The translations under genes were made by a program, and so were the position numbers. The notes below the pieces were generated by a model. It was given only the letters and a program-made list of their open reading frames with translations. It did no database searches and was not told the DNA's origin. Below, piece by piece: positions 1 through 64,000 of a stretch of DNA of 64,000 nucleotides; within the stretch, counting starts at the first letter, position 1; each line of letters begins with the position of its first letter. The stretch is from Botryosphaeria dothidea (Eukaryota > Ascomycota > Dothideomycetes > Botryosphaeriales > Botryosphaeriaceae), in assembly GCA_011503125.2 (NCBI GenBank), contig WWBZ02000051.1, positions 3,844,001-3,908,000 of the forward strand. The letters are read 5' to 3'.

Positions 1-3000
1 CCGTGCCAGAGCGACCAGGCGCATGGCAAGCACCGAGTCGCCTCCAATCTGCAAGAAGCTATCTTCGGCCCCGATTGAGCTTTCGTCAATGTCCAGGCAG
101 GTAGCCCACAGCCGCTGTAGTGTTCGCTCTGCGCCCGTGGAAGGCGGCCTCTTGCAATCCGGCGGGGACAGGAGGAGCGCCGTCTCGTCTGCAGAGAGGT
201 CTGATCCGATGCGGCGAATCTCCAAACGGTTGGTCTTGCCGGAGCCGTTTAGTGGCATGTGTGTAAGCGGCACGAATAATGCTGGTATCATGAAAGTGGG
301 CAGGACGGCAGCCAGAAGAGCCTTCAGGGCTGGTGTGGCTGCACGAATCTCCTTGAAGCGAGCTACGTCGACTGCAGCCTCGTCGCCAATTCGTGAGCCT
401 TTGGGCGCAACGAACGCCAACAGAGTATTCGCGGAACGGCCCTGCAGCGTCACCACGTCCACCAAAATGTCGTCACCTGGAAGCGCTGTCTTGAGATGGT
501 GTTGGATCTCGTTCAGCTCGACACGCTGACCGCGAAGCTTAACTTGCGCGTCTTTCCGGGCCACGAACTCAAGCGCTCCATCATCACCATAGCGCACCAG
601 GTCACCGCAACGGAACATGCGGCGTGAGCTACTGTCTGCGTCTTTCTCACAACTCAGAGACACCACCTCCCTCGCCCACGCCGGGTTCTCAAAGAAGCCT
701 CCGGACTGGATATCGTGCTGGTTGATATAACCTCTCGCCACGACAGGCCCCTCCATGACAAGCTCCCCAACGGTCCCCACGGGTGCCAGCACATCACAGT
801 CATCCGGATCGACAACCCACGCGCGCCCACCAACGGCGCGGCCCAGCTGGTGTCGATACGTATGTGGCCGCATCTCCTGCAGCATGCACAGCGTCGTCTC
901 GGCGGGGCCGGAGCACTGGAACAGACGCACGCCACCACTGCCCGCGGTCCATGCGTCGACAATCTCCTGCCGCACCGGCTCGCCGCCCACCACCAGCACC
1001 TGCAGCCCAGGCACGTCCGCTGGCTGGAAGAGCTTGACGGTCGACGGCGTGAAGAAGGCCCAGTTGACGGCGAAGCGGTTCAGTGCGCCGACGAGGTCGT
1101 TGACGCGCTCGTCGCCCGACGGGACGCAGACGCAGCCGCCGCGCATGAGCGTGGTGAGCATCTCGTACAGCGCCATGTCAAAGACGTGGTTGGCGAACTG
1201 GATCACGCGGGAGGCGGGGGTGACGGCGAGGGCGGGGCCGTGGGCGGCGACGCTGGCGCAGATGGTCGAGTGCGGTAGGATGATGCCCTTGGGGCTGCCG
1301 GTGCTGCCGGAGGTGAAGACGATGCAAGCTTTATTTTGCGGCTGGACATGGGTGAGCCGAGCGAGGTCGTTGGCGGGCTCGAGGGCTGCGATGTAGTCGG
1401 TCGATAAGGTGATGGCGTGAGGCGCCAGTGGTGCCAGCGTGGAGGCATGCGTTTCGGATACCAGCATAAGTTCTGCACCGGCCTCGTTCAAGATGGTGCG
1501 CAGGCGATCTTGCGGGTGGGAGGGATCCAGGAAGACGAAAGACCCTCCCGCTTCGAGCACTGCCATGACAGCGACGACGGCCCATTTGCTTTTCTCGAAG
1601 GTCAGAGCAACGGTAGACTCTGGCTGAACCCCATGCGAGATCAAGTCCTTCGCCAGTGACCTCGAGATAGACACTAGCTCGGAGTAGGTCAAGCTGCCGT
1701 CCCATGCGCAGACTGCCTCCGCTGATGGTTGCCGAGCGACCCATGCCTCCACTGTATCGTGGATGCAGCAGTCCGGCTCTGAGAGCACGGATCCATTCCA
1801 CGCAAGAATTTCCTGCTGGTCGCTTGGACTGATCATCTCCAAGTCTCCCACACGTGCGTCATGCGGTCTGCTGCAAAGCTGAGCCAGGACATGCTCGAAC
1901 TGTCTGAACAGCCGTCTGATCTGGATTTCCGAGACGACAGCGCTATCAAAACTGGCCGATGCAGAGATGCAGCCCTCAGAAGGAGTGAGTTGAACCATCA
2001 GAGCATACACATTGAACTGCGACAGATCTCCCTGCGTACTCGCTGACGCGAAAAGCGGGCCCGTTTCTTCCTCCGCGCCCTGAATCACGAGTATGTTTTG
2101 GAACCGACACGCCGCCTCGGTCTCGGCATTGATCTTGCGCAGGTGATGCAGGCCCAGCTGCTCATGTGGCATCATGTCGGTCCTCTGCCCGTCGACGCGG
2201 CGCACCAGGCTCTCGATTGTCTCATCATGCGCGAAGCCTATCCGGATGGGCACCGTCGTGAACGTTGGCCCGATGATGTCTTCGACGCGCCGGAGAGAGC
2301 CACTGCGCCCGCTCAAGGTAGCGCCAAAGATAACTTCGGTCGCATCAACGTATCGTGCCGTTGTCAGAGCCCACGCGGTCCACATGAGAATTGGGAGGGT
2401 GGCGAAGGGAGGCAGCGTGATGGGCGGCTGCAGTGAGACCTCCATATTCTGTCTTGGCTCTGGCTGGTATGCCACGGAGGGCAGGCGAGGAAAGAAGGAG
2501 GTTCCATCCAGCCGAGAAAGCTGTCTGGCCCAGTAATCCTTTTGGGCCTGTGGATCAGCCTGGAGCGAGTGCTTGATGAACGAGTTGAATGCAGGTCTGG
2601 CTACACATGGACCGCCAACGTATGCCTGTTCGACTGCCCTCAGTGTCAGGTTCACGGACCAGCCATCGTACAAAGCGTGATGCTGTGTCCAGACGAAGGA
2701 GAGTCGAGCGGTGCCTTCATTCCGTACCAACGCGTAGCGCCCAAGCGCTGTTCCCAGGTCCATCACGACGTTTCTGTCTCTCTCGAGGTAGGAATCCAAG
2801 TCCGTTTCTCGAAACCACTGGATGTGTTCATTGAGGACAACCTGCAGTATGGCAGAATCGGACTGGACGATGCGCGTTCGCAACGTGGGTGTGGCATCAA
2901 ACACAGCCTCCCATGCGGATGTAAACATGGTTATGTCGGTATCGGGCGGCAGACTGTACACATGCTGCGAGACGTACGATCCAGGGTTCTTGACGGATAG

Positions 3001-6000
3001 CGCCATGATGCCCTCTTGAAGTGGTGTGCAGGGGTAAACATCAAGCACCCTCTCCGGTGGTACTTGGCAGCGGTCCGCAACCTGCCGTAGTAGGCCCGCA
3101 TTCTCGGTTTTGGATGAGTGCGGTAGGAGGGCGAATGGTGCTACCTCCAGAGTCTCCAAGTTACCAAGATGTCGAGCAACAGCAGCCATTTTTGACAATT
3201 TTGGGTTGCGCAGGATCTTCTCGGCAGTAATGTCGATGCCATGTCTGGGGTGCCTCGCCACCGCAACCATTTTCATTGCAAAGATGGAATCACCGCCATG
3301 TTCGATGAATGTGTCGTCAGCGCGTATGGCGGATGAATCAGCTCCCAATACTTCGGCCCACAGAAAACACATCTTCCGCTCCATCTCCGTGGAAGGCATC
3401 CGTCGTTCGATTGCTTCCTTGAGAGAAGACGCGAAGATTATTTGAGCCCTGGGCATAGACTTGGCCCTCTCGCGGAGTTTGTTCCTGTCAGCCTTCCCTG
3501 TGACGGTGTGTTCGGCTGCCGCGACAGGGATGAATGCGGATGGAACCATGTACTGGGGAAGGGAGGCAGATAGTTTCTCAAGAAGCAGGTCAAGCTGCGC
3601 CATCTTCCATGCCTGTGTATCTTCCTCCTCGCCGTCTCTTTCCGTGAATTCAATAAAGGCTGTCAGGTTTCCATGCGGGTTGCCCTTGTCATAGGTGATC
3701 AGCTCCGCCACGACAGTGCGGGCGGACGGCAGGCAGGCCCGGATGCAATCCTCGACCTGCACGAGCTCAACTCGCTGCCCGCGAATCTTTACTTGCGTAT
3801 CCTTGCGACCCAAGATGGCAGTGGAGCCGTCGTCCTCAAACCTGGCCAGGTCGCCAGTCTTGTACAGCCGGCGAGTGCCAAAGCTCTCAACCGGCAGCCA
3901 GGCCGGGTTCTCGACAAACCCTTGCCGCGTCTTGGCCTCGTTCTTTAGGTAACAGCGCGCGACAGTGGGCCCCTCGATCAGCAGCTCACCGGAAATACCG
4001 ACAGGAGCGAGCTTGTCATAGTCGTCGGCGTCGACGATCCACCCCAGGCAGGCTTGAGCGTGGCCAACGTTGGAGGTGTCGGATGTGAGGCTCATGGCCG
4101 ACGTAGCATGGCTCAGCTGAGCGACTTCGGTCGGTCCGTACATGTTCACAAGCCTGACATGCTGTGCCCATGCTTCGACTAAGGTCCGGGTCATTGGCTC
4201 TCCGCCTACATACAGGTCCTTGAGTGTTGGCAGTGTTGCAGGCGAACCGAACGATTCGGCCAGGGACGGAGTGAGTTCCGCCGAAGTGACGGCCATCCTG
4301 TTCATGAATCCCACCAGATCGTTGGCCCGTTCGGTTTCTGTGGGAAGACAGACGGTGCCTCCGAACATCAGGGTCGTCCAGATGTCCTCGACGGCCGAGT
4401 CGAAGCTGAAGGACGAGAACTGCACAACCCGTGTCTGCTCGTTGCGCTTCAGCCACTTTGCGCGGACGGGAATGCCCGACGCCCACGTTCGATGCTCGTG
4501 CACGATGCCTTTCGGGGTGCCCGTTGTGCCGGACGTGTAAAGAACGAAGGCGGGATGGCTGGGAAGTACGCCGGTCGGAGGATCGATGAAGTCAAAGCCA
4601 TTGGCTGGCAGCGATTCAAGGAGCTTTTCGTCGAGAACCAGAGCCGGAACTGAGCCGGTGAACCGTTCGGACTGGTTCGGAGAGCAGAGGACCGCCCGTG
4701 CATCTACTTCGTGCACGATGTGATTGATCCACGCTTGCGGGTAGGCTGGGTCCACGGGAACAAATGCGCCGCCAGCCTTCCACACTGCCAGCTTGGCTAC
4801 GACAGCCCACCGTGTCTTTTCGAAGCAGACAGGCACCAGAGCGTCTGGTCCGATTCCGTAGCGGTCGAAGAGATGGTGCGCCAGCCGGGTCGACAACATA
4901 TCAAGTTCACGATACGTCAGATCGCCCGCCGATGTCGCTACCGCCACCGACGCAGAAAACATACGCAGCGGTAGCTTCAACAGGTCGTGCATGCAGAGAT
5001 GCAAGGATGCTGGGTAATCGCTGTTCCTACCAAAAATTAGGTGCCGGTCCACTGCCGTGCACAGGTCAATGTCGGCAACCCTCGTTCGCGTCCCAGACGA
5101 GGCGAGCTGTTGTGCACCCTGCCCAAACTGGGCGAGGAGGTGGTGCACTCGGGTCTTCGACAAGACGCGGGAATCAAAGCTGGCCGCCACGGTGACGCTG
5201 TCGGGTCCTATCGCGCAGTTCAGATCCAACGCGTACGTGGACGAACTGTTCCAGTCCTTGATCTCGACAGTCGAGTCCAGAAACCGGGAGTTGTACGAGT
5301 CGGCTTCGCTCTGGATGACGAGGAGGGTCTGGAAGTCACAGGCCTGCGCGGCATCGACACTCAGACGCTTGATGCGCTGCAGCCCTGCCTGCTCGTACGG
5401 GATCATGGCGGCGGCGTCATCCTGAACCTGTTTGAGAAATTCCGCAACCAATTGCCCGCGAGGCACGTGTATCCGCACCGGAACTGTAGCAATGGTCGGT
5501 CCCGGCACGTGCTCGATGCCTGCAATTGGAGCTGCTCTGCCATTAACAGTCGCGCCGAACGTTATGTCATCCTGCTCGGCGCATTGGGAGAGTAACAACG
5601 CCCAGGCGCCGCGTAACAGGTTTGCTGATGTAGTGGTGCAGTTGGCTGGCTTCGAAAACGGGAAAGTGAAGTTTTCGGTGCTGTCAGCTTGCGGGAAGTG
5701 GAGCGGTGGGACTCGCGGGAACGACATGGGTGCTATACCGGCCAGGTACTGGGTCCAGAAGTTTGCTGACGCGTTCTGATCCATTGCAGATGTATGCTTG
5801 ACAAATGACTTGAATCCGGCATGGCGTACGACACTGTCCCCCGAGTATCTTCTCTCTACTTCTTGGAACAGCATCGACATCGACCATGCGTCAAATAGTG
5901 CGTGGTGTGCTGTCCATACCATGATTCTACTTTCCTTTTGGTCGTCAACTATACAATATCGAGACAGCTTGTTGCCACACTGCATTGGAATGTTGCTATC

Positions 6001-8443
6001 CTGAGCAAGATAGGCGTTCGGGTCTGCATGCGAAAGCCACTCACTTGTTTCGTTGAGTACAACTTGCATCAAGCCTTTTGAGGTTTGGACGATCCTCGTC
6101 CTCAGGATGGGCTGCCGGGCTACGACTTGATTCCATGTTTCGCGGAATTTTGCCAGGTCCACAAGAGGTGACAGATGGATGAGCGACTGCACCACGAACG
6201 CCCCAGGTCGCGCGGTCGTCATTGACATCATTCCCTCTTGCAACGGAGTGCATGGGTATACGTCTTCGAATGAACGAAAATCCAAATTGTGCAAGGTCGA
6301 TATTTCTTGACAGATTTCAGAGTAAGCTTGTGGTCCTCCAACAAGGTCTTGTTGCTCATCCGTAAGGCCGTTGGGTTGGAATAGGGTGGAAATTCCCTTG
6401 GCCATGTCGGCAAGCCTCGGGCTTTGGAATATTGCTTGAACAGTGAGCCGCTTATACTGCGAGCGGAGCTTTGATACAACGTGCATGGCTGATATCGAAT
6501 CTCCGCCAAGTTTGAAAAAGTCGTCATCGATGCCGATGCTATCCGCGGGAAGACGAAGGATCTCCAGCCAGGCAGCGCAAAGCAATACTTCCTCCTCTGT
6601 CCCTGGGGTAATTTTTGCATCGTTGGTCCCACCACTCGACAAGGCGGACAGATCGCTAATTGAAAAACGAGAGATGGTGTCTCGTATGGATTTGCGGTCC
6701 ACCTTGCCGGTGGGTAGACGGGGAATGCGAGTGTTTGGGATGAAGTATGCCGGCACCATAAAAGATGGCAACGTGGCTTCCAGCTGGGTCTTCAATTTTT
6801 CCATTGCCGTTCCGAACTGGTATGTGAAAGTGTCTCTCGTAAGCAAATTCCCTTCTGCGCCATGACGGTCCGGAGGCTTCCCATCATCGATGACGGCAAC
6901 GAGTTTTGGCGCACCATCACCTTCAGAGAAAGTGACTGCATCCACAACGACGGTGCTGTTGTCTCCGAGCAGCCGGCGGAGGTGGTGTTCGACATCGGCT
7001 GGGTCCACTCGTTGACCGCGGATTTTAATGACAGCGTCCTTGCGCCCAACGATTTGTAGAGAACCGTCGGGGTTGTATCGCGCCAAATCTCCTGTCTTGA
7101 CGAACCGCGGCGGCCCCTGCGAGGGCAGTAGGGCTTGCCAAGCTACGGCCTCGACAAATTTTTCTTTCGTCTTGACGTCTTCGTTCAGATATCCGCGGGC
7201 CAAGTTCCATCCTTGAAGCAGCAACTCGCCCACCTCGCCTATTCCGACCAGGCGATTATGGTCATCTGGGTCCACGATCCAGCTGTGACAGCCGACCGCA
7301 TTACCGACCGTTGCGTATTCATCCCGCCGTTGGATTTTGTGAAGTATGGCCAAACCCGTCTCGGTGGAACCATATGCGTGGATAAGGTTCTTGGAAGAGC
7401 TCCACTGGTCGATGATATCTTGCGGTACCTTCTCTCCACCGAGCGAAACTGTCTGCAATGATTCTATGCTCTCGTACCGGAGACTTCGCAGAAAGCTGGG
7501 AGTCAGGACGCCGATGTCAATCTTGTTGTCTCGTATGAATGCGGCCGGATCGTTGGTTCTCTGCTCCTCCGAGGGTACACAAAGGCATCCTCCCGATATC
7601 AGAGTGGCGAAAATTTCGATCGTGCTCGGGGACCAGATGAAGGCCGCAAATTGAAGCACGCGCGATGAAGGACTGAAGCCAAACGGAGGTATTAAAGAGG
7701 CAATAGCCGTCAATATTGACCTTGCGGAAGTTATCAGCACGCATGAACGGAGGTGGATGAGGTTTGGAGAATACACACCGGTGTTCTGTTATCACACCAT
7801 TGGGTTTTCCGGTACTTCCAGACTGTAAGCAGTATCAGCATTCTGGCTATACCCTGGCAGCGACATGCGAGTGTCTTACAGTGTACAAGACAAACGCAGC
7901 GTTGTGCGGACTAGGCGTATGAAGCACGGGTTCATCCGTTTGTGCAAGAGTCTGGAGAAAGTGTGCATCGACAGTCACAATTTCGATTCCCGTGTGGGCG
8001 CGGAGAGCCTTGTTGGACTTCGGAGATCCCAGCACGATTTTTGCTCCAGAGTCTTTCAAGATGACATGGCGACGCGCCGCGGGTTGTTCAGGGTCAACGG
8101 CAAGGTAAGCACCGCCGGCTTTCAACACGCCCAGAAAGGCAACAATAGCCCAAATAGATTTCTCGAAGACGACGGGCACGATGACCTCCGGCCCAATACC
8201 TCTATTGGAGAGGTACAATGCCAGGCGGCCTGAGAGGTCATCAAGCTCCAAATATGTCAATCTGCCATCCCACGCAATGATGGCCTCCGAGTGCGGTTGT
8301 AGACGGGCACGATGGGAGACCAGATCGTGCACACAGGCGTCGACAATGGGAGCAGGCGTGGCATTCCACTGTGTAATCTGCCGCCAGTCGTGGCCGCTGA
8401 GCCCGTTCAAGTCGACGCTTGCAAGACACTCGTGGCTTCCCAT
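1..8443 (-). CDS. Nonribosomal peptide synthetase, N-terminal part (A-T-C-A-T-C-A-T-, cut by window edge)
   Basis: Multimodular NRPS that activates building blocks as adenylates and joins them on carrier domains. The start is ATG at 8443. Two introns (7823-7879 and 7721-7778) lie inside the first adenylation domain, and the rest is one open frame to base 1, giving 2776 codons. Approximate order on the minus strand: A1 8380-6700, T1 6620-6470 (GGDSISA), C1 6290-5050 (HHALFDAWS), A2 5000-3490 (YTSGTTGTPKG), T2 near 3270 (GGDSIFA), C2 3040-1880 (HHALYDGWS), A3 1800-230 (FTSGSTGSPKG), T3 near 40 (GGDSVLA). There is no condensation domain before A1, so A1-T1 looks like a loading module. A1 has Ser where A2 and A3 keep the Asp that binds the substrate alpha-amino group. 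No epimerisation or methylation domain is seen. The C-terminus, and so release chemistry and module count, lies outside the window. Confidence 0.96.
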
Positions 8444-8975
8444 GATGGAATGCAACCGGAAGAGGGGACCCCAGGGTAGGGAAGAAGCGGTCGAGTGCAG
8501 GAGACAACGTGGTGCGGACGAGGCAGAAAACCCGGCACCATCTCACACAGCGCAGCGACACCGCTGGTTGCCCATACAGCTACGGGCCATAATCTTGCCT
8601 GGCACCGGTAACTGATGCAACGACAAGCTCACCAAGCCGCTCAGCGCTGCACATCGCGGGCAAGGATAGCGATGATCCTGCAGGACGCCGTCATGCACCA
8701 CAATCAGCAGTACGACAGGGATCCACAGGGTCGGAACGCAGATGGCGCTGGGGTAGCTCCAGCGCTGGACCTTCCCAAAACGGACTGCGGGGTTGGCCCC
8801 CAGCGGCTAAAGTGCCACCAGTTCCTCCATGCACACCCCGAGCTAGCGTGGGAGGGCGTGCAGGTCCGGCGTAGCCATGCCAGTGGGTGCAATTCGTGAC
8901 ATGCTTGTAGGCGGGATGCAAGACGACTCAGGATTAAATAGCACTTTCAATGGCGGGCGACAGTGCAGGCCAGCA
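8444..8975. promoter_or_regulatory. Divergent intergenic region between NRPS and dioxygenase
   Basis: This 532 bp gap separates the NRPS (leftward) from the dioxygenase (rightward), so it must hold both promoters. Short open frames here lack domain sequence or good starts. I found no convincing regulator site. A weak AT-rich stretch (ATTAAATAG, about 8934) lies about 40 bp before the dioxygenase start. Confidence 0.5.
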
Positions 8976-10072
8976 ATGGCTTTGATACCACGGGACCTAT
9001 CCGCCTTCACGGCGGGAACGGACGAGCAACGTCGGACCTTCGCGGCAGAACTGCTTGATGACTATCAGCGGTGCGGCTTCGCAAAGATTGTCAACCACGG
9101 CATCACGGAGGACGAGGTGCGGCAGCTCTTCGAATGGGTATGTGGTCTTTCGGAGTGTGGCTTCGATCCGACAACTGAAGTGGACTTAGAACAAGCGGTT
9201 CTTTGGCTTGTCGGCGGATGCAAAGCAGGCCATTGCCCACCCGCCCGGGCCAAACCCGCAGCGAGGATGGTCGCGCATTGGAGCAGAGAACTCATCGAAG
9301 CTCTATGCTAGCGAATTTGCAAGGGGTGAGCGTCATGAAGAGCTGCGAGACTGCAGGGTATGTATGAGCTCCTTCTGAGCTTGCAAAGGCTAATGGCTGT
9401 TTGCCTACCAAGGAGCATTTCGACATGGGAAGCGCGGAGGACCGAGAATTTTGCAACCAGTGGCCCGCAGAGGGGCGATTGTCGGGATTTCGGGAGTTCA
9501 TGGAGAGCTGCTTCGACAGACTGGCGGCGGTGACACTCAACATCCTCAAGGCGCTCGAGCTGGCACTGGGCATTCCGCACGGCTCCTTCACCGCGCGCGT
9601 CAGCAATGCGGCCAGCGAGTTCCGACTGCTGCATTACCCCTCCATCGACGTGCAGGCAATCCGCAGCGGCATGGTCAACCGCATATGGCCACACTTCGAC
9701 CTGGGTGTCATCACGTTGCTGTTCCAAGACGCGCAGGGCGGGCTGGAGATGCAGGACCGCACGACGTCGCGCTTCGTGCCAGTGGATCCCGGCAGCTGCG
9801 GCGAAATGGTGACCAACATCAGCGAAACTCTGCAGCGGTGGACCAACGGGGCGATCAACGCGGGCTTGCACCAGGTGACGGTGCCAGAGGCGATGAAGAC
9901 GATGGAGGAGGGTGTGATGGCGGACCGCTACTCAGTGGCCTTCTTCTGCAAAGCCGACCGGCAGGCCTCCGTTGGCCCCATGGAGTTCTTCCTGTCCGCG
10001 ACGCGTCCAGCAGAGTACAAGGAGATGAGCGCGATCGAGTATCAGCAGCAGCGACTGTTGACGGCATACTGA
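8976..10072 (+). CDS. 2-Oxoglutarate/Fe(II)-dependent dioxygenase, isopenicillin N synthase-like
   Basis: A 327-residue cytosolic-type oxygenase in three exons: 8976-9137, 9196-9357 and 9413-10072. The N-terminus has the family's GFAKIVNHGI stretch. The iron ligands are visible as H202-F-D204 (WPHFD) and H261 (LHQVT), with the co-substrate-binding RYS motif about 20 residues further on. Enzymes of this family hydroxylate, desaturate or oxidise amino acids or peptide scaffolds. Divergent transcription next to the NRPS and the P5C reductase downstream make hydroxylation of an amino acid (for example leucine delta-carbon oxidation towards a methylproline) or of the peptide product plausible, but the substrate cannot be read from sequence. 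A related gene lies at 26779-27923. Intron sites were chosen because they restore the conserved frame and give 984 coding bases. Confidence 0.93.
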
Positions 10073-10417
10073 GGATGGAGAGTACGGAGCAGGCGAGGGT
10101 GCTGAGACGAGGGTTGTCAGTCGGCAGCGGCGGGGCTGTGGAGGCAGGAAAAGCAAAATTGGCTGCCGCCGGGTCGTCATGCAGTGTCCTTCTTTAGAGT
10201 TTAACCACTGTATCCGCGTAAAGCGAGCCACAACACATTGGATGCTAGAGCAGATAGCGGGTTGATCGATCAGCCCTGAGCAAGTGAGCAAGTGACAAGG
10301 TTCATGCAAGGTCCGAGCGCTGCACAGCTACCCGGCGACGTCTCCATGCATTAAAGGCGGCCGCCTCCCAGGCGCGTCGCAGCTGCTCCCAAGCCGTGTT
10401 GCGCGTTGCCCGCTGTC
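10073..10417. other. Intergenic, tandem
   Basis: This 345 bp gap carries the dioxygenase 3' end and the transporter promoter. No coding sequence can be supported. The frame of the transporter upstream of ATG 10418 meets a stop near 10351 with no earlier ATG. Confidence 0.4.
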
Positions 10418-13400
10418 ATGCTCCTCATACCGCTCGCAACTGCGCTGTCGGCGCTGTTCTTCATCCTGCTCATCACCGCCTTTCTTCTTCGCGCCTCTCG
10501 ACTTCCGTACACGCCGCTGTCCGAGCTGCAGGCCGAAGCAGCTGAGGCCGGGGTCGCTGGCGCGCGCGCGCTCAAGCTCTCCTGCTGCTTCTGCACCCTC
10601 CTGGCCTTCGTTGCCTCCGTCTTCCCTGCGCTCTGGTCCGGCCACCTTGTTTCCTGGGCCATCGTCGCTTGCTGGGTCGGTACATATACAATGGCTCCCT
10701 CCCTCTCGATACTGCGCTGATGCTCGATCCCAATAGATCTTGATTTTAGCTCAATGCGCGTTGCTTGTGCTCGCCGCGAATGGAGCCCGCCGATACGCCT
10801 GCGGCCTCGCAATCTCCGCCTCCGCTTTGCTGACACTTCTTGTTGACGGAGCCGCCGTCTACCAACAATTTTCGAGCGCCACACGCGCGACTTCCCCGAG
10901 CAGGTTGTCCGCAATGCTTCCCGTAGCCCAAGCATCTCTGGCTCTAGTGACCGCTATTGCAGCCGCCTCATTTCCTCGGCGTGAACAAAACTATCGCGAC
11001 GGAAGGCCCATCGCCCCGGAAGGCTCGGTCTCTGCTCTCCAACGGTAGGCCGCACAGCTTTGAACAATACTTACGTTGAAACTGACAATGATTCAGGTGC
11101 ACATACACCTGGGCCGATCCACTACTAAGCCTCGGCAGGAAAAATGTCAGAATAAAAGTTTCAGACCTTCCTGCCCTGCGCTGGTCAGCCACGGCCGCCT
11201 CACTCCAAACCCAGCTCTCCAGCTTGCTCCGCGCCGCTCGACAGCCTCTCTGGCGCACACTATACTCATCCCACAGCCGCCTTTTCCACTGGCAATGGGC
11301 ATTGACGATAATCCAGAGCGTGTTCTCTTATGCGCCGCAGATCTGCATTTACAACCTTCTCCGCTTGTTGGAAGAACAAGATCCCAACAAAACAAAACGG
11401 CCGCTCGTCTGGGTATGGGGGACGGCTCTGGGAGCCTCGTCCATTTTCATGCAGCTTTTGGGGCCAAGGTATGGATCTCTGGACACATCAAGGAGGATCT
11501 GTGCTGAAATGTTACGCAGGCTCATGTATCTGTCCTTCGCCAAGCTGGAAGTCAATGTCCGAGCACAGCTTTCCGCAGTAATATTTGATAAGGCCCTGAA
11601 GCTTGATGATGTGAAGGCCACGCCTCAAACCAAGTCCGATGTCTCCCCGCCCTCCCATGAGCCGCAAGATGACGATTCGGAGTTGAGCGAAGACGATGGG
11701 GACGCCGTGCCTTTGATGAAGATTGAGAAAAAGAACCCCGTGGAGCAGCAGCGAGAAGACCCGCCAATTCCAGCGAAGGACAGTCGCGAGCCCGAAAACA
11801 AGCAGCAGGTTCTCAATCTGATCGCAGTCGATGCCCAAAGAATAGCAGAGATCGCTTCCCGCCACAACGTCTTCACCGGCACCTTCGTCACCTTCATCGT
11901 TGCCGTGGTGTTCCTCGTACGGTTAATTGGCTGGATCAGCTTTTGTCTCGGACTTTTGGGGCCACTTCTCTTTATCCCTTTGAACATGAAGGCCTCTCAA
12001 GCCTACGGCGGCGCTCAAGGCGGGGTCATGAAAGCTCGGGACGAGAAGCTCAAAGTTCTCACAGAGGCGCTCAAGGGCATCAAGCAGGTCAAGTTCACCG
12101 CGGCAGAGGCGAAATGGCAGACGCGGCTGATGCACCTGCGGAAAGAAGAGCTGAAGAAGCAACGCACAGCTTTCATCTGGACCATCTGCCTCCGGTTGCT
12201 GTGGCACTCTTCGCCCATAGTGCTCGCTGTCGTCGCACTGTCCGTTTACTCGCTGTTGAACGGATCCATTTCTCCTGCCGTAGCATTCACTGCTCTCGGA
12301 GTCTTCGCGAATCTTGAGTGGTGCGTCAGTATTCTCCCAATGGCCACGATGCAATTGCTCGATGCGATGGTCAGCGCCTCGAGGATTGAAAAGTTCCTTC
12401 AAACAGCGGAGAAAAAGCAGATAACCGTAGCCGGGGATCACGTTGGCTTCAAGAACGCTACTGTCGCTTGGCCAGCTTCCAACTCGAGTGCGAATGACGA
12501 CAATCGATTCCTTCTCCGGGGTATCAATGCCGACTTTCCAAACAATTCCCTGAGGTCAGTTACCATGTAGAGCTTCGAGAGAGCCTGGCCTAACTTCAAT
12601 TTACTAGTGTAATACACGGTCCGAGCGGCAGCGGGAAAAGCTTGCTACTTGCAACCATAATTGGCGAAGCTCAAGTTCTGGAAGGGACTGTGAGCGTACC
12701 TAAAGCTCAGCACACCCACCGTCAAGCTCCCACTGGCCTCACCGCAGGCAGCTGGATTGTCCCTAGCTCAATGGCATTTGTGTCACAAATACCGTGGATT
12801 GAGAATGCCAGCATAAAGGACAACATTCTATTCGGGTTACCGCTGGAATCAAGTCGGTACCAGGATGTTCTGGAAGCTTCTGCACTAACACCTGACCTTG
12901 AAATGCTTATCGATGGGGATTTGACGGAGGTCGGGGCCCAAGGCATCAACCTCAGTGGTGGCCAGCGCTGGCGTCTCACCTTTGCCCGGGCGCTGTACTC
13001 AAGGGCTGAAATCCTTGTTCTCGATGACATTTTCAGCGCAGTCGATTCTCATGTCGGGGCACACTTAGCGGAGAGTCTGACCGGCAAGCTTTGCCAAGGC
13101 AGGACGAGAATAATCGCTACCCATCATGCATCGAGATGTCTTCCCAGCGCTGCATATGCCGTTGGCCTTGGCCGTGGGGGATATATTGATGGTATCGCGA
13201 CCCGGGCAGGCCATGGATTTGCAGCAGCTGGATCCTCTCTTGTTGTGGACGAGAAAGAGCAGAATGGCAGTGTTGAGCGTGACCCCACGCCACCTCACAA
13301 TTCTCCGGGTAATCAAGAGGCGCAGAAGCCAAGAGCATTTGTTGAAGAAGAGCAAAGAGAAGAAGGGGCAGTCAAGTGGCACACGTACCGCGAGTACCTG

Positions 13401-15158
13401 TCATCAGCTGGGGGAGTTTCGACTTTTTTCCTTGCTCTTTCAATGGTCATTGTCTCGCAGTTGGCTCTTCTTGGCCGTGTTTGGTGGATAAAACTGTGGA
13501 CGGAGTCAGGTGAACAAGAAAGCACAGATGAGCAAACCCCCAGCCACGGACTCGTCTTCTACTTGAGCATCTATATCGCCATATCCATACTTGCGGCTCT
13601 CATGGAAGCCGTCAAGTGCTCTTTTGTGTACGCGGCGGCACTGCGGGCTTCTGCTTCGCTCTTCCACTCCCTCCTGCATGCCATTTTACGCGCGAAACTC
13701 CGCTGGCTAGACACCGTACCGACTGGGCGCATCCTCAACCGATTCACCGCCGATTTTGCTCTGATAGACACGAGGATTCCCGGCGATACCCACACCTTCC
13801 TCTCTGCAGTCTTTGGTCTCGGCGTGGTATTCGCGGCCGGAATCATGCTGTCGCCATACATGGCCATATCCTCCATTATCCTCACATTGCTCACTCTAGC
13901 CTGCACTGCACGCTATCTGCACGGCGCTCGCGAAATTCGCCGCCTGGAATCGACAGCAAAGTCACCCATTATGGAGCTCTGCAGCTCCACATTGGCCGGA
14001 CTGGGCACGATCAGGGCGTTTGACGTCGCCGAAACATATACAAGCCGTATGGCATCTCTGATTGACAATTGCAGCAGCAGCGGTGAGGTTTTCCAGCTTG
14101 TCACACAGTGGCTAGCGGTGCGAATGGGACTGCTCGGCTCTGTCTACGCACTTAGCGTAGCCATCACCATCGCCAGTGTTCCCAGGGTAGATGCATCCCT
14201 CGCCGGGTTCGCCTTAGCCTTCGCCCTAGACTATACCAAGAACATGGAGGAGGCAGTCCGGCGATTTGCGAACCTCCAGCTGGACATGAATTCGACGGAG
14301 CGGGTGGTGGAGTACGCGGAAATGCAGCACGAGAACGAGACCGGTGCAGATGCTCCTGAAGGATGGCCTTCGCTGGGGCAAATATCTTTCCGGAGACTGG
14401 AAGCTGGCTATGCCAAGGACCTGCCCCCCGTACTCAACGGTATCAGCGTGGATTTTCGCGAGATGGAGCGCATTGGCATCGTGGGACGCACTGGAGCCGG
14501 CAAATCCTCGCTTGCGCTGGCTTTGTTCCGCTTCATTGAGCTTTCCGGTGGGAGTATTACGGTTGATGGCATCGACATTTCTGGACTGAAACTCACGCAA
14601 CTACGCTCAAGGATGGCCATCATTCCCCAGGACCCGGTCCTCTTCTCCGGGACCATTCGGACCAATCTGGATCCTTTCCAACAGTACACTGACGAGAAAT
14701 TGCGTGCCAGCCTGGAGAAAGTGCACTTGAGAGGGAAGGCAGGCGATGTACAGGAACCGAGGCAAGCCAATGTTAATGTTTTCGACGACCTCGATTCTCC
14801 CATCTCAGAGGGGGGCCTGAACCTCTCACAGGGACAGCGGCAGCTGTTGTGTCTGGCACGAGCAATCTTAACCCGATCCCGTATCATGGTCATGGACGAG
14901 GCCACGAGTGCGGTGGACCGAGCAACCGACGAGCTCATCCAGCGTAGCATCCGCGAAGCTTTCACAAACAGCACACTGATTGTCATTGCACACCGGCTTA
15001 GCACCATCGCCGACTTCGACCGAGCTTTGGTCATGGCCGACGGGCAGGCCGCGGAATTCGGATCCCCAAAGGATCTCTTCGCCCGCAAAGGAGCATTTTG
15101 GAGGCTCGTCAATGACAGCGGCGAGAAGGACGACCTCATCCGCATCCTTGCTACATAG
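10418..15158 (+). CDS. ABC transporter, ABCC/MRP subfamily, full length
   Basis: A 1524-residue exporter in four exons: 10418-10675, 10737-11044, 11097-12554 and 12608-15158. The order is a hydrophobic N-terminal TMD0-like region, membrane domain 1, nucleotide-binding domain 1 (Walker A GPSGSGKS near 12630, signature LSGGQ near 12950, Walker B ILVLDD), membrane domain 2, and nucleotide-binding domain 2 (GRTGAGKS near 14490, LSQGQ, IMVMDE). NBD1 has Asp instead of the catalytic Glu after Walker B, the usual asymmetry of this subfamily. An acidic, charged insert (about 11630-11790) precedes the second half of membrane domain 1. Membership in the cluster suggests export of, or self-protection from, the peptide product. 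Echinocandin-type clusters also carry an ABCC transporter. The intron before NBD1 ends inside the codon just ahead of Walker A. Confidence 0.95.
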
Positions 15159-15250
15159 ACGTTACACTTGGTATAGAACTGTCATGTACGACGTAACGAC
15201 CATTGCGTATTGTTTCTGTATTGCTCACGCTTGTTTTCCGTACCGCCGTT

Positions 15251-16222
15251 TCAATTCCCCGCGGCCTCCTCGGCGGTGACGACGTGTTTAGTCCGCATCG
15301 CGTGTGCCGTCCCCTTCAATGCCTCCTGCAAGCTGATCACAGCACCCCTCTCGTGCAACATTGCGAGCCCTCGCGCCGTAGCACCATTGGGAGTGGTCAC
15401 CGTCTCGCGCACTCTCGCAGGATCCTCACCCGCCAGAACCAGCGCTATCGTCCCTCGCATGGCCCCCGTGGCCATGCGGAGCGCGGCCTCGGCATCGAAC
15501 CCCATGTCGGTGGCGCCCTGGGCCATCGTCTCGAGCATCAGCGCGACGAAGGCGGGTCCGGAGGCACATAGCGCGGTGGCGGGATCCATCAGCGCCTCGG
15601 GGACCAGCTCGACGTGGCCGAGCCTGTCAAACAGGGCGAGCACGGCTTCGTTATCTCGGCTGCACACGCCGGGGCGCTGCTCCACAATGGTGGTGGAGGC
15701 GTGGACGCGGGCGGCAACGTTGGGGATCGCGCGTAAGACGGCGTAACTGCCTCCGCGGTGGGGACAGACGTCGGTGGCGGCTTCGTCGAGGGTGCTGACG
15801 ATGCGCGAGGCAGGCACGCCGCCGAGCACGCTGACGATGAGCTTGCCGCGCAGGGTGGCGGCCACGCCTGGGGCTTGGAGGAGCGCGGGTGCGTCCGCGG
15901 GCTTGCACGCCAGGATCACAACGTCTGCAGGGCCGACCGCGGACAGAGCATCGCCACCGTAAACGGTCGTGAGTCGCGAGGCGGCCGTGGAAGCGGGGTC
16001 GATGGTGGCCTGGATCCTTCGCGCGCTCTCCTGGGAACGGACGTACGCGATGTAGCGGGTCGATGCCAGCGAAGAATCGTCGTCACATCCCATCAGGCCA
16101 GCCAGGATGGAGGTTCCGAGGTCTCCTGCGAGTTGTTGTCAGACGCTTTTAGCCGGAGCAGGAAGGTGATGGCTGGGCGCGATCTCACCGCAGCCGAGAA
16201 TTGTGACAGTGCGGAACGGCAT
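15251..16222 (-). CDS. Pyrroline-5-carboxylate reductase paralogue
   Basis: A 302-residue NAD(P)H-dependent reductase that converts 1-pyrroline-5-carboxylates to prolines. Exon 1 is only 34 bp (16189-16222) and ends inside the nucleotide-binding loop. A 63 bp intron (16126-16188) separates it from exon 2 (15251-16125). The joined protein starts MPFRTVTILGCGDLG, giving the GxGxxG Rossmann motif. The family signature is visible near the C-terminus (TTPNGATARGLAMLH), as is the ASGPAF segment. It converges on the transporter with 92 bp between stops. Primary metabolism needs one such enzyme. A copy inside an NRPS cluster suggests a dedicated step, most simply reduction of an alkylated pyrroline carboxylate to a methylproline. 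That role is inference. Confidence 0.94.
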
Positions 16223-16745
16223 GGTAGTGTGTGCGGCTGAGTGGTGTTGCTGAATCGATGCGACGGGGGCCGAAACTATGCAGCGGAAGATTTTGGGGGC
16301 AGCGTGGTTGCCTGTTATCGTGGCTGTGGAGCACGTCAGCGCCGAAGCGCCCTGATCTACCTGCTCCATCCGGACAATATCTGCAATGGCGCGGAGATCG
16401 GCAGGCGGGGTGGCAGTCCGGGTGGCCCCGCGGGGGGCTGACCCACCGCCGTTGCTTCGTCTAAAGCTTGTTTGGGATCCGTCATGGAACCCCTGTAGAT
16501 TTCGATCGTCCCGCGGGTTCCCCAGGCTAACGTGCATGTAGATAAGGAACCCTGCAACCATCTCCCAGGTAGAGAATCCCGATCTCTAACCATGAACCGG
16601 GTTTGCAATCCTTCAGCAGGGTTCCGTGATCCCTCGAACTGCACGACCTCGAATCGCCGCACACACTAGAGGCTTGTGATAGCTTGTCCATGCTTTCCAT
16701 GTCTCAACGGGGCCCCCGAGATTGACTGCGACGGCAACACCAACA
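16223..16745. promoter_or_regulatory. Divergent promoter region, P5C reductase / UstYa-type oxidase 1
   Basis: A 523 bp gap between two genes transcribed away from each other. Open frames on both strands here show no domain. I see no clear TATA box or regulator palindrome. Confidence 0.4.
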
Positions 16746-17736
16746 ATGAAGCACCCCGACGACGAAGCTGCCGCCAGCGAGCCCTTTCTCGAGTCCGCAG
16801 AGAACGACGAGATTCCTGCCCGTAACCGGCACACCAGAGCACACACATCTTCTCTGTGGATTACGACCATTCTCTTTGTACTCTATATCCCGCTGCTGTT
16901 GGGGTATTATACTCTCTATGGACGAATCAACGCCATCCGCGCGAATAATCCGGCGCTGATGCCTAGTGGGCTTCCCCATCGTTTGGAGCATTTTGCAGTT
17001 TCCACTGCTGACGTTTAGATGGCAGTCCTGGCGCGGCGGGACGGCGTGCTGGAATATGAATTGAGAAAATTCAGCGACTATGCCACATCGCCGTTTGCTG
17101 GCGACCCGCGGCCGGAACTCGAATCTGCCTGGCATGAGCTATTCTTATGTTGGAAAGCCCGCACGCTTTCAGCGAATTGTCTGGAGCTGACGCGCGGGCA
17201 GACATGAATATTAAGGTTGAAGAGGAAGACCTTACGGACGTCAACCTTACTTCTTTGCAGCTTTCTGACGGCTCGGGCTACGTGGCGCAGCCGAGCGTGT
17301 TCCACGAGCTACATTGCATTGTATGGCCTACTCCTCACCGTGCGAATAACATCTCAAGGCTAACCTGAGTTTTAGAAGCGCATCCGCCACTGGATCTACA
17401 GAGATCACTACCTGCCCGGCATTTCCGGTCACGAATATGCCAATTGGAAGGGACACATTGGTATGAATCGCTGCTTTCGTGCTGGACAGAGGGAACAGGA
17501 GCTGACATGGATTTCCAGACCACTGCATCGAGATGCTCCGAAGTGCCGCGATGTGCAGGGGAGACACCGCGCTGTCAACCTTCCACTGGCTCATCGAAGA
17601 TGGTGTGCCAAAGCCTTCGGCACAAGATTTAGGCGTCCATGAGTGCGTCAAGTGGGATCCGCTATTGACTTGGGTCAAAAACAAGGAGGTTGATCTGTTT
17701 GATGATACGGTGCTGAAGAAGCCGGAGGGTTATTGA
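16746..17736 (+). CDS. UstYa-type (DUF3328) oxidase 1
   Basis: A 254-residue membrane-anchored oxidase in five exons: 16746-16965, 17026-17148, 17202-17320, 17376-17460 and 17519-17736. A charged N-terminal tail is followed by one membrane helix (about residues 45-65) and a lumenal domain. Both family metal-site motifs are present: HELHC at 149-153 and HIDHC at 181-185, the second rebuilt only by splicing. UstYa proteins catalyse oxidative cyclisations of fungal ribosomal peptides such as ustiloxin and phomopsin, and also act in cyclochlorotine (NRPS) biosynthesis. An apparent TAG at 17017-17019 lies inside the first intron: the acceptor at 17025 removes it and gives a 60 bp intron. The gene is the leftmost of four such oxidases around the precursor at 19449. 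Confidence 0.9.
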
Positions 17737-18020
17737 GTTATCAGTTCAGTAGACTTGGAATTACACGATGAAATCTTGAACACGTTCACTTTAATCGAAT
17801 TGAGATGTCCGTATACTACGGCTTGAATGCATTGACCTTGAAGATTGCATGAGAAAATTGCGAGCGTTACCAAAACCGCAGAAATTCGCACATATTCAAG
17901 ATTCCTTGGGCGTGGAAAAAATGACATCGAAACAATCACATAGAACATGAGATCCAGATACATGAGATTCTATTGTGCCTATTGTGCCGTACGGATGCAT
18001 GCGCTGAATGTGTTATCTGT
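17737..18020. other. Convergent intergenic region
   Basis: A 284 bp AT-rich gap between the 3' ends of oxidases 1 and 2. No coding sequence is seen. It presumably holds both transcript ends. Confidence 0.4.
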
Positions 18021-18876
18021 TCAGCTGATGTCCGTGTTGTCTCCCATTCTCCATTCACTTGCCCACCGAACAACAGCATCGTAGTCTCTGCACTGCCGCT
18101 CGTAGCCCCATCCAGTAACACCTTTGAGCTCCATATTCATCGGCTCAATATTGGTGTCGGCCGTGCACATGAGGGATTGACGAAGATAATCAAAACAGTG
18201 CCTCATGTGGTGCGGGTCATCGTGATCCCCGTGGCCCTCATGCCCAGCATGTTCGCTTGGATGCGAGTTCAGAGCTTTGTAGTATCCTCCATGGATGGCG
18301 TGCTGTAGAATTTGGATTAGCACACGGTACGATACTTTGTGTTGTGAATGTACATACCAGACAGTGGAGGGAATGGAATACGGCCAATGCAGAGATGTCT
18401 GGTGCCATTGTTGGGTGCTGCACGAAACCTCGTCCCTCTGAACGAAAGGTCAGTCAGCCCAGGCAGAATGTAGTCATTCAGTGTCTGGAGTGATGCGTAC
18501 GTGGAAATAGGGCCATCCAGGCTTCCTCCGTCTCGTTCGAAGGAGGTTTCGAAAATGTGCTGTCGTAGACAAGAGTACGTCTGACAGTGCCCACTGGTGC
18601 TATGTGCTCGTCAGTATGATGATTTCAGGTAGCAGGGCTGTTTAATGTGGACGAACCGAGGTATCCGTCAACGCCATCAGTGGGGTTCACTTGGGCTCCA
18701 TACCGCCCAGCAAAAAAACCCAGCATCCCGACGAACGGAACTGTCAAGACGAAGCACAGCAACGCAAAATACGGATTCAGATTCCAGGTCTGAGGACTAC
18801 GGCGGATGGGCGTCTCCACTTCACTTGACTCCTCTTCTGGAACTGGATCGTACTTTTCGCGCTTGCTGAAAGCCAT
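18021..18876 (-). CDS. UstYa-type (DUF3328) oxidase 2 with histidine-rich loop
   Basis: A 226-residue protein in four exons on the minus strand: 18657-18876, 18501-18599, 18358-18437 and 18021-18302. A charged cytosolic tail (MAFSKREKYDPVP) precedes one membrane helix (about residues 35-57). The two HxxHC motifs are HSLHC at 128-132 and HMRHC at 165-169. The spacer between them contains eight histidines in residues 147-168 (18198-18263), alternating with Gly, Asp and Glu, which the other three paralogues lack. It faces the precursor gene across a 572 bp divergent promoter. It is likely to act in the secretory pathway on the precursor peptide. Which bond it makes is unknown. Confidence 0.88.
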
Positions 18877-19448
18877 GGGTAAAGGGCTGAATTGGTGCTT
18901 TCTGGTCTCAAAGAGATATGAAGAAGTGAGCCGAGTGTGAAAACTCAGGAGGGGAACGAGGAATCATTGCTCAAGTGTGTTCAGTGGGGTGCCTTGAAGT
19001 CCCCGTCATACCGGCAAGTAAAATGGCCCAGAGTGATCTACACTCGACTTGTGCATCAGAGCTTACCTTTCCATCCATTCCCCACTCCGCTAGATATAAC
19101 CCCACATTAGCGTAACGTGTAGTTGAATCCTTCCATGCATGTTGGACCGCATCCTAAAAATCTCATCATCACTATGGGTAAATGCTCGTATCCTGCGCGC
19201 AGCTGAAAGAGGCAGGAGATGCACATTCATAGACTTGCCGCGATAAGACTCAGTTCAGTATAGCCGTGGACGGAGAATTAAGCCAGAGGTATTGGAGACG
19301 GATCCCGTGACGAGTCGAGGTCGACATCACTGCTTTACCACGGTCTTTATATATCTTGACATCGGTTTTCCATAAGCGTCAATAAAATTATCACTCTCCA
19401 TTCCACTCAACTCAATTACTACAATCGCTGTCGCAAAGAACTTCCAAA
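18877..19448. promoter_or_regulatory. Divergent promoter, UstYa oxidase 2 / RiPP precursor
   Basis: A 572 bp region. A TATA-like run (TATATA, 19348-19353) lies 95 bp before the precursor ATG. GAGCCGAGT at 18928-18936, close to oxidase 2, recurs inverted in the divergent promoter at 21266-21274. Confidence 0.5.
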
Positions 19449-19775
19449 ATGCATTCCAAGGCCTATATGCTCGCTCTCGTGGCCCTGGCCGCCACTGTCA
19501 TGTCTGCTCCTGTTGTCGAGCCCAATATCCACCGTTCGTGCCACCTTTGACCGTTCCTTCCCTTCTCCTGCTAACATTTCACAGCTGCCATGAGGCGTGC
19601 TGACGGAGATGATTCTGTTGTATATGCCTATGCTCCCGATAAGGCTAAGCGTGCGGAGCAGGACGGAGATGCAGCCGTCGTCTACGCTTATGCCCCGGAC
19701 AAGGCTAGGCGTGCGGAGCAGGATGGGGATGCAGCGGTCGTCTACGCCTACGCCCCTGAGAAGAACAAGGCCTAA
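19449..19775 (+). CDS. RiPP precursor peptide, dikaritin (ustiloxin/phomopsin) type
   Basis: A 91-residue secreted precursor in two exons (19449-19533 and 19585-19775). The intron has a GCTAAC branch site 9 bp before its acceptor. Residues 1-20 form a signal peptide (hydrophobic LALVALAATVMSA). After the first dibasic RR (32-33) come three copies of a roughly 20-residue unit, each holding VVYAYAP at 40-46, 60-66 and 80-86 and separated by KR (50-51) and RR (70-71), fitting Kex2 processing. The third copy ends the protein without a dibasic site. This is the layout of UstA/PhomA-like precursors: signal, acidic spacers and repeated Tyr-containing cores. The mature core is probably YAYAP or YAYAPD, which matches no dikaritin core I know. 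The four UstYa oxidases are the expected modifying enzymes. Confidence 0.9.
19599..19772 (+). repeat. Three tandem core units of the RiPP precursor (60 bp period)
   Basis: The units are 19599-19652, 19653-19712 and 19713-19772. Units 2 and 3 share AEQDGDAAVVYAYAP exactly. Unit 1 has a shorter, diverged leader part (ADGDDS). The Tyr-Ala-Tyr-Ala-Pro codons are conserved with synonymous third-base changes, indicating selection on the peptide. Confidence 0.92.
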
Positions 19776-20196
19776 ACGGTCACGTTTACAGTAAGTCAAG
19801 ATATGCGGCCCTCTGTAACAAGTCACCAAGTTAATGTGAGATACTAGCTAAACGAAATCCTGTTTATGCAAGAAACTACGGGCTTGACATGATAGTGGAG
19901 GAATTCATGCAAAGCACGTGGATTTGGGGCGATGCTCATGATCTTACTGGGGGAAACAGCTTTGCGTCTGCAATTCAACAATCGTTTGGAGAGAATGATA
20001 GTTTGATAGCAATAACTTTGACGAATCATCAGATTGAAACTTTCCTCGCACTGAATTGTTATCATTAAATAGCGATACTCTCGATGTGACTCATGAAAAT
20101 GCTAATAGGCAGAGTTGAAATTGAGATGATGCGTTGTTGAACCTCTACAATCTCCAACATCCGAAAGAAATTGAAGAACTCGTTCGATCCAGCTAT
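19776..20196. other. Convergent intergenic region
   Basis: A 421 bp AT-rich gap between the precursor and oxidase 3, both ending here. Nothing coding is recognised. Confidence 0.4.
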
Positions 20197-21152
20197 CTAC
20201 TCTACGTGTTTTGGAGTATTGTTGACCATCTCAAAGCGATACTTGTTGTGTCCTGGGCGCAACCTTCCATCAGGACCAATTGTCCGTTCGCCAGGATCGA
20301 TAAGCCGCTGGTGAACCCAAGACTCCACATTCCTGAATTTGACGCATAAATGATCCTTTCCTGGGCTCGGTATCGGTACAGACTGGCCTTCCTCCCAGCG
20401 ATAGGGCTCAATGTTCACATCCGCGTGGCACATGGCCGCTTCTCGAATCACCTGTAGACAATGGTCTTCTGAAGTCAGCAACAACGACTGTAGTAAAAAG
20501 GCCCAAACTCAGCTTACCCAAGTGGTCTTCTTTCTCATGCAGCTGGTCCAATGACTCCACTCTAGCATAGCTACGTTTGATCCATTCAAGGCAATGGAGC
20601 TCATGGTAGACGCTCAAGGTGGCGAGGTATCCCCCGTGCTCAAGTTCAATAGAGTCGTCGATGCCACCACGACTCATTTCCAAATCTTCCCGAGTTGCGC
20701 GGAATACCTCGCCTGTCCTTTCCCTGTTAGCTTGTCCAACGAGAATTGGAGATCCGGTGGCCTACCTCTCATCAAATCATCCCAGATGTCTTCCAGCTCC
20801 GGCCGGGGCTTGCCAGCCCACGCATTGACATTGCTTTCATCCAGCTCTCGGTATTCATAGGCAACAACAGGATTGGCTGGTGCTGAAGTAACGTCAGCTG
20901 GCCGCATACGCGCATGGGGTGGTGTAGGTACCCACAAGGGGGCAAGTCGGAGCATCCTGGCGTTATTCGAGGTGTTTGTGAAGTGAATTTCAAAAGCGCC
21001 AGAAGGTCTAGTAGTAGCACGCCAATATTGACTGCTACAAGGATGCCGATCCACGACCACTTTCGAGTTGGTTTGTGCGTCGCAGTAGAGTGCACGAGAT
21101 CAGAGTCAGAGTCTCTCCGGTCGTCCTTCAAAAACGGCTCGGTGTCGGTCAT
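20197..21152 (-). CDS. UstYa-type (DUF3328) oxidase 3
   Basis: A 265-residue protein in four minus-strand exons: 20936-21152, 20766-20882, 20518-20712 and 20197-20465. The N-terminus is acidic and soluble, then one membrane helix (about residues 34-55). The motifs are HELHC at 148-152 and HLDHC at 175-179. The last acceptor is a tandem CAG/AAG site: use of the distal AAG (intron 20466-20517) gives the canonical HLDHC, while the proximal site would insert one Glu and break the motif spacing. The conserved Trp-Asp/Glu-rich segment (PRPELEDIWDDL) before the first motif is present. It is divergent from oxidase 4, with which it shares a 454 bp promoter. Confidence 0.88.
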
Positions 21153-21606
21153 GGCTGGTTACTGAGTGGGTAGATTGCGTGCGAAGACAGAGGGTGGAGG
21201 TCGAAGCGGCATGTCGACGACAGGACAGTTCGACTCGGTGAACACGAGCACGGCTACGAAAGTGGACTCGGCTCCACACGGAGCTCCTTTCTGCCTGAAT
21301 CTCCGCCAAACCTAATCACACATGCAGGGCTGAGGGCAAAGGTCGCATCTGCATATTTCATAAGCGCGGGAGCGGCACAAGGGGCTGGATCGTCGCTGAT
21401 AAGAGAGGGTCTTACCTGTTTGGTCGATCCGCGCACGAAGGATTTAGCTTGCATATTGACCTAAAAACTGTGCAACCCAAGCGAGCTTAGCAGTGTTGGA
21501 TCAACATTGGGGGCGCTGCTGAAACCCCGCCGCCCACCAGTCTTGCGTTTTCGCACGGCCGTTCGCGGTCGCCCTCTTCCACTCGCATGCTCTGAGATTC
21601 ACTGCC
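21153..21606. promoter_or_regulatory. Shared divergent promoter of UstYa oxidases 3 and 4
   Basis: A 454 bp region with ACTCGGCTC (21266-21274), the inverse of the motif at 18928-18936, and a further ACTCGGTG about 35 bp to its left (near 21235). The repeated CCGAGT core could bind a cluster regulator, but no regulator gene is in the window. Confidence 0.4.
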
Positions 21607-22695
21607 ATGGCATCCACCAAGTACACCGCTCTTCCTGCATATCAGCCAGACGATGGTATTCCAGCAAGAGATGACAGCCAACCTGACGAAAAGCCGATAA
21701 TTCGAGTCGAAAAGTCTATATCTACTACACCATGGATTGCTTCTACCGCGCTACTGCTCGTGGTTTGTGTCGTCTTGTCAATTCAACTTTGGAAGATCAG
21801 CAATATGTTCCCATTCGGCACCTACGAAACACGCTTTTCAACGGATATGGGTTTGTCAAATCATGCGATATTAATCCGGTGGATGAAACTGACCGTTAGC
21901 AGATTTGCCTGATCAAATACCACTAGAAAAGAAGAGATTCACAGGCACACCTCGATTCGAACCAAACGGAAGCACCTGGAGGACATTCAATCCGGAAGCC
22001 GAATGGCCGGAGAATGTCCGTTACGTCGGAAAACCAAGCCAGGCAATGGATGATGCATGGGAGGACTTGATCGGATGTAGATATGTTTCCTTGAGTGAAG
22101 AGGAGGCCGAAGCGACGTGGGGATCGAAATACGAAGATTACCTTGATGAAGGACTGGGTGGATATACGGCCGGGTGAGTTACATTAGTATACCTCTGAAT
22201 ATTCCATGTTCTGATAAGAAGCCAGTCTGGATGTGTTTCATACTCTCCATTGCGTGGTAAGCCTTTCCTGAGACCTTGCCCGAGGCAGCGCTGACGAAGT
22301 TCAGAATGCACTACGGAAAGCGCTATACCCAGAATACTACCCAGAGACAAGACTACATGGAATTATACATCTTGGTATGTCGCATTCAAACATGAAGTGT
22401 ACATCCGCTGAAGTAGGCCATAGAACACTGCATTGATGTGTTGCGGCAAGAGGTACAATGCTATGGGAGTACTACGCTCATACCGTCTCGGTTCTTTCCC
22501 GCAATCGAGCAGAATTACATCGACTCGGATCAAATGCATGTCTGCAGAAACTTCAAGACATTGCGAGAATGGACTGATAGGAGACGAACCGGAGGAGATC
22601 TTCACGTTGAACGGGACCATGATAATGTTGATCCCGCGATTTATGAGAAAGCTGTGCAGTACAATCTAGATAAAAATGGAATGCTGTGTAGCTAA
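21607..22695 (+). CDS. UstYa-type (DUF3328) oxidase 4
   Basis: A 295-residue protein in five exons: 21607-21850, 21903-22173, 22226-22256 (31 bp), 22305-22374 and 22424-22695. The tail is cytosolic, with one membrane helix (about residues 42-63), then the variable linker and the PSQAMDDAWEDL segment. The motifs are HTLHC at 177-181 and HLEHC at 204-208, each close to an exon junction. The short exon 3 carries just the first motif. It is the most distant of the four paralogues by eye. Its role is inferred from the neighbouring precursor peptide. Confidence 0.9.
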
Positions 22696-22935
22696 ATAAG
22701 ACTGTTCAATAGCAATCTTGCTCCAAAAATTGAGTTGTAACAAGAGAAAAGCATGATGTGAATGAGAATAGCGGCAGCAAAGTGGGGAATTGCAGCAAGT
22801 CCCGCAGTCCGGGCACCTGCGGGGACGCTAAATCCTCATTGTGGAATGTGGTACGCCCTTCGCCGCACATATAAGGTGCATGCCCCCGTTCGATTTCTTC
22901 TCGCTCAGCCCGAAAACCCCAGACAGAATCTCCAA
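22696..22935. promoter_or_regulatory. Promoter of the Fe(II)/2OG oxygenase
   Basis: A 240 bp tandem gap. TATAAGG at 22870-22876 lies 66 bp before the ATG at 22936, a spacing similar to the TATA boxes before the synthase and the third dioxygenase. Confidence 0.5.
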
Positions 22936-23907
22936 ATGACGACCCAAGTTGAGACTCAAACATCGCCCGAAGTCCGTGTTCATGGAGTACTCCCCACTCA
23001 TCCGGCAGCGAAATGGAACACGGACCAAGCCGTTCCGCTGAGCAAACAGTCATTTCTAGATTTGTTGGATGGGAAAACCCCGCTGATCAAGATTCCTGGT
23101 TTCGCTTCGAAGGAAGTCTGTGAGAAACTCGTTGCCGAGCTGACACCCAGACTCTGCCCGTATCTGCATGCAACTGGGCCCGCCGTTCAGAAAGTCGGCC
23201 TGGCCCAGTTCGAGTTCCAGGCTCAGTCGGAAGAAGACTATAAGACGCGCACAGGCAAAGGTGAGCCATGTCGTGGGATACTATTCGCCCTGGGCTGGGC
23301 TGACAGACAGAGCTCAGAGAAACAGCGGTACTTCGAAGAATCTGCCAAGATCCGTCCCCTGCACGACGATCTCGCTAAAGCCGTCGGTGAAAACGTCTGG
23401 GCCAGAGTCATCACAAGTCTTGCGGCTCTGGTTCCGGAGTGGGACGTCTCTGTTGCCAGTGAAGGAGAGAGCAAGGACTACTTCTCTGGGATCTTCCGCT
23501 GCATCAACAACGGAACGCCTATCCACTGCGACTGGTGCCCCTATGACTGCAACACCGAAGACTGGATCATCAACCGTATTACAAAGCAGGCTGTGTTCAA
23601 TCTCTACATTACTCCGATCCGTGGTGGCAGGACAACGCTGTACGACGTCCAATGGACTCCGGATGCCCTCCGGTATCGCGATCCCAGCTCTTACGGCTAT
23701 TACCCCGACCTCGTCGAGGGTCGCAAAAGCTGTCCCTTCGAACCAGAAGTGGGGGACCTCTTCATCTTCAACTCGAGGAACATGCATGAGGTGCGAGCAG
23801 TTGACAAAGCTACTGGAGGTCTGGGAAGGATTGCCCTGGCAAGCTTCATGGGTCTTCTGCCTTGCGAGGAGACGAAGGGGAAGCCGAGGCTCATGTTCTG
23901 GTCGTAA
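22936..23907 (+). CDS. Fe(II)/2-oxoglutarate oxygenase, single exon, distinct from the IPNS-like pair
   Basis: A 323-residue protein without introns. The metal triad reads H197-C-D199 (IHCDW) and H284 (NMHEV). Asp199 is kept, which argues for hydroxylation-type chemistry rather than the Fe/2OG halogenases that replace this Asp with Gly or Ala. The C-terminal LGRIALASF strand supplies the usual Arg for the co-substrate. There is no signal peptide, so it should act in the cytosol, on free amino acids or an NRPS-derived peptide rather than in the lumen with the UstYa proteins. It is unrelated by eye to the dioxygenases at 8976 and 26779. I do not recognise a characterised orthologue. Confidence 0.85.
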   Translation: MTTQVETQTSPEVRVHGVLPTHPAAKWNTDQAVPLSKQSFLDLLDGKTPLIKIPGFASKEVCEKLVAELTPRLCPYLHATGPAVQKVGLAQFEFQAQSEEDYKTRTGKGEPCRGILFALGWADRQSSEKQRYFEESAKIRPLHDDLAKAVGENVWARVITSLAALVPEWDVSVASEGESKDYFSGIFRCINNGTPIHCDWCPYDCNTEDWIINRITKQAVFNLYITPIRGGRTTLYDVQWTPDALRYRDPSSYGYYPDLVEGRKSCPFEPEVGDLFIFNSRNMHEVRAVDKATGGLGRIALASFMGLLPCEETKGKPRLMFWS

Positions 23908-24327
23908 GGGAATTACGCTTCGTAACGGGTCGAGATTTCTTTGCCATAGGGTTATTTTCTCTGTTACAATGATGAATACAGCATTCGCATGTTTCTCTAT
24001 GTTCCAGAATAAAGATGCATAGTTTTGTAGTTCTTCACCTCGCGTCGAAAGGCGAAGGTTCGTGTCTCCGTGGGATTGCGGCGTGCGGAGGTTGTGTGGT
24101 TGGCGCGTAGCTCCATTGTTAGCGCCCTCAGTTCAAAGCATTTGAGAAATTAATTCTTGTCGATATTCCCCGGGTTGGAAAATTTGATTATCATCCTAAT
24201 AATATGGCCGGTAGGTTACTAGCATCATGCAGAGAGTTCGTAAAGGAGCTAGATTCATATAAAAAACTGAAGTTATGAAGTCTCAAGTTCGCTACTGTGC
24301 AACAAACTTCGGGGAACAATGGCATCC
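23908..24327. other. Convergent intergenic region
   Basis: A 420 bp gap between the oxygenase and the isopropylmalate synthase, both ending here. Nothing coding is seen. Confidence 0.4.
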
Positions 24328-26269
24328 TCAAAGGTCTTCCGATTTACACCGCCGTGAACAAACCCTAGCTGAATCGACTGAGCTCTTCGTTCGAAGTATA
24401 CCTACTGAGAGTTTAGTTTTATCTTCAACAAGTCTACTCTGTTGAAAGTTTGAGCTCACCATGGCAGATGACAGACACGCCAAAAGTTCTGCTTGCTCCG
24501 AATTCGGTTGCATGGATACACCCCAGGAGCCCGAAGTTGAGGTCGACAAAACTGCCTCCGCTACTACGAACGAATCCGTATACCCCGTCGCTGGAGCAAT
24601 GGGAAGATGGCTTACGCTGAACGACAAATGTTGTCCGGAGATCGAATGCACGGCGTTACTTACTGCGGCGGGGATGCCCTCTCCCACCCCGGCAAGGCCA
24701 GTGGAAATGTTCCCAAGCATCACCGACGCCTCGACTCTGCGGAGTAAAGCACCAGTAAAGCTCGGCTCGAGCCAATGTCGCGCCAACAGGATGCGGGGGT
24801 CAGGTTGCTGGACATGGTAGGTCTGGAACAGCAAGTCGCGGATCTCTTCCGGGGGAAGTGTTGCGCATAAAGCTTCCGACGCTTGCTTGACTGTCTTTGA
24901 GAACTCCAACGCAAGACCCCTGGGGATCTCGACGCCGAGAACGGATTCCAGTGACCAGCCCACACCACCCTTACCGCTCTGCGAGTTGACCAGAATGACG
25001 GCCTCGTAATTCAGACCAATATCCAAGGGATCGATGCTCAAGTAAGGAATCTTCCACTTGCTCTGACCATTCTGTTGCTGGCGGCGTTTGAAGCCCTTGT
25101 TGATGGCGTCTTGATGTGAGCCGCTGTACGCGCGAAACACGTAATCACCACTGTAGGGCATGCGGTCAGGAACCGTCATGTTGCTCATGGCTTCGAAGAT
25201 CTTGCGGATGGCTGGCAAGTTCGAAAAGTCGAGGTTGGGTGGAATTCCATGCGAATAGAGGTTGAGTGCCAACGTCACCAGGTCGACATTGCCGGTCCGC
25301 TCTCCGTTGCCAAAAAGGCAGCCTTCGACCCGGTCCGCACCAGCGAGTTGTCCGAGTTCCGCGGCGGCCACGGCGCATCCACGGTCATTATGCGGGTGGA
25401 GGGAGACGCAAACCTTTTCTCGAAAAGGGAGGCTCCGGCAAAACAACTCCACCTGGTCAGCATACGTGTTGGGTGTCGACATTTCTACGGTGGCTGGAAG
25501 ATTGAGGATGACTGGCTCATCATCGTCATTGGATTCCCAGGCCTCTCGGGCGGCTTCACATAGTCTTGCCGTGAAATGGACAGATGTATCTGAGAAGGCC
25601 TCCGGACTGAACATCAGATTCCACTTGGTGCGGCTTTGGCTGTGGTCGTCTTTGCTGATTGACCGGGCGTACTTCACGCATTCAACGACTGTTTCAAAAA
25701 CTTGATCCTGGCTGAGGCCAATGACGGTGTCTAGGAAGTTGTCACTAGATGCGATATAGAGACTCAAAGTTGCTCTCTTAGCCCCGGTGACACTATCGAC
25801 AGTCCGGCGGATATGCTCTTTCCGGCAGGGGGTTAAGACCTGGATCCAGACATCGTCGGGAACAGCATCTGGAGACTCGACCAGGCGCCGCGTGAAGTCA
25901 AACTCCGTCTGCGAAGCGCTAGGAAATGATACGTCGACCTCCTTAAACCCAATCTCCAGGAGCATCTTGAAATAAACCCACTTTTGCTCGACAGTCTGAC
26001 CGGGAAACGCTGTTAGAGCTCTTGCAAGCTGCTATCCGGCTCTGGGGCAACACACCATTGGTCGAGCCAGACTTTGGTTTCCGTCTCTTAGATCGGTGGC
26101 TAGCCATCGCGGAGCTTTCGTTAATACTCTGTCAGGCCATTGTCGGTTCTTAAGTACCGGTGGTCTAAACCCATCGTACTTCTCTGACGGAGTTTTTAAC
26201 CTGATTAAAATTAGAATGAGACTATGCAGATTCATGCGCTTCAAGTAGGGGATATACTAACATTGGCAT
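24328..26269 (-). CDS. 2-Isopropylmalate synthase paralogue (alpha-keto acid homologation)
   Basis: A 606-residue acetyl-CoA-dependent synthase of the LeuA family in three exons: a tiny 8 bp first exon (26262-26269), then 26056-26200 and 24328-25995. The 8 bp exon restores the usual fungal start [11 protein letters not shown]. The TAG seen at 26034 lies inside the 60 bp second intron. The catalytic TIM-barrel motifs are DLRDGNQ (metal and keto acid site), HPHNDRGC and GNGERTGN. The C-terminal regulatory domain is present ([11 protein letters not shown]), with a diverged end. Primary metabolism already needs one LeuA. A cluster copy usually extends the carbon chain of an unusual amino acid, as in homotyrosine supply for echinocandins. 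Its substrate here is unknown. It is divergent from the dioxygenase at 26779. Confidence 0.94.
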
Positions 26270-26778
26270 GTTGTTCCTACTTGCGTGATATCCGTTAACG
26301 TGTGTATTCTTGTCCCTCAGAATTGGCTTTATATAACAGGATTTCAGGATTGATTTCCCGTACTGTTCAAAGGCGAGATTCGTAATCTGTTTCCGCCCCC
26401 AAAATTATACGGGTTGCAAGATATGCGCTCATGCCTGTGCAAGGACTATATTGGTGTGCTGAATCCTACGAGAATTTTAGCGCTGATGTTGCAATGTCGC
26501 CTGTGAAACAGACACCTGGAAGATCATCGCGGTAGGGTCTTCCAGATTGGGCAGGTTCAAAGCACGGATAAGAGCCCTAACGTTGGTGTCCATCCGTTGC
26601 GCCATTATCTGCGGGGCTTGGGTTCCAAGCTAACGACGCGCCAGATCAACACTCTGCCCGCCCTCGCTCCCGTTGCACATGGCAGGGCTATGTATTGGGG
26701 AAGTCGGTTATAAAAAGGACAAGCTTTGTTACGCACCTTCGCTCCTACAAACACGATTCTTCTATAGTAAATTACGCA
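26270..26778. promoter_or_regulatory. Divergent promoter, isopropylmalate synthase / dioxygenase
   Basis: A 509 bp shared region. On the minus strand TATAAAGCC (26328-26336) lies about 60 bp before the synthase ATG. On the plus strand TATAAAAAGG (26709-26718) lies 70 bp before the dioxygenase ATG. Confidence 0.55.
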
Positions 26779-27923
26779 ATGTTATCGGCGGTTGACGCAT
26801 CAGCACTGCAGACCGGCGAGCCTTCCCAACTCGCTGTTTTTCGCACCCAGCTTATCGATAGCCTTGTGAGCCATGGATTCATCAGACTGATAAATCATGG
26901 TATTCCGGAGCACCAGATAGATGAAGTTTTCGAACAAGTGTGTCGGGACTATTGGTTCGATTGCAAAGTCAAATGGCTGACCATTGTATTACAGAGCAAA
27001 AATTTGTTTCAACTCCCGTGGGAGTCGAAGACCAAACTTGCTAATGATCCAGAAAAATCGGACTATCAGCGTGGCTGGAGTGCTCTCGGTGACGAGCAGA
27101 CATGGGCCCTGTTTGGGCAAGAGGGCGTCTTTGGCAGCAAGGAATCATCGGATTCCAAGGTCGGTAACGAAGAGGAAACCACCCCGGGCAGTAATCTGAC
27201 AAAGCATTGTAAAAGGAAAACTTCGATTTTGGCTCTCCAAGGGAGACCCGCTTCCCCAACAAGTGGCCGTCCGAGGAAGACCTGCCAGGCTTCCAGGCAA
27301 AGATGGAGGCCTTCTACCGCACCTGTCACCGCGTCAGCCAGCAAGTTCTGAAAGAGTTGGCACTGGCGTTGAACCTGCCGCCGGGCACTTTCGCGGAGCA
27401 GTGTTCCAAGAACGAAGCTAGTACCATGCGCATCAATCACTTTCCGGAGGTTCACGTCCGCGAGGTCGACGCTGGCCAGACGTGTCGCATCTGGCCCCAC
27501 TTCGACTTCGGCATCATCAGCCTTGTCTTCCGCGACATCGTAGGCGGGCTCGAGCTGGAAGACCGGGCACGGCCAGGTACCTTTGTGCCCGTACCGTGCG
27601 CGTCACGCACGGAGATGTGTGTCAATGTTGGCGAGCAGTTCCAGCGGTGGAGCAACGGCCGCATCCGTGCCGGTCTGCACCGCGTCACCAAGCCGTACCG
27701 CCGCGCCGAGCTGGTCGACGGCGAGATGCTGCCGGAACGCTTCTCAGTAGCCTTTTTCGTCAAGGCCGATCATGATGCATCTGTTGGTCCCATTGCGCGA
27801 TTCGTGACGCCCGAGTTTCCGCAGGCATACGAGGATATCACGGCGTCGGAATTCCAGCGCCGCAGGAACAAGGCCACGTACTATTCGTCCAAGCAGACTG
27901 CCGTGGTTGAGGCAGCCGCGTAG
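26779..27923 (+). CDS. 2-Oxoglutarate/Fe(II)-dependent dioxygenase, isopenicillin N synthase-like (second copy)
   Basis: A 343-residue protein in three exons: 26779-26937, 26995-27159 and 27216-27923. It is a paralogue of the enzyme at 8976, with the same two intron positions and shared blocks (GF-RL-NHGI, IWPHFDFG, RFSVAFF, ASVGPI). The iron ligands are H203, D205 and H263. It may oxidise an amino acid precursor or the finished peptide. Echinocandin clusters carry several such enzymes with separate targets. Short reading frames that start before the first ATG at 26779 begin with non-ATG codons and were not used. It is the last recognisable cluster gene before the transposon border. Confidence 0.92.
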
Positions 27924-29184
27924 TGGGGTCGATGAATCATTCATTACAGAATCAGGCAGCATGAATTGCAATCCTACTCTATTGTTATCAGTGTGCAGTG
28001 TGATTTAGCCGGGAGATCGGGGTGGGGACTCGTCCCGGCATTCTTACCTTGCACCCTGAAGCTTGTTTGCCTTGCGGCAGAGCTTGTCCGTGGGGCTGCA
28101 GCTATCCTTGCTCGCCCGCTAGCTGCTACCCCTGCAGCACAATCTACATTATTATGCAAGCGATTTCCACAGTAATATACAAGGTTTTTCGGGGCTGCCG
28201 GCTCTATGACCCCTGTCTTTGGAACCCCGCACCTGTGCCGTCATGTGGTCAGCGCTTCGCATTTTGGGAATTGTCTGAACAGGATAACAAGCCGAGCTCT
28301 GTGGTTCTGAGATTCGTGCTCTCAGCATGGAATTGGATCGTTCTTTGCAAAGTGTCCATCGAAGGTGGTGCGAGAGCTGGCCCAATTGCACCCAGCGAAA
28401 AGGCCTTTCCCTACCTCCGCCTGAAGCTCTTCGGGGAGGCCAACTCACCAACGTGTCACGCCGTCATGACGCACAGATCTACACTGCATTCTAGTTCCGG
28501 AAATCCTATTTGACTACCCTCCCGTCTTTGTCAAAGAAGAGTAAATCGTACCAGTAGTCTCTTGGAGCAACACTCCCGAGCGGTTGGCTCCCATCACTAC
28601 GATAGTAACAAGTCGAGAGGATTTTAAAGACCCAGCCAAGGCCGCTCTGTGTCGTAGTGCGCTGAAATATGTGTGAATTTACCATGAGTCCCCTCTGGAA
28701 GATATCAAGGTCGACAAGCGTTTATCGCTTGATGGACGAATACTCGTCTTAAGGATTTTCGAGTAGCAGTATAAGTACTTAGGGGATGGAAAGTGTCTTG
28801 ATCAATCAAACTCGATATTACCGTGCACGTGTCCTCGGCTTTGACGCGGCAGGCTAATGTGGAAGGGCTTATTGGTCTTCATTCAGGCCAAATTCTTCAC
28901 ATACATTAAGAAGCAGTGCCGATTTATAAAGAACTACCCGTTGAGCTGGACTATAGGGAGGCTATGGCTAAGAGAACTAATTTCGGAATTTCTTTTAGAC
29001 ATGTTGGATACGACTATAAGAAATTGAGGAAGTAAAACAAAAAGAGCAGAATAATAAAGCATGTAGTACATATCAGCCAGAGTAAGGCGCGCTGAGTAGG
29101 GTGTAATGGAATGAAGTGGATGGAGGTGCCGTGCAAGAGCTTAAAGTAGAAATTCAGAAGAGGTTCTCGCGGAGGCCTACACCC
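27924..29184. other. Gene-free border, 1.26 kb
   Basis: Open frames up to 163 codons exist (28022-28513) but show no domain, no conserved composition and no good neighbours. Base composition drops towards AT from about 28500. I see nothing assignable. Confidence 0.5.
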
Positions 29185-29711
29185 TTAATGAAGACTGCCC
29201 CTTTGTGAGGTCATGCTTTCAGTGTCGGAATTTCTAGTTGGAATGGAAAGAGATAATAGGAGCTGGTAGATCGTGAAAGACATATGCGTCGTCTTTTCGC
29301 GACGAATTTCTGTGAGGTAGGCCACCGATTCGCCACCAGAATTGACTTGTTCGATATCCAGTCCAGTCAAATTGGCGCCAGCCAGCAACTTCAAAGTTCT
29401 TTCGTTTCCATGTTTCATAGCGGTGTGGATGATGCTAGATCCGTCGCCCGATGGGATAAGATAATCCCCTCCTTTATCAAGTAGGACCTCAACTACTTTA
29501 GAATGCCCAATGAAGACGGCCCAGTGCAATGGTGTAAAACCGCTTCCCTCAACAATCGTGGTGTCAGCCCCGTGGTCTAAGAGAAGCCTCAGGCATTCAG
29601 TATTAGCCATAGAGAATAACAGAGCTGGCTGGTGTGTGAAGTCAGGAAGATCAATATCGGCACCGCCACTAGCTTTTTTATGATTACTATCGAACCTTAC
29701 TATATACGTAT
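29185..29711 (-). pseudogene. Ankyrin-repeat protein, C-terminal fragment
   Basis: The minus strand reads ankyrin repeats: LRLLLDHGADTTI, GFTPLHWAVFIGHSKVVEVL and a third weaker unit, then a C-terminal tail ending at 29185. In-frame coding continues upstream past the first ATG (29610) to about 29700 with another partial repeat (GGADIDLPDF), then stops at the (TAGA)n tail of a LINE. The gene has therefore lost its 5' part at this junction. Ankyrin proteins mediate protein binding. No specific role can be given. Confidence 0.75.
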
Positions 29712-30300
29712 AGATAGATAGATAAATTCATTTCTTTCTGTTAGGATATAAGGCTTAGTAGCATGCGCTGGTAACCGTGCGGCGTCGTACTTTTGCAAGT
29801 CGACACTTCCCGATATAGCTCCCTTTCGGGTCCATGCGGGGTAGGCTATCTACGATATTTTTGTTACAAACGTGACTTGCTTAGATTCCTTACCTTCCTT
29901 TTACCTTCGTTGATTCAGAACTAAGATCTAGACTTACCTGCTTACAAATCAGAAAGCTAGTATTTTAGTTAGTTCTTTATGTATATAAACCTCGCTCCCT
30001 CTGCTTCGTAGTTAGTTCTTTAGTCTAGCAATGAGTATTCCTCGCGTACAACTTGGTACGCCTTGATTAGACCTTGCTTGCCTCTCTTGTTACTTGTTAC
30101 TCGTCCCTCGCCCTTCGCCTCTCGTCCCCCAGTACTCGTCTCTTATTATCCGCTCCTCGTGCTTCGGTATTTGCTTTACCCCTACTGCCTTTACCGGCTT
30201 CGTTACCTCGTTTCTCCGCCCTTCAGGGTCTATTCATTACAATTTTACACGAGGGGAAAAACCCGGTTTCCTAGGTAGAAAACCCCTCCTTTCTTCTTAG
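29712..30300 (-). mobile_element. LINE 3'-end fragment (copy c), split by a solo LTR
   Basis: The (TAGA)n tail at 29712-29726 and the 3' UTR (GATATAGCTCC, TCCATGCGGGG, TTTTACACGAGG, AAAACCCCTCC) match the ends of the LINEs at 50229 and 40956 and, inverted, at 31355. About 70 bp of unrelated sequence sits within it (about 29742-29806). The 380 bp LTR interrupts it at 29862. Similarity is lost near 30300. Confidence 0.75.
29862..30241 (+). mobile_element. Solo LTR of the gypsy-B family
   Basis: It begins TGTTACAAACG, ends ATTCATTACA and is 380 bp long. Perfect 5 bp target duplications ATTTT flank it (29857-29861 and 30242-30246). It is the inverse of the RIP-mutated LTRs at 32613 and 56152. 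No internal sequence remains, so it arose by LTR-LTR recombination. It still has most CpA/TpG sites. Confidence 0.92.
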
Positions 30301-30567
30301 GTTAGTGTCAACCAGAATCCCCTTGTTTTTCAGACATCTCTTGATATTGCTTCCTTAGGCACCATATTGATTCCTTCCTCGGTGCTCCCCTGCACCTCGG
30401 ATGCTCTATGCTTCCTCGGATACTCTCATTTCCTCGGTAATATCACTTCAGTAAGACATTCATCCTCCTTCGTTCGGATAGTCAGGCAGAAGTACACAGT
30501 CAGAAATTCAGTTCTTTCTTCTGACCTCACACAGTTCAGGGCCTGAGGCCCACCAACAGTTTGACAA
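30301..30567. other. Unassigned spacer with spaced CCTCGG repeats
   Basis: No gene is seen. CCTCGG recurs at 30377, 30395, 30415 and 30432, followed by similar GCTC/ACTC sequence. Confidence 0.4.
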
Positions 30568-30581
30568 TATATGACCTAGCT

Positions 30582-31355
30582 AGAGAGTAGGCCCCCTACT
30601 ACACAAAAGCTCCCTGAAAGAACCAGGCTCCGCAGAACAATCAGAAACATCTGGAAAGAAAAGTGGATGGCCCAGACAAGCCAGGAGAGAAGAAATAAGC
30701 CAGTTGCCCAAGATACACCGTGGAACCCAAAGCTTAGACACCTCCACCATGGGCTATCCAAGCCACAAAGCACAATGACCACCCTGCTACGCACTAAAAA
30801 CATTGGCCTAGAAGACTTCCTCTTCAGGCGCAAGGTGCCTGGGTATCCTAGCCCAGCCTGCTCATGTGGCTGGCACAGACAGACCCCAAAGCATATCCTT
30901 CTCTTCTGCCATCACTTCCAACAGAACAGAGCCTAGATGCTCCAAGAAGCAGGAACCACCAACTTCCACACACTTCTATCTATAAAGAAGGATGTGGGAG
31001 CCGCAGCAAGCTGGTTCCTTCAGCTAGGTCTACTAAATCAGTTCAGTATGGCGAGGGAGATGCTCCAGGAGGACCACCGGGAGGACTATCAGGAGGACCA
31101 CCAGGAGGACCACGGCTAGGAGAACTGAACTAAGAACTGAGAGGGTGACACTAGCAATCGAATGTAGGGCTGCTACAGCAGCTACTACCGGTAAGCAGGA
31201 AAAACGGAACAAGTAGAGGAAGACACACCTGAATAGAGGAGGGGTTTTCGCCTGGCGAATAAGGTTTTCCTCCTCGTGTAAAATAAGCGCAGATAGTCAG
31301 CCCCGCATGGACCCGCAAGGGAGCTATATCGGGAAGAAATGAATTTATTTATTTT
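30582..31355 (+). mobile_element. 5'-truncated LINE (Tad1-like), copy d
   Basis: A 774 bp copy with a 14 bp target duplication TATATGACCTAGCT on each side (30568-30581 and 31356-31369). It encodes the end of ORF2 with a Cys-His segment (CSCGWHRQTPKHILLFC) near 30850-30920, broken by stops, then the 3' UTR shared with the other copies. CpA and TpG are intact, so RIP has hardly touched it. Confidence 0.9.
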
Positions 31356-31439
31356 TATATGACCTAGCTTGGCGAGAATCACGTGACGCGCACGTGATTA
31401 GTAGGCTTCGCGCATACTCCTCGTAGGCGTTTCCCGCAA

Positions 31440-31860
31440 GGCTCGCCGCTCTCACCGATGCTGTACCTCTTCTACAACGCAGACCTCCTCGAGACATGCG
31501 CAGCACAGGGAGTCATAGTAATCGGATACATAGATGACGTGAACCTGCTCGCAGTTAGCTCGTCTACTAAAGAGAACTGTCGACTTCTTACTAAAGCCTA
31601 TGCCCAGGCGGAGAGATAGGCAGCTATGCACGCGTCGGTCTTTGCCGTAAAGAAATACGAACTAACGCACTTTACGAAGACTCCCGCGCGGTTTAACACG
31701 GAGTAAGGTATTACCCTCGGAGGCTATTACCTTAGCCCCAGCGACAGCTGCCGCTTCCTAGGAGTATTCCTCGATTAGAAGCTAAGCGGCAAGACGTATA
31801 TCTAGTAGCTGTAAGCCCGCGTAACTACAACCCTAGTAGCACTTTCCAGCATCGCGGGTT
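31440..31860 (+). pseudogene. LINE reverse transcriptase fragment
   Basis: The plus strand reads PQGSPLSPMLYLFYN, then GYIDDVNLLA with the YxDD catalytic core (about 31532-31540). TAG codons where Trp or Gln is expected mark light RIP. Both ends are missing. It is a separate fragment from the truncated copy to its left. Confidence 0.85.
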
Positions 31861-31888
31861 CGACGTAGGGGGTCCCCACCCTAGGACT

Positions 31889-32453
31889 ATGTTACGAACC
31901 CCAGAGGACAAGGGCTTTATGACCCCACGGGTGAAAAGCCCGCACGGGAATAGGCACCGTGGGGGCCAGGAAGCCTCACGGGCAACAGAGCCGCACGGCC
32001 GGCACGTCCGCACGGGAAAGCCAGCCTCAAGGGAAGACAGCGCCCACGGACCCTGGTAAGGCAGCAATCGCAAACACCAAGGACAGCGGCAAGCCCGAGA
32101 TCCCGTACGGGAAGAATACCCACAAGGGAGAAACCACGGATCCAGGAAACCGACTTCGGGCACAAGGGACGAACAAGAGAATGGCGAACATATCGTCCGC
32201 TCCTTAGGGCAGAAGTCGGGTTCCGGAAAATAGGCTTTAGCGCCTACATCACGTGAGGTCCACCGGACCCACTCATGGATCAGAAGCCTTAGCATTGATC
32301 CAACTCTTAGATTAATCTAACACCACGACTAATCCAATAGTCGTTCTAATTCCTAGATTATTATAGCTTTTCTATAGTATATAAATATACTTATTAGATA
32401 GTACTTTAACCTTCGTAGTTAACTTAAAGTTCTAATATAACGCTATTAAAGAT
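31889..32453. other. Unidentified GC-rich block, possible LTR
   Basis: Composition and style change at TGTTACGAACC (31890). The block contains many CACGGG/CAAGGG words (about 31925-32165) and ends near TAACA (32322), the inverse of TGTTA. A TATATAAATATA box follows at about 32380. GACTA occurs at 31885-31889 and 32327-32331 but is not adjacent to the TAACA end. The small reading frames have no recognisable domain. Confidence 0.35.
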
Positions 32454-32612
32454 TATTAGGCTTCTTAAGCGCTACTATTCTAGATAACTAAATAAATACT
32501 TAATAGTAACTAGAAGCCCTAGCTATACTAAGAATAACTCGGTTAGATACTAAGGTACGGGCCTAGCGCTAAGCGACTAGGTATATTTACCCTTTACTCT
32601 CTCTTTCTAGAC
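32454..32612 (+). mobile_element. Truncated gypsy-A LTR
   Basis: TATTAGGCTTCTTAAGCGC onward matches the LTRs at 34366 and 43821. It breaks off at CTAGAC where the gypsy-B LTR begins, so gypsy-B inserted into it. The continuation is not found elsewhere in the window. Confidence 0.8.
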
Positions 32613-32981
32613 TATAATAAACGAACCTTAAAGAGCGGAGAGACGAGGTAACGAAGCCAGTAAAGGTAGTAGAAGTAAAGTAATACCGAAGTATAAGAAT
32701 ATAGTTTAAAGAGCGAGGGTACGAGATATAAGAGACGAAGAACGAGGGACGAGGAACGAGAGAGATAAGTAAGGTTTAATTTAAGGCGTACTAAGTTATA
32801 TACGAGAAATATTTATTACTAGACTAAAGAACTAACTATAAAGTAGAGAGACGAGCTTTATATATATAAAGAACGAACTAAAATACTAGCTTTCTAATTT
32901 ATAAGTAGATAAGTCTAGATCTAGATTTTAAATTAACGAAGGTAAACTAGTAAGAAGTCTATATAAGCTACGTTTATAATA
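32613..32981 (-). mobile_element. Gypsy-B 3' LTR, RIP-mutated
   Basis: On the minus strand it reads as a TpG-depleted version of the solo LTR at 29862 (369 bp). The adjacent sequence at 32982 is the gypsy-B integrase end, so this is the element's 3' LTR. Confidence 0.85.
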
Positions 32982-33612
32982 GTAGGCTCTTCTCTCTAGA
33001 GGTAAGTTTCTACGAGCCTTTAGCCTAAGGGTCGAGGTTTCGAAAGATAACGTTTATAAAACGTATTAAGAGCTTTAAGGTCTTTAATAAGGTCGTAAGG
33101 TTCCTAGGTTAGTATCGAGTAACTAGTCTATTTTACGAGGTATTTTAGTTATCTCCGGGTTACTTTAACGTCTAGAATCTCTTCTATCTAGTACTCTTCT
33201 TCGCCGTTAATAATAACGGGCGGAGGCGGAGGTTAGACTTAATTAGATAAGAGATTAGAGGCCGCGGGTTCGAGTAAAGAGACGTAGAATATAGGGTAGA
33301 CTTTTATCGTTCTTAGTAGTTCTAGGCGATAGATATAGATCGAGATCTTTTCTAGAATAGAAAAGAGGCTAAGGCGTTTAAAGTTAAGTTTATCTAAAGG
33401 TCTTATTATCGAGATATATCTTCTTAGAAGCTAGGCGAGGTTACTAGGCTTAAAGACGGGTAGCGAAATATAGTCTTTATTAGCCTATTCTACGTAGGCG
33501 TCTTATATAAATTAAATTTCTTAGCGAAGATAGTTTTTAAAGTTTTCGAGGTTCTCTTAGAAGAGGCGTAGAAGTTCGAGGGGGGCTAAGATCGAGTCTT
33601 TCTATAGAATCT
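32982..33612 (-). pseudogene. Gypsy-B chromovirus integrase C-terminus and chromodomain, RIP-destroyed
   Basis: The minus strand, reading through stops, shows the integrase end (LSLFSILEKIS, then a VYPIFYVSLLEP segment) followed by a chromodomain-like stretch (NGEEEYQIEEILD). This order identifies a Ty3/gypsy chromovirus. The SINE at 33625 interrupts it and its RT region is not found further on. Confidence 0.82.
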
Positions 33613-33624
33613 TATATAAATATA

Positions 33625-34249
33625 GATAGATAGATAGATAGATAGATAAATTTAATTAAGCTAATTTAGCTCTTCGAAGAGTCTATATAGCTATAGCTAT
33701 CTATAAGAATATATATAAAAGAAGAAACCGTAGCTACTTTCTTAAGATAGCCCGGATAAAAATCTTTTCTATCTATAATAGTAGTATCTATAGATACTTT
33801 ATTTAGTATAGTTTTTTTCTATATACCGATAGCGGTATTTAAAGTAGAAAAAGTAGTTAAGAGAAAGAAACTATAGAGAGAGGTAACTATAAATCTTAAG
33901 ACTAAGCCGTAAGAAGTTTCGGCTTATTTATTTATAAGTACTAGTAAAGCGCTCTTAAAATTTATTTTTAGAAGCGCCTAGCTAGCTCTTCTTCTTCTTA
34001 TTACCGCTAGAGAGAATACGAATACGTATACTTTTATAGTAGGACGTATATACTACTTATAGCCTATCTTAACTATCTATAGATTTTTCCCCTTATTACT
34101 ACTAAAAAGAACGCGGGTACGTATACTTTTAACGTAGAACGTATATACTACGAATAGATAAGCGGTCTAAGATTCGAACTTAGAATCTATACTATTCTAG
34201 AAAGACTAGATTACCGTAGAAGTATATTCTACTAATATACTATCCCGCC
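33625..34249 (-). mobile_element. tRNA-headed SINE, copy 1
   Basis: Target duplications TATATAAATATA lie at 33613-33624 and 34250-34261. The minus strand begins GCGGGATAGTATA, has a tRNA B-box-like AGTTCGAATC (34171-34180), a body with an internal repeat of about 110 bp, and a 3' (TCTA)n tail at 33625-33646. Confidence 0.85.
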
Positions 34250-34365
34250 TATATAAATATAACTATACTAAAAAATCGACTCTAAGTTACGGCGCCGGAA
34301 GAGGGCCCTAGAGACTCTTTTAGACTTCGCGAGGCCTAAAATAGTACTTAAGATAACTATAGCTA

Positions 34366-34597
34366 TATTAGATCTCTTAAGCGCTACTATTCTAGATAAC
34401 TAAATAGATACTTAATAGTAACTAAAGGCCCTAGCTTTACTAAGAATAACTCGGTTAGATACTAGAGTACGGGCCTAGCGCTAAGCGACTAGATATATTT
34501 ACTCTTCGCCCTCTCTTTCTAGACTCTCTTTTCTTTCTTCTTATATATAGATTTTTAGTTAAAAGTAATACTATTATTTTAGCTTTATTACCTTATA
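34366..34597 (+). repeat. Gypsy-A 5' LTR
   Basis: It starts TATTAGATCTC (from TGTTAG) and ends CTTATA (from CTTACA). Its length is identical to the 3' LTR. Confidence 0.9.
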
Positions 34598-34802
34598 TAA
34601 TCTATATACTACTAATAAGAAATCTAAACTTAATAATCTAATACCCGTACTATTAACTAAAATCTAAACTCGATAACCTATAACTAGAACCCGATAATAC
34701 TAATAATCTATAACTAGAACTTAATAATACTAATACTCTACGATAAGTAATATAGAAATATTAAAATCTATACTATTAGAGAAATAATAGTATAATTATA
34801 GA

Positions 34803-35410
34803 TAAATAGATAAATTTAATTTTAAGCTAATTTAGCTCCCCGAAGAGTCTATATAGCTATAGCTATCTATAAGAGTATATAGAAGGGGAAACCGTAGCTA
34901 CTTTCTTAGAATAGCCCGGGTAAAAATCTTTCCTATCTATAATAGTAGTATTCGTAGATACTCTATTTAGTATAGTTTTTCTATATACCGGTAGCGGTAT
35001 CTAAAGTAGGAAGAGTAGCTAAGAGGGAGGAACTATAGAGAGAGGTAACTATAAATCTTAAGACTAAGCCGTAAGAAGTCCCGGCTTATCTATTTATAAG
35101 CGCTAGTAAAGCGCTCTTAAAATTTATTTTTAGAAGCGCCTAGCTAGCCCTTCTCCCCCTTATTACCGCTAGAGAGAACGCGGGTACGTATACTTTTATA
35201 GTGGGACGTATATGCTACTTATAGCCTACCCTAACTACCTATAGATTTTCCCCCTTATTACCGCTAGAGAGAACGCGGGTACGTATACTTTTAACGTGGG
35301 ACGTATATGCCACGAGTAGGTAAGCGGTCTAAGATTCGAACTTAGAATCTATACTACTCTAAAAAGGCTAGGTTACCGTAGAAGTATACCCTACTAGTAT
35401 ACTACCCCGC
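34803..35410 (-). mobile_element. tRNA-headed SINE, copy 2
   Basis: It lies in the gypsy-A leader. Target duplication ATAGTATAATTATA occurs at 34787-34800 and 35414-35427. The B-box-like site is at 35333-35342. The head GCGGGGTAGTATAC is at the right end. The tail is short and imperfect. Confidence 0.85.
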
Positions 35411-35662
35411 TATATAGTATAATTATAGAAAATCTATCTTCTTTAATAAGATACGAAGATCCTCGTTAATCCTATATTAATCTCTTTAGAGTTTTACCCG
35501 AAATACGAGTTAAACTACTCTAAAAACTAGAATAATTAGCGAAGATTATAGCGTAATAAAGTCTATTCTCTATAAGCTATACCCGTAGCCGTATTAGTAG
35601 TATCGCTAGTACTACTTCTATTTATCTAAGCGATAATAAAGAAGAATTATTTAGTAATATAG

Positions 35663-36264
35663 ATAAATTTAATTTTAAGCTAATTTAGCTTTTCGAAGAG
35701 TCTATATAGCTATAGCTATCTATAAGAGTATATAGAAGGGAAAACCGTAGCTACTTTCTTAGGATAGCCCGGATAAAAATCTTCTCTATCTATAATAGTA
35801 GTATCCGTAGATACTCTATTTAGTATAGTTTTTCTATATACCGGTAGCGGTATCTAAAGTAGGAAAAGTAGCTAAGAGGGAGGAACTATAGAAAGAGGTA
35901 ACTATAAATCTTAAGACTAAGCTATAAGAAGTTCCGGCTTATCTATTTATAAGCGCTAGTAAAGCGCTCTTAAAATTTATTTTTAAAAGCGCCTAGCTAG
36001 CCCTTCTTCCCCTTATTACCGCTAGAGAGAACGCGGGTACGTATACTTTTATAGTAGGACGTATATACTACTTATAGCCTACCCTAACTACCTATAGATT
36101 TTCCCCCTTATTACCGCTAGAAAGAACGCGGGTACGTATACTTTTAACGTAGGACGTATATACTACGAGTAGATAAGCGGTCTAAGATTCGAACTTAGAA
36201 TCTATACTATTCTAGAAAGGCTAGATTACCGTAGAAGTATATTCTACTAATATACTACCCCGCC
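35663..36264 (-). mobile_element. tRNA-headed SINE, copy 3
   Basis: Target duplication TTAGTAATATAG occurs at 35651-35662 and 36265-36276. The B-box-like site is at 36186-36195. It is about 90% similar by eye to copies 1 and 2, and also lies inside gypsy-A. Confidence 0.87.
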
Positions 36265-39200
36265 TTAGTAATATAGTTAGAGAATCTAGCTAGAATCTTA
36301 ACGAGTTTATAAGTAGTACTATTCTATTTTAGGGCTTTTCTAATATCTTAGACTAGTAAAGTTAAGCTATTAATTCTATCTTACGTCGTACTATCTTACG
36401 TAGAAATCTAAAACCCGAAGAACTTATATATTTATTAGCTACGGATCTTAATCTTACTATTAATTCTAGAATACTAAGTAACTACGAACTCGACTCTATT
36501 CGCTAGTCTAACGAATATATCTTCTATAACTAATATACTATAGTAATAGTAAACTAGCGTACTAAGTTCTACTACGTTCTCTAAGTTACTTAAATAGTTA
36601 CTAGTAAAGAGTATATAGTCTACGTTTCTCTTTAGAATAAGTATAAGAGACTTAAATAGATCTATAAAAAGATAATTACTAGATCTAATAGAGTTATTAA
36701 GGAAAGTAACGATAAGATTAGCCGGCTTATCTAAGAAAATAACCTTCTAACTAAGAATATCGCTAACTATTACGAAGATACTCTTTTTAGTACTAATATT
36801 CGTAGTCTTAACTAGAAACGTTAACTAAGAAAGAAAACTATTATCTTATAGCGAACTCTTTCTTATTAGAGCTTACGTAAGATACTTATAGAAGATATTA
36901 ATAAGCTTATCTCTACTAATATCTATATTTTCGTTAACTTTAAAAATAATATAATCTTTAAGCTTAAAGTCGAAGAGAACTTCTTTAAAGAAAATTAGAA
37001 GCTAATAATTCGCTATATCTACTCTCGCCTTACTAATTTAATTACTACTATAATACGCCCGTATATTAGTAGCTACTAGATAGCCCTAGATTTCTTAGAA
37101 AAGCTAGGAAAGATATATAGAATAGATATTATAAAGAAAAAAGCTACTAATAACCTTATTCTTACTAAATAAAACGAGAAAGAGACGGTAGACTTCTACT
37201 ACGCCCGCCTATATATACTCTAGTCTCTTACTAATCTAACTAAAGAAGAGAAGATTAATAAGATATAGAATAGTATTTCTATTAGCTTAGCCCTCTTAGT
37301 AGCTATTCTTATCTTTATCTCTCTCGAATAGCTACTTAAAACTCTTCGTAAGGCCGAATATTATTATTAAGAGATTAAGTCTATAAATATCCGTTCTAAT
37401 AAAAGAATAAATAATAGTAATAATCCTAAAAGAGATTATACTAAGCCTATCTATAACTAGAAACCTACTTAAGATAATCTTAGCCGCTAGAATAGAACTA
37501 GAAGCGGTAATATAGACTAAGATAGCTAATAAAGCCGTATATCTACTACTACTAAACTAAGAGACTAGGTTAGACTATAGTATAAGTCTAAGCTAAAACT
37601 CTTAAAGCTATTAGATAAGAAACGCCTCGTAATAACGAGGTAGAAACGCTACCGTAGCTATAGAGGCTTAGGCTACTTTATATCTAATACTTACTATTCT
37701 AATAATAACCGCGCTAGATTCGCATATATTTAGAGTATTAAGAAACTTAACTCTAATAGCGAGTCGGAAAACTTCTAGTTCTAGAAGTAAGTCGTCTTCT
37801 AAAACTATAAAAGTAGAAGAAGCTAAATAAGTAGCTAGCTAGTCGTAGTTAAAAAGAGATAAAGATATTAAACTTCGTAGTAGATAATCGCGCGTATAAA
37901 ATTAAGAGAACTTATCTTATTATATATACTATAGTAGCTAGTAGTAATATACGTTCTCTTATCGATAATAGAAGCTAAGCTAAGCTTATTAATACCTTCT
38001 TTATTCGCGCGTATAAGATAATAAAGATCTCTCTTATTAAACGGATTACTATAACTTTAGAAGACGAAATATTCTTCTAATATATTATCTATACCTTCCT
38101 AGTCGATATTAATATTAGTTCTTATAAGAAATAATTTCTCTACTATATTACTAACCTAGAAGACTATCTACTAATTCTTAGAGACGAATAGTTATATACT
38201 TATAACCTATATATTAACTAAGATAAGCGGTTAGTTAAGTTTTATAAGCCTTAGTACTTTAAAGCTAGCTACCTTACTATAAAACCTTATACCGAATATA
38301 CTATTAAGTACCGACCTAAATAGAAGATAGAGAAATTCTAACTAGATATTTAACTATATTCTATATCTATACTCTTCTACTTAGTATTACTTCCTAGATA
38401 TAAAGAATACTATTATACGCCTACGGAATCTACTATAAATACTAGCGTAGCTATAACTAGAGAAGACGACTTTTAGAAGTTTATAAATAGAAAGAAAATA
38501 TATAGACGAGAAGAACGTCTTGCCTAGCTACTAAAGAAATACTATTAGATTAAAGAACTCTAGAATAAAATAGAAGCGGATATACTTTCTTCTTACTAGA
38601 AAGAAGACTATAAAATTAAGCTTAAACCTAACTATAAACCTTCTTATATAAAAAGCTACCGTCTAATATCTTAATAAGAAAATAAAGCGGTTAAGAAATA
38701 TATTAACGAATATCTCGGAAAAGAGTTTATTCGCCCTAGCTCTTCGGACTATACCGTACCTCTACTTATTATTAGAAAGCTAGAAGAAGAACTTAGGGTC
38801 TATATTAACTATAGAGCCCTAAACGTTATTATTAAGAAGAACCGATACTTAATTCTATATATTAATAAAACCCTTACCTAGCTTAGTAAGGCTAAGATCT
38901 TTATAAAACTCGACGTTATCTATATCTTTAACCGGATCCGAATTAAGAAAGGCTATAAGTACTTTACCGCTTTTAATACTCGCTTTAGTTAGTATAAATA
39001 TCTAGTTATATCCTTTAGGCTCTATAATACGCTAGGCACCTTTTAGAGCTATATTAATAATTCTATACTCGAATACCTAGATAAGTTTTATATAGCGTAT
39101 CTAAATAATATCCTTATCTATAGTAAAAAGAAGGATAAATACGCCTAAAATATTAATAAAGTCCTCTAACGACTAAAGAACCGTAGTCTCTAACTCGATT

Positions 39201-40955
39201 TTAATAAATACGAATTTAATATTAGATTAGTTAAGTACCTCGGCTTTATTATTAGTATAAACGAAATTAAAATAGACCTAGAAAAAGTCTCTACTATTAT
39301 TAACTAAAAGATACCGACGTTAGTTAAGGATATATAAGCCTTTCTTAGCTTTATAAACTTCTACCGCCGCTTTATTAAGAACTTCTCCTATATAGTACGC
39401 CTTCTTACTAAGATAATAAAAGAAGAATAATTTACGACTAGGAATAGAAAACGTAAGATAAGATACTAGAAGTTTATATAGGATAATAAGAAATAAGCCG
39501 CCTTTAACTAACTATAAGCTATATTTATCTTCGTATCTATTCTTATATATTTCGACTCTAAAAAGAAAATATAGGTTAAAACGAATACCTTAGACTTTAT
39601 TAGTATAGATATCCTATTATAGATATACGACGGAGTACTTAAACTAGTTATATATTTTTCTAAGAAAATATCCTTAACTAAGTATAACTATATAATCTAC
39701 GATAAAGAGCTACTTACTATTATTCGCTTCTTTAAGACTTAGAAACTAGAACTTATAAGTACTTCTATAGATAAGCCTATTAAGATACTTACGGATTATA
39801 AGAACCTAGAGTATTTTATAATAACTAAGTAACTAACTAGCCGCTAAGCCCGCTAGGCTAAATTTCTATCCGCCTTTAACTTTATTATCTTCTACCGGCT
39901 AGGTAAATAAGAAGAGAAGCTAGACTCGCTTATAAGAAGAACGTAGAACTTATCGTAAGGAATTAACGACCTAAGAAAGCAATACCGGTTCTAATAACTA
40001 CTTCGGGACTTAAACCTAGAACCTAATATAAAGATCGCTATTAATTCTATTCTTTTTACTACTAATAATCTAGAGAAGGAGGAGTTAAACTCTTAAGAGC
40101 CGGAAGATAACTAGACCTAGAAAACTTAGAAAGTCTAGGAAACCTAGGAAGCTAGATAAAAAGACCTCGATATACTTATTAGCGAAGCCTACGAGAAGAA
40201 TAGAGTAATCTAGAACCTCCGTAGAAGTATTAATACTAGAGATAGACGTATACTAAGCTACTTAATTAGAAAGAGCTATAAGAAAAATATTTAGAACTTC
40301 TTAGTAAAAGATAGTTAGATATAGCTAAAAGACGCGCTTATTATTCTAGACTACTAACTACTACGCCTATACCTTCTATAGAATTACTATAAAAAACTAC
40401 TTATAGAATATCTAGGATCTAAAGCTATATATAGAGAGCTTATAGAAAACTACTAGTAGGCTAGATAAAAAAAAGACGTTACTCGTTTCTATAAGAACTA
40501 TTACTACTACCGCCGCTATAAGCTATACTTAGAATAAAAGTAAGAATTACTTAAACCGCTATCTATTTTCTAATAAAAGTAGCTCTACGTAACTCTAGAC
40601 TTTATAGAAAAACTACCGCTATATACTAGGAAGAATTAAGAATACCGATACTATCTAGTTATTATAAACCGTTTAACTAAAGAAAAGATCTATAAGCTAA
40701 TAATAATACTAGATACTAAAGAAACCGTAGAGGCTCTAAACCGCCGCCTCTTTTATATATAAGGTTTTCTAATAAATATTATCTCCGACCGAGGTAGTAC
40801 TATAGACTCCTATATCTATAGAAGAATTATAGAACGATATAATATAAAGGTTAAAATATTAACTATCTTTTATTCCTCGACTAACGGCTAGAGTAAGAGC
40901 TCTATTAAAGATCTTAAAAAGTATCTTCGGATATATATTAACTACGCGTAAGATA

Positions 40956-43006
40956 GATAGATAAATTTATTTCTTCCTAATATAGCTCTCTTACGGGTCT
41001 ATACGGGGCTAGCTATTTATAGTTATTTTATACGAGGGGGAAAACCTTTTCGCCTAGTAAAAACCCCTTCTCTCTCTCTAGATATACTATCCTATACTAG
41101 TTCTTATTTTTTCTTCTTACTAGTAGCGGCTACTATAGTAGCCCTATATTTATCTACTAAATCTATCTCTTTAGTTCTTATTCTTATAGTTATTCGGATT
41201 CTAGTAATTCTAGTAGTCCTAGTTATCCTCCTAGTTCCTCTTTCTAGTTATCTTTTTATATTAGTTCTCTTACTAGGCTAAATTACTTAAGTAGCTCTAG
41301 GCGTAAGAACTAGTTTATTACTACTTTAATCTTCTTCTTTATTAAGAGAAGAAAGTAGTAGTTCGTAGTTCCTACTCTTTAGAGTATCTATACTCTACTC
41401 TATTAGAAGTAGAGGTAGAAGAGGAGAATATACTTTAGGATTTATCTATACTAGCCGTATAGATAGGTAGAACTAGAGTGCCCTAGTATCTTATGCCTTA
41501 AGAGAAAGTTCTTTAGTCTAATATACTCTATACGTAATAGAGTAGCGAGTATACTCTATAGCTTAGATAGTTCGCTATAGATTTATCTAATTTTTAGGTT
41601 CTACTATATACTTTAGGCTACTAGCTTATCTTATCTTCCCTAGCTAGTAGACTTTATCTATCTCTTCTTCTACTTATTTCTATATACTATACGTAGCTTC
41701 GTTCGCTCCGAAAGACTTTAGTAGATAGAGAAGTAGTAGTTAAGGAGTAAGTTTATCTTTTTTCTAAGTAGAGTTCTTTTAGTAGAGCTAGTAGCGCCTT
41801 TAGTACTTAGAGTAGCCTAAGCTATCTATTTAATACTCTAGTAAGTTTCCTCTACTACTATCGCGACTAGGCTATTTCTAGCTCTAATAGCCTAGGCTAG
41901 TACTAGTTCGTCTAAATATAATAAGAGTAGGGAAATCTCTATCTTATACTCTAAGGTTTATATACTAGTTAACTTATACGCCCCTAAGATAGTACGTAGA
42001 TACTAGTTTTAGATCTTCTTTAGTAGCTAGATATTTTTCTCTACTCTAGAATTCTCTTTAGGATATACTATACTCTATAGCCGTAGGTAAGAACTAGTCT
42101 TACTACGGCCGTATAGATATAATAGGCTTTAGTAAATAAGGCTCTCTAGGTAGACGCCGCGAGTCTAGAGAGAGATATATACTATTTAATTATCTTAGCT
42201 CCTATTTCTCTAATATAGAGTTTCTATCTAAGCTTATTATCTATATAGACTTCTAGAATCTTAATTATAGGCTCTAGATATCTAGTAAATCTAGGGATAT
42301 AGATCCCTACTACTATATTAAATCTCCTTAGTTTTCTTATAAAATAAATAAGGTAATACTTATCGGGCGAGAAAGCTAACCTATAGATAGCTATCTAGTA
42401 CTCGTAAATTTAATATACTTCCTCTAGTATCCTATAGTTCTATTCTATAGATCTACTAAAGATTAGAATATTAGTATTATTAACGAATCTAAGGGGGAAG
42501 ATATTACCTCTACGTAGCTATATAAGTAGGTTAGAAGTAAAGAATAGATAGAGTATTAGCGATATTAAGAATTCTTAGAGAATTCTAGTTAAGGTCTAGA
42601 TTAATAGACTAGTAAAGTCTCCGAAGGATAGCTAAGTAGTACGGTTCTATAGAAAGAATCGGATAAATCTTTCTACCTATTCTAGGAGTTTTACTATCTT
42701 TATATTATAGAGAAGCCTTCTATAAGATACGTAGTTATATACTCTCGAGATATCTAAACTAAGGACTAAAGCTACTAGTCTTAGATCTTATATCTAGATA
42801 GTATAGATCTATTCTATAAGTAGATTAAGAGCTACTACTACGGATCTATTTCTTCTAACTTCTATCTATATATTAGAAAGTAGGCCGTATACTTTAGTAG
42901 CCTAAGAGATTCTATCTACTATAATCCTCTTAAGTAACTTTTCTAGCGTATTAAGTAAAGTAATCGGCCTAAATAACTTAGCTTTAGTATAGTCGTCTCT
43001 CTATAG
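40956..43006 (-). mobile_element. 5'-truncated LINE (copy a) inside the gypsy-A integrase
   Basis: Target duplication TACGCGTAAGATA occurs at 40943-40955 and 43007-43019, and integrase coding resumes in register after it. The 2.05 kb copy matches the 3' part of the LINE at 50229-53809 along its whole length and is RIP-saturated. Its tail is GATAGATAGATA at the left end. Confidence 0.93.
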
Positions 43007-43820
43007 TACGCGTAAGATAACTAGATTAACTTTCTATCTAAAGCTAAATTTATAGCTAATACGTATATTAGCGTATTAACTAGTATATCGCTATTCTTTA
43101 CCGATAATAGATTCTATCTACGCACTAACTTAGAGCCTATAAAAATCTATTAGAATACTAAAAAAGTAGAAGTAATTAGAATAGACCGGTTAGTTAAAAG
43201 ATTAAATACTATAAGAAGCTTCTTCTAAGAATAACTAGCCTAGATATAAGAAGAATAAGCCCGCTACGTAGATAAATTCTACTAGCTATATTCTACTTTC
43301 TATATAGGCGATAAAGTATTTATTAACGCCCGAGACTTTAACCTAGGACGGAATAGTAAGTCTCTCTTACTAAAGAATCTTAGTCCGTAGAAAATTACTA
43401 AATTAATTAACGGTAAAGTATACGAAGTTACTATACCTTCTTATATATAAGAGAAAGAAATCTTCTCTATATTTTACCTCTAGAAGCTATATCTTATTCT
43501 AGATAACCTATACCTAGGTTAGGTCTAAAAGCCTAGCCTAGTATATATAATCTTTAATAAGAACGAGAATAAAACTTATAAGAAGTAGAAAGTACTAGAG
43601 GTAGTAAACTACTAAAACTTAAGATATAGAGTATAGTATAAGATTATCTTTATAGATAACTAGAACGAGTAGAACTCTAATTTCTTATAGTAATACTAGG
43701 ATAACTATAAGAATACTTCTAATAAAATCTATAAGTACTACGTATACTATAAGAACGCGCCCGAGCTATCTAAATTTTTTAAGAAGCTTAGTAGATCTCG
43801 CTTAAAGAAGAGGAAGATAG

Positions 43821-44052
43821 TATTAGATCTTTTAAGCGCTACTACTTTAGATAACTAGATAAATACTTAATAGTAACTAAAGGCCCTAGCTTTACTAAGA
43901 ATAACTTAGTTAGATACTAGAGTACGGGCCTAGCGCTAAGCGACTAGATATATTTATCCTTCGCCCTCTCTTTCTAAACTCTCTTTTCTTTCTTCTTATA
44001 TATAGATTTTTAGTTAAAAGTAATACTATTATTTCGGCTTTACTATCTTATA
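43821..44052 (+). repeat. Gypsy-A 3' LTR
   Basis: A 232 bp LTR starting TATTAGATCTTTTAAGCG and ending ATCTTATA. It is followed directly by the AGCTA target duplication. Confidence 0.9.
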
Positions 44053-44057
44053 AGCTA

Positions 44058-45084
44058 CGAAGTAGTTAATATAGAGGATATAGAAAGAGGCGAATAGCCT
44101 CCTCTAGTAACTATCTCTATCTAGCTCTAATATACTTCTAAGAAACCGTAGAGTACCTAGTATAGCGTAGAATACGTTAAGAGAGTCTTAAAAATAGTAG
44201 ATACTCTTCTTTAAGCCCTATAAATATCCGCTAGTTTTTCTTTAGTCCTCTCTAGCTAGATAAAAAATTTTCTCGATATTACTAAGATAATCTTCTAGAA
44301 TTATATTACTATTTACTAGAAGGTAGCTATTAAAGAGCTAGGCCTTAAGAATATTCTTAAAGAGGTCTAATAGATCTAAAAGATAGTTAACCGTATCTAA
44401 ACTATCTCTATATCTATATCTAATACTCGTAGCTAGATATAAATTATAGCCTAAGTAGCTCTAAAGCTTCCTATCTCTCTAGCTACTACTAAACTTACTC
44501 TCTACTTTCTAGAGATAATAAATAGATAAGAAATAGCTAAGCTCTTAAATAAGATAATTATTAGAAAGATCTAGATAGAAAAAAGCTAGGCGTATAAGAA
44601 AGTATTTACTACTAAGAAGCTCCTAAATAGAGATATTAGAATCTTTATATTAGATAAAGTAACTAGAATAGCTTTTCTTTAAGACTAGAAATAGACTATA
44701 GAACTAGAAAAAGAAGTTAGGCCTAACTAGTAGCTATACTTAGTATTAGTATATAACGTCTCTTAAGAAGAAATCGATACTATAGATCTCTAAGCTATCT
44801 AAACTATCTAGAAGTAGAATCTATCTCTATATCTAGAACTATATATTAGTAAGCTAGTCTAGCTAAAGAGAAAGCTTCTAAAGAGAAAAACTTATTTAGC
44901 TATTATTTTTAGTACTATAAACTCCGAAACTACTAACTAAATTATTAATAAGAGACTTATTATTAACTTTACTATCTATATAGCGTAGTACTATAATATA
45001 GTCTTTATAGTAACCTAGTATTTTAAGTACTAGGCCTACGGTTATATTACTAACTACTATAAAAAGAAGAAAAAGTATAAATAG
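44058..45084 (+). pseudogene. LINE ORF1 (gag-like) fragment, RIP-destroyed
   Basis: The plus strand, reading through TAG codons, gives a long ORF1-like protein (RQEIAKLLNKIII, AYKKVFTTKKL, EVRPNQQLYLVLV) ending in a zinc-knuckle region (QAYGYITNYYKKKKK) at about 45030-45080. The short stretch left of gypsy-A (34262-34360) is probably its start. The copia element at 45085 truncates it and the rest is missing. Confidence 0.75.
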
Positions 45085-45283
45085 TATTAAGAAAATAGCC
45101 GTACTAGCCGTAGTTTAGTTATCCGGTAATACTAGATAAGTAGACTAGTTAAGGGCTACTAGGCCTTTCTAGATAGGACTAGTATAGTACGTAACCTATA
45201 CGTATATCTTCTAGTATAGTTACGGTAGGTAGAAGAAAAAATATCTTTCTATAAGCTATCTCTATACCGCTACTATCGTAATA
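45085..45283 (+). repeat. Copia-1 5' LTR
   Basis: A 199 bp LTR starting TATTAAGAAAATAGCCG (from TGTTAAG) and ending ATCGTAATA. Confidence 0.9.
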
Positions 45284-48200
45284 GATTATAAGCCCGGGTT
45301 CGTATACCCGATAGAGAAGCTTTTTAAGTATTTCCGCTAGATATAGAATTCCTTAAACGTCTGCGAAAAGACGTATTACCTCTATAGTCGGGTCTATATA
45401 TAACCTAGTATCGGTAGCTAAATACGGTTCTTATCGGTTAAGAAAATTAATAGCGCGACTAGACTACGCATCGCGATTAGTTCGCGTACTCGAGAAAGCT
45501 ATATTCTTAGGCCTAGGTTTACGCTAGAAGAATTAGTACTCGACGTCTATTATTACCCCGCTAGAAGTAGACGTCTTACTACTAATAACCGCTCTACTAC
45601 GTACCGTTCGACTACGTAGCTTCTTTTAAGTAACCCCCCTTCGCACTTTAAATAACTACTATTTAATACGATCTTTTATACGTAATATATTAGATACGAT
45701 TAACCGTAGTTTACTCTTTCTACTATAATTATATTCTTATTTTCTTACTTTCTCTTAATATAGACTCTTCCGACTCTTTTACGAAGCGTCGGCCCGTTCT
45801 AATTCTTTTAAGATAAAATAAGAACGTCTAGTTCCCGTTAATAAAAGTATAGCTAGAAGGTAAAGGTCTATACTATACTATTACTAACTCTACTAATTCT
45901 TCTATACTAGATAGTTAGTTCGGTATAGAATTTAGAAGTACTAAGGACGACTCGAGGGCCTAGTATTAGATAAAGATTTATATTAACGAAGACGATACCG
46001 AGAGAGTACGAGACCTTAACTTAGCTAAGCTCGTATAGAAATCTCTAAAGAATAAGTACTTAGAGAAGCTCTAAGATATCGGTAGGTAATACCTACTAAA
46101 CTACGTTAATTACTAAATAAAGCCTAAAACTACTATTAAGACCGCCTAGACCTAGCTTTAAACGCTAGGAAAGAAGCTCGCTACCTTCGATAAAGATATA
46201 AAGAATATTACTTTAGAGAAGGTACGCTTCTAGCGTTTATTATAAGCACTTCCGGACTCGTACTAGTTAATCCGGATAAGCCTTAACGTCTAGAAGGATA
46301 TCTTAGTCGAGGACGGTATTATACTACTATAGGAGAAGAAATTACGTTAAAATAGAACCTCTACTACGCTCGTAGTAAGATAGTAGAACTAAGATAGAAC
46401 CTCCGCCGGACCTCGCCGCCGTAGCCTAACGAGAGACGGATAAAGCGGGTACTACCTCTATAACCGAAACTACCGCGTTCGCGACTATAAATATCTTTTA
46501 AAAGCGCGTAGTCTTATATAGAAGAAGCGCGTAGCGCGGAGGAGCTAGCTATCTTATCTTACTATATAGCTAAAGACTCTATAAGATTAAATTAACTAAC
46601 TAAAGGCCTTCTAAGCCGTCGAGAATAAGCCTATCTACGATAATAAAGCTACTAAAAGCTAAGAAATTAGTAGTAAAGAAGAGAACGTTAAGAAGATTAC
46701 TATACTATTAAAATCTATTACTAGTAAGCTTCCTAAAGATATCTAGATTATAGATTCCGCTATATCTATATATATAACTAACTAACGCTAACTTTTTAGT
46801 AGACCTCTAACCCGTATTATAAGGCGTACGATTAAAGTTAGTAGGAGAGTATTATACGCCGACTACGTCGGCTTAGTTATATTAGTAGATAGATACGGTA
46901 ATTCGATTTCTTTATCCTCTATTCTTTACGTTCTAAAACTAGATATAAACCTTCTCTCTAGCCGATAGATATATAAGAACGGACTAAAGGGTTCTTTTAA
47001 TAATCGTTCTCTCTATCTTAGAGATCGATATAATAAGAATATTCTTATCGCTTAAGAGAATAGAGAAGTTTATTTTATAGATAAGATTAAACCGATAAGT
47101 AAATACTTCGCGCTATCGGCTCTCGAGATAGCGTAATAATAGGTTTAACTAGCTACGCTAGCCCTAGCCTATAGTAAGATAAATTCGTAGACTAAGTTAC
47201 TAATAGCCTACGAAATCTAAACTACTAGATAAGAATAAGACCCTACTCTAGAGATAATAGTAACTAACTAAAAGATTAAGCTATTTAGGCTATAATATAG
47301 AAGATTTAGATACTTTAGTAAGTAAAAGCTAGTAGAGCTATATAAGATAACGACTTTTATAGAGCCGATTTCTACTATAGCGGAGGAAGACTACGTATAT
47401 AAAGTATATATCCTTACTAAAATAAAAAATAAGAAAGAGTACTACGTAAGTAATAGGAAAGCCGTAAGCCTATTACTTATTTTAATCGACGTTTACGGCC
47501 CGCTATTAGAATCTTAGGCTAGCTACTACTACTTTCTTAAGATCGTCGATAATTACTTAAGAAAGATATAGACTATCGCGCTTAAGAGGCGAGAGAAAGT
47601 ACTACGCGTCTTAAACGAATAGCGCGTAAAGATAGAACTTTAAGAAGGAGTAAAGCTCGCTACTATTCGTAGTAATAACGCTACTAAGCTTAAGGCCGTT
47701 CTTAATTAGTAGTACGTAACTCTTAGAATTACTTTCTAATATACTATTCCGTATTAGTTAAGTTAAAATAGTATAGTAGAGCGAGCTATCTAGACTATAG
47801 AAGCCTAAGTAAAAGTAATACTAAAAGAAGTAAAGCTTCTAATAGACTTTTAGATAGAAGTAGCTAAGACTAATACTTATCTACGGAATCGGACTATAAC
47901 TAGATCTCTTATCGACGGAAAACCTACGACTCCTAAGAAAGCGTTTATAGATTAAAAGCTAAGTATCGACTATATACGCGTCTAGAAGTATAAGGTCTAC
48001 TTATATATTAACTCTAAATCTCTACTAGTTAGTTTAAGGTATAATAAGTTTATAGACCGAGTAAGAGTAGAAGTCTTTATAGAGTACGTAGACGAAACTA
48101 AAAAGTAGTACCGCCTATAGGCTCCGGATCTTAGAAGAATAATCCGTAGTTATATAGTACGGTTCTCGGAAAGTAAAAAGAAAGAGGATATTAACCTAAA

Positions 48201-50228
48201 ACTAAAGGTTAAAGTAAGTAGTAATATAATCCTCTAAAGGCGACCTATAGGTCGCCTAAGAAAAATTTTATTCGCTCTAGAACTAATTATAGAGAAGAGA
48301 GAAAGTACGCTAAGAGTAGGAGAGGAGGTAGACTTAGAGGCCGACTACGGACCTAATATTTAGGAACGAGAGAATAAGAAGACTTAATTCTATAACGCCC
48401 TAAGAATACGTTTATAGTCGAGCGTAGCTTAGCGACTAAAGACGGATCTAGCTATAGTAAATAGTACTATATTAAATACGGATTCGTAACTAGAAGCGTA
48501 GGAGCGTCTATCTACTACCTAAGAGAAGATAAGTAAATCTAAAGAAAAAAAACGCGCTAAACGTCCGCGACTAGAGACGTTTATAGAAGTATATATTCTA
48601 AAGCGTAAAAGATTAGAGAAGGATATAACTACGGGAGAGCCGGTAGTAAAAGTACCTCGAAGCTTATTTACGCTTATTAGCTAAATACTAGTTAAGTACT
48701 ACTAACGCCCTAAGATATAAGTATTCTACGCGCTCTTAGTAGTACTTAGTAAGATAATAGAACCGGAAATTCTAACGCCGAAAACCTACGTAGAAGTAGT
48801 AGGAGATAAGTAATTTAGTAAGCTTTAGAGAAAAGTAATCTAGGATAAACTTACTACTCTCGCGTTAAACGGTATATAGAAAGAAGTCGTGCCTCTAAAA
48901 GAAGTAAATATTATAATAAGTAAGTAGGTTTTTAAGCTAAAACTTAATATTAACGGCTTACTTAAAAAGGCTAAAGCTCGCCTTATTATAAGAGGTTTTA
49001 CTTAACGGTTTAGACTCGACTTTTAGGATATCTTTGCCCCTACTATCCGTTATAAGACCCTCCGAACGTTCCTAGCTATCGTTACGCTCTTTAATATAGA
49101 GCTCTACTAGATTAATATTAATAATACCTTTACCGAGTTACGCCTTCGCGAAGATATCTATATAGCCCTACTAGATAGAGTAAGAGTCGTACCCGAACGC
49201 GTCTTTAAGCTCCTACGTAGCCTATACGGTCTTAAGTAAGCCGTACGGGACTAGAATAGTAACTATATAAAAGTACTAAAAGATATCGGATTCCGTTAAA
49301 GCCTAGTAGATCTATATCTACTAGTTTACGACGAAAGGAAAATACTACTACTTATATACGTAGATAATATTCTAGTTACCGCCTAAAGCGGTTAAATAGA
49401 AGATATTATCTAGTTTAAAAACGTAATTAGTAAGGCCTTTAAGATTAAGGATCTAGAGGAGATAAAGAAGATTCTTAGTATCTAAGTTACTCGTAATCGT
49501 AGATACCGGACGCTACGCCTTAATTAGTCTTATTACTTACGAGAGATACTTTAGTTACTTAGTATAGAATAGAATAAGTTAAGGCTATCGATACTACCGA
49601 TAAACGAATACGACGCGCTCCGACCCGCCGGGCTAGAGGATAAGAGAATCGATCTAAAGGAATATTAGTATACCGTTAGAAAACTAATACACCTTACGGT
49701 TCTTATACGTCCGGACCTTATATTTCTAATAGAATAACTAAGCTAATATCTAAGCGACCCCGTAGAATACTACGGCTAAGTACTTAAAGGCCTTCTACGA
49801 TATCTTAGGTTAACGGCCGATCTAGGAATCGTATATAAGAATAGTAGGAGCCCTAGTCTTATTAGCTACTCGGACTTAGACTACGCTATAGATAAGATAG
49901 ATAGAAAGTTAATTTCCGGATTTATCTTTCTACTAGTAAACGGACTAATTAGCTAGAGAAGCTAAAAGTAAAAATTAGTAGCGACCTCTATAGCTAAAGC
50001 CGAATATATAGTAATATCTATCTACGCTAAGGAATTCTAATAGCTCGTTAGACTATTACGAGATATAGGCGTAGAAGAGTATCTAGGGCGATTCCCTTAC
50101 TAGAGGCAACTACGCGAGAACGAAAAGTTTCGTAGTTACTATATTAATATAAAGGGAGATAACTAGGCGGTACTAAGCCTAGCGAAGGATCTATAGATAT
50201 ATAATAGATTAAAGTATATCGATATTTA

Positions 50229-53200
50229 GATAGATAGATAGATAAATTTATTTCTTCCCGATATAGCTTTCTTACGGGTCTATACGGGGCTAGCTATCTA
50301 TAGTTATTTTATACGAGGGGGAAAACTTTTTCGTCTAGTAAAAACCCCTTCTCTCTCTCTAGGTATACTATTCTATACTAGTTCTTATTTTTTCTTCTTA
50401 CTAGTAGCGGCTACTATAGTAGCCCTATATTTACCTACTAGACCTATCTCTTTAGTTCTTATTCTCGTAGTTATCCGGGTTCTAGTAGTCCTAGTAGTCT
50501 TAGTTATCCTCCTAGTTTCTCTTTCTAGTTATCTTCCTATATTAGTTCTCTTACTAGGCTAAATTACTTAAGCAGCCCTAGGCGTAAGAACTAGTCTATT
50601 ACTACTTTAATCTTCTTCTTTATTAAGAGGAGGAAGTAGTAGTTCGTAGTCCCTACTCTTTAGAGTATCTATACTCTATTCTATTAGAAGTAGGGGTAGA
50701 AGAGGAGGATATACTTTAGGGTTTATCTATACTAGCCGTATAGATAGGTAGGACTAGGGTACTCTAGTATCTTACGCCTTAAGAGGAAGTCCTCTAGTCT
50801 AATATACTCTATACGTAGTAGAATAGCGAGTATACTCTATAGCTTAGATAGTTCGCTATAGATTTATCTAATTTTTAGATTCTACTATATACTTTAGGCT
50901 ACTAGCTTATCTTATCTTCTCTAGCTAGTAGACTTTATCTATCTCTCCTTCTACTTATTTCTATATACTATATATAGCTTCGTTCGCTCTAGAAGACTCT
51001 AGTAGATAGAGAGGTAGTAGTTAAGAAGTAAGTTTATCTTTTTTCTAAGTAGAGTTCTTCTAGTAGGGCTAGTAGCGCCTCTAGTACTTAGAGTAGCCCG
51101 AGCTATCTATTTAATACTCTAGTAAGTTTCCTCTACTACTATCGCGACTAGGCTATCTCTAGCTCTAATAGCCTAGGCTAGTACTAGTTCGTCTAGGTAT
51201 AGTAAGAGTAGGAGAATCTCTATCTTATACTCTAAGGTTTATATACTAGTTAATTTATACGCCCCTAAGATAGTGCGTAGGCACTAGTTTTAGATCTTCT
51301 TTAGTAGCTAGATAGTTATTTTTCTCTACCCTAGAATTCCCTCTAGGGTATACTATATCCTATAGCCGTAGATAAGAACTAGCCTTACTACGGCCGTATA
51401 GATATAACGGGCTTTAATAAATAAGGCTCCCTAGGTAGACGCCGCGAGTCTAGAGAGAGATATATACTATTTAATTACCTTAGCTCCTATTTCCCTAATA
51501 TAGGGTCCTTATCTAAGCTTATTATCTACGTAGACTCCTAGAATCTTAATTATAGGCTCTAGATATCTAGTAAATCTAGGGATACGGATCCCTGCTGCTA
51601 TATTAAATTTCCTTAGTTTCCTTATAAAATAAATAAGGTAATACTTATCGGGCGAGAAAGCTAACCCGTAGGTAGCTACCTAGTACTCGCAAATTTAATA
51701 TACTTCCTCTAGTATCCTATAGTTTTGTTCTATAGATCTACTAAAGATAAGAATGTTAATATTATCGACGAATCTAAGGGGGAAGGTATTACCCCTGCGT
51801 AGCTATATAAGTAGGTTAGAGGTAAAGAATAGGTAGAGGATCGGAGATAGTGAGGATCCCTAAGGAATCCCGGTTAAGGTCTAGATTAGTGGACTAGTAA
51901 AGTCTCCGAAGGATAGCTAAGTGGTACGGTCCTATAGAAAGGATCGGGTGAATCTTTCTACCCATTCTGGGAGTTTTGCTATTCTTATATTATAGAGAAG
52001 CCTTCTATAAGATACGTGGTTATATGCTCCCGAGATATCTAGGCTAAGGACTAAAGCCACTAGCCCTAGGTCTTATGCCTAGATAGTATAGATCTATTCT
52101 ATAAGTAGGTTAAGAGCTGCTACTGCGGATCTATTTCTCCTAGCTCCTATCTATATATTAGGGAGCAGGCCGTATACTTTAGTAGCCTAGGAGATTCTAT
52201 CTACTATAATCCTCTTAAGTAGCTTCCCTAGCGTATTAAGTAAAGTAATCGGCCTAAATAACTTGGCTTTGGTATAGTCGTTCCTCTGTAGTTTCCTGAG
52301 GACTACGGTAATAGAGCTTTTGAACTGCCTAGGGTGGTATCCAAGTGCGAGGCATCCCTGGAAGAGCCTGGTGAGGGGTCCCCTTAGTGTCTCAGCGCAT
52401 TGCTTTAGGAACCTATTGGTAATCTTGTCTGGGCCTGGTGCCTTGTCTGGGGGAAGCTTCTTGATGGTGTGGAGGACCTGCTCTTCAGTAAGGTCTTGGG
52501 GAATCTCTACTGGCACTGGGTATATACACCCATCCAGATCTGAGAGGTCGGTGGCCCTGGGAGGTGGGAAGAACTGGTTGGTAAGGATTTCTGCCTTGGA
52601 CTGGTTGTCGTAATATAGTTGTTCATCTGCTCCCTGGAGGGGTGGGAACTGAGGTAGGGCTGGAGGTTCCAGTGCCCTTGTTCTTGCCTACTTTGAGAGC
52701 TTCCAGAGTGTAGATGGGTCCGAAGTAATCTTAGCTACTGTTCTGCGCCATGCTTTTATTCTATCTCTTCTAATCTGCCTCTTCTTGCTATTAGCAATAG
52801 TTTGGTATACTACCTAGTCCTCCTCCCTCCCTATGGCCGTCCACTTCCTTCTAGCTGCTCTAGCCTAGTGCACTAGGTCCGAACACTCCTTTGTCTATTA
52901 TATAGAGGCCTAGGGCGAGGGTCTCGCTACTAGGATAGTCTCCTAGATTATCCTTTAGATGGCCTCCTAGAGTAGTATAGTAAAGTAATCTAGGTCTGCT
53001 TTAGTATTAAGAGGGGCTACTTTAAGGTGTTCGAGCTTTAATTAGAGTATATTATTAGTTCTCTTCTAGTCTACTTTCTTCTACTAGGGCCTTAGGGGGC
53101 GTAGTTCTGCGGGGGTAGGAGAAAAATTAAGTATAGTAAGGATAGGTAGGTGGTTAGAGAATAATTCGAGCTCCTAGCTAACTCTATAGCTAAAAATTCT

Positions 53201-53809
53201 CTCCTCTAGCTACCGTAATATAAAGATAAGGTCTAGAGTACTCTCGCTACTACTATCTCGTCTAGTAATAGTGCCCCTTAGAAGGGCTAGGTTAAGATTA
53301 GCTGCGGTAGCTATCTTAATTAGGTTATCCGCTAGGGTATAGTATATTAGGGAGGTTATACCTTCCTAGATAGGATAGTAGAGGTTAAAGTCCCCTAGGA
53401 GAATATACTCCCCTAGTTTTCTAAGAACTTCCGGTAGAAGAGATAGAGTTTCTAGCGCTATACTAGTATAAGAGACTAGCGGGGGATTATAGTAGTTATA
53501 GATATAGATTATATATATCCTAGTAATAAGGGAAAGTATAATAAGATCTAGTAAATAGACTATTACTTACTAGGAGTCGAAGCTAATAGCCTTGCTTATA
53601 AAGAAGTAGGTTCTTACTACTCTCTTCTAGGGAAAAACTATATAGTAGATAGAGTATCTTACTATTATCTTAACTCTCGGGTTTCTCTAAGGTTCCTAGA
53701 TAGCTAGGATATAGTAGATCTTTAGGTCTACTTCCTTAAAGAGCGGGAGTATTACCCTATTCTTACTCTTATAGACGTTATACTATATAATAGAGAGAGA
53801 GCCTATATC
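50229..53809 (-). mobile_element. 5'-truncated LINE (copy b, Tad1-like) inside copia-1 RNase H
   Basis: It is flanked by TATCGATATTTA (50217-50228) and TATCAATATTTA (53810-53821), a target duplication with one change, and copia RNase H coding continues after it. On the minus strand it has an endonuclease domain (LLGDFNL near 53390, NHLPIL near 53150), then the start of RT (PPDKAPGPDKITNRFLKQ near 52430), further RT and a (TAGA)n tail. Mutation is uneven: about 52260-52870 keeps normal CpA/TpG and a 109-codon open stretch (52187-52516), while both sides are depleted. Confidence 0.93.
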
Positions 53810-53991
53810 TATCAATATTTACTATTATAATATCCGTAATCTTATATAAAGAAACCGGATTTATATCGAGTATATATATACTAAGGATATAATAGCGGAT
53901 AGGCTTACTAAGCTCTTACTAAGGGAAGGTTTTTAAAGATTTATTAGCTAACTAGGACTCGAGAAATTACGGTATAACGGCTAAGTAGAAG

Positions 53992-54190
53992 TATTAAGAA
54001 AATAGCCGTACTAGCCGTAGTTTAGTTATCTAGTAATACTAGATAAGTAGACTAGTTAAGGGCTACTAGGCCTTCCTAGATAGAACTAGTATAGTACGTA
54101 ACCTATACGTATATCTTCTAGTATAGTTACGGTAGGTAGAAGAAAAAATATCTTTCTATAAGCTATCTCTATACCGCTACTATCGCAATA
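53992..54190 (+). repeat. Copia-1 3' LTR
   Basis: A 199 bp LTR nearly identical to 45085-45283, ending ATCGCAATA. Confidence 0.9.
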
Positions 54191-56151
54191 TATTCTTAGA
54201 TTTCCTTAATTAATACGGTATAGATTCTAGTCTTATCTCGTTAGATATAGCGGGTAAGAGCGGCGTAGAATACCGTAGCGTAAGAGATCGAAGGCGGATT
54301 AGAAGGCGTAATCGTAGATTATCGAGTAGGTAAGTAATTTACTTAGTAGAAAGGAGAAGCGAAGGTAATAGTATTTCTTAACTAGAGAATCTATAGATCG
54401 TATCTTTCTAGCTAAGATTTTCTAAGAATAATAAAATATTAACTAAGCTTAGTTACCTAAAAGGTAAGAAGTTCTTAGTATTAATTAATATCGAGTTAAA
54501 GGTCGGCTTTATAAGTAATCTACTTAGCTATAAATCTATTAGCTAGCTTAAGAGATTTAGATTATATTTTTTAACGAGTAGGAAGCGAGTATTTCTTAAT
54601 AAAAGTATTATCTATAAATAAGAACGAAGTACTAGAGTCTAGTATAGACGAGGTTTTAATTATTTTATTAACTACTAACTTAAGAATAAGGAGTAGGCGT
54701 TTTCCGAGATTAATAGCGCGTAGTATCGAGATACGAGGTTCGAGGGGTAAAAATAAGAGTATTCTAAGGTTCGACGATAAAGAAGTAAGAATAGAGAATT
54801 AATTTAAAGTAGAAAGTAGCGGGGGGCTAGGTAGATACCGGGTACTACCTAGTTTTCTACGTTTTTTAATACGTAGAGGACTAAAGCCGTAGGAGAAGTT
54901 ATAGAAGTCGAGGTTTTAGAGGAGACGAGTAGACTTATTACTAGTAGCGAGGTAGGCGGAGAGAGTATAGTTATAGTCGAATTAAGGTTTAGACCCTTTA
55001 AACTCTTTAGACCCTTTACTTTAGAGTACTTACGTACTTAGTAGTTTAGATTACTATAGTAAGCGTAGAGATTATTAGCTTTTCGATACGCTTTTTAAGT
55101 AAAGGTATCTAGTTCTATAGATTTATTTTAGAGGATTAAGGTTAGCGCGGAAGAAGTAGCTAGTATAAGAGAAGAAGAGATCGAGGTAGAAGTACGAGCT
55201 AAGGGTATCTTTTTCTTAACGGTTCGAGTATAGAGTTAGTTATCTAGTATAATATAAGCCTTAGCGAACTTTTCGAATTCTAGTAGTATAGAACGTCTAA
55301 TAAGAAGATTCTTAAGGTTCTTCTTAAGGCTAAGGCGGAAGTAGTAAATCTTTACTACGTTTTTCTTCTAACTAAGAGTCGTAATAAGCGAGAGAAACTA
55401 TAAGTAGTAAGCCGAGTAGGACTTATCTTATTTAAGTATAAGAAGGGATCGTTTAGCCGTTGCGTAAGTATTAGAATTATTAAATGCGGCCTTAAGAGCT
55501 TAGTAGAAGACCTTATAATTATTAAAGTTTACGGAACCGTTCGAAGTAGAGATATAAGGAGTAAACTAAGTATAAGCTATATCGCGAAGATATAATCTAG
55601 CGTAGGTAATCTTAGCTATATTCGTTATAAAAGTAGATAGGTCCGAGGTAAATTTAAGTTAAAGTTGCGTAGCGAAGTTCTAGAACCGAGTACGTTCTTC
55701 TTTAAAGGATTCTAGATCCGATACCTTAGAAATACGGGGACGAGAGATTTCTAAAGAAGATACCGTAGACGTAGTAGCCGGCGTATTAGTAGAAAGATTC
55801 GGGGCTAATAGTTAGAGTCGGGCGAAGGCTTTATCTTAGCTAAAACCGTAGTAGTAAAAGATATAAGTAACTTAGGCGTTCGTAGTATTCTTAGAAATAA
55901 CTAGTAAATCGATATCGGATCTTAGATAAGATTATCTTCCTCTAGCGTATATCTAGCTAAGAGTAACGCGTAGAGAAACCGGAATATCTTTAGAGAAGAT
56001 AGGACGAGCGTTAATAGGAGTAGGAACTTAATTAAGGACTTAGAAGAGCGTATTCTAAGAATTAGAAGGTATAGTTCTATTAACTATTTTAGGGATTATA
56101 GTCTAGGGCTTCGGCGAGAGCTTTAGGCCTACTAGAGAGAGTCTAGTAAAA
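54191..56151 (-). pseudogene. Gypsy-B gag and protease region, RIP-destroyed
   Basis: On the minus strand, after the LTR at 56152, weak gag-like sequence leads to a CCHC-knuckle-like segment (near 55060) and an aspartic-protease-like region (near 54620-54330, with DSSTSFLFIDN and a YFIILRKSQLERYD stretch). The copia-1 3' LTR cuts it at 54190. RT is absent from this piece. Confidence 0.72.
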
Positions 56152-56527
56152 TATAATAAACGGACCTTAGGAGGGGAGAGGCGGAGAGACGAGATAACGA
56201 AGCCGGTAAAGATAGTAGAGGTAAAGTAATACCGAAGTATAAGGGTATAGTTTAAAGGGCGAGGATACGAGATACGAGAGACGAGAAGCGAGGGACGGGG
56301 GACGAGAGAGGTAAATAAGGTCTAATTTAAGGCGTACTAAGTTATACGCGAGGAATACTTATTACTAGACTAAAGAACTAACTATAAAGTAGAGGGGCGA
56401 GCTTTATATATATAAAGAACGAACTAAAATACTAGCTTCCTAATTTATAAGTAGGTAAGTCTAGATCTAGATTTTAAATTAACGAAGGTAAATAAGTAAG
56501 GGGTCTATATAAGCTACGTTTATAATA
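56152..56527 (-). mobile_element. Gypsy-B 5' LTR, RIP-mutated
   Basis: A 376 bp inverse match to the solo LTR at 29862, same orientation as the LTR at 32613. Its outer flank (GTTCT) does not match the outer flank of the LTR at 32613 (TAGAC), so the two may come from separate insertions. Confidence 0.83.
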
Positions 56528-57000
56528 GTTCTATTATATACTTTAGGCTACTAGCTTATCTTATCTTTCTTAGCTAGTAAATTTTATTTATCTCTTCTTC
56601 TACTTATTTCTATATACTATACGTAGTCTTATTTACTCTAGAAGGCTTTAGTAGATAGAAAGATAGTAGTAAAAGAGGAAGTTTATCTTTTTTCTAAGTA
56701 GAAATCTTCTAGCTAGGCTAGCGGTATCTTTAGTACTTAAAGTAGCTCTAGCTATCTATTTAATACTCTAATAAGTTTTCTCTACTACTACTATAACTAA
56801 ACTATCTCTAGCTTTAATAGTTTAGGCTAGTACTAGTTTATCTAGATATAATAAGAGTAGAAGAATCCCCGTCTTATACTCTAAGATTTATATACTAGTT
56901 AACTTATACGCTTTTAAGATAGTATATAGATATTAGTTTTAGATCTTCTATAGTAGCTAGATAGCTATTTTCCTCTATTCTAGAATCCTCTTTAAGATAT
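56528..57000 (-). mobile_element. LINE fragment between gypsy-B and copia-2
   Basis: It matches about 50882-51355 of LINE copy b. It is cut on the left by the gypsy-B LTR and on the right by the copia-2 LTR. Neither continuation is found at the far side of those elements. Confidence 0.8.
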
Positions 57001-57292
57001 TATAACGGTTTAGATATTAATACTAATTAGATATACCTAAACTAATCTATACTAAGCGATAATATCTAACTACTATCTAACGTACTCTAAGCACGATATT
57101 TCTACCCGATTACTACCTAATATCTACCTAATTACTACCTTAACTCTACCTAATTTATATCTAATAGTTATATATTTAAGCTACCGTAGTTACTACCTTT
57201 AGAAATTAGAGTCTTCTATATCTTCGTTTTTCTCTTTCTAGGTACGTAAGAATATACTACGTATTTAGTAAGTTCCCGAGGGAACTATAATA
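57001..57292 (+). repeat. Copia-2 5' LTR, mutated
   Basis: TATAACGGTTTAG aligns without gaps to TGTAACGGTTCAG of the 3' LTR. Nearly all differences are CpA-to-TpA or TpG-to-TpA, with a few CpC-to-TpC. Confidence 0.93.
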
Positions 57293-60200
57293 GTTATAAG
57301 CCCGAATTACGTACTCTTTTACGTATACTTATTCTATACCTAATATAGCCTCTTTTATCTTTATCTATTAGCCCCTCTTAGTACGGCTAGAAGCTTATTC
57401 CTAGCCTTAATAATAATATTATTTCGACCTTCTACGATAAGTTCCTTATTAACTAAGGCTATTTTAGCTAAGCCTTCGGACTAGAATAATTAGCTATACC
57501 TAGTTAAGTCCCGCGCTAAGTCCCTAGAGATCTAGGACCTTATTAACTTAGATACTTAATCTAAACTAGTATAACTAGTTAAGCTAACCGTATCTATCTT
57601 TTAAGTTAATAATAACGGTAACCTTACTACGGATAAGAACGTCTTTACCGCCTATAACGCTAAGTACCGTAACGATATTTCTAACTATAACACCTATCGG
57701 AAAGTAATTATAGACCTAACTATCTATATTTAGAAGTTAATCTTAGTTAATCTTCTTACGTATATTACGGATAAGCCTTCGTATCTATAGGATCTTCTTT
57801 AGATACTTAGGTAACGTCTAGTACTAACGGACGCTGCTAGAACCCTAGAGCTTAAATAATAATATTAGAACCTTTAGATTACTCCGAAAACCTAGGAAAT
57901 CGAGTCTTAGATTTAATAATAGGAACGGCTCTATTCTAGAGCTAAGGCTTAGAATCTCGCGGAGATTTAAGGGTCTAAGCCCGTACGAGACTTTCTCTTA
58001 GCTATTAAGCCTATTTTCTCTTATTTCGCTAACTTTTAAGAGCTATCTATGCTTAACGACAACATAGAACTAGATTTCTATATAATTACGAAGAAATTTC
58101 GGTTATATATACGCCTAAATAAGCTCGTTAATTCTAAGCTAATTAAGGGAAGCTACGTAGCCTTTATAGCTATACTTAGCGGAAGAGATTAGATAGAAAA
58201 CTAGCGAAAACTACTATCTTAATACCTATACGGAAGAAAGAAATACTTTATAGACTATAGGTATTTTAACCTAAAGATTAGACCTTCTAGCTAGAAGCCT
58301 AAAAAGGATACTTAAGAAAAAGTAGACGAATTTCTATAAAATCTAAAAAATAAGAAATAGGTTTAATAAGCGCTTGCTAAATAGGAAGCTTATTAATAAT
58401 ATTAACGACCTTAAACCTAAGTAAAGAAGAAGAATTAATCTAAGAATTTAGCTAAGAATTAAGACGTAGGAGTATTTATAGTAACCTATTAAGCCTATTT
58501 AGTAGGTACTCTAGCGATTAACTATAGCCTACGAAGCTCCTAGATACTTAATTCTAGTACTAATATCTATATTTATAATAACCTTAATTACTTTACTAAA
58601 ACGCGAAATATAGGTCCTTAAGATAAGCTCCTTATAGGTAACTAGACTCTTTAGATAGAGTTCTTTAGCACCTATAAATTACGCGTTTAAACCCCTACTA
58701 GGACGGGTATTATAACCCTTCTAAACACGGCCTATATTCCGACCTTTCTTACTAATCTCGTATTTCTTAAGCTACTATTAGCTAAGAGGATATACTAAAA
58801 TACTCGGCGAATACGCCTAGTACGAAATAATTAAGACCTTTACCTTATTACGCCGAATAAGGGCTAATTCTTACTTTAAGATAATACTACGGAGATACCT
58901 TAAGCGTATACTAGCACTCGATCTTAACTAGCTATTAAACGAGCCTCTCCGGCTTAATAGTACTAGATTCTTACCTATACTAGACCTAAGGTAATTAACT
59001 AAATCCCTAAGGCTCTCGATAGAGCTAAACTTATCCCTTAATCGGACCTAGCTCCGGTTATCTAAGAATACGAGACCTATACCCTATTAAAGGCTTATAA
59101 AATTATCTCGAAAAGGCCTAATTAGGAGGAACTAGATACTAAATCTTTCTAAAGAATTATATATAATTTAATAGAAGCTAGGTAGGCCTATAATTAGAAT
59201 CGCTAGGTAACCTACCTCGCTTGCCATAGTACTAGCTTTTAGTTTACTTTTACGCACCCGAATAAATTAGATGTACCTAGCATTATTAAATTTACCCTAA
59301 ATCTAATACCTAAGCGATATAAAGATACCGTAGTCTTCTTTAGGACTAACGGAGAAAGAACTCTTAGCACTTAATTTTAGAAAGAGCTAAGATCTAGGGG
59401 AATTACGCTCGAAATTTTAGCCCCGCACACGCCAGTATAAAACGGTTATTTAGAACGATTCGGAGGAATTCTTTAAGTTAAGGCTAGAGTAATAAGAATC
59501 GGCTCTAAGCTACTCTAATCTCTCTAGCTAGAAGTTATTAAAGCCGTAGGCTATATCCTTAATCGTACCCCTTAAGAACGTTTAGACTAGAAAACTCCTT
59601 TTAAAGTTATTATAGGTAACAAGCCTAAGGCTTCTTACCTACGGGCATACGGCTATAAAGCGTATCCCCTACGGCACCTAATTCCCCGTATATATAAACT
59701 TACCGAACGAGCCTATATTAGATATCTCGTTAGATACGATTCTACGAATATCTACCGTATTTAGGTACTAAGCCTACGTAAGGTTATTAGAACAAGAGAT
59801 ATTACCTTTAACGAGAACGAGTTCTATACGCTAGAAGACCTAGATTTATTATAAATCTTAGGGGAAGAATAAGAAGAATTTTTAGCTACCTTAATCCTAC
59901 TACGTCTCCTACAACTAGAAGACCTACTAGAATTAGAAGCTTTAGAGCTTAAATTCTCTATAATTACTCTATAAGAGAAGAATGCTATAGGGCCTACTCT
60001 ACTACTAGCGTTAATAACTCTAGAAGAGACTCTAGCTCCGCAATAAGAGCTAGCTACTCGGCTAGACTCCCCTAAGCTATTAGATCCCCTAGATTTACTA
60101 AGACGTCTAGATAGACTCCTACCTACTTAATACGACGTCCCTCCTTCGCTAGGCGCTAATCTAAGCAATAGAGCACCCTAAGGAGACTAAATTTTAGGCA

Positions 60201-62108
60201 ATATTAGCTTAGACGCTATATTACCTAAGGAGGTAAAAAGGTTAACTAGAAAATAGGCATATATAGCCGCTATATAGGCAGTCTAAGACCTCTTAGGATA
60301 CTACGCTGTATTCTTAGCTAGTATAACTAATAAATAGCCGTTATTAGAGGCTAAAATTTACCGAGATTAATTGCCACCTCCACTATAGAACTTTTAGGAA
60401 CTTCTTAACTATCCGTATAAGGACGCCTTTTTACAGGCTATTGTCCTAGAGATTAATATCCTAACGAGTAAGAATACCTAGGAGATTCAGCCACGAAGCG
60501 TAGCTATAGCCTAAAACAAATAGATTATCCCTTTAATCTGGGTGTTTACCTATAAATTCGACACCGAAGGATACCTACTTAAATTTAAGGCTAGACTCTA
60601 CGTACGGGGTAATCTTTAGTTTATAGAACGGGATACGTTTGCGGCTACCCTAGCCGGCAAGTCTTTTAGAAGCCTAATAGCTATTACGGCAGTATTCGAC
60701 CTAGAAACCCTACAACTTAATGCCGTTAATACCTTTATTAACAGTCCTATAGACGAGGAAATTTTCTGCCAAATCCCAGATAGATATAACCTCCCCGAAG
60801 CTCAGTTCCTAGGCCCTAAAAGTTAGTACGTTATTCGGCTACTACGGGCACTATATGGACTCCGTTAATCTCCAGCTCTTTGGCACAATCACTTCTTAAC
60901 TACGCTTGAATCTTTTAGCTTACAACCTATCCCAGGAGTTAATTGCCTTTTTAAAGGAAAAGGACTTATCTTATTCTTCTACGTGGACGATATCTGCCTA
61001 TTCTATCGTCCAGAGGATAAGGAATCCGCTAATTACTTTGTAAGCCAATTAGTATCCGTATATCAAATGCGGTTACTAGGGGAACTTGCTTGGTTTCTAA
61101 ACATCAGGATCACAAGGGATAGAGCTAAACGAGAGCTCTATCTATGCCAGGATTCCTACATTAGCAAGCTTGGAGTTAAGTTCAACTTACAGCCAAAACC
61201 TCATTCAACTCCATTGCCCCAAGACGACCTCATTTCGGCTACAACCCAAGCCTTAGAGCAAGAAATATACGCTTATCAACAGCGTATCGGATCGATTAAT
61301 TTCGCCGCAGTCACCTCCAGGCCGGATATTGCTTAGGCCTTATCCAGGCTATCCGAATTTCTTAAAAATCCCTCTCCTCTTTACCTTGCCTACGCCAACA
61401 GGGTAATCGAGTACCTTTTAGGTACAAAGACCCTTGCAATCTCCTTCTCAGGACTCTGGGAAAATCCCCTAAAGCAGGTTTTTCTTGCCTGCAGTGACGC
61501 CTCATTCGGGAATAACCCTACGACCCGGAAAAGCTACCAAGGCTTAATATTTTTACTATTCGGTGGCCCTATCGACTAGGCAGCAAATAAGCAGCGGACG
61601 GTTACTACGTCAAGCACTAAAGCCGAACTTCTAGCCCTATTAACCACGGCTAAAGAAACAATTTAGTGGGAACGTCTCTTCCAGGAACTCGACTTTGACC
61701 CAGGTCATTCTATCAATGTTCAGTGCGATAACCGCCAAACGATTCGACTACTCGAAGAACCTACACCTCAGCTTAATACCAAGTTACGACACGTCGATAT
61801 TTATCACCATTGGCTACGCCAGGAGGTCCGCAAGAACCGGATTTCCCTTACCTAGTCTCTATTAGCCGAAATGATTGCGGACGGCCTTACAAAGCAACTA
61901 CCGCCCCAGCGATTTAGACAATTCGTAAAACAACTTAACCTAACGGATATTAAGCCCGTTATAGGCCAGGAATAGGCCTTAAAATTGCAAAATAAGCCTT
62001 CCTTATTCGGCGTTCTAGGACTCAGTATACTCAGTTTACCGTTGTTTATCCTATCCAGCGTTTCTTTTTATCATAATAGCTATTCAACAAGCTATTATAA
62101 AGGGGGTG

Positions 62109-62400
62109 TGTAACGGTTCAGGCATTAATACTGATTAGATATACCTAAACTGATCTGTGCTGAGCGATGATACCTAACTACTACCCAACGTGCTCTAAGC
62201 ACGATATTTCTACCCGATTACTGCCCAATATCTGCCCAATTACTACCTTAACTCTACCTAATTTATACCTAACAGTTATGTATTTAAGCCACCGTAGTTA
62301 CTACCTTCAGAAATCAGAGTCTTCTACATCTTCGTTTTTCTCTCCCTAGGCACGCAAGGATATGCTGCGCATTCAGCAAGTTCCCGAGGGAACTGCAACA
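62109..62400 (+). repeat. Copia-2 3' LTR, clean
   Basis: A 292 bp LTR running from TGTAACGGTTCAGG to GGGAACTGCAACA. It keeps its CpA and TpG sites. Confidence 0.93.
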
Positions 62401-63290
62401 CGAATCTTGTGACAATAGTACTTTGTCTCCTTCCCTTCAATGACAGGATAGTAACCGTAGATTCTGACAGCGTTGTAATCGTGCGACACCGAAAAAGCCA
62501 GGATCTCGCGGTTAAGCTCCTTCTCGCGCTTTACCAGCCGGAACATCTCCACGACGGCCCGCACCGCGAGCGTCGCGCTGTGCGCGTTTTGCCGCTGCGA
62601 TGTTGAGTGCCTCGGCTCCGCACTTGACCTCGCATGTGAGGAAGGGGAAGTACATAAAGTACGTGGCCTTAAAGAGAGATAGGTCGGTAAGCTCACCAAG
62701 CTAGGGATTTAGTGTTTTCAGTTGCTCTGGTGTGAAAGCAGACCAGATGGAACCGACAGAATATTCTGGACTGGGCTGAGTATCGATCAGAAACATAGAC
62801 TCGGTCCACATCTCGCTGATGGTTTCCACCGGGTTGTCGAGGCTCTTATTACCGTATAAAGCCATAGTCTCGGCAGATGGAACGATCAATCGAGATATAT
62901 CTTGAACGACCCTGGCCTCCTTTCTATTTCGTATCTTGCAGCAAGTGCGCTCAAATATGTCGTCGTTGAACTTCCCGCCTTGGCCATAATGGAGCGCTAA
63001 AGCAGCAAGGCGGGATAGAGTATAAATTAGCAATGAAATCTCCTATAGTCATCGAGTCTGGCCAGTCATAGTATCGCGGCATTTCACACTCTGTTGTAAA
63101 ACGACTACTTTCTTGCGAAACTGTCCTTAGACCCTTGGGTGCTTGATTTGTGTTAGTAATTGGATCAAGCTGTGGACTACACCCGGTTACCTTCCAGTCA
63201 TTGATGGCTGGATAGGGTAGCCTCGTTTAGAAAGTCCCTCCGGGTAAATCCGCCTCGTGTTATTGCTTCGCCAGTCAAGGAGCTGACGTG
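62401..63290 (-). pseudogene. DUF7924-like fungal protein, pseudogene truncated by copia-2
   Basis: The minus strand carries conserved blocks in order: RRIYPEGLSKRGYP (near 63255), INDWKVTGCSP, SSRFTTECEMPRYYDWPD (near 63075), GKFNDDIFERTC, ISRLIVPSAETMAL, FMYFPFLTCEVKCGAEAL (near 62640), NAHSATLAVRAVVEMFRLV and RIYGYYPVIEGKETKYY (near 62430). Breaks include a small insertion near 63220, a frame change near 63035, a stop at 62701-62703 and a one-base shift near 62600. Coding then runs into the copia LTR at 62400, so the C-terminus is lost. I recognise the blocks as an uncharacterised family common in filamentous fungi. The DUF number is from memory and less certain than the family match. Confidence 0.72.
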
Positions 63291-64000
63291 CTTAAATTTA
63301 TTGGCTTTGGTGATAATTCAGCGAGCGGCGTGGGAGGAGGCAGGGATAACCAACTGCAGGCTGCAGCGGCTTCACCACAGCCTATCGCATCATTCAAGAC
63401 ATCCCGAGATGACACTCGATCCCGAAAAGCCTTCGGAGATTCAAATGCGGTCACCCTCCGCTGATTCTCCATCCCAGTGTTACGGACCTACCTGTATATA
63501 GAGTTGTTGGGACACGATTAGCCACCAGGCTGATCATTGCTGAACCTTTTGTCGACTGAGAGTCGACGGGAGGTTGGCCGAATGGTCTTACACACTGACT
63601 GAAACCAAACACAGTCGGGCTAGTTGTGACACCCAGGTATCTCGACTTTTGAGCACAGATCAATCCTTTGGCTCTTAAGGCGAGGTCAGAGCAGGGCAAA
63701 CAGTCAGAATGTGATGCACTCGAGCTCGTGTCCAATATGATTTGCAAGCTGATCGAAGGGATAAATAAGGGGAAAAACTGCAAGCCAAGGAAAATAAAAC
63801 AGATGTTCATCAAGACGACATCAATATCGAAACACTTGACCGATAAGAAGTCCTTCTTCCAGCACCCTCAGTGCTTAGTAGATGTTGTATTATTGAACAA
63901 ATGGGTTGTTTGTATAGGGAGTGAAGTTTATCGTAGATTGGCATGAGGAGGAGGAGGGTAGGTGACCCGGTTCCTCTTATATAGTAGTTATATAACAAAT
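63291..64000. other. No assignable feature
   Basis: Open frames of 60-120 codons occur on both strands but show no domain. Composition is unremarkable and CpA/TpG are normal. It may include the upstream part of the pseudogene. Confidence 0.4.

Follow-up and report, generated by a model that had tools for sequence, protein, structure and literature searches.

The locus of Botryosphaeria dothidea analysed here raises the question whether a non-ribosomal peptide synthetase (NRPS) gene set and a dikaritin-type RiPP block that share it represent two interleaved pathways, one pathway with a hybrid product or two co-regulated pathways. As a rule, RiPP and NRPS clusters of fungi are handled as separate classes. 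The window, the whole stretch of 64,000 nucleotides that was analysed, contains twelve genes within positions 1-27,923. From left to right these are the NRPS, a UcsF-like dioxygenase (OX1), an ABC exporter, a P5C reductase, UstYa1, UstYa2, the RiPP precursor, UstYa3, UstYa4, OX2, a 2-isopropylmalate synthase (IPMS) paralogue and OX3. All parts named in a preliminary description are present, with open spliced reading frames throughout. Where automatic gene models were wrong, as were all codon-scored ones and some others, exons set by hand took their place. Two of the final models were compared with deposited B. dothidea proteins, and both the precursor (91 aa) and UstYa3 (265 aa) were identical letter for letter. 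The arrangement, with RiPP genes sandwiched between NRPS genes in a plant-pathogenic fungus, is unusual. No cluster with this gene set was described in the listed titles and abstract openings of papers on UstYa, dikaritins, echinocandins, cyclochlorotine, isopropylmalate synthase with P5C reductase and NRPS, Botryosphaeria and Zymoseptoria tritici.

The inner block comprises the precursor and the four UstYa genes:

16746..17736, + strand: UstYa1, 254 aa (PF11807, 152 bits; HELHC and HIDHC)
18021..18876, - strand: UstYa2, 226 aa (PF11807, 86.5 bits; HSLHC and HMRHC)
19449..19775, + strand: RiPP precursor, 91 aa, with a hydrophobic N terminus, three VVYAYAP-core repeats and KR/RR sites
20197..21152, - strand: UstYa3, 265 aa (PF11807, scored on an earlier model of 266 aa)
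21607..22695, + strand: UstYa4, 295 aa (PF11807, 137.5 bits)

The precursor had no Pfam match. Its cores are spaced by 20 residues; the first two repeat units are complete and the last is shorter, and KR/RR sites stand between these tandem repeats as Kex2 sites. Pairwise comparison of the three VVYAYAP cores gave 6, 6 and 3 synonymous differences and no non-synonymous one; the precursor is therefore real and under constraint. Its N terminus contains a 15-residue window with a mean hydropathy of 2.15 and, judged from hydropathy alone, resembles an ER signal. In all four UstYa proteins (PF11807 scores of 86-152 bits), HxxHC occurs twice and a hydrophobic segment is present. UstYa1 and UstYa2 had very long branches in the tree and were not placed. 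A pair of HxxHC motifs is the copper site shown for CctR (PMC12435403).

Given the repeats, the Kex2 sites and the adjoining UstYa genes with HxxHC(x)nHxxHC, the inner block is predicted to be of dikaritin type. A secreted repeat precursor, Kex2 sites and DUF3328/UstYa neighbours are shared with the dikaritins or ust-RiPS ustiloxin, phomopsin and asperipin-2a, as far as these are described in the excerpts of PMC7329392 and PMC9233826. The core VVYAYAP(D/E)K differs in that the YxIx of ustiloxin and phomopsin is absent, and therefore the block is termed dikaritin-type and not ustiloxin-like; asperipin is grouped with the dikaritins in the excerpt of PMC9233826 although it has no Tyr-Ile link. 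Unlike in the dikaritin clusters, none of the twelve genes encodes a tyrosinase, a peptidase or a methyltransferase, and the block stands inside an NRPS set.

The genes flanking this block on the left and right are the following:

8443 to -4613, - strand: NRPS, three exons (7880-8443, 7779-7822 and 7720 to -4613, from exon models; Pfam AMP-binding, Condensation and PP-binding)
8976..10072, + strand: OX1, UcsF-like 2OG dioxygenase, 329 aa (DIOX_N and 2OG-FeII_Oxy; best PDB match UcsF 9ktp, 267 bits)
10418..15158, + strand: ABC exporter, 1,521 aa, four exons (spliced model; ABC_tran in two stretches and ABC_membrane)
15251..16222, - strand: P5C reductase, 302 aa (P5CR_dimer and F420_oxidored)
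22936..23907, + strand: OX2, WelO5-fold 2OG oxygenase with an HxD metal site, 304 aa (PF22814)
24328..26235, - strand: 2-isopropylmalate synthase paralogue, 615 aa (HMGL-like and IPMS_D2)
26779..27923, + strand: OX3, second UcsF-like 2OG dioxygenase, 343 aa (DIOX_N and 2OG-FeII_Oxy; UcsF 9ktp, 244 bits)

The NRPS has 4,313 aa and four modules in the domain order A-T-C-A-T-C-A-T-C-A-T-E. Its 3' part runs 4.6 kb beyond the left edge of the window and ends at window position -4613 (3,839,387 of the contig, C47). The first A domain carries Ser in place of the A4 Asp, which was kept in seven of the eight aligned A domains. The last domain appears to be of epimerisation type on the basis of an HHxxxDxVSW-type motif and of its PDB matches, with PvdL as the best (78 bits) and with tyrocidine synthases 1 and 2 and gramicidin S synthase 1 among the others; several of these are epimerisation-domain structures. 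NCBIfam yielded no epimerisation-specific model for it. A release domain was seen neither on the NRPS with Pfam nor in the 25 kb to its left in a search with two NRPS queries.

UcsF has a role in the building-block supply of UCS1025A, and its relatives OX1 and OX3 stand on opposite sides of the RiPP block. In WelO5-type halogenases, a small residue replaces the Asp of the HxD metal motif. The metal motif is HCD in OX2 as well as in 52 of 52 homologues, which does not fit a halogenase of this type; the PDB lists a WelO5 G166D variant. No convincing PDB match was obtained for OX2 by sequence. A horizontal origin of OX2 was also considered and dropped: its nearest tree rows were Diaporthe and Xylaria, but their fork from the Botryosphaeriaceae rows was not resolved. 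The IPMS paralogue reached 644 bits with TIGR00970, below the cut-off of 697 for yeast-type LeuA, and a further IPMS gene with 51% identity to it is located on another contig (C36). No obvious primary-metabolism gene was found among the twelve, in agreement with the earlier claim that none separates the two sets.

Whether the flanking genes belong together can be judged from the rest of the genome. A second NRPS cluster lies on the same contig at about 2.969-3.005 Mb, about 0.83 Mb from the window locus. Besides paralogues of OX2 (71%) and IPMS (60%), it contains a P5C reductase and four oxygenases of the UcsF-like kind, and the genome's 18 UstYa matches all lie elsewhere. Since this cluster holds counterparts of genes that flank the RiPP block, without detected UstYa, the flanking genes resemble a single type of NRPS set. 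Outside the window, a condensation domain lies no more than about 25 kb from six of seven UcsF-like genes (E < 1e-37). The second cluster accounts for four of these six, and the association ties OX1 and OX3 to NRPSs. Conversely, a precursor with ten DEDAAKYYG repeats stands beside UstYa matches on contig C58 (1970001-1978000), and the sole condensation-domain match of that contig is 1.9 Mb away from it. The preliminary description had named either block alone at this locus as counter-evidence; separate blocks were indeed found in the B. dothidea genome, but at other loci and not at this one.

From the gene content and order, the selection on the repeats and the separate occurrence of both block kinds in the genome, all directly observed, we infer that two pathways probably meet at this locus, with the RiPP block nested in the NRPS set and most likely yielding a product of its own, possibly under common regulation. 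Among the three options offered at the outset, two interleaved pathways thus fit best, and the nesting is supported by the second NRPS cluster; nothing that was found shows a hybrid product, and there was no clear promoter motif for co-regulation. The chemistry that we infer is as follows. The inner block (UstYa1-4 and precursor, 16.7-22.7 kb) would give a dikaritin-type peptide: the precursor would enter the secretory route and be cleaved by Kex2 at its KR/RR sites, and its three VVYAYAP(D/E)K cores would be oxidised, probably through their tyrosines, by the UstYa enzymes of copper type. The outer set comprises the NRPS, OX1, the ABC exporter and the P5C reductase on the left and, on the right, IPMS, OX3 and in all likelihood OX2; it would give a non-ribosomal peptide with at most four units. 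OX1 or OX3 together with the P5C reductase may convert leucine or a homologue to 4-methylproline or a similar ring, IPMS may lengthen a 2-keto acid and OX2 may hydroxylate an amino acid.

Some observations weigh against this reading: the Z. tritici relatives of UstYa3, UstYa4 and OX2 described below, which speak against a clean split, and the lack of a clear shared promoter motif. The window NRPS and that of the second cluster, in addition, are only generically similar, with A domains 33-39% identical in all pairings; therefore, the second cluster is no simple duplicate, and a recent duplication of the window locus was rejected. The closest paralogue of the P5C reductase in the genome is on contig C1 (43%), ahead of its counterpart in the second cluster (37%). 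The second cluster was also rejected as a full echinocandin cluster, as its NRPS shows four A domains and echinocandins have six residues.

Parts of the outer set resemble known building-block modules. For echinocandins, the review PMC7778625 describes how methylproline is made by EcdK plus a reductase, and also a chain extension of IPMS type. The UcsF-like dioxygenases, P5C reductase and IPMS paralogue near the NRPS are reminiscent of these echinocandin/UCS1025A modules (EcdK/UcsF, P5C reductase, HtyA; PMC7778625, in part), and the UcsF/EcdK-like dioxygenase and P5C reductase within one cluster form a putative 4-methylproline-type set. In contrast to echinocandin systems, the NRPS here has four modules and an epimerisation-type end, no isomerase, dehydrogenase or transaminase for the chain extension is among the twelve genes, and the reductase is present, whereas echinocandin clusters lack it according to the excerpt of that review (PMC7778625). 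An NRPS with an isopropylmalate-synthase homologue also occurs in the AM-toxin cluster and its look-alike in Z. tritici; the AM-toxin cluster has aconitase, dehydrogenase and aminotransferase homologues in addition, here there is IPMS only, and no UstYa is among the AM-toxin genes listed in the excerpt (PMC5561558).

The best of the alternatives, though unlikely, is that the non-ribosomal peptide is tailored by UstYa enzymes, either some or all of them, with the precursor using one pair only or being a bystander. To our knowledge, the cyclochlorotine cluster contains no ribosomal precursor, while one (19449-19775) lies among the DUF3328 genes here. The two loci are alike in that the DUF3328 enzyme CctR hydroxylates a non-ribosomal peptide in cyclochlorotine biosynthesis (PMC12435403, in part) and DUF3328 genes accompany an NRPS at the present locus. 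The deposited name of some UstYa4 relatives is cyclochlorotine biosynthesis protein O. Four UstYa genes are more than the two that go with the ustiloxin precursor, but the phomopsin precursor has five DUF3328 neighbours and is still a RiPP (both PMC7329392, in part). UstYa1 stands opposite the P5C reductase across a shared upstream region:

16223..16745, no strand: divergent promoter region of 523 bp between P5C reductase (NRPS set) and UstYa1 (RiPP set), from the gene models

Against a role of UstYa on the non-ribosomal peptide, the constrained repeat precursor lies between UstYa2 and UstYa3, and the second NRPS cluster has the same building-block genes with no UstYa detected.

Ranked below this, and improbable as well, is that OX2 and perhaps IPMS and OX3 act in the RiPP pathway, so that the border lies in the gap between P5C reductase and UstYa1 and the NRPS set abuts the RiPP set instead of enclosing it. 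OX2 begins 240 bp behind UstYa4, and there is a proline in the precursor core. Z. tritici has relatives of UstYa4 (73% over 215 aa), UstYa3 (57%) and OX2 (69%) on contigs of similar size (3.82, 3.86 and 3.86 Mb in three strains), and OX2 may therefore belong to either block: judged from these relatives, it may be inherited together with the RiPP genes, unless the composite is conserved as a whole. The UstYa homologue search gave 53 matches of 4,444 candidates, and B. dothidea's own UstYa1, UstYa2 and UstYa4 were not among them; missing relatives were therefore not counted as absent. The occurrence of OX2 and IPMS paralogues in an NRPS cluster without detected UstYa and the association of genes of the OX3 kind with NRPSs in six of seven cases outside the window argue for enclosure.

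That one hybrid product is made by joining the processed ribosomal peptide to the non-ribosomal chain is very doubtful: the epimerisation-type end of the NRPS would suit it, as would the fact that no release domain was seen on the enzyme or in the searched 25 kb, but both block types occur apart in the genome, no ligase is among the twelve genes and, since Kex2 processing belongs to the secretory route and NRPSs are cytosolic, the two parts would have to meet. Least probable of all is a specific conjugate: with no release domain recognised on it and an epimerisation-type end, the NRPS would pass its chain to an amine on the ribosomal peptide as modified by UstYa, giving a ribosomal/non-ribosomal hybrid.

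For two nested pathways, common control would be conceivable. Among seven promoter regions, no 8-mer was shared by at least four and dyads were within the shuffled range; one 7-mer (GGGCTGA) was present in five of the seven, where shuffling gave 0.1 on average and 1 at most. Taken together, the promoter words, GGGCTGA included, gave no clear signal of co-regulation. There is no regulator among the twelve genes, and a scan of 18 open frames in the left flank showed a fungal transcription-factor domain some 18 kb to the left of where the NRPS ends. As for insertion footprints around the RiPP block, the only repeat of at least 20 nt at 15.0-24.5 kb was the precursor's own. Blended fungal clusters are known (PMC9600275); interleaved superclusters include pseurotin/fumagillin and the ustilaginoidin/pseurotin/ovalicin locus of Metarhizium. 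The present locus shares with such interleaved superclusters the mixing of genes for different products at one place; the Metarhizium supercluster has an embedded joint regulator and makes other product classes. Here RiPP and NRPS genes are combined.

Enclosed by an NRPS set, the constrained RiPP precursor with its four UstYa genes makes this locus a natural test of cluster merging and a test case for cluster-calling software. It also offers a test of whether UstYa enzymes serve ribosomal as well as non-ribosomal substrates within one cell and, because the genome of B. dothidea holds both block types apart, the controls are built in.

The window (C47:3,844,001-3,908,000) belongs to a genome of 51.7 Mb in 78 contigs. 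All twelve genes of the locus were obtained as spliced models with an open frame from start to stop, namely, from left to right, the NRPS, a UcsF-like 2OG dioxygenase (OX1), an ABC exporter, a P5C reductase, UstYa1, UstYa2, the RiPP precursor, UstYa3 (identical to the deposited GTA08_BOTSDO08549), UstYa4, an oxygenase with WelO5 fold (OX2), an isopropylmalate-synthase paralogue (IPMS) and a further UcsF-like dioxygenase (OX3). Pfam matched NRPS domains, two DIOX_N/2OG-FeII_Oxy dioxygenases, the P5C reductase, four UstYa (DUF3328) proteins, the WelO5-type oxygenase, the IPMS homologue and the ABC exporter. The gene set that the preliminary description had placed around the RiPP block (precursor and UstYa1-4) was thus borne out by the models and the Pfam matches. 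GC at third codon positions was 0.63-0.79 for the genes left of the RiPP block, 0.45-0.65 for the UstYa genes and 0.59-0.68 for those to the right; no sharp border was found across the locus.

The own genome was searched with OX2, OX1 and IPMS, and all of them occurred together at one other place on the same contig:

G000, C47, about 2,968,900-3,004,800 (L033-L038, L040): second NRPS cluster with a four-module NRPS

Its OX2 paralogue is 71% and 68% identical (two exons), its IPMS paralogue 60% (51% for another copy on C36), its four UcsF-like oxygenases 38-46% and its P5C reductase 37%. It also contains an isopropylmalate-dehydratase-like protein, an arginase-family protein, a P450 and a class II aldolase-like protein, and resembles the building-block sets of AM-toxin or echinocandin. 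None of the genome's 18 UstYa exon matches (nine loci; the counts are lower bounds) falls into this cluster.

The other block type also occurs by itself. Contig C58 (1970001-1978000, stretch L048) carries a dikaritin-type precursor with ten DEDAAKYYG repeats (L048:2099-2554, minus strand) beside UstYa matches (C58:1973689-1976302), and the sole condensation-domain match on this contig is 1.9 Mb away from the block. Only two of the nine UstYa loci lie less than 20 kb from a condensation-domain match, namely the present locus and C1:4,406,705. Nine UcsF-like genes were detected in the genome (E below 1e-37), including OX1 and OX3. Of the other seven, six have a condensation domain at a distance of about 25 kb or less (four of these genes lie in the second cluster, one on C4 and one on C12); the exception, C18:2,111,582, has none that near. 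Since the block types are found apart and UcsF-like genes lie near condensation domains, OX1 to the left and OX3 to the right of the RiPP block probably belong to one NRPS set, and we call the arrangement nested. At C1:4,406,705-4,420,065, the distance between the UstYa match and the condensation-domain match is 13 kb, which makes this locus another possible case of UstYa beside NRPS genes.

Relatives in Zymoseptoria tritici speak against a clean division. The relative of UstYa4 in strain 3D7 is 73% identical and joined to it with 100/100 support, that of UstYa3 in IPO323 is 57% identical within a common clade of five (100/98 support) and that of OX2 in 3D1 is 69% identical. They are found on contigs of 3,819,071, 3,860,111 and 3,863,243 bases, a size that corresponds to chromosome 2 of IPO323. 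Three NRPS clusters are predicted on this chromosome in Table 1 of PMC5561558. Because of these relatives and clusters, the composite could be conserved in Z. tritici, or OX2 could be part of the RiPP block. By path distance in the OX2 tree, the closest sequences to the copy in the window are those of Diaporthe sp. PMI_573 and Xylaria acuta. The copy of the second cluster falls together with Macrophomina phaseolina, and the fork that parts both groups is unresolved; the identity of OX2 (window 22936-23907) is 82% to Diaporthe and 75% to Xylaria, higher than the 71% to the own-genome paralogue.

The precursor of 91 amino acids is GTA08_BOTSDO08548 of Botryosphaeria dothidea, the sole protein at E 10 or better of three candidates drawn from a database of 5.8 billion. 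Its N terminus is hydrophobic, and three VVYAYAP cores follow at a spacing of 20 residues, with an acidic spacer ahead of each and KR or RR sites between them. When the three units are compared pairwise, the seven codons of the core show 6, 6 and 3 synonymous differences and no amino-acid-changing one, a pattern that should be expected of a used core peptide. UstYa1 and UstYa2 flank the precursor on the left, UstYa3 and UstYa4 on the right, and all four retain the HxxHC motif twice as well as a hydrophobic segment. In CctR, each monomer binds two copper ions through HxxHC, and mutants lost their activity (PMC12435403). A repeat precursor with DUF3328 neighbours is characteristic of ust-RiPS, and DUF3328 genes adjoin 22% of the surveyed Kex2-type repeat proteins (PMC7329392).

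The NRPS comprises 4,313 amino acids, ends at window position -4613 and consists of three A-T-C modules followed by A-T and a final condensation-like domain. The latter is taken for a putative epimerisation domain because of its HHLVFDLVSW motif and its PDB matches, with PvdL as the best (78 bits) besides bacitracin synthase 3, tyrocidine synthases 1 and 2, gramicidin S synthase 1 and linear gramicidin synthase; several of these are presumably epimerisation-domain structures. Queries with this NRPS and with the terminal domains of its counterpart in the second cluster gave no match in the 25 kb beyond the left end. The Asp of the A4 motif binds the amino group of the substrate. Among eight aligned A domains (four here, four of the second cluster), it is replaced by Ser solely in the first one here, so the starter may be other than an alpha-amino acid.

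Ten of the twelve gene models form five head-to-head pairs, and the P5C reductase/UstYa1 pair bridges both blocks across 523 bp, which would favour joint expression. Motifs counted in the seven promoter regions did not point clearly to co-regulation: one 7-mer was shared by five of them, a number also reached in the most extreme of 60 shuffles, and no 8-mer was common to four or more. The twelve genes include no regulator; a transcription-factor domain is located some 18 kb to the left of where the NRPS ends.

The 18 open frames scanned in the left flank include MFS-type, GST, NmrA-like, 2OG oxygenase and transcription-factor domain frames. About 8 kb separate the NRPS end from a chalcone/stilbene-synthase-like frame to its left (L010:6850-7530; 51.5 bits, cut-off 27), with MFS-type frames in between. 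Given these frames, another pathway, perhaps of the type III polyketide kind, may adjoin on the left, where the limit of the cluster is provisional. On the other side, a strongly RIP-mutated block (window 32300-60000; GC 0.31-0.36, TpA/ApT 1.9-2.0, (CpA+TpG)/(ApC+GpT) 0.02-0.10) begins about 4 kb from the cluster, which is 0.17 Mb away from the contig end. An ankyrin-repeat-like open frame, recognised by eye, is situated between cluster and block (window 29188-29727, minus strand).

Among the open-licence papers searched, covered largely by titles and starts of abstracts, none was found to describe an NRPS set that encloses a RiPP precursor block. The action of DUF3328 enzymes on non-ribosomal peptides is already known, as are blended fungal clusters (PMC9600275), and the novelty of the locus is therefore that of a variant and not of a new kind of cluster.
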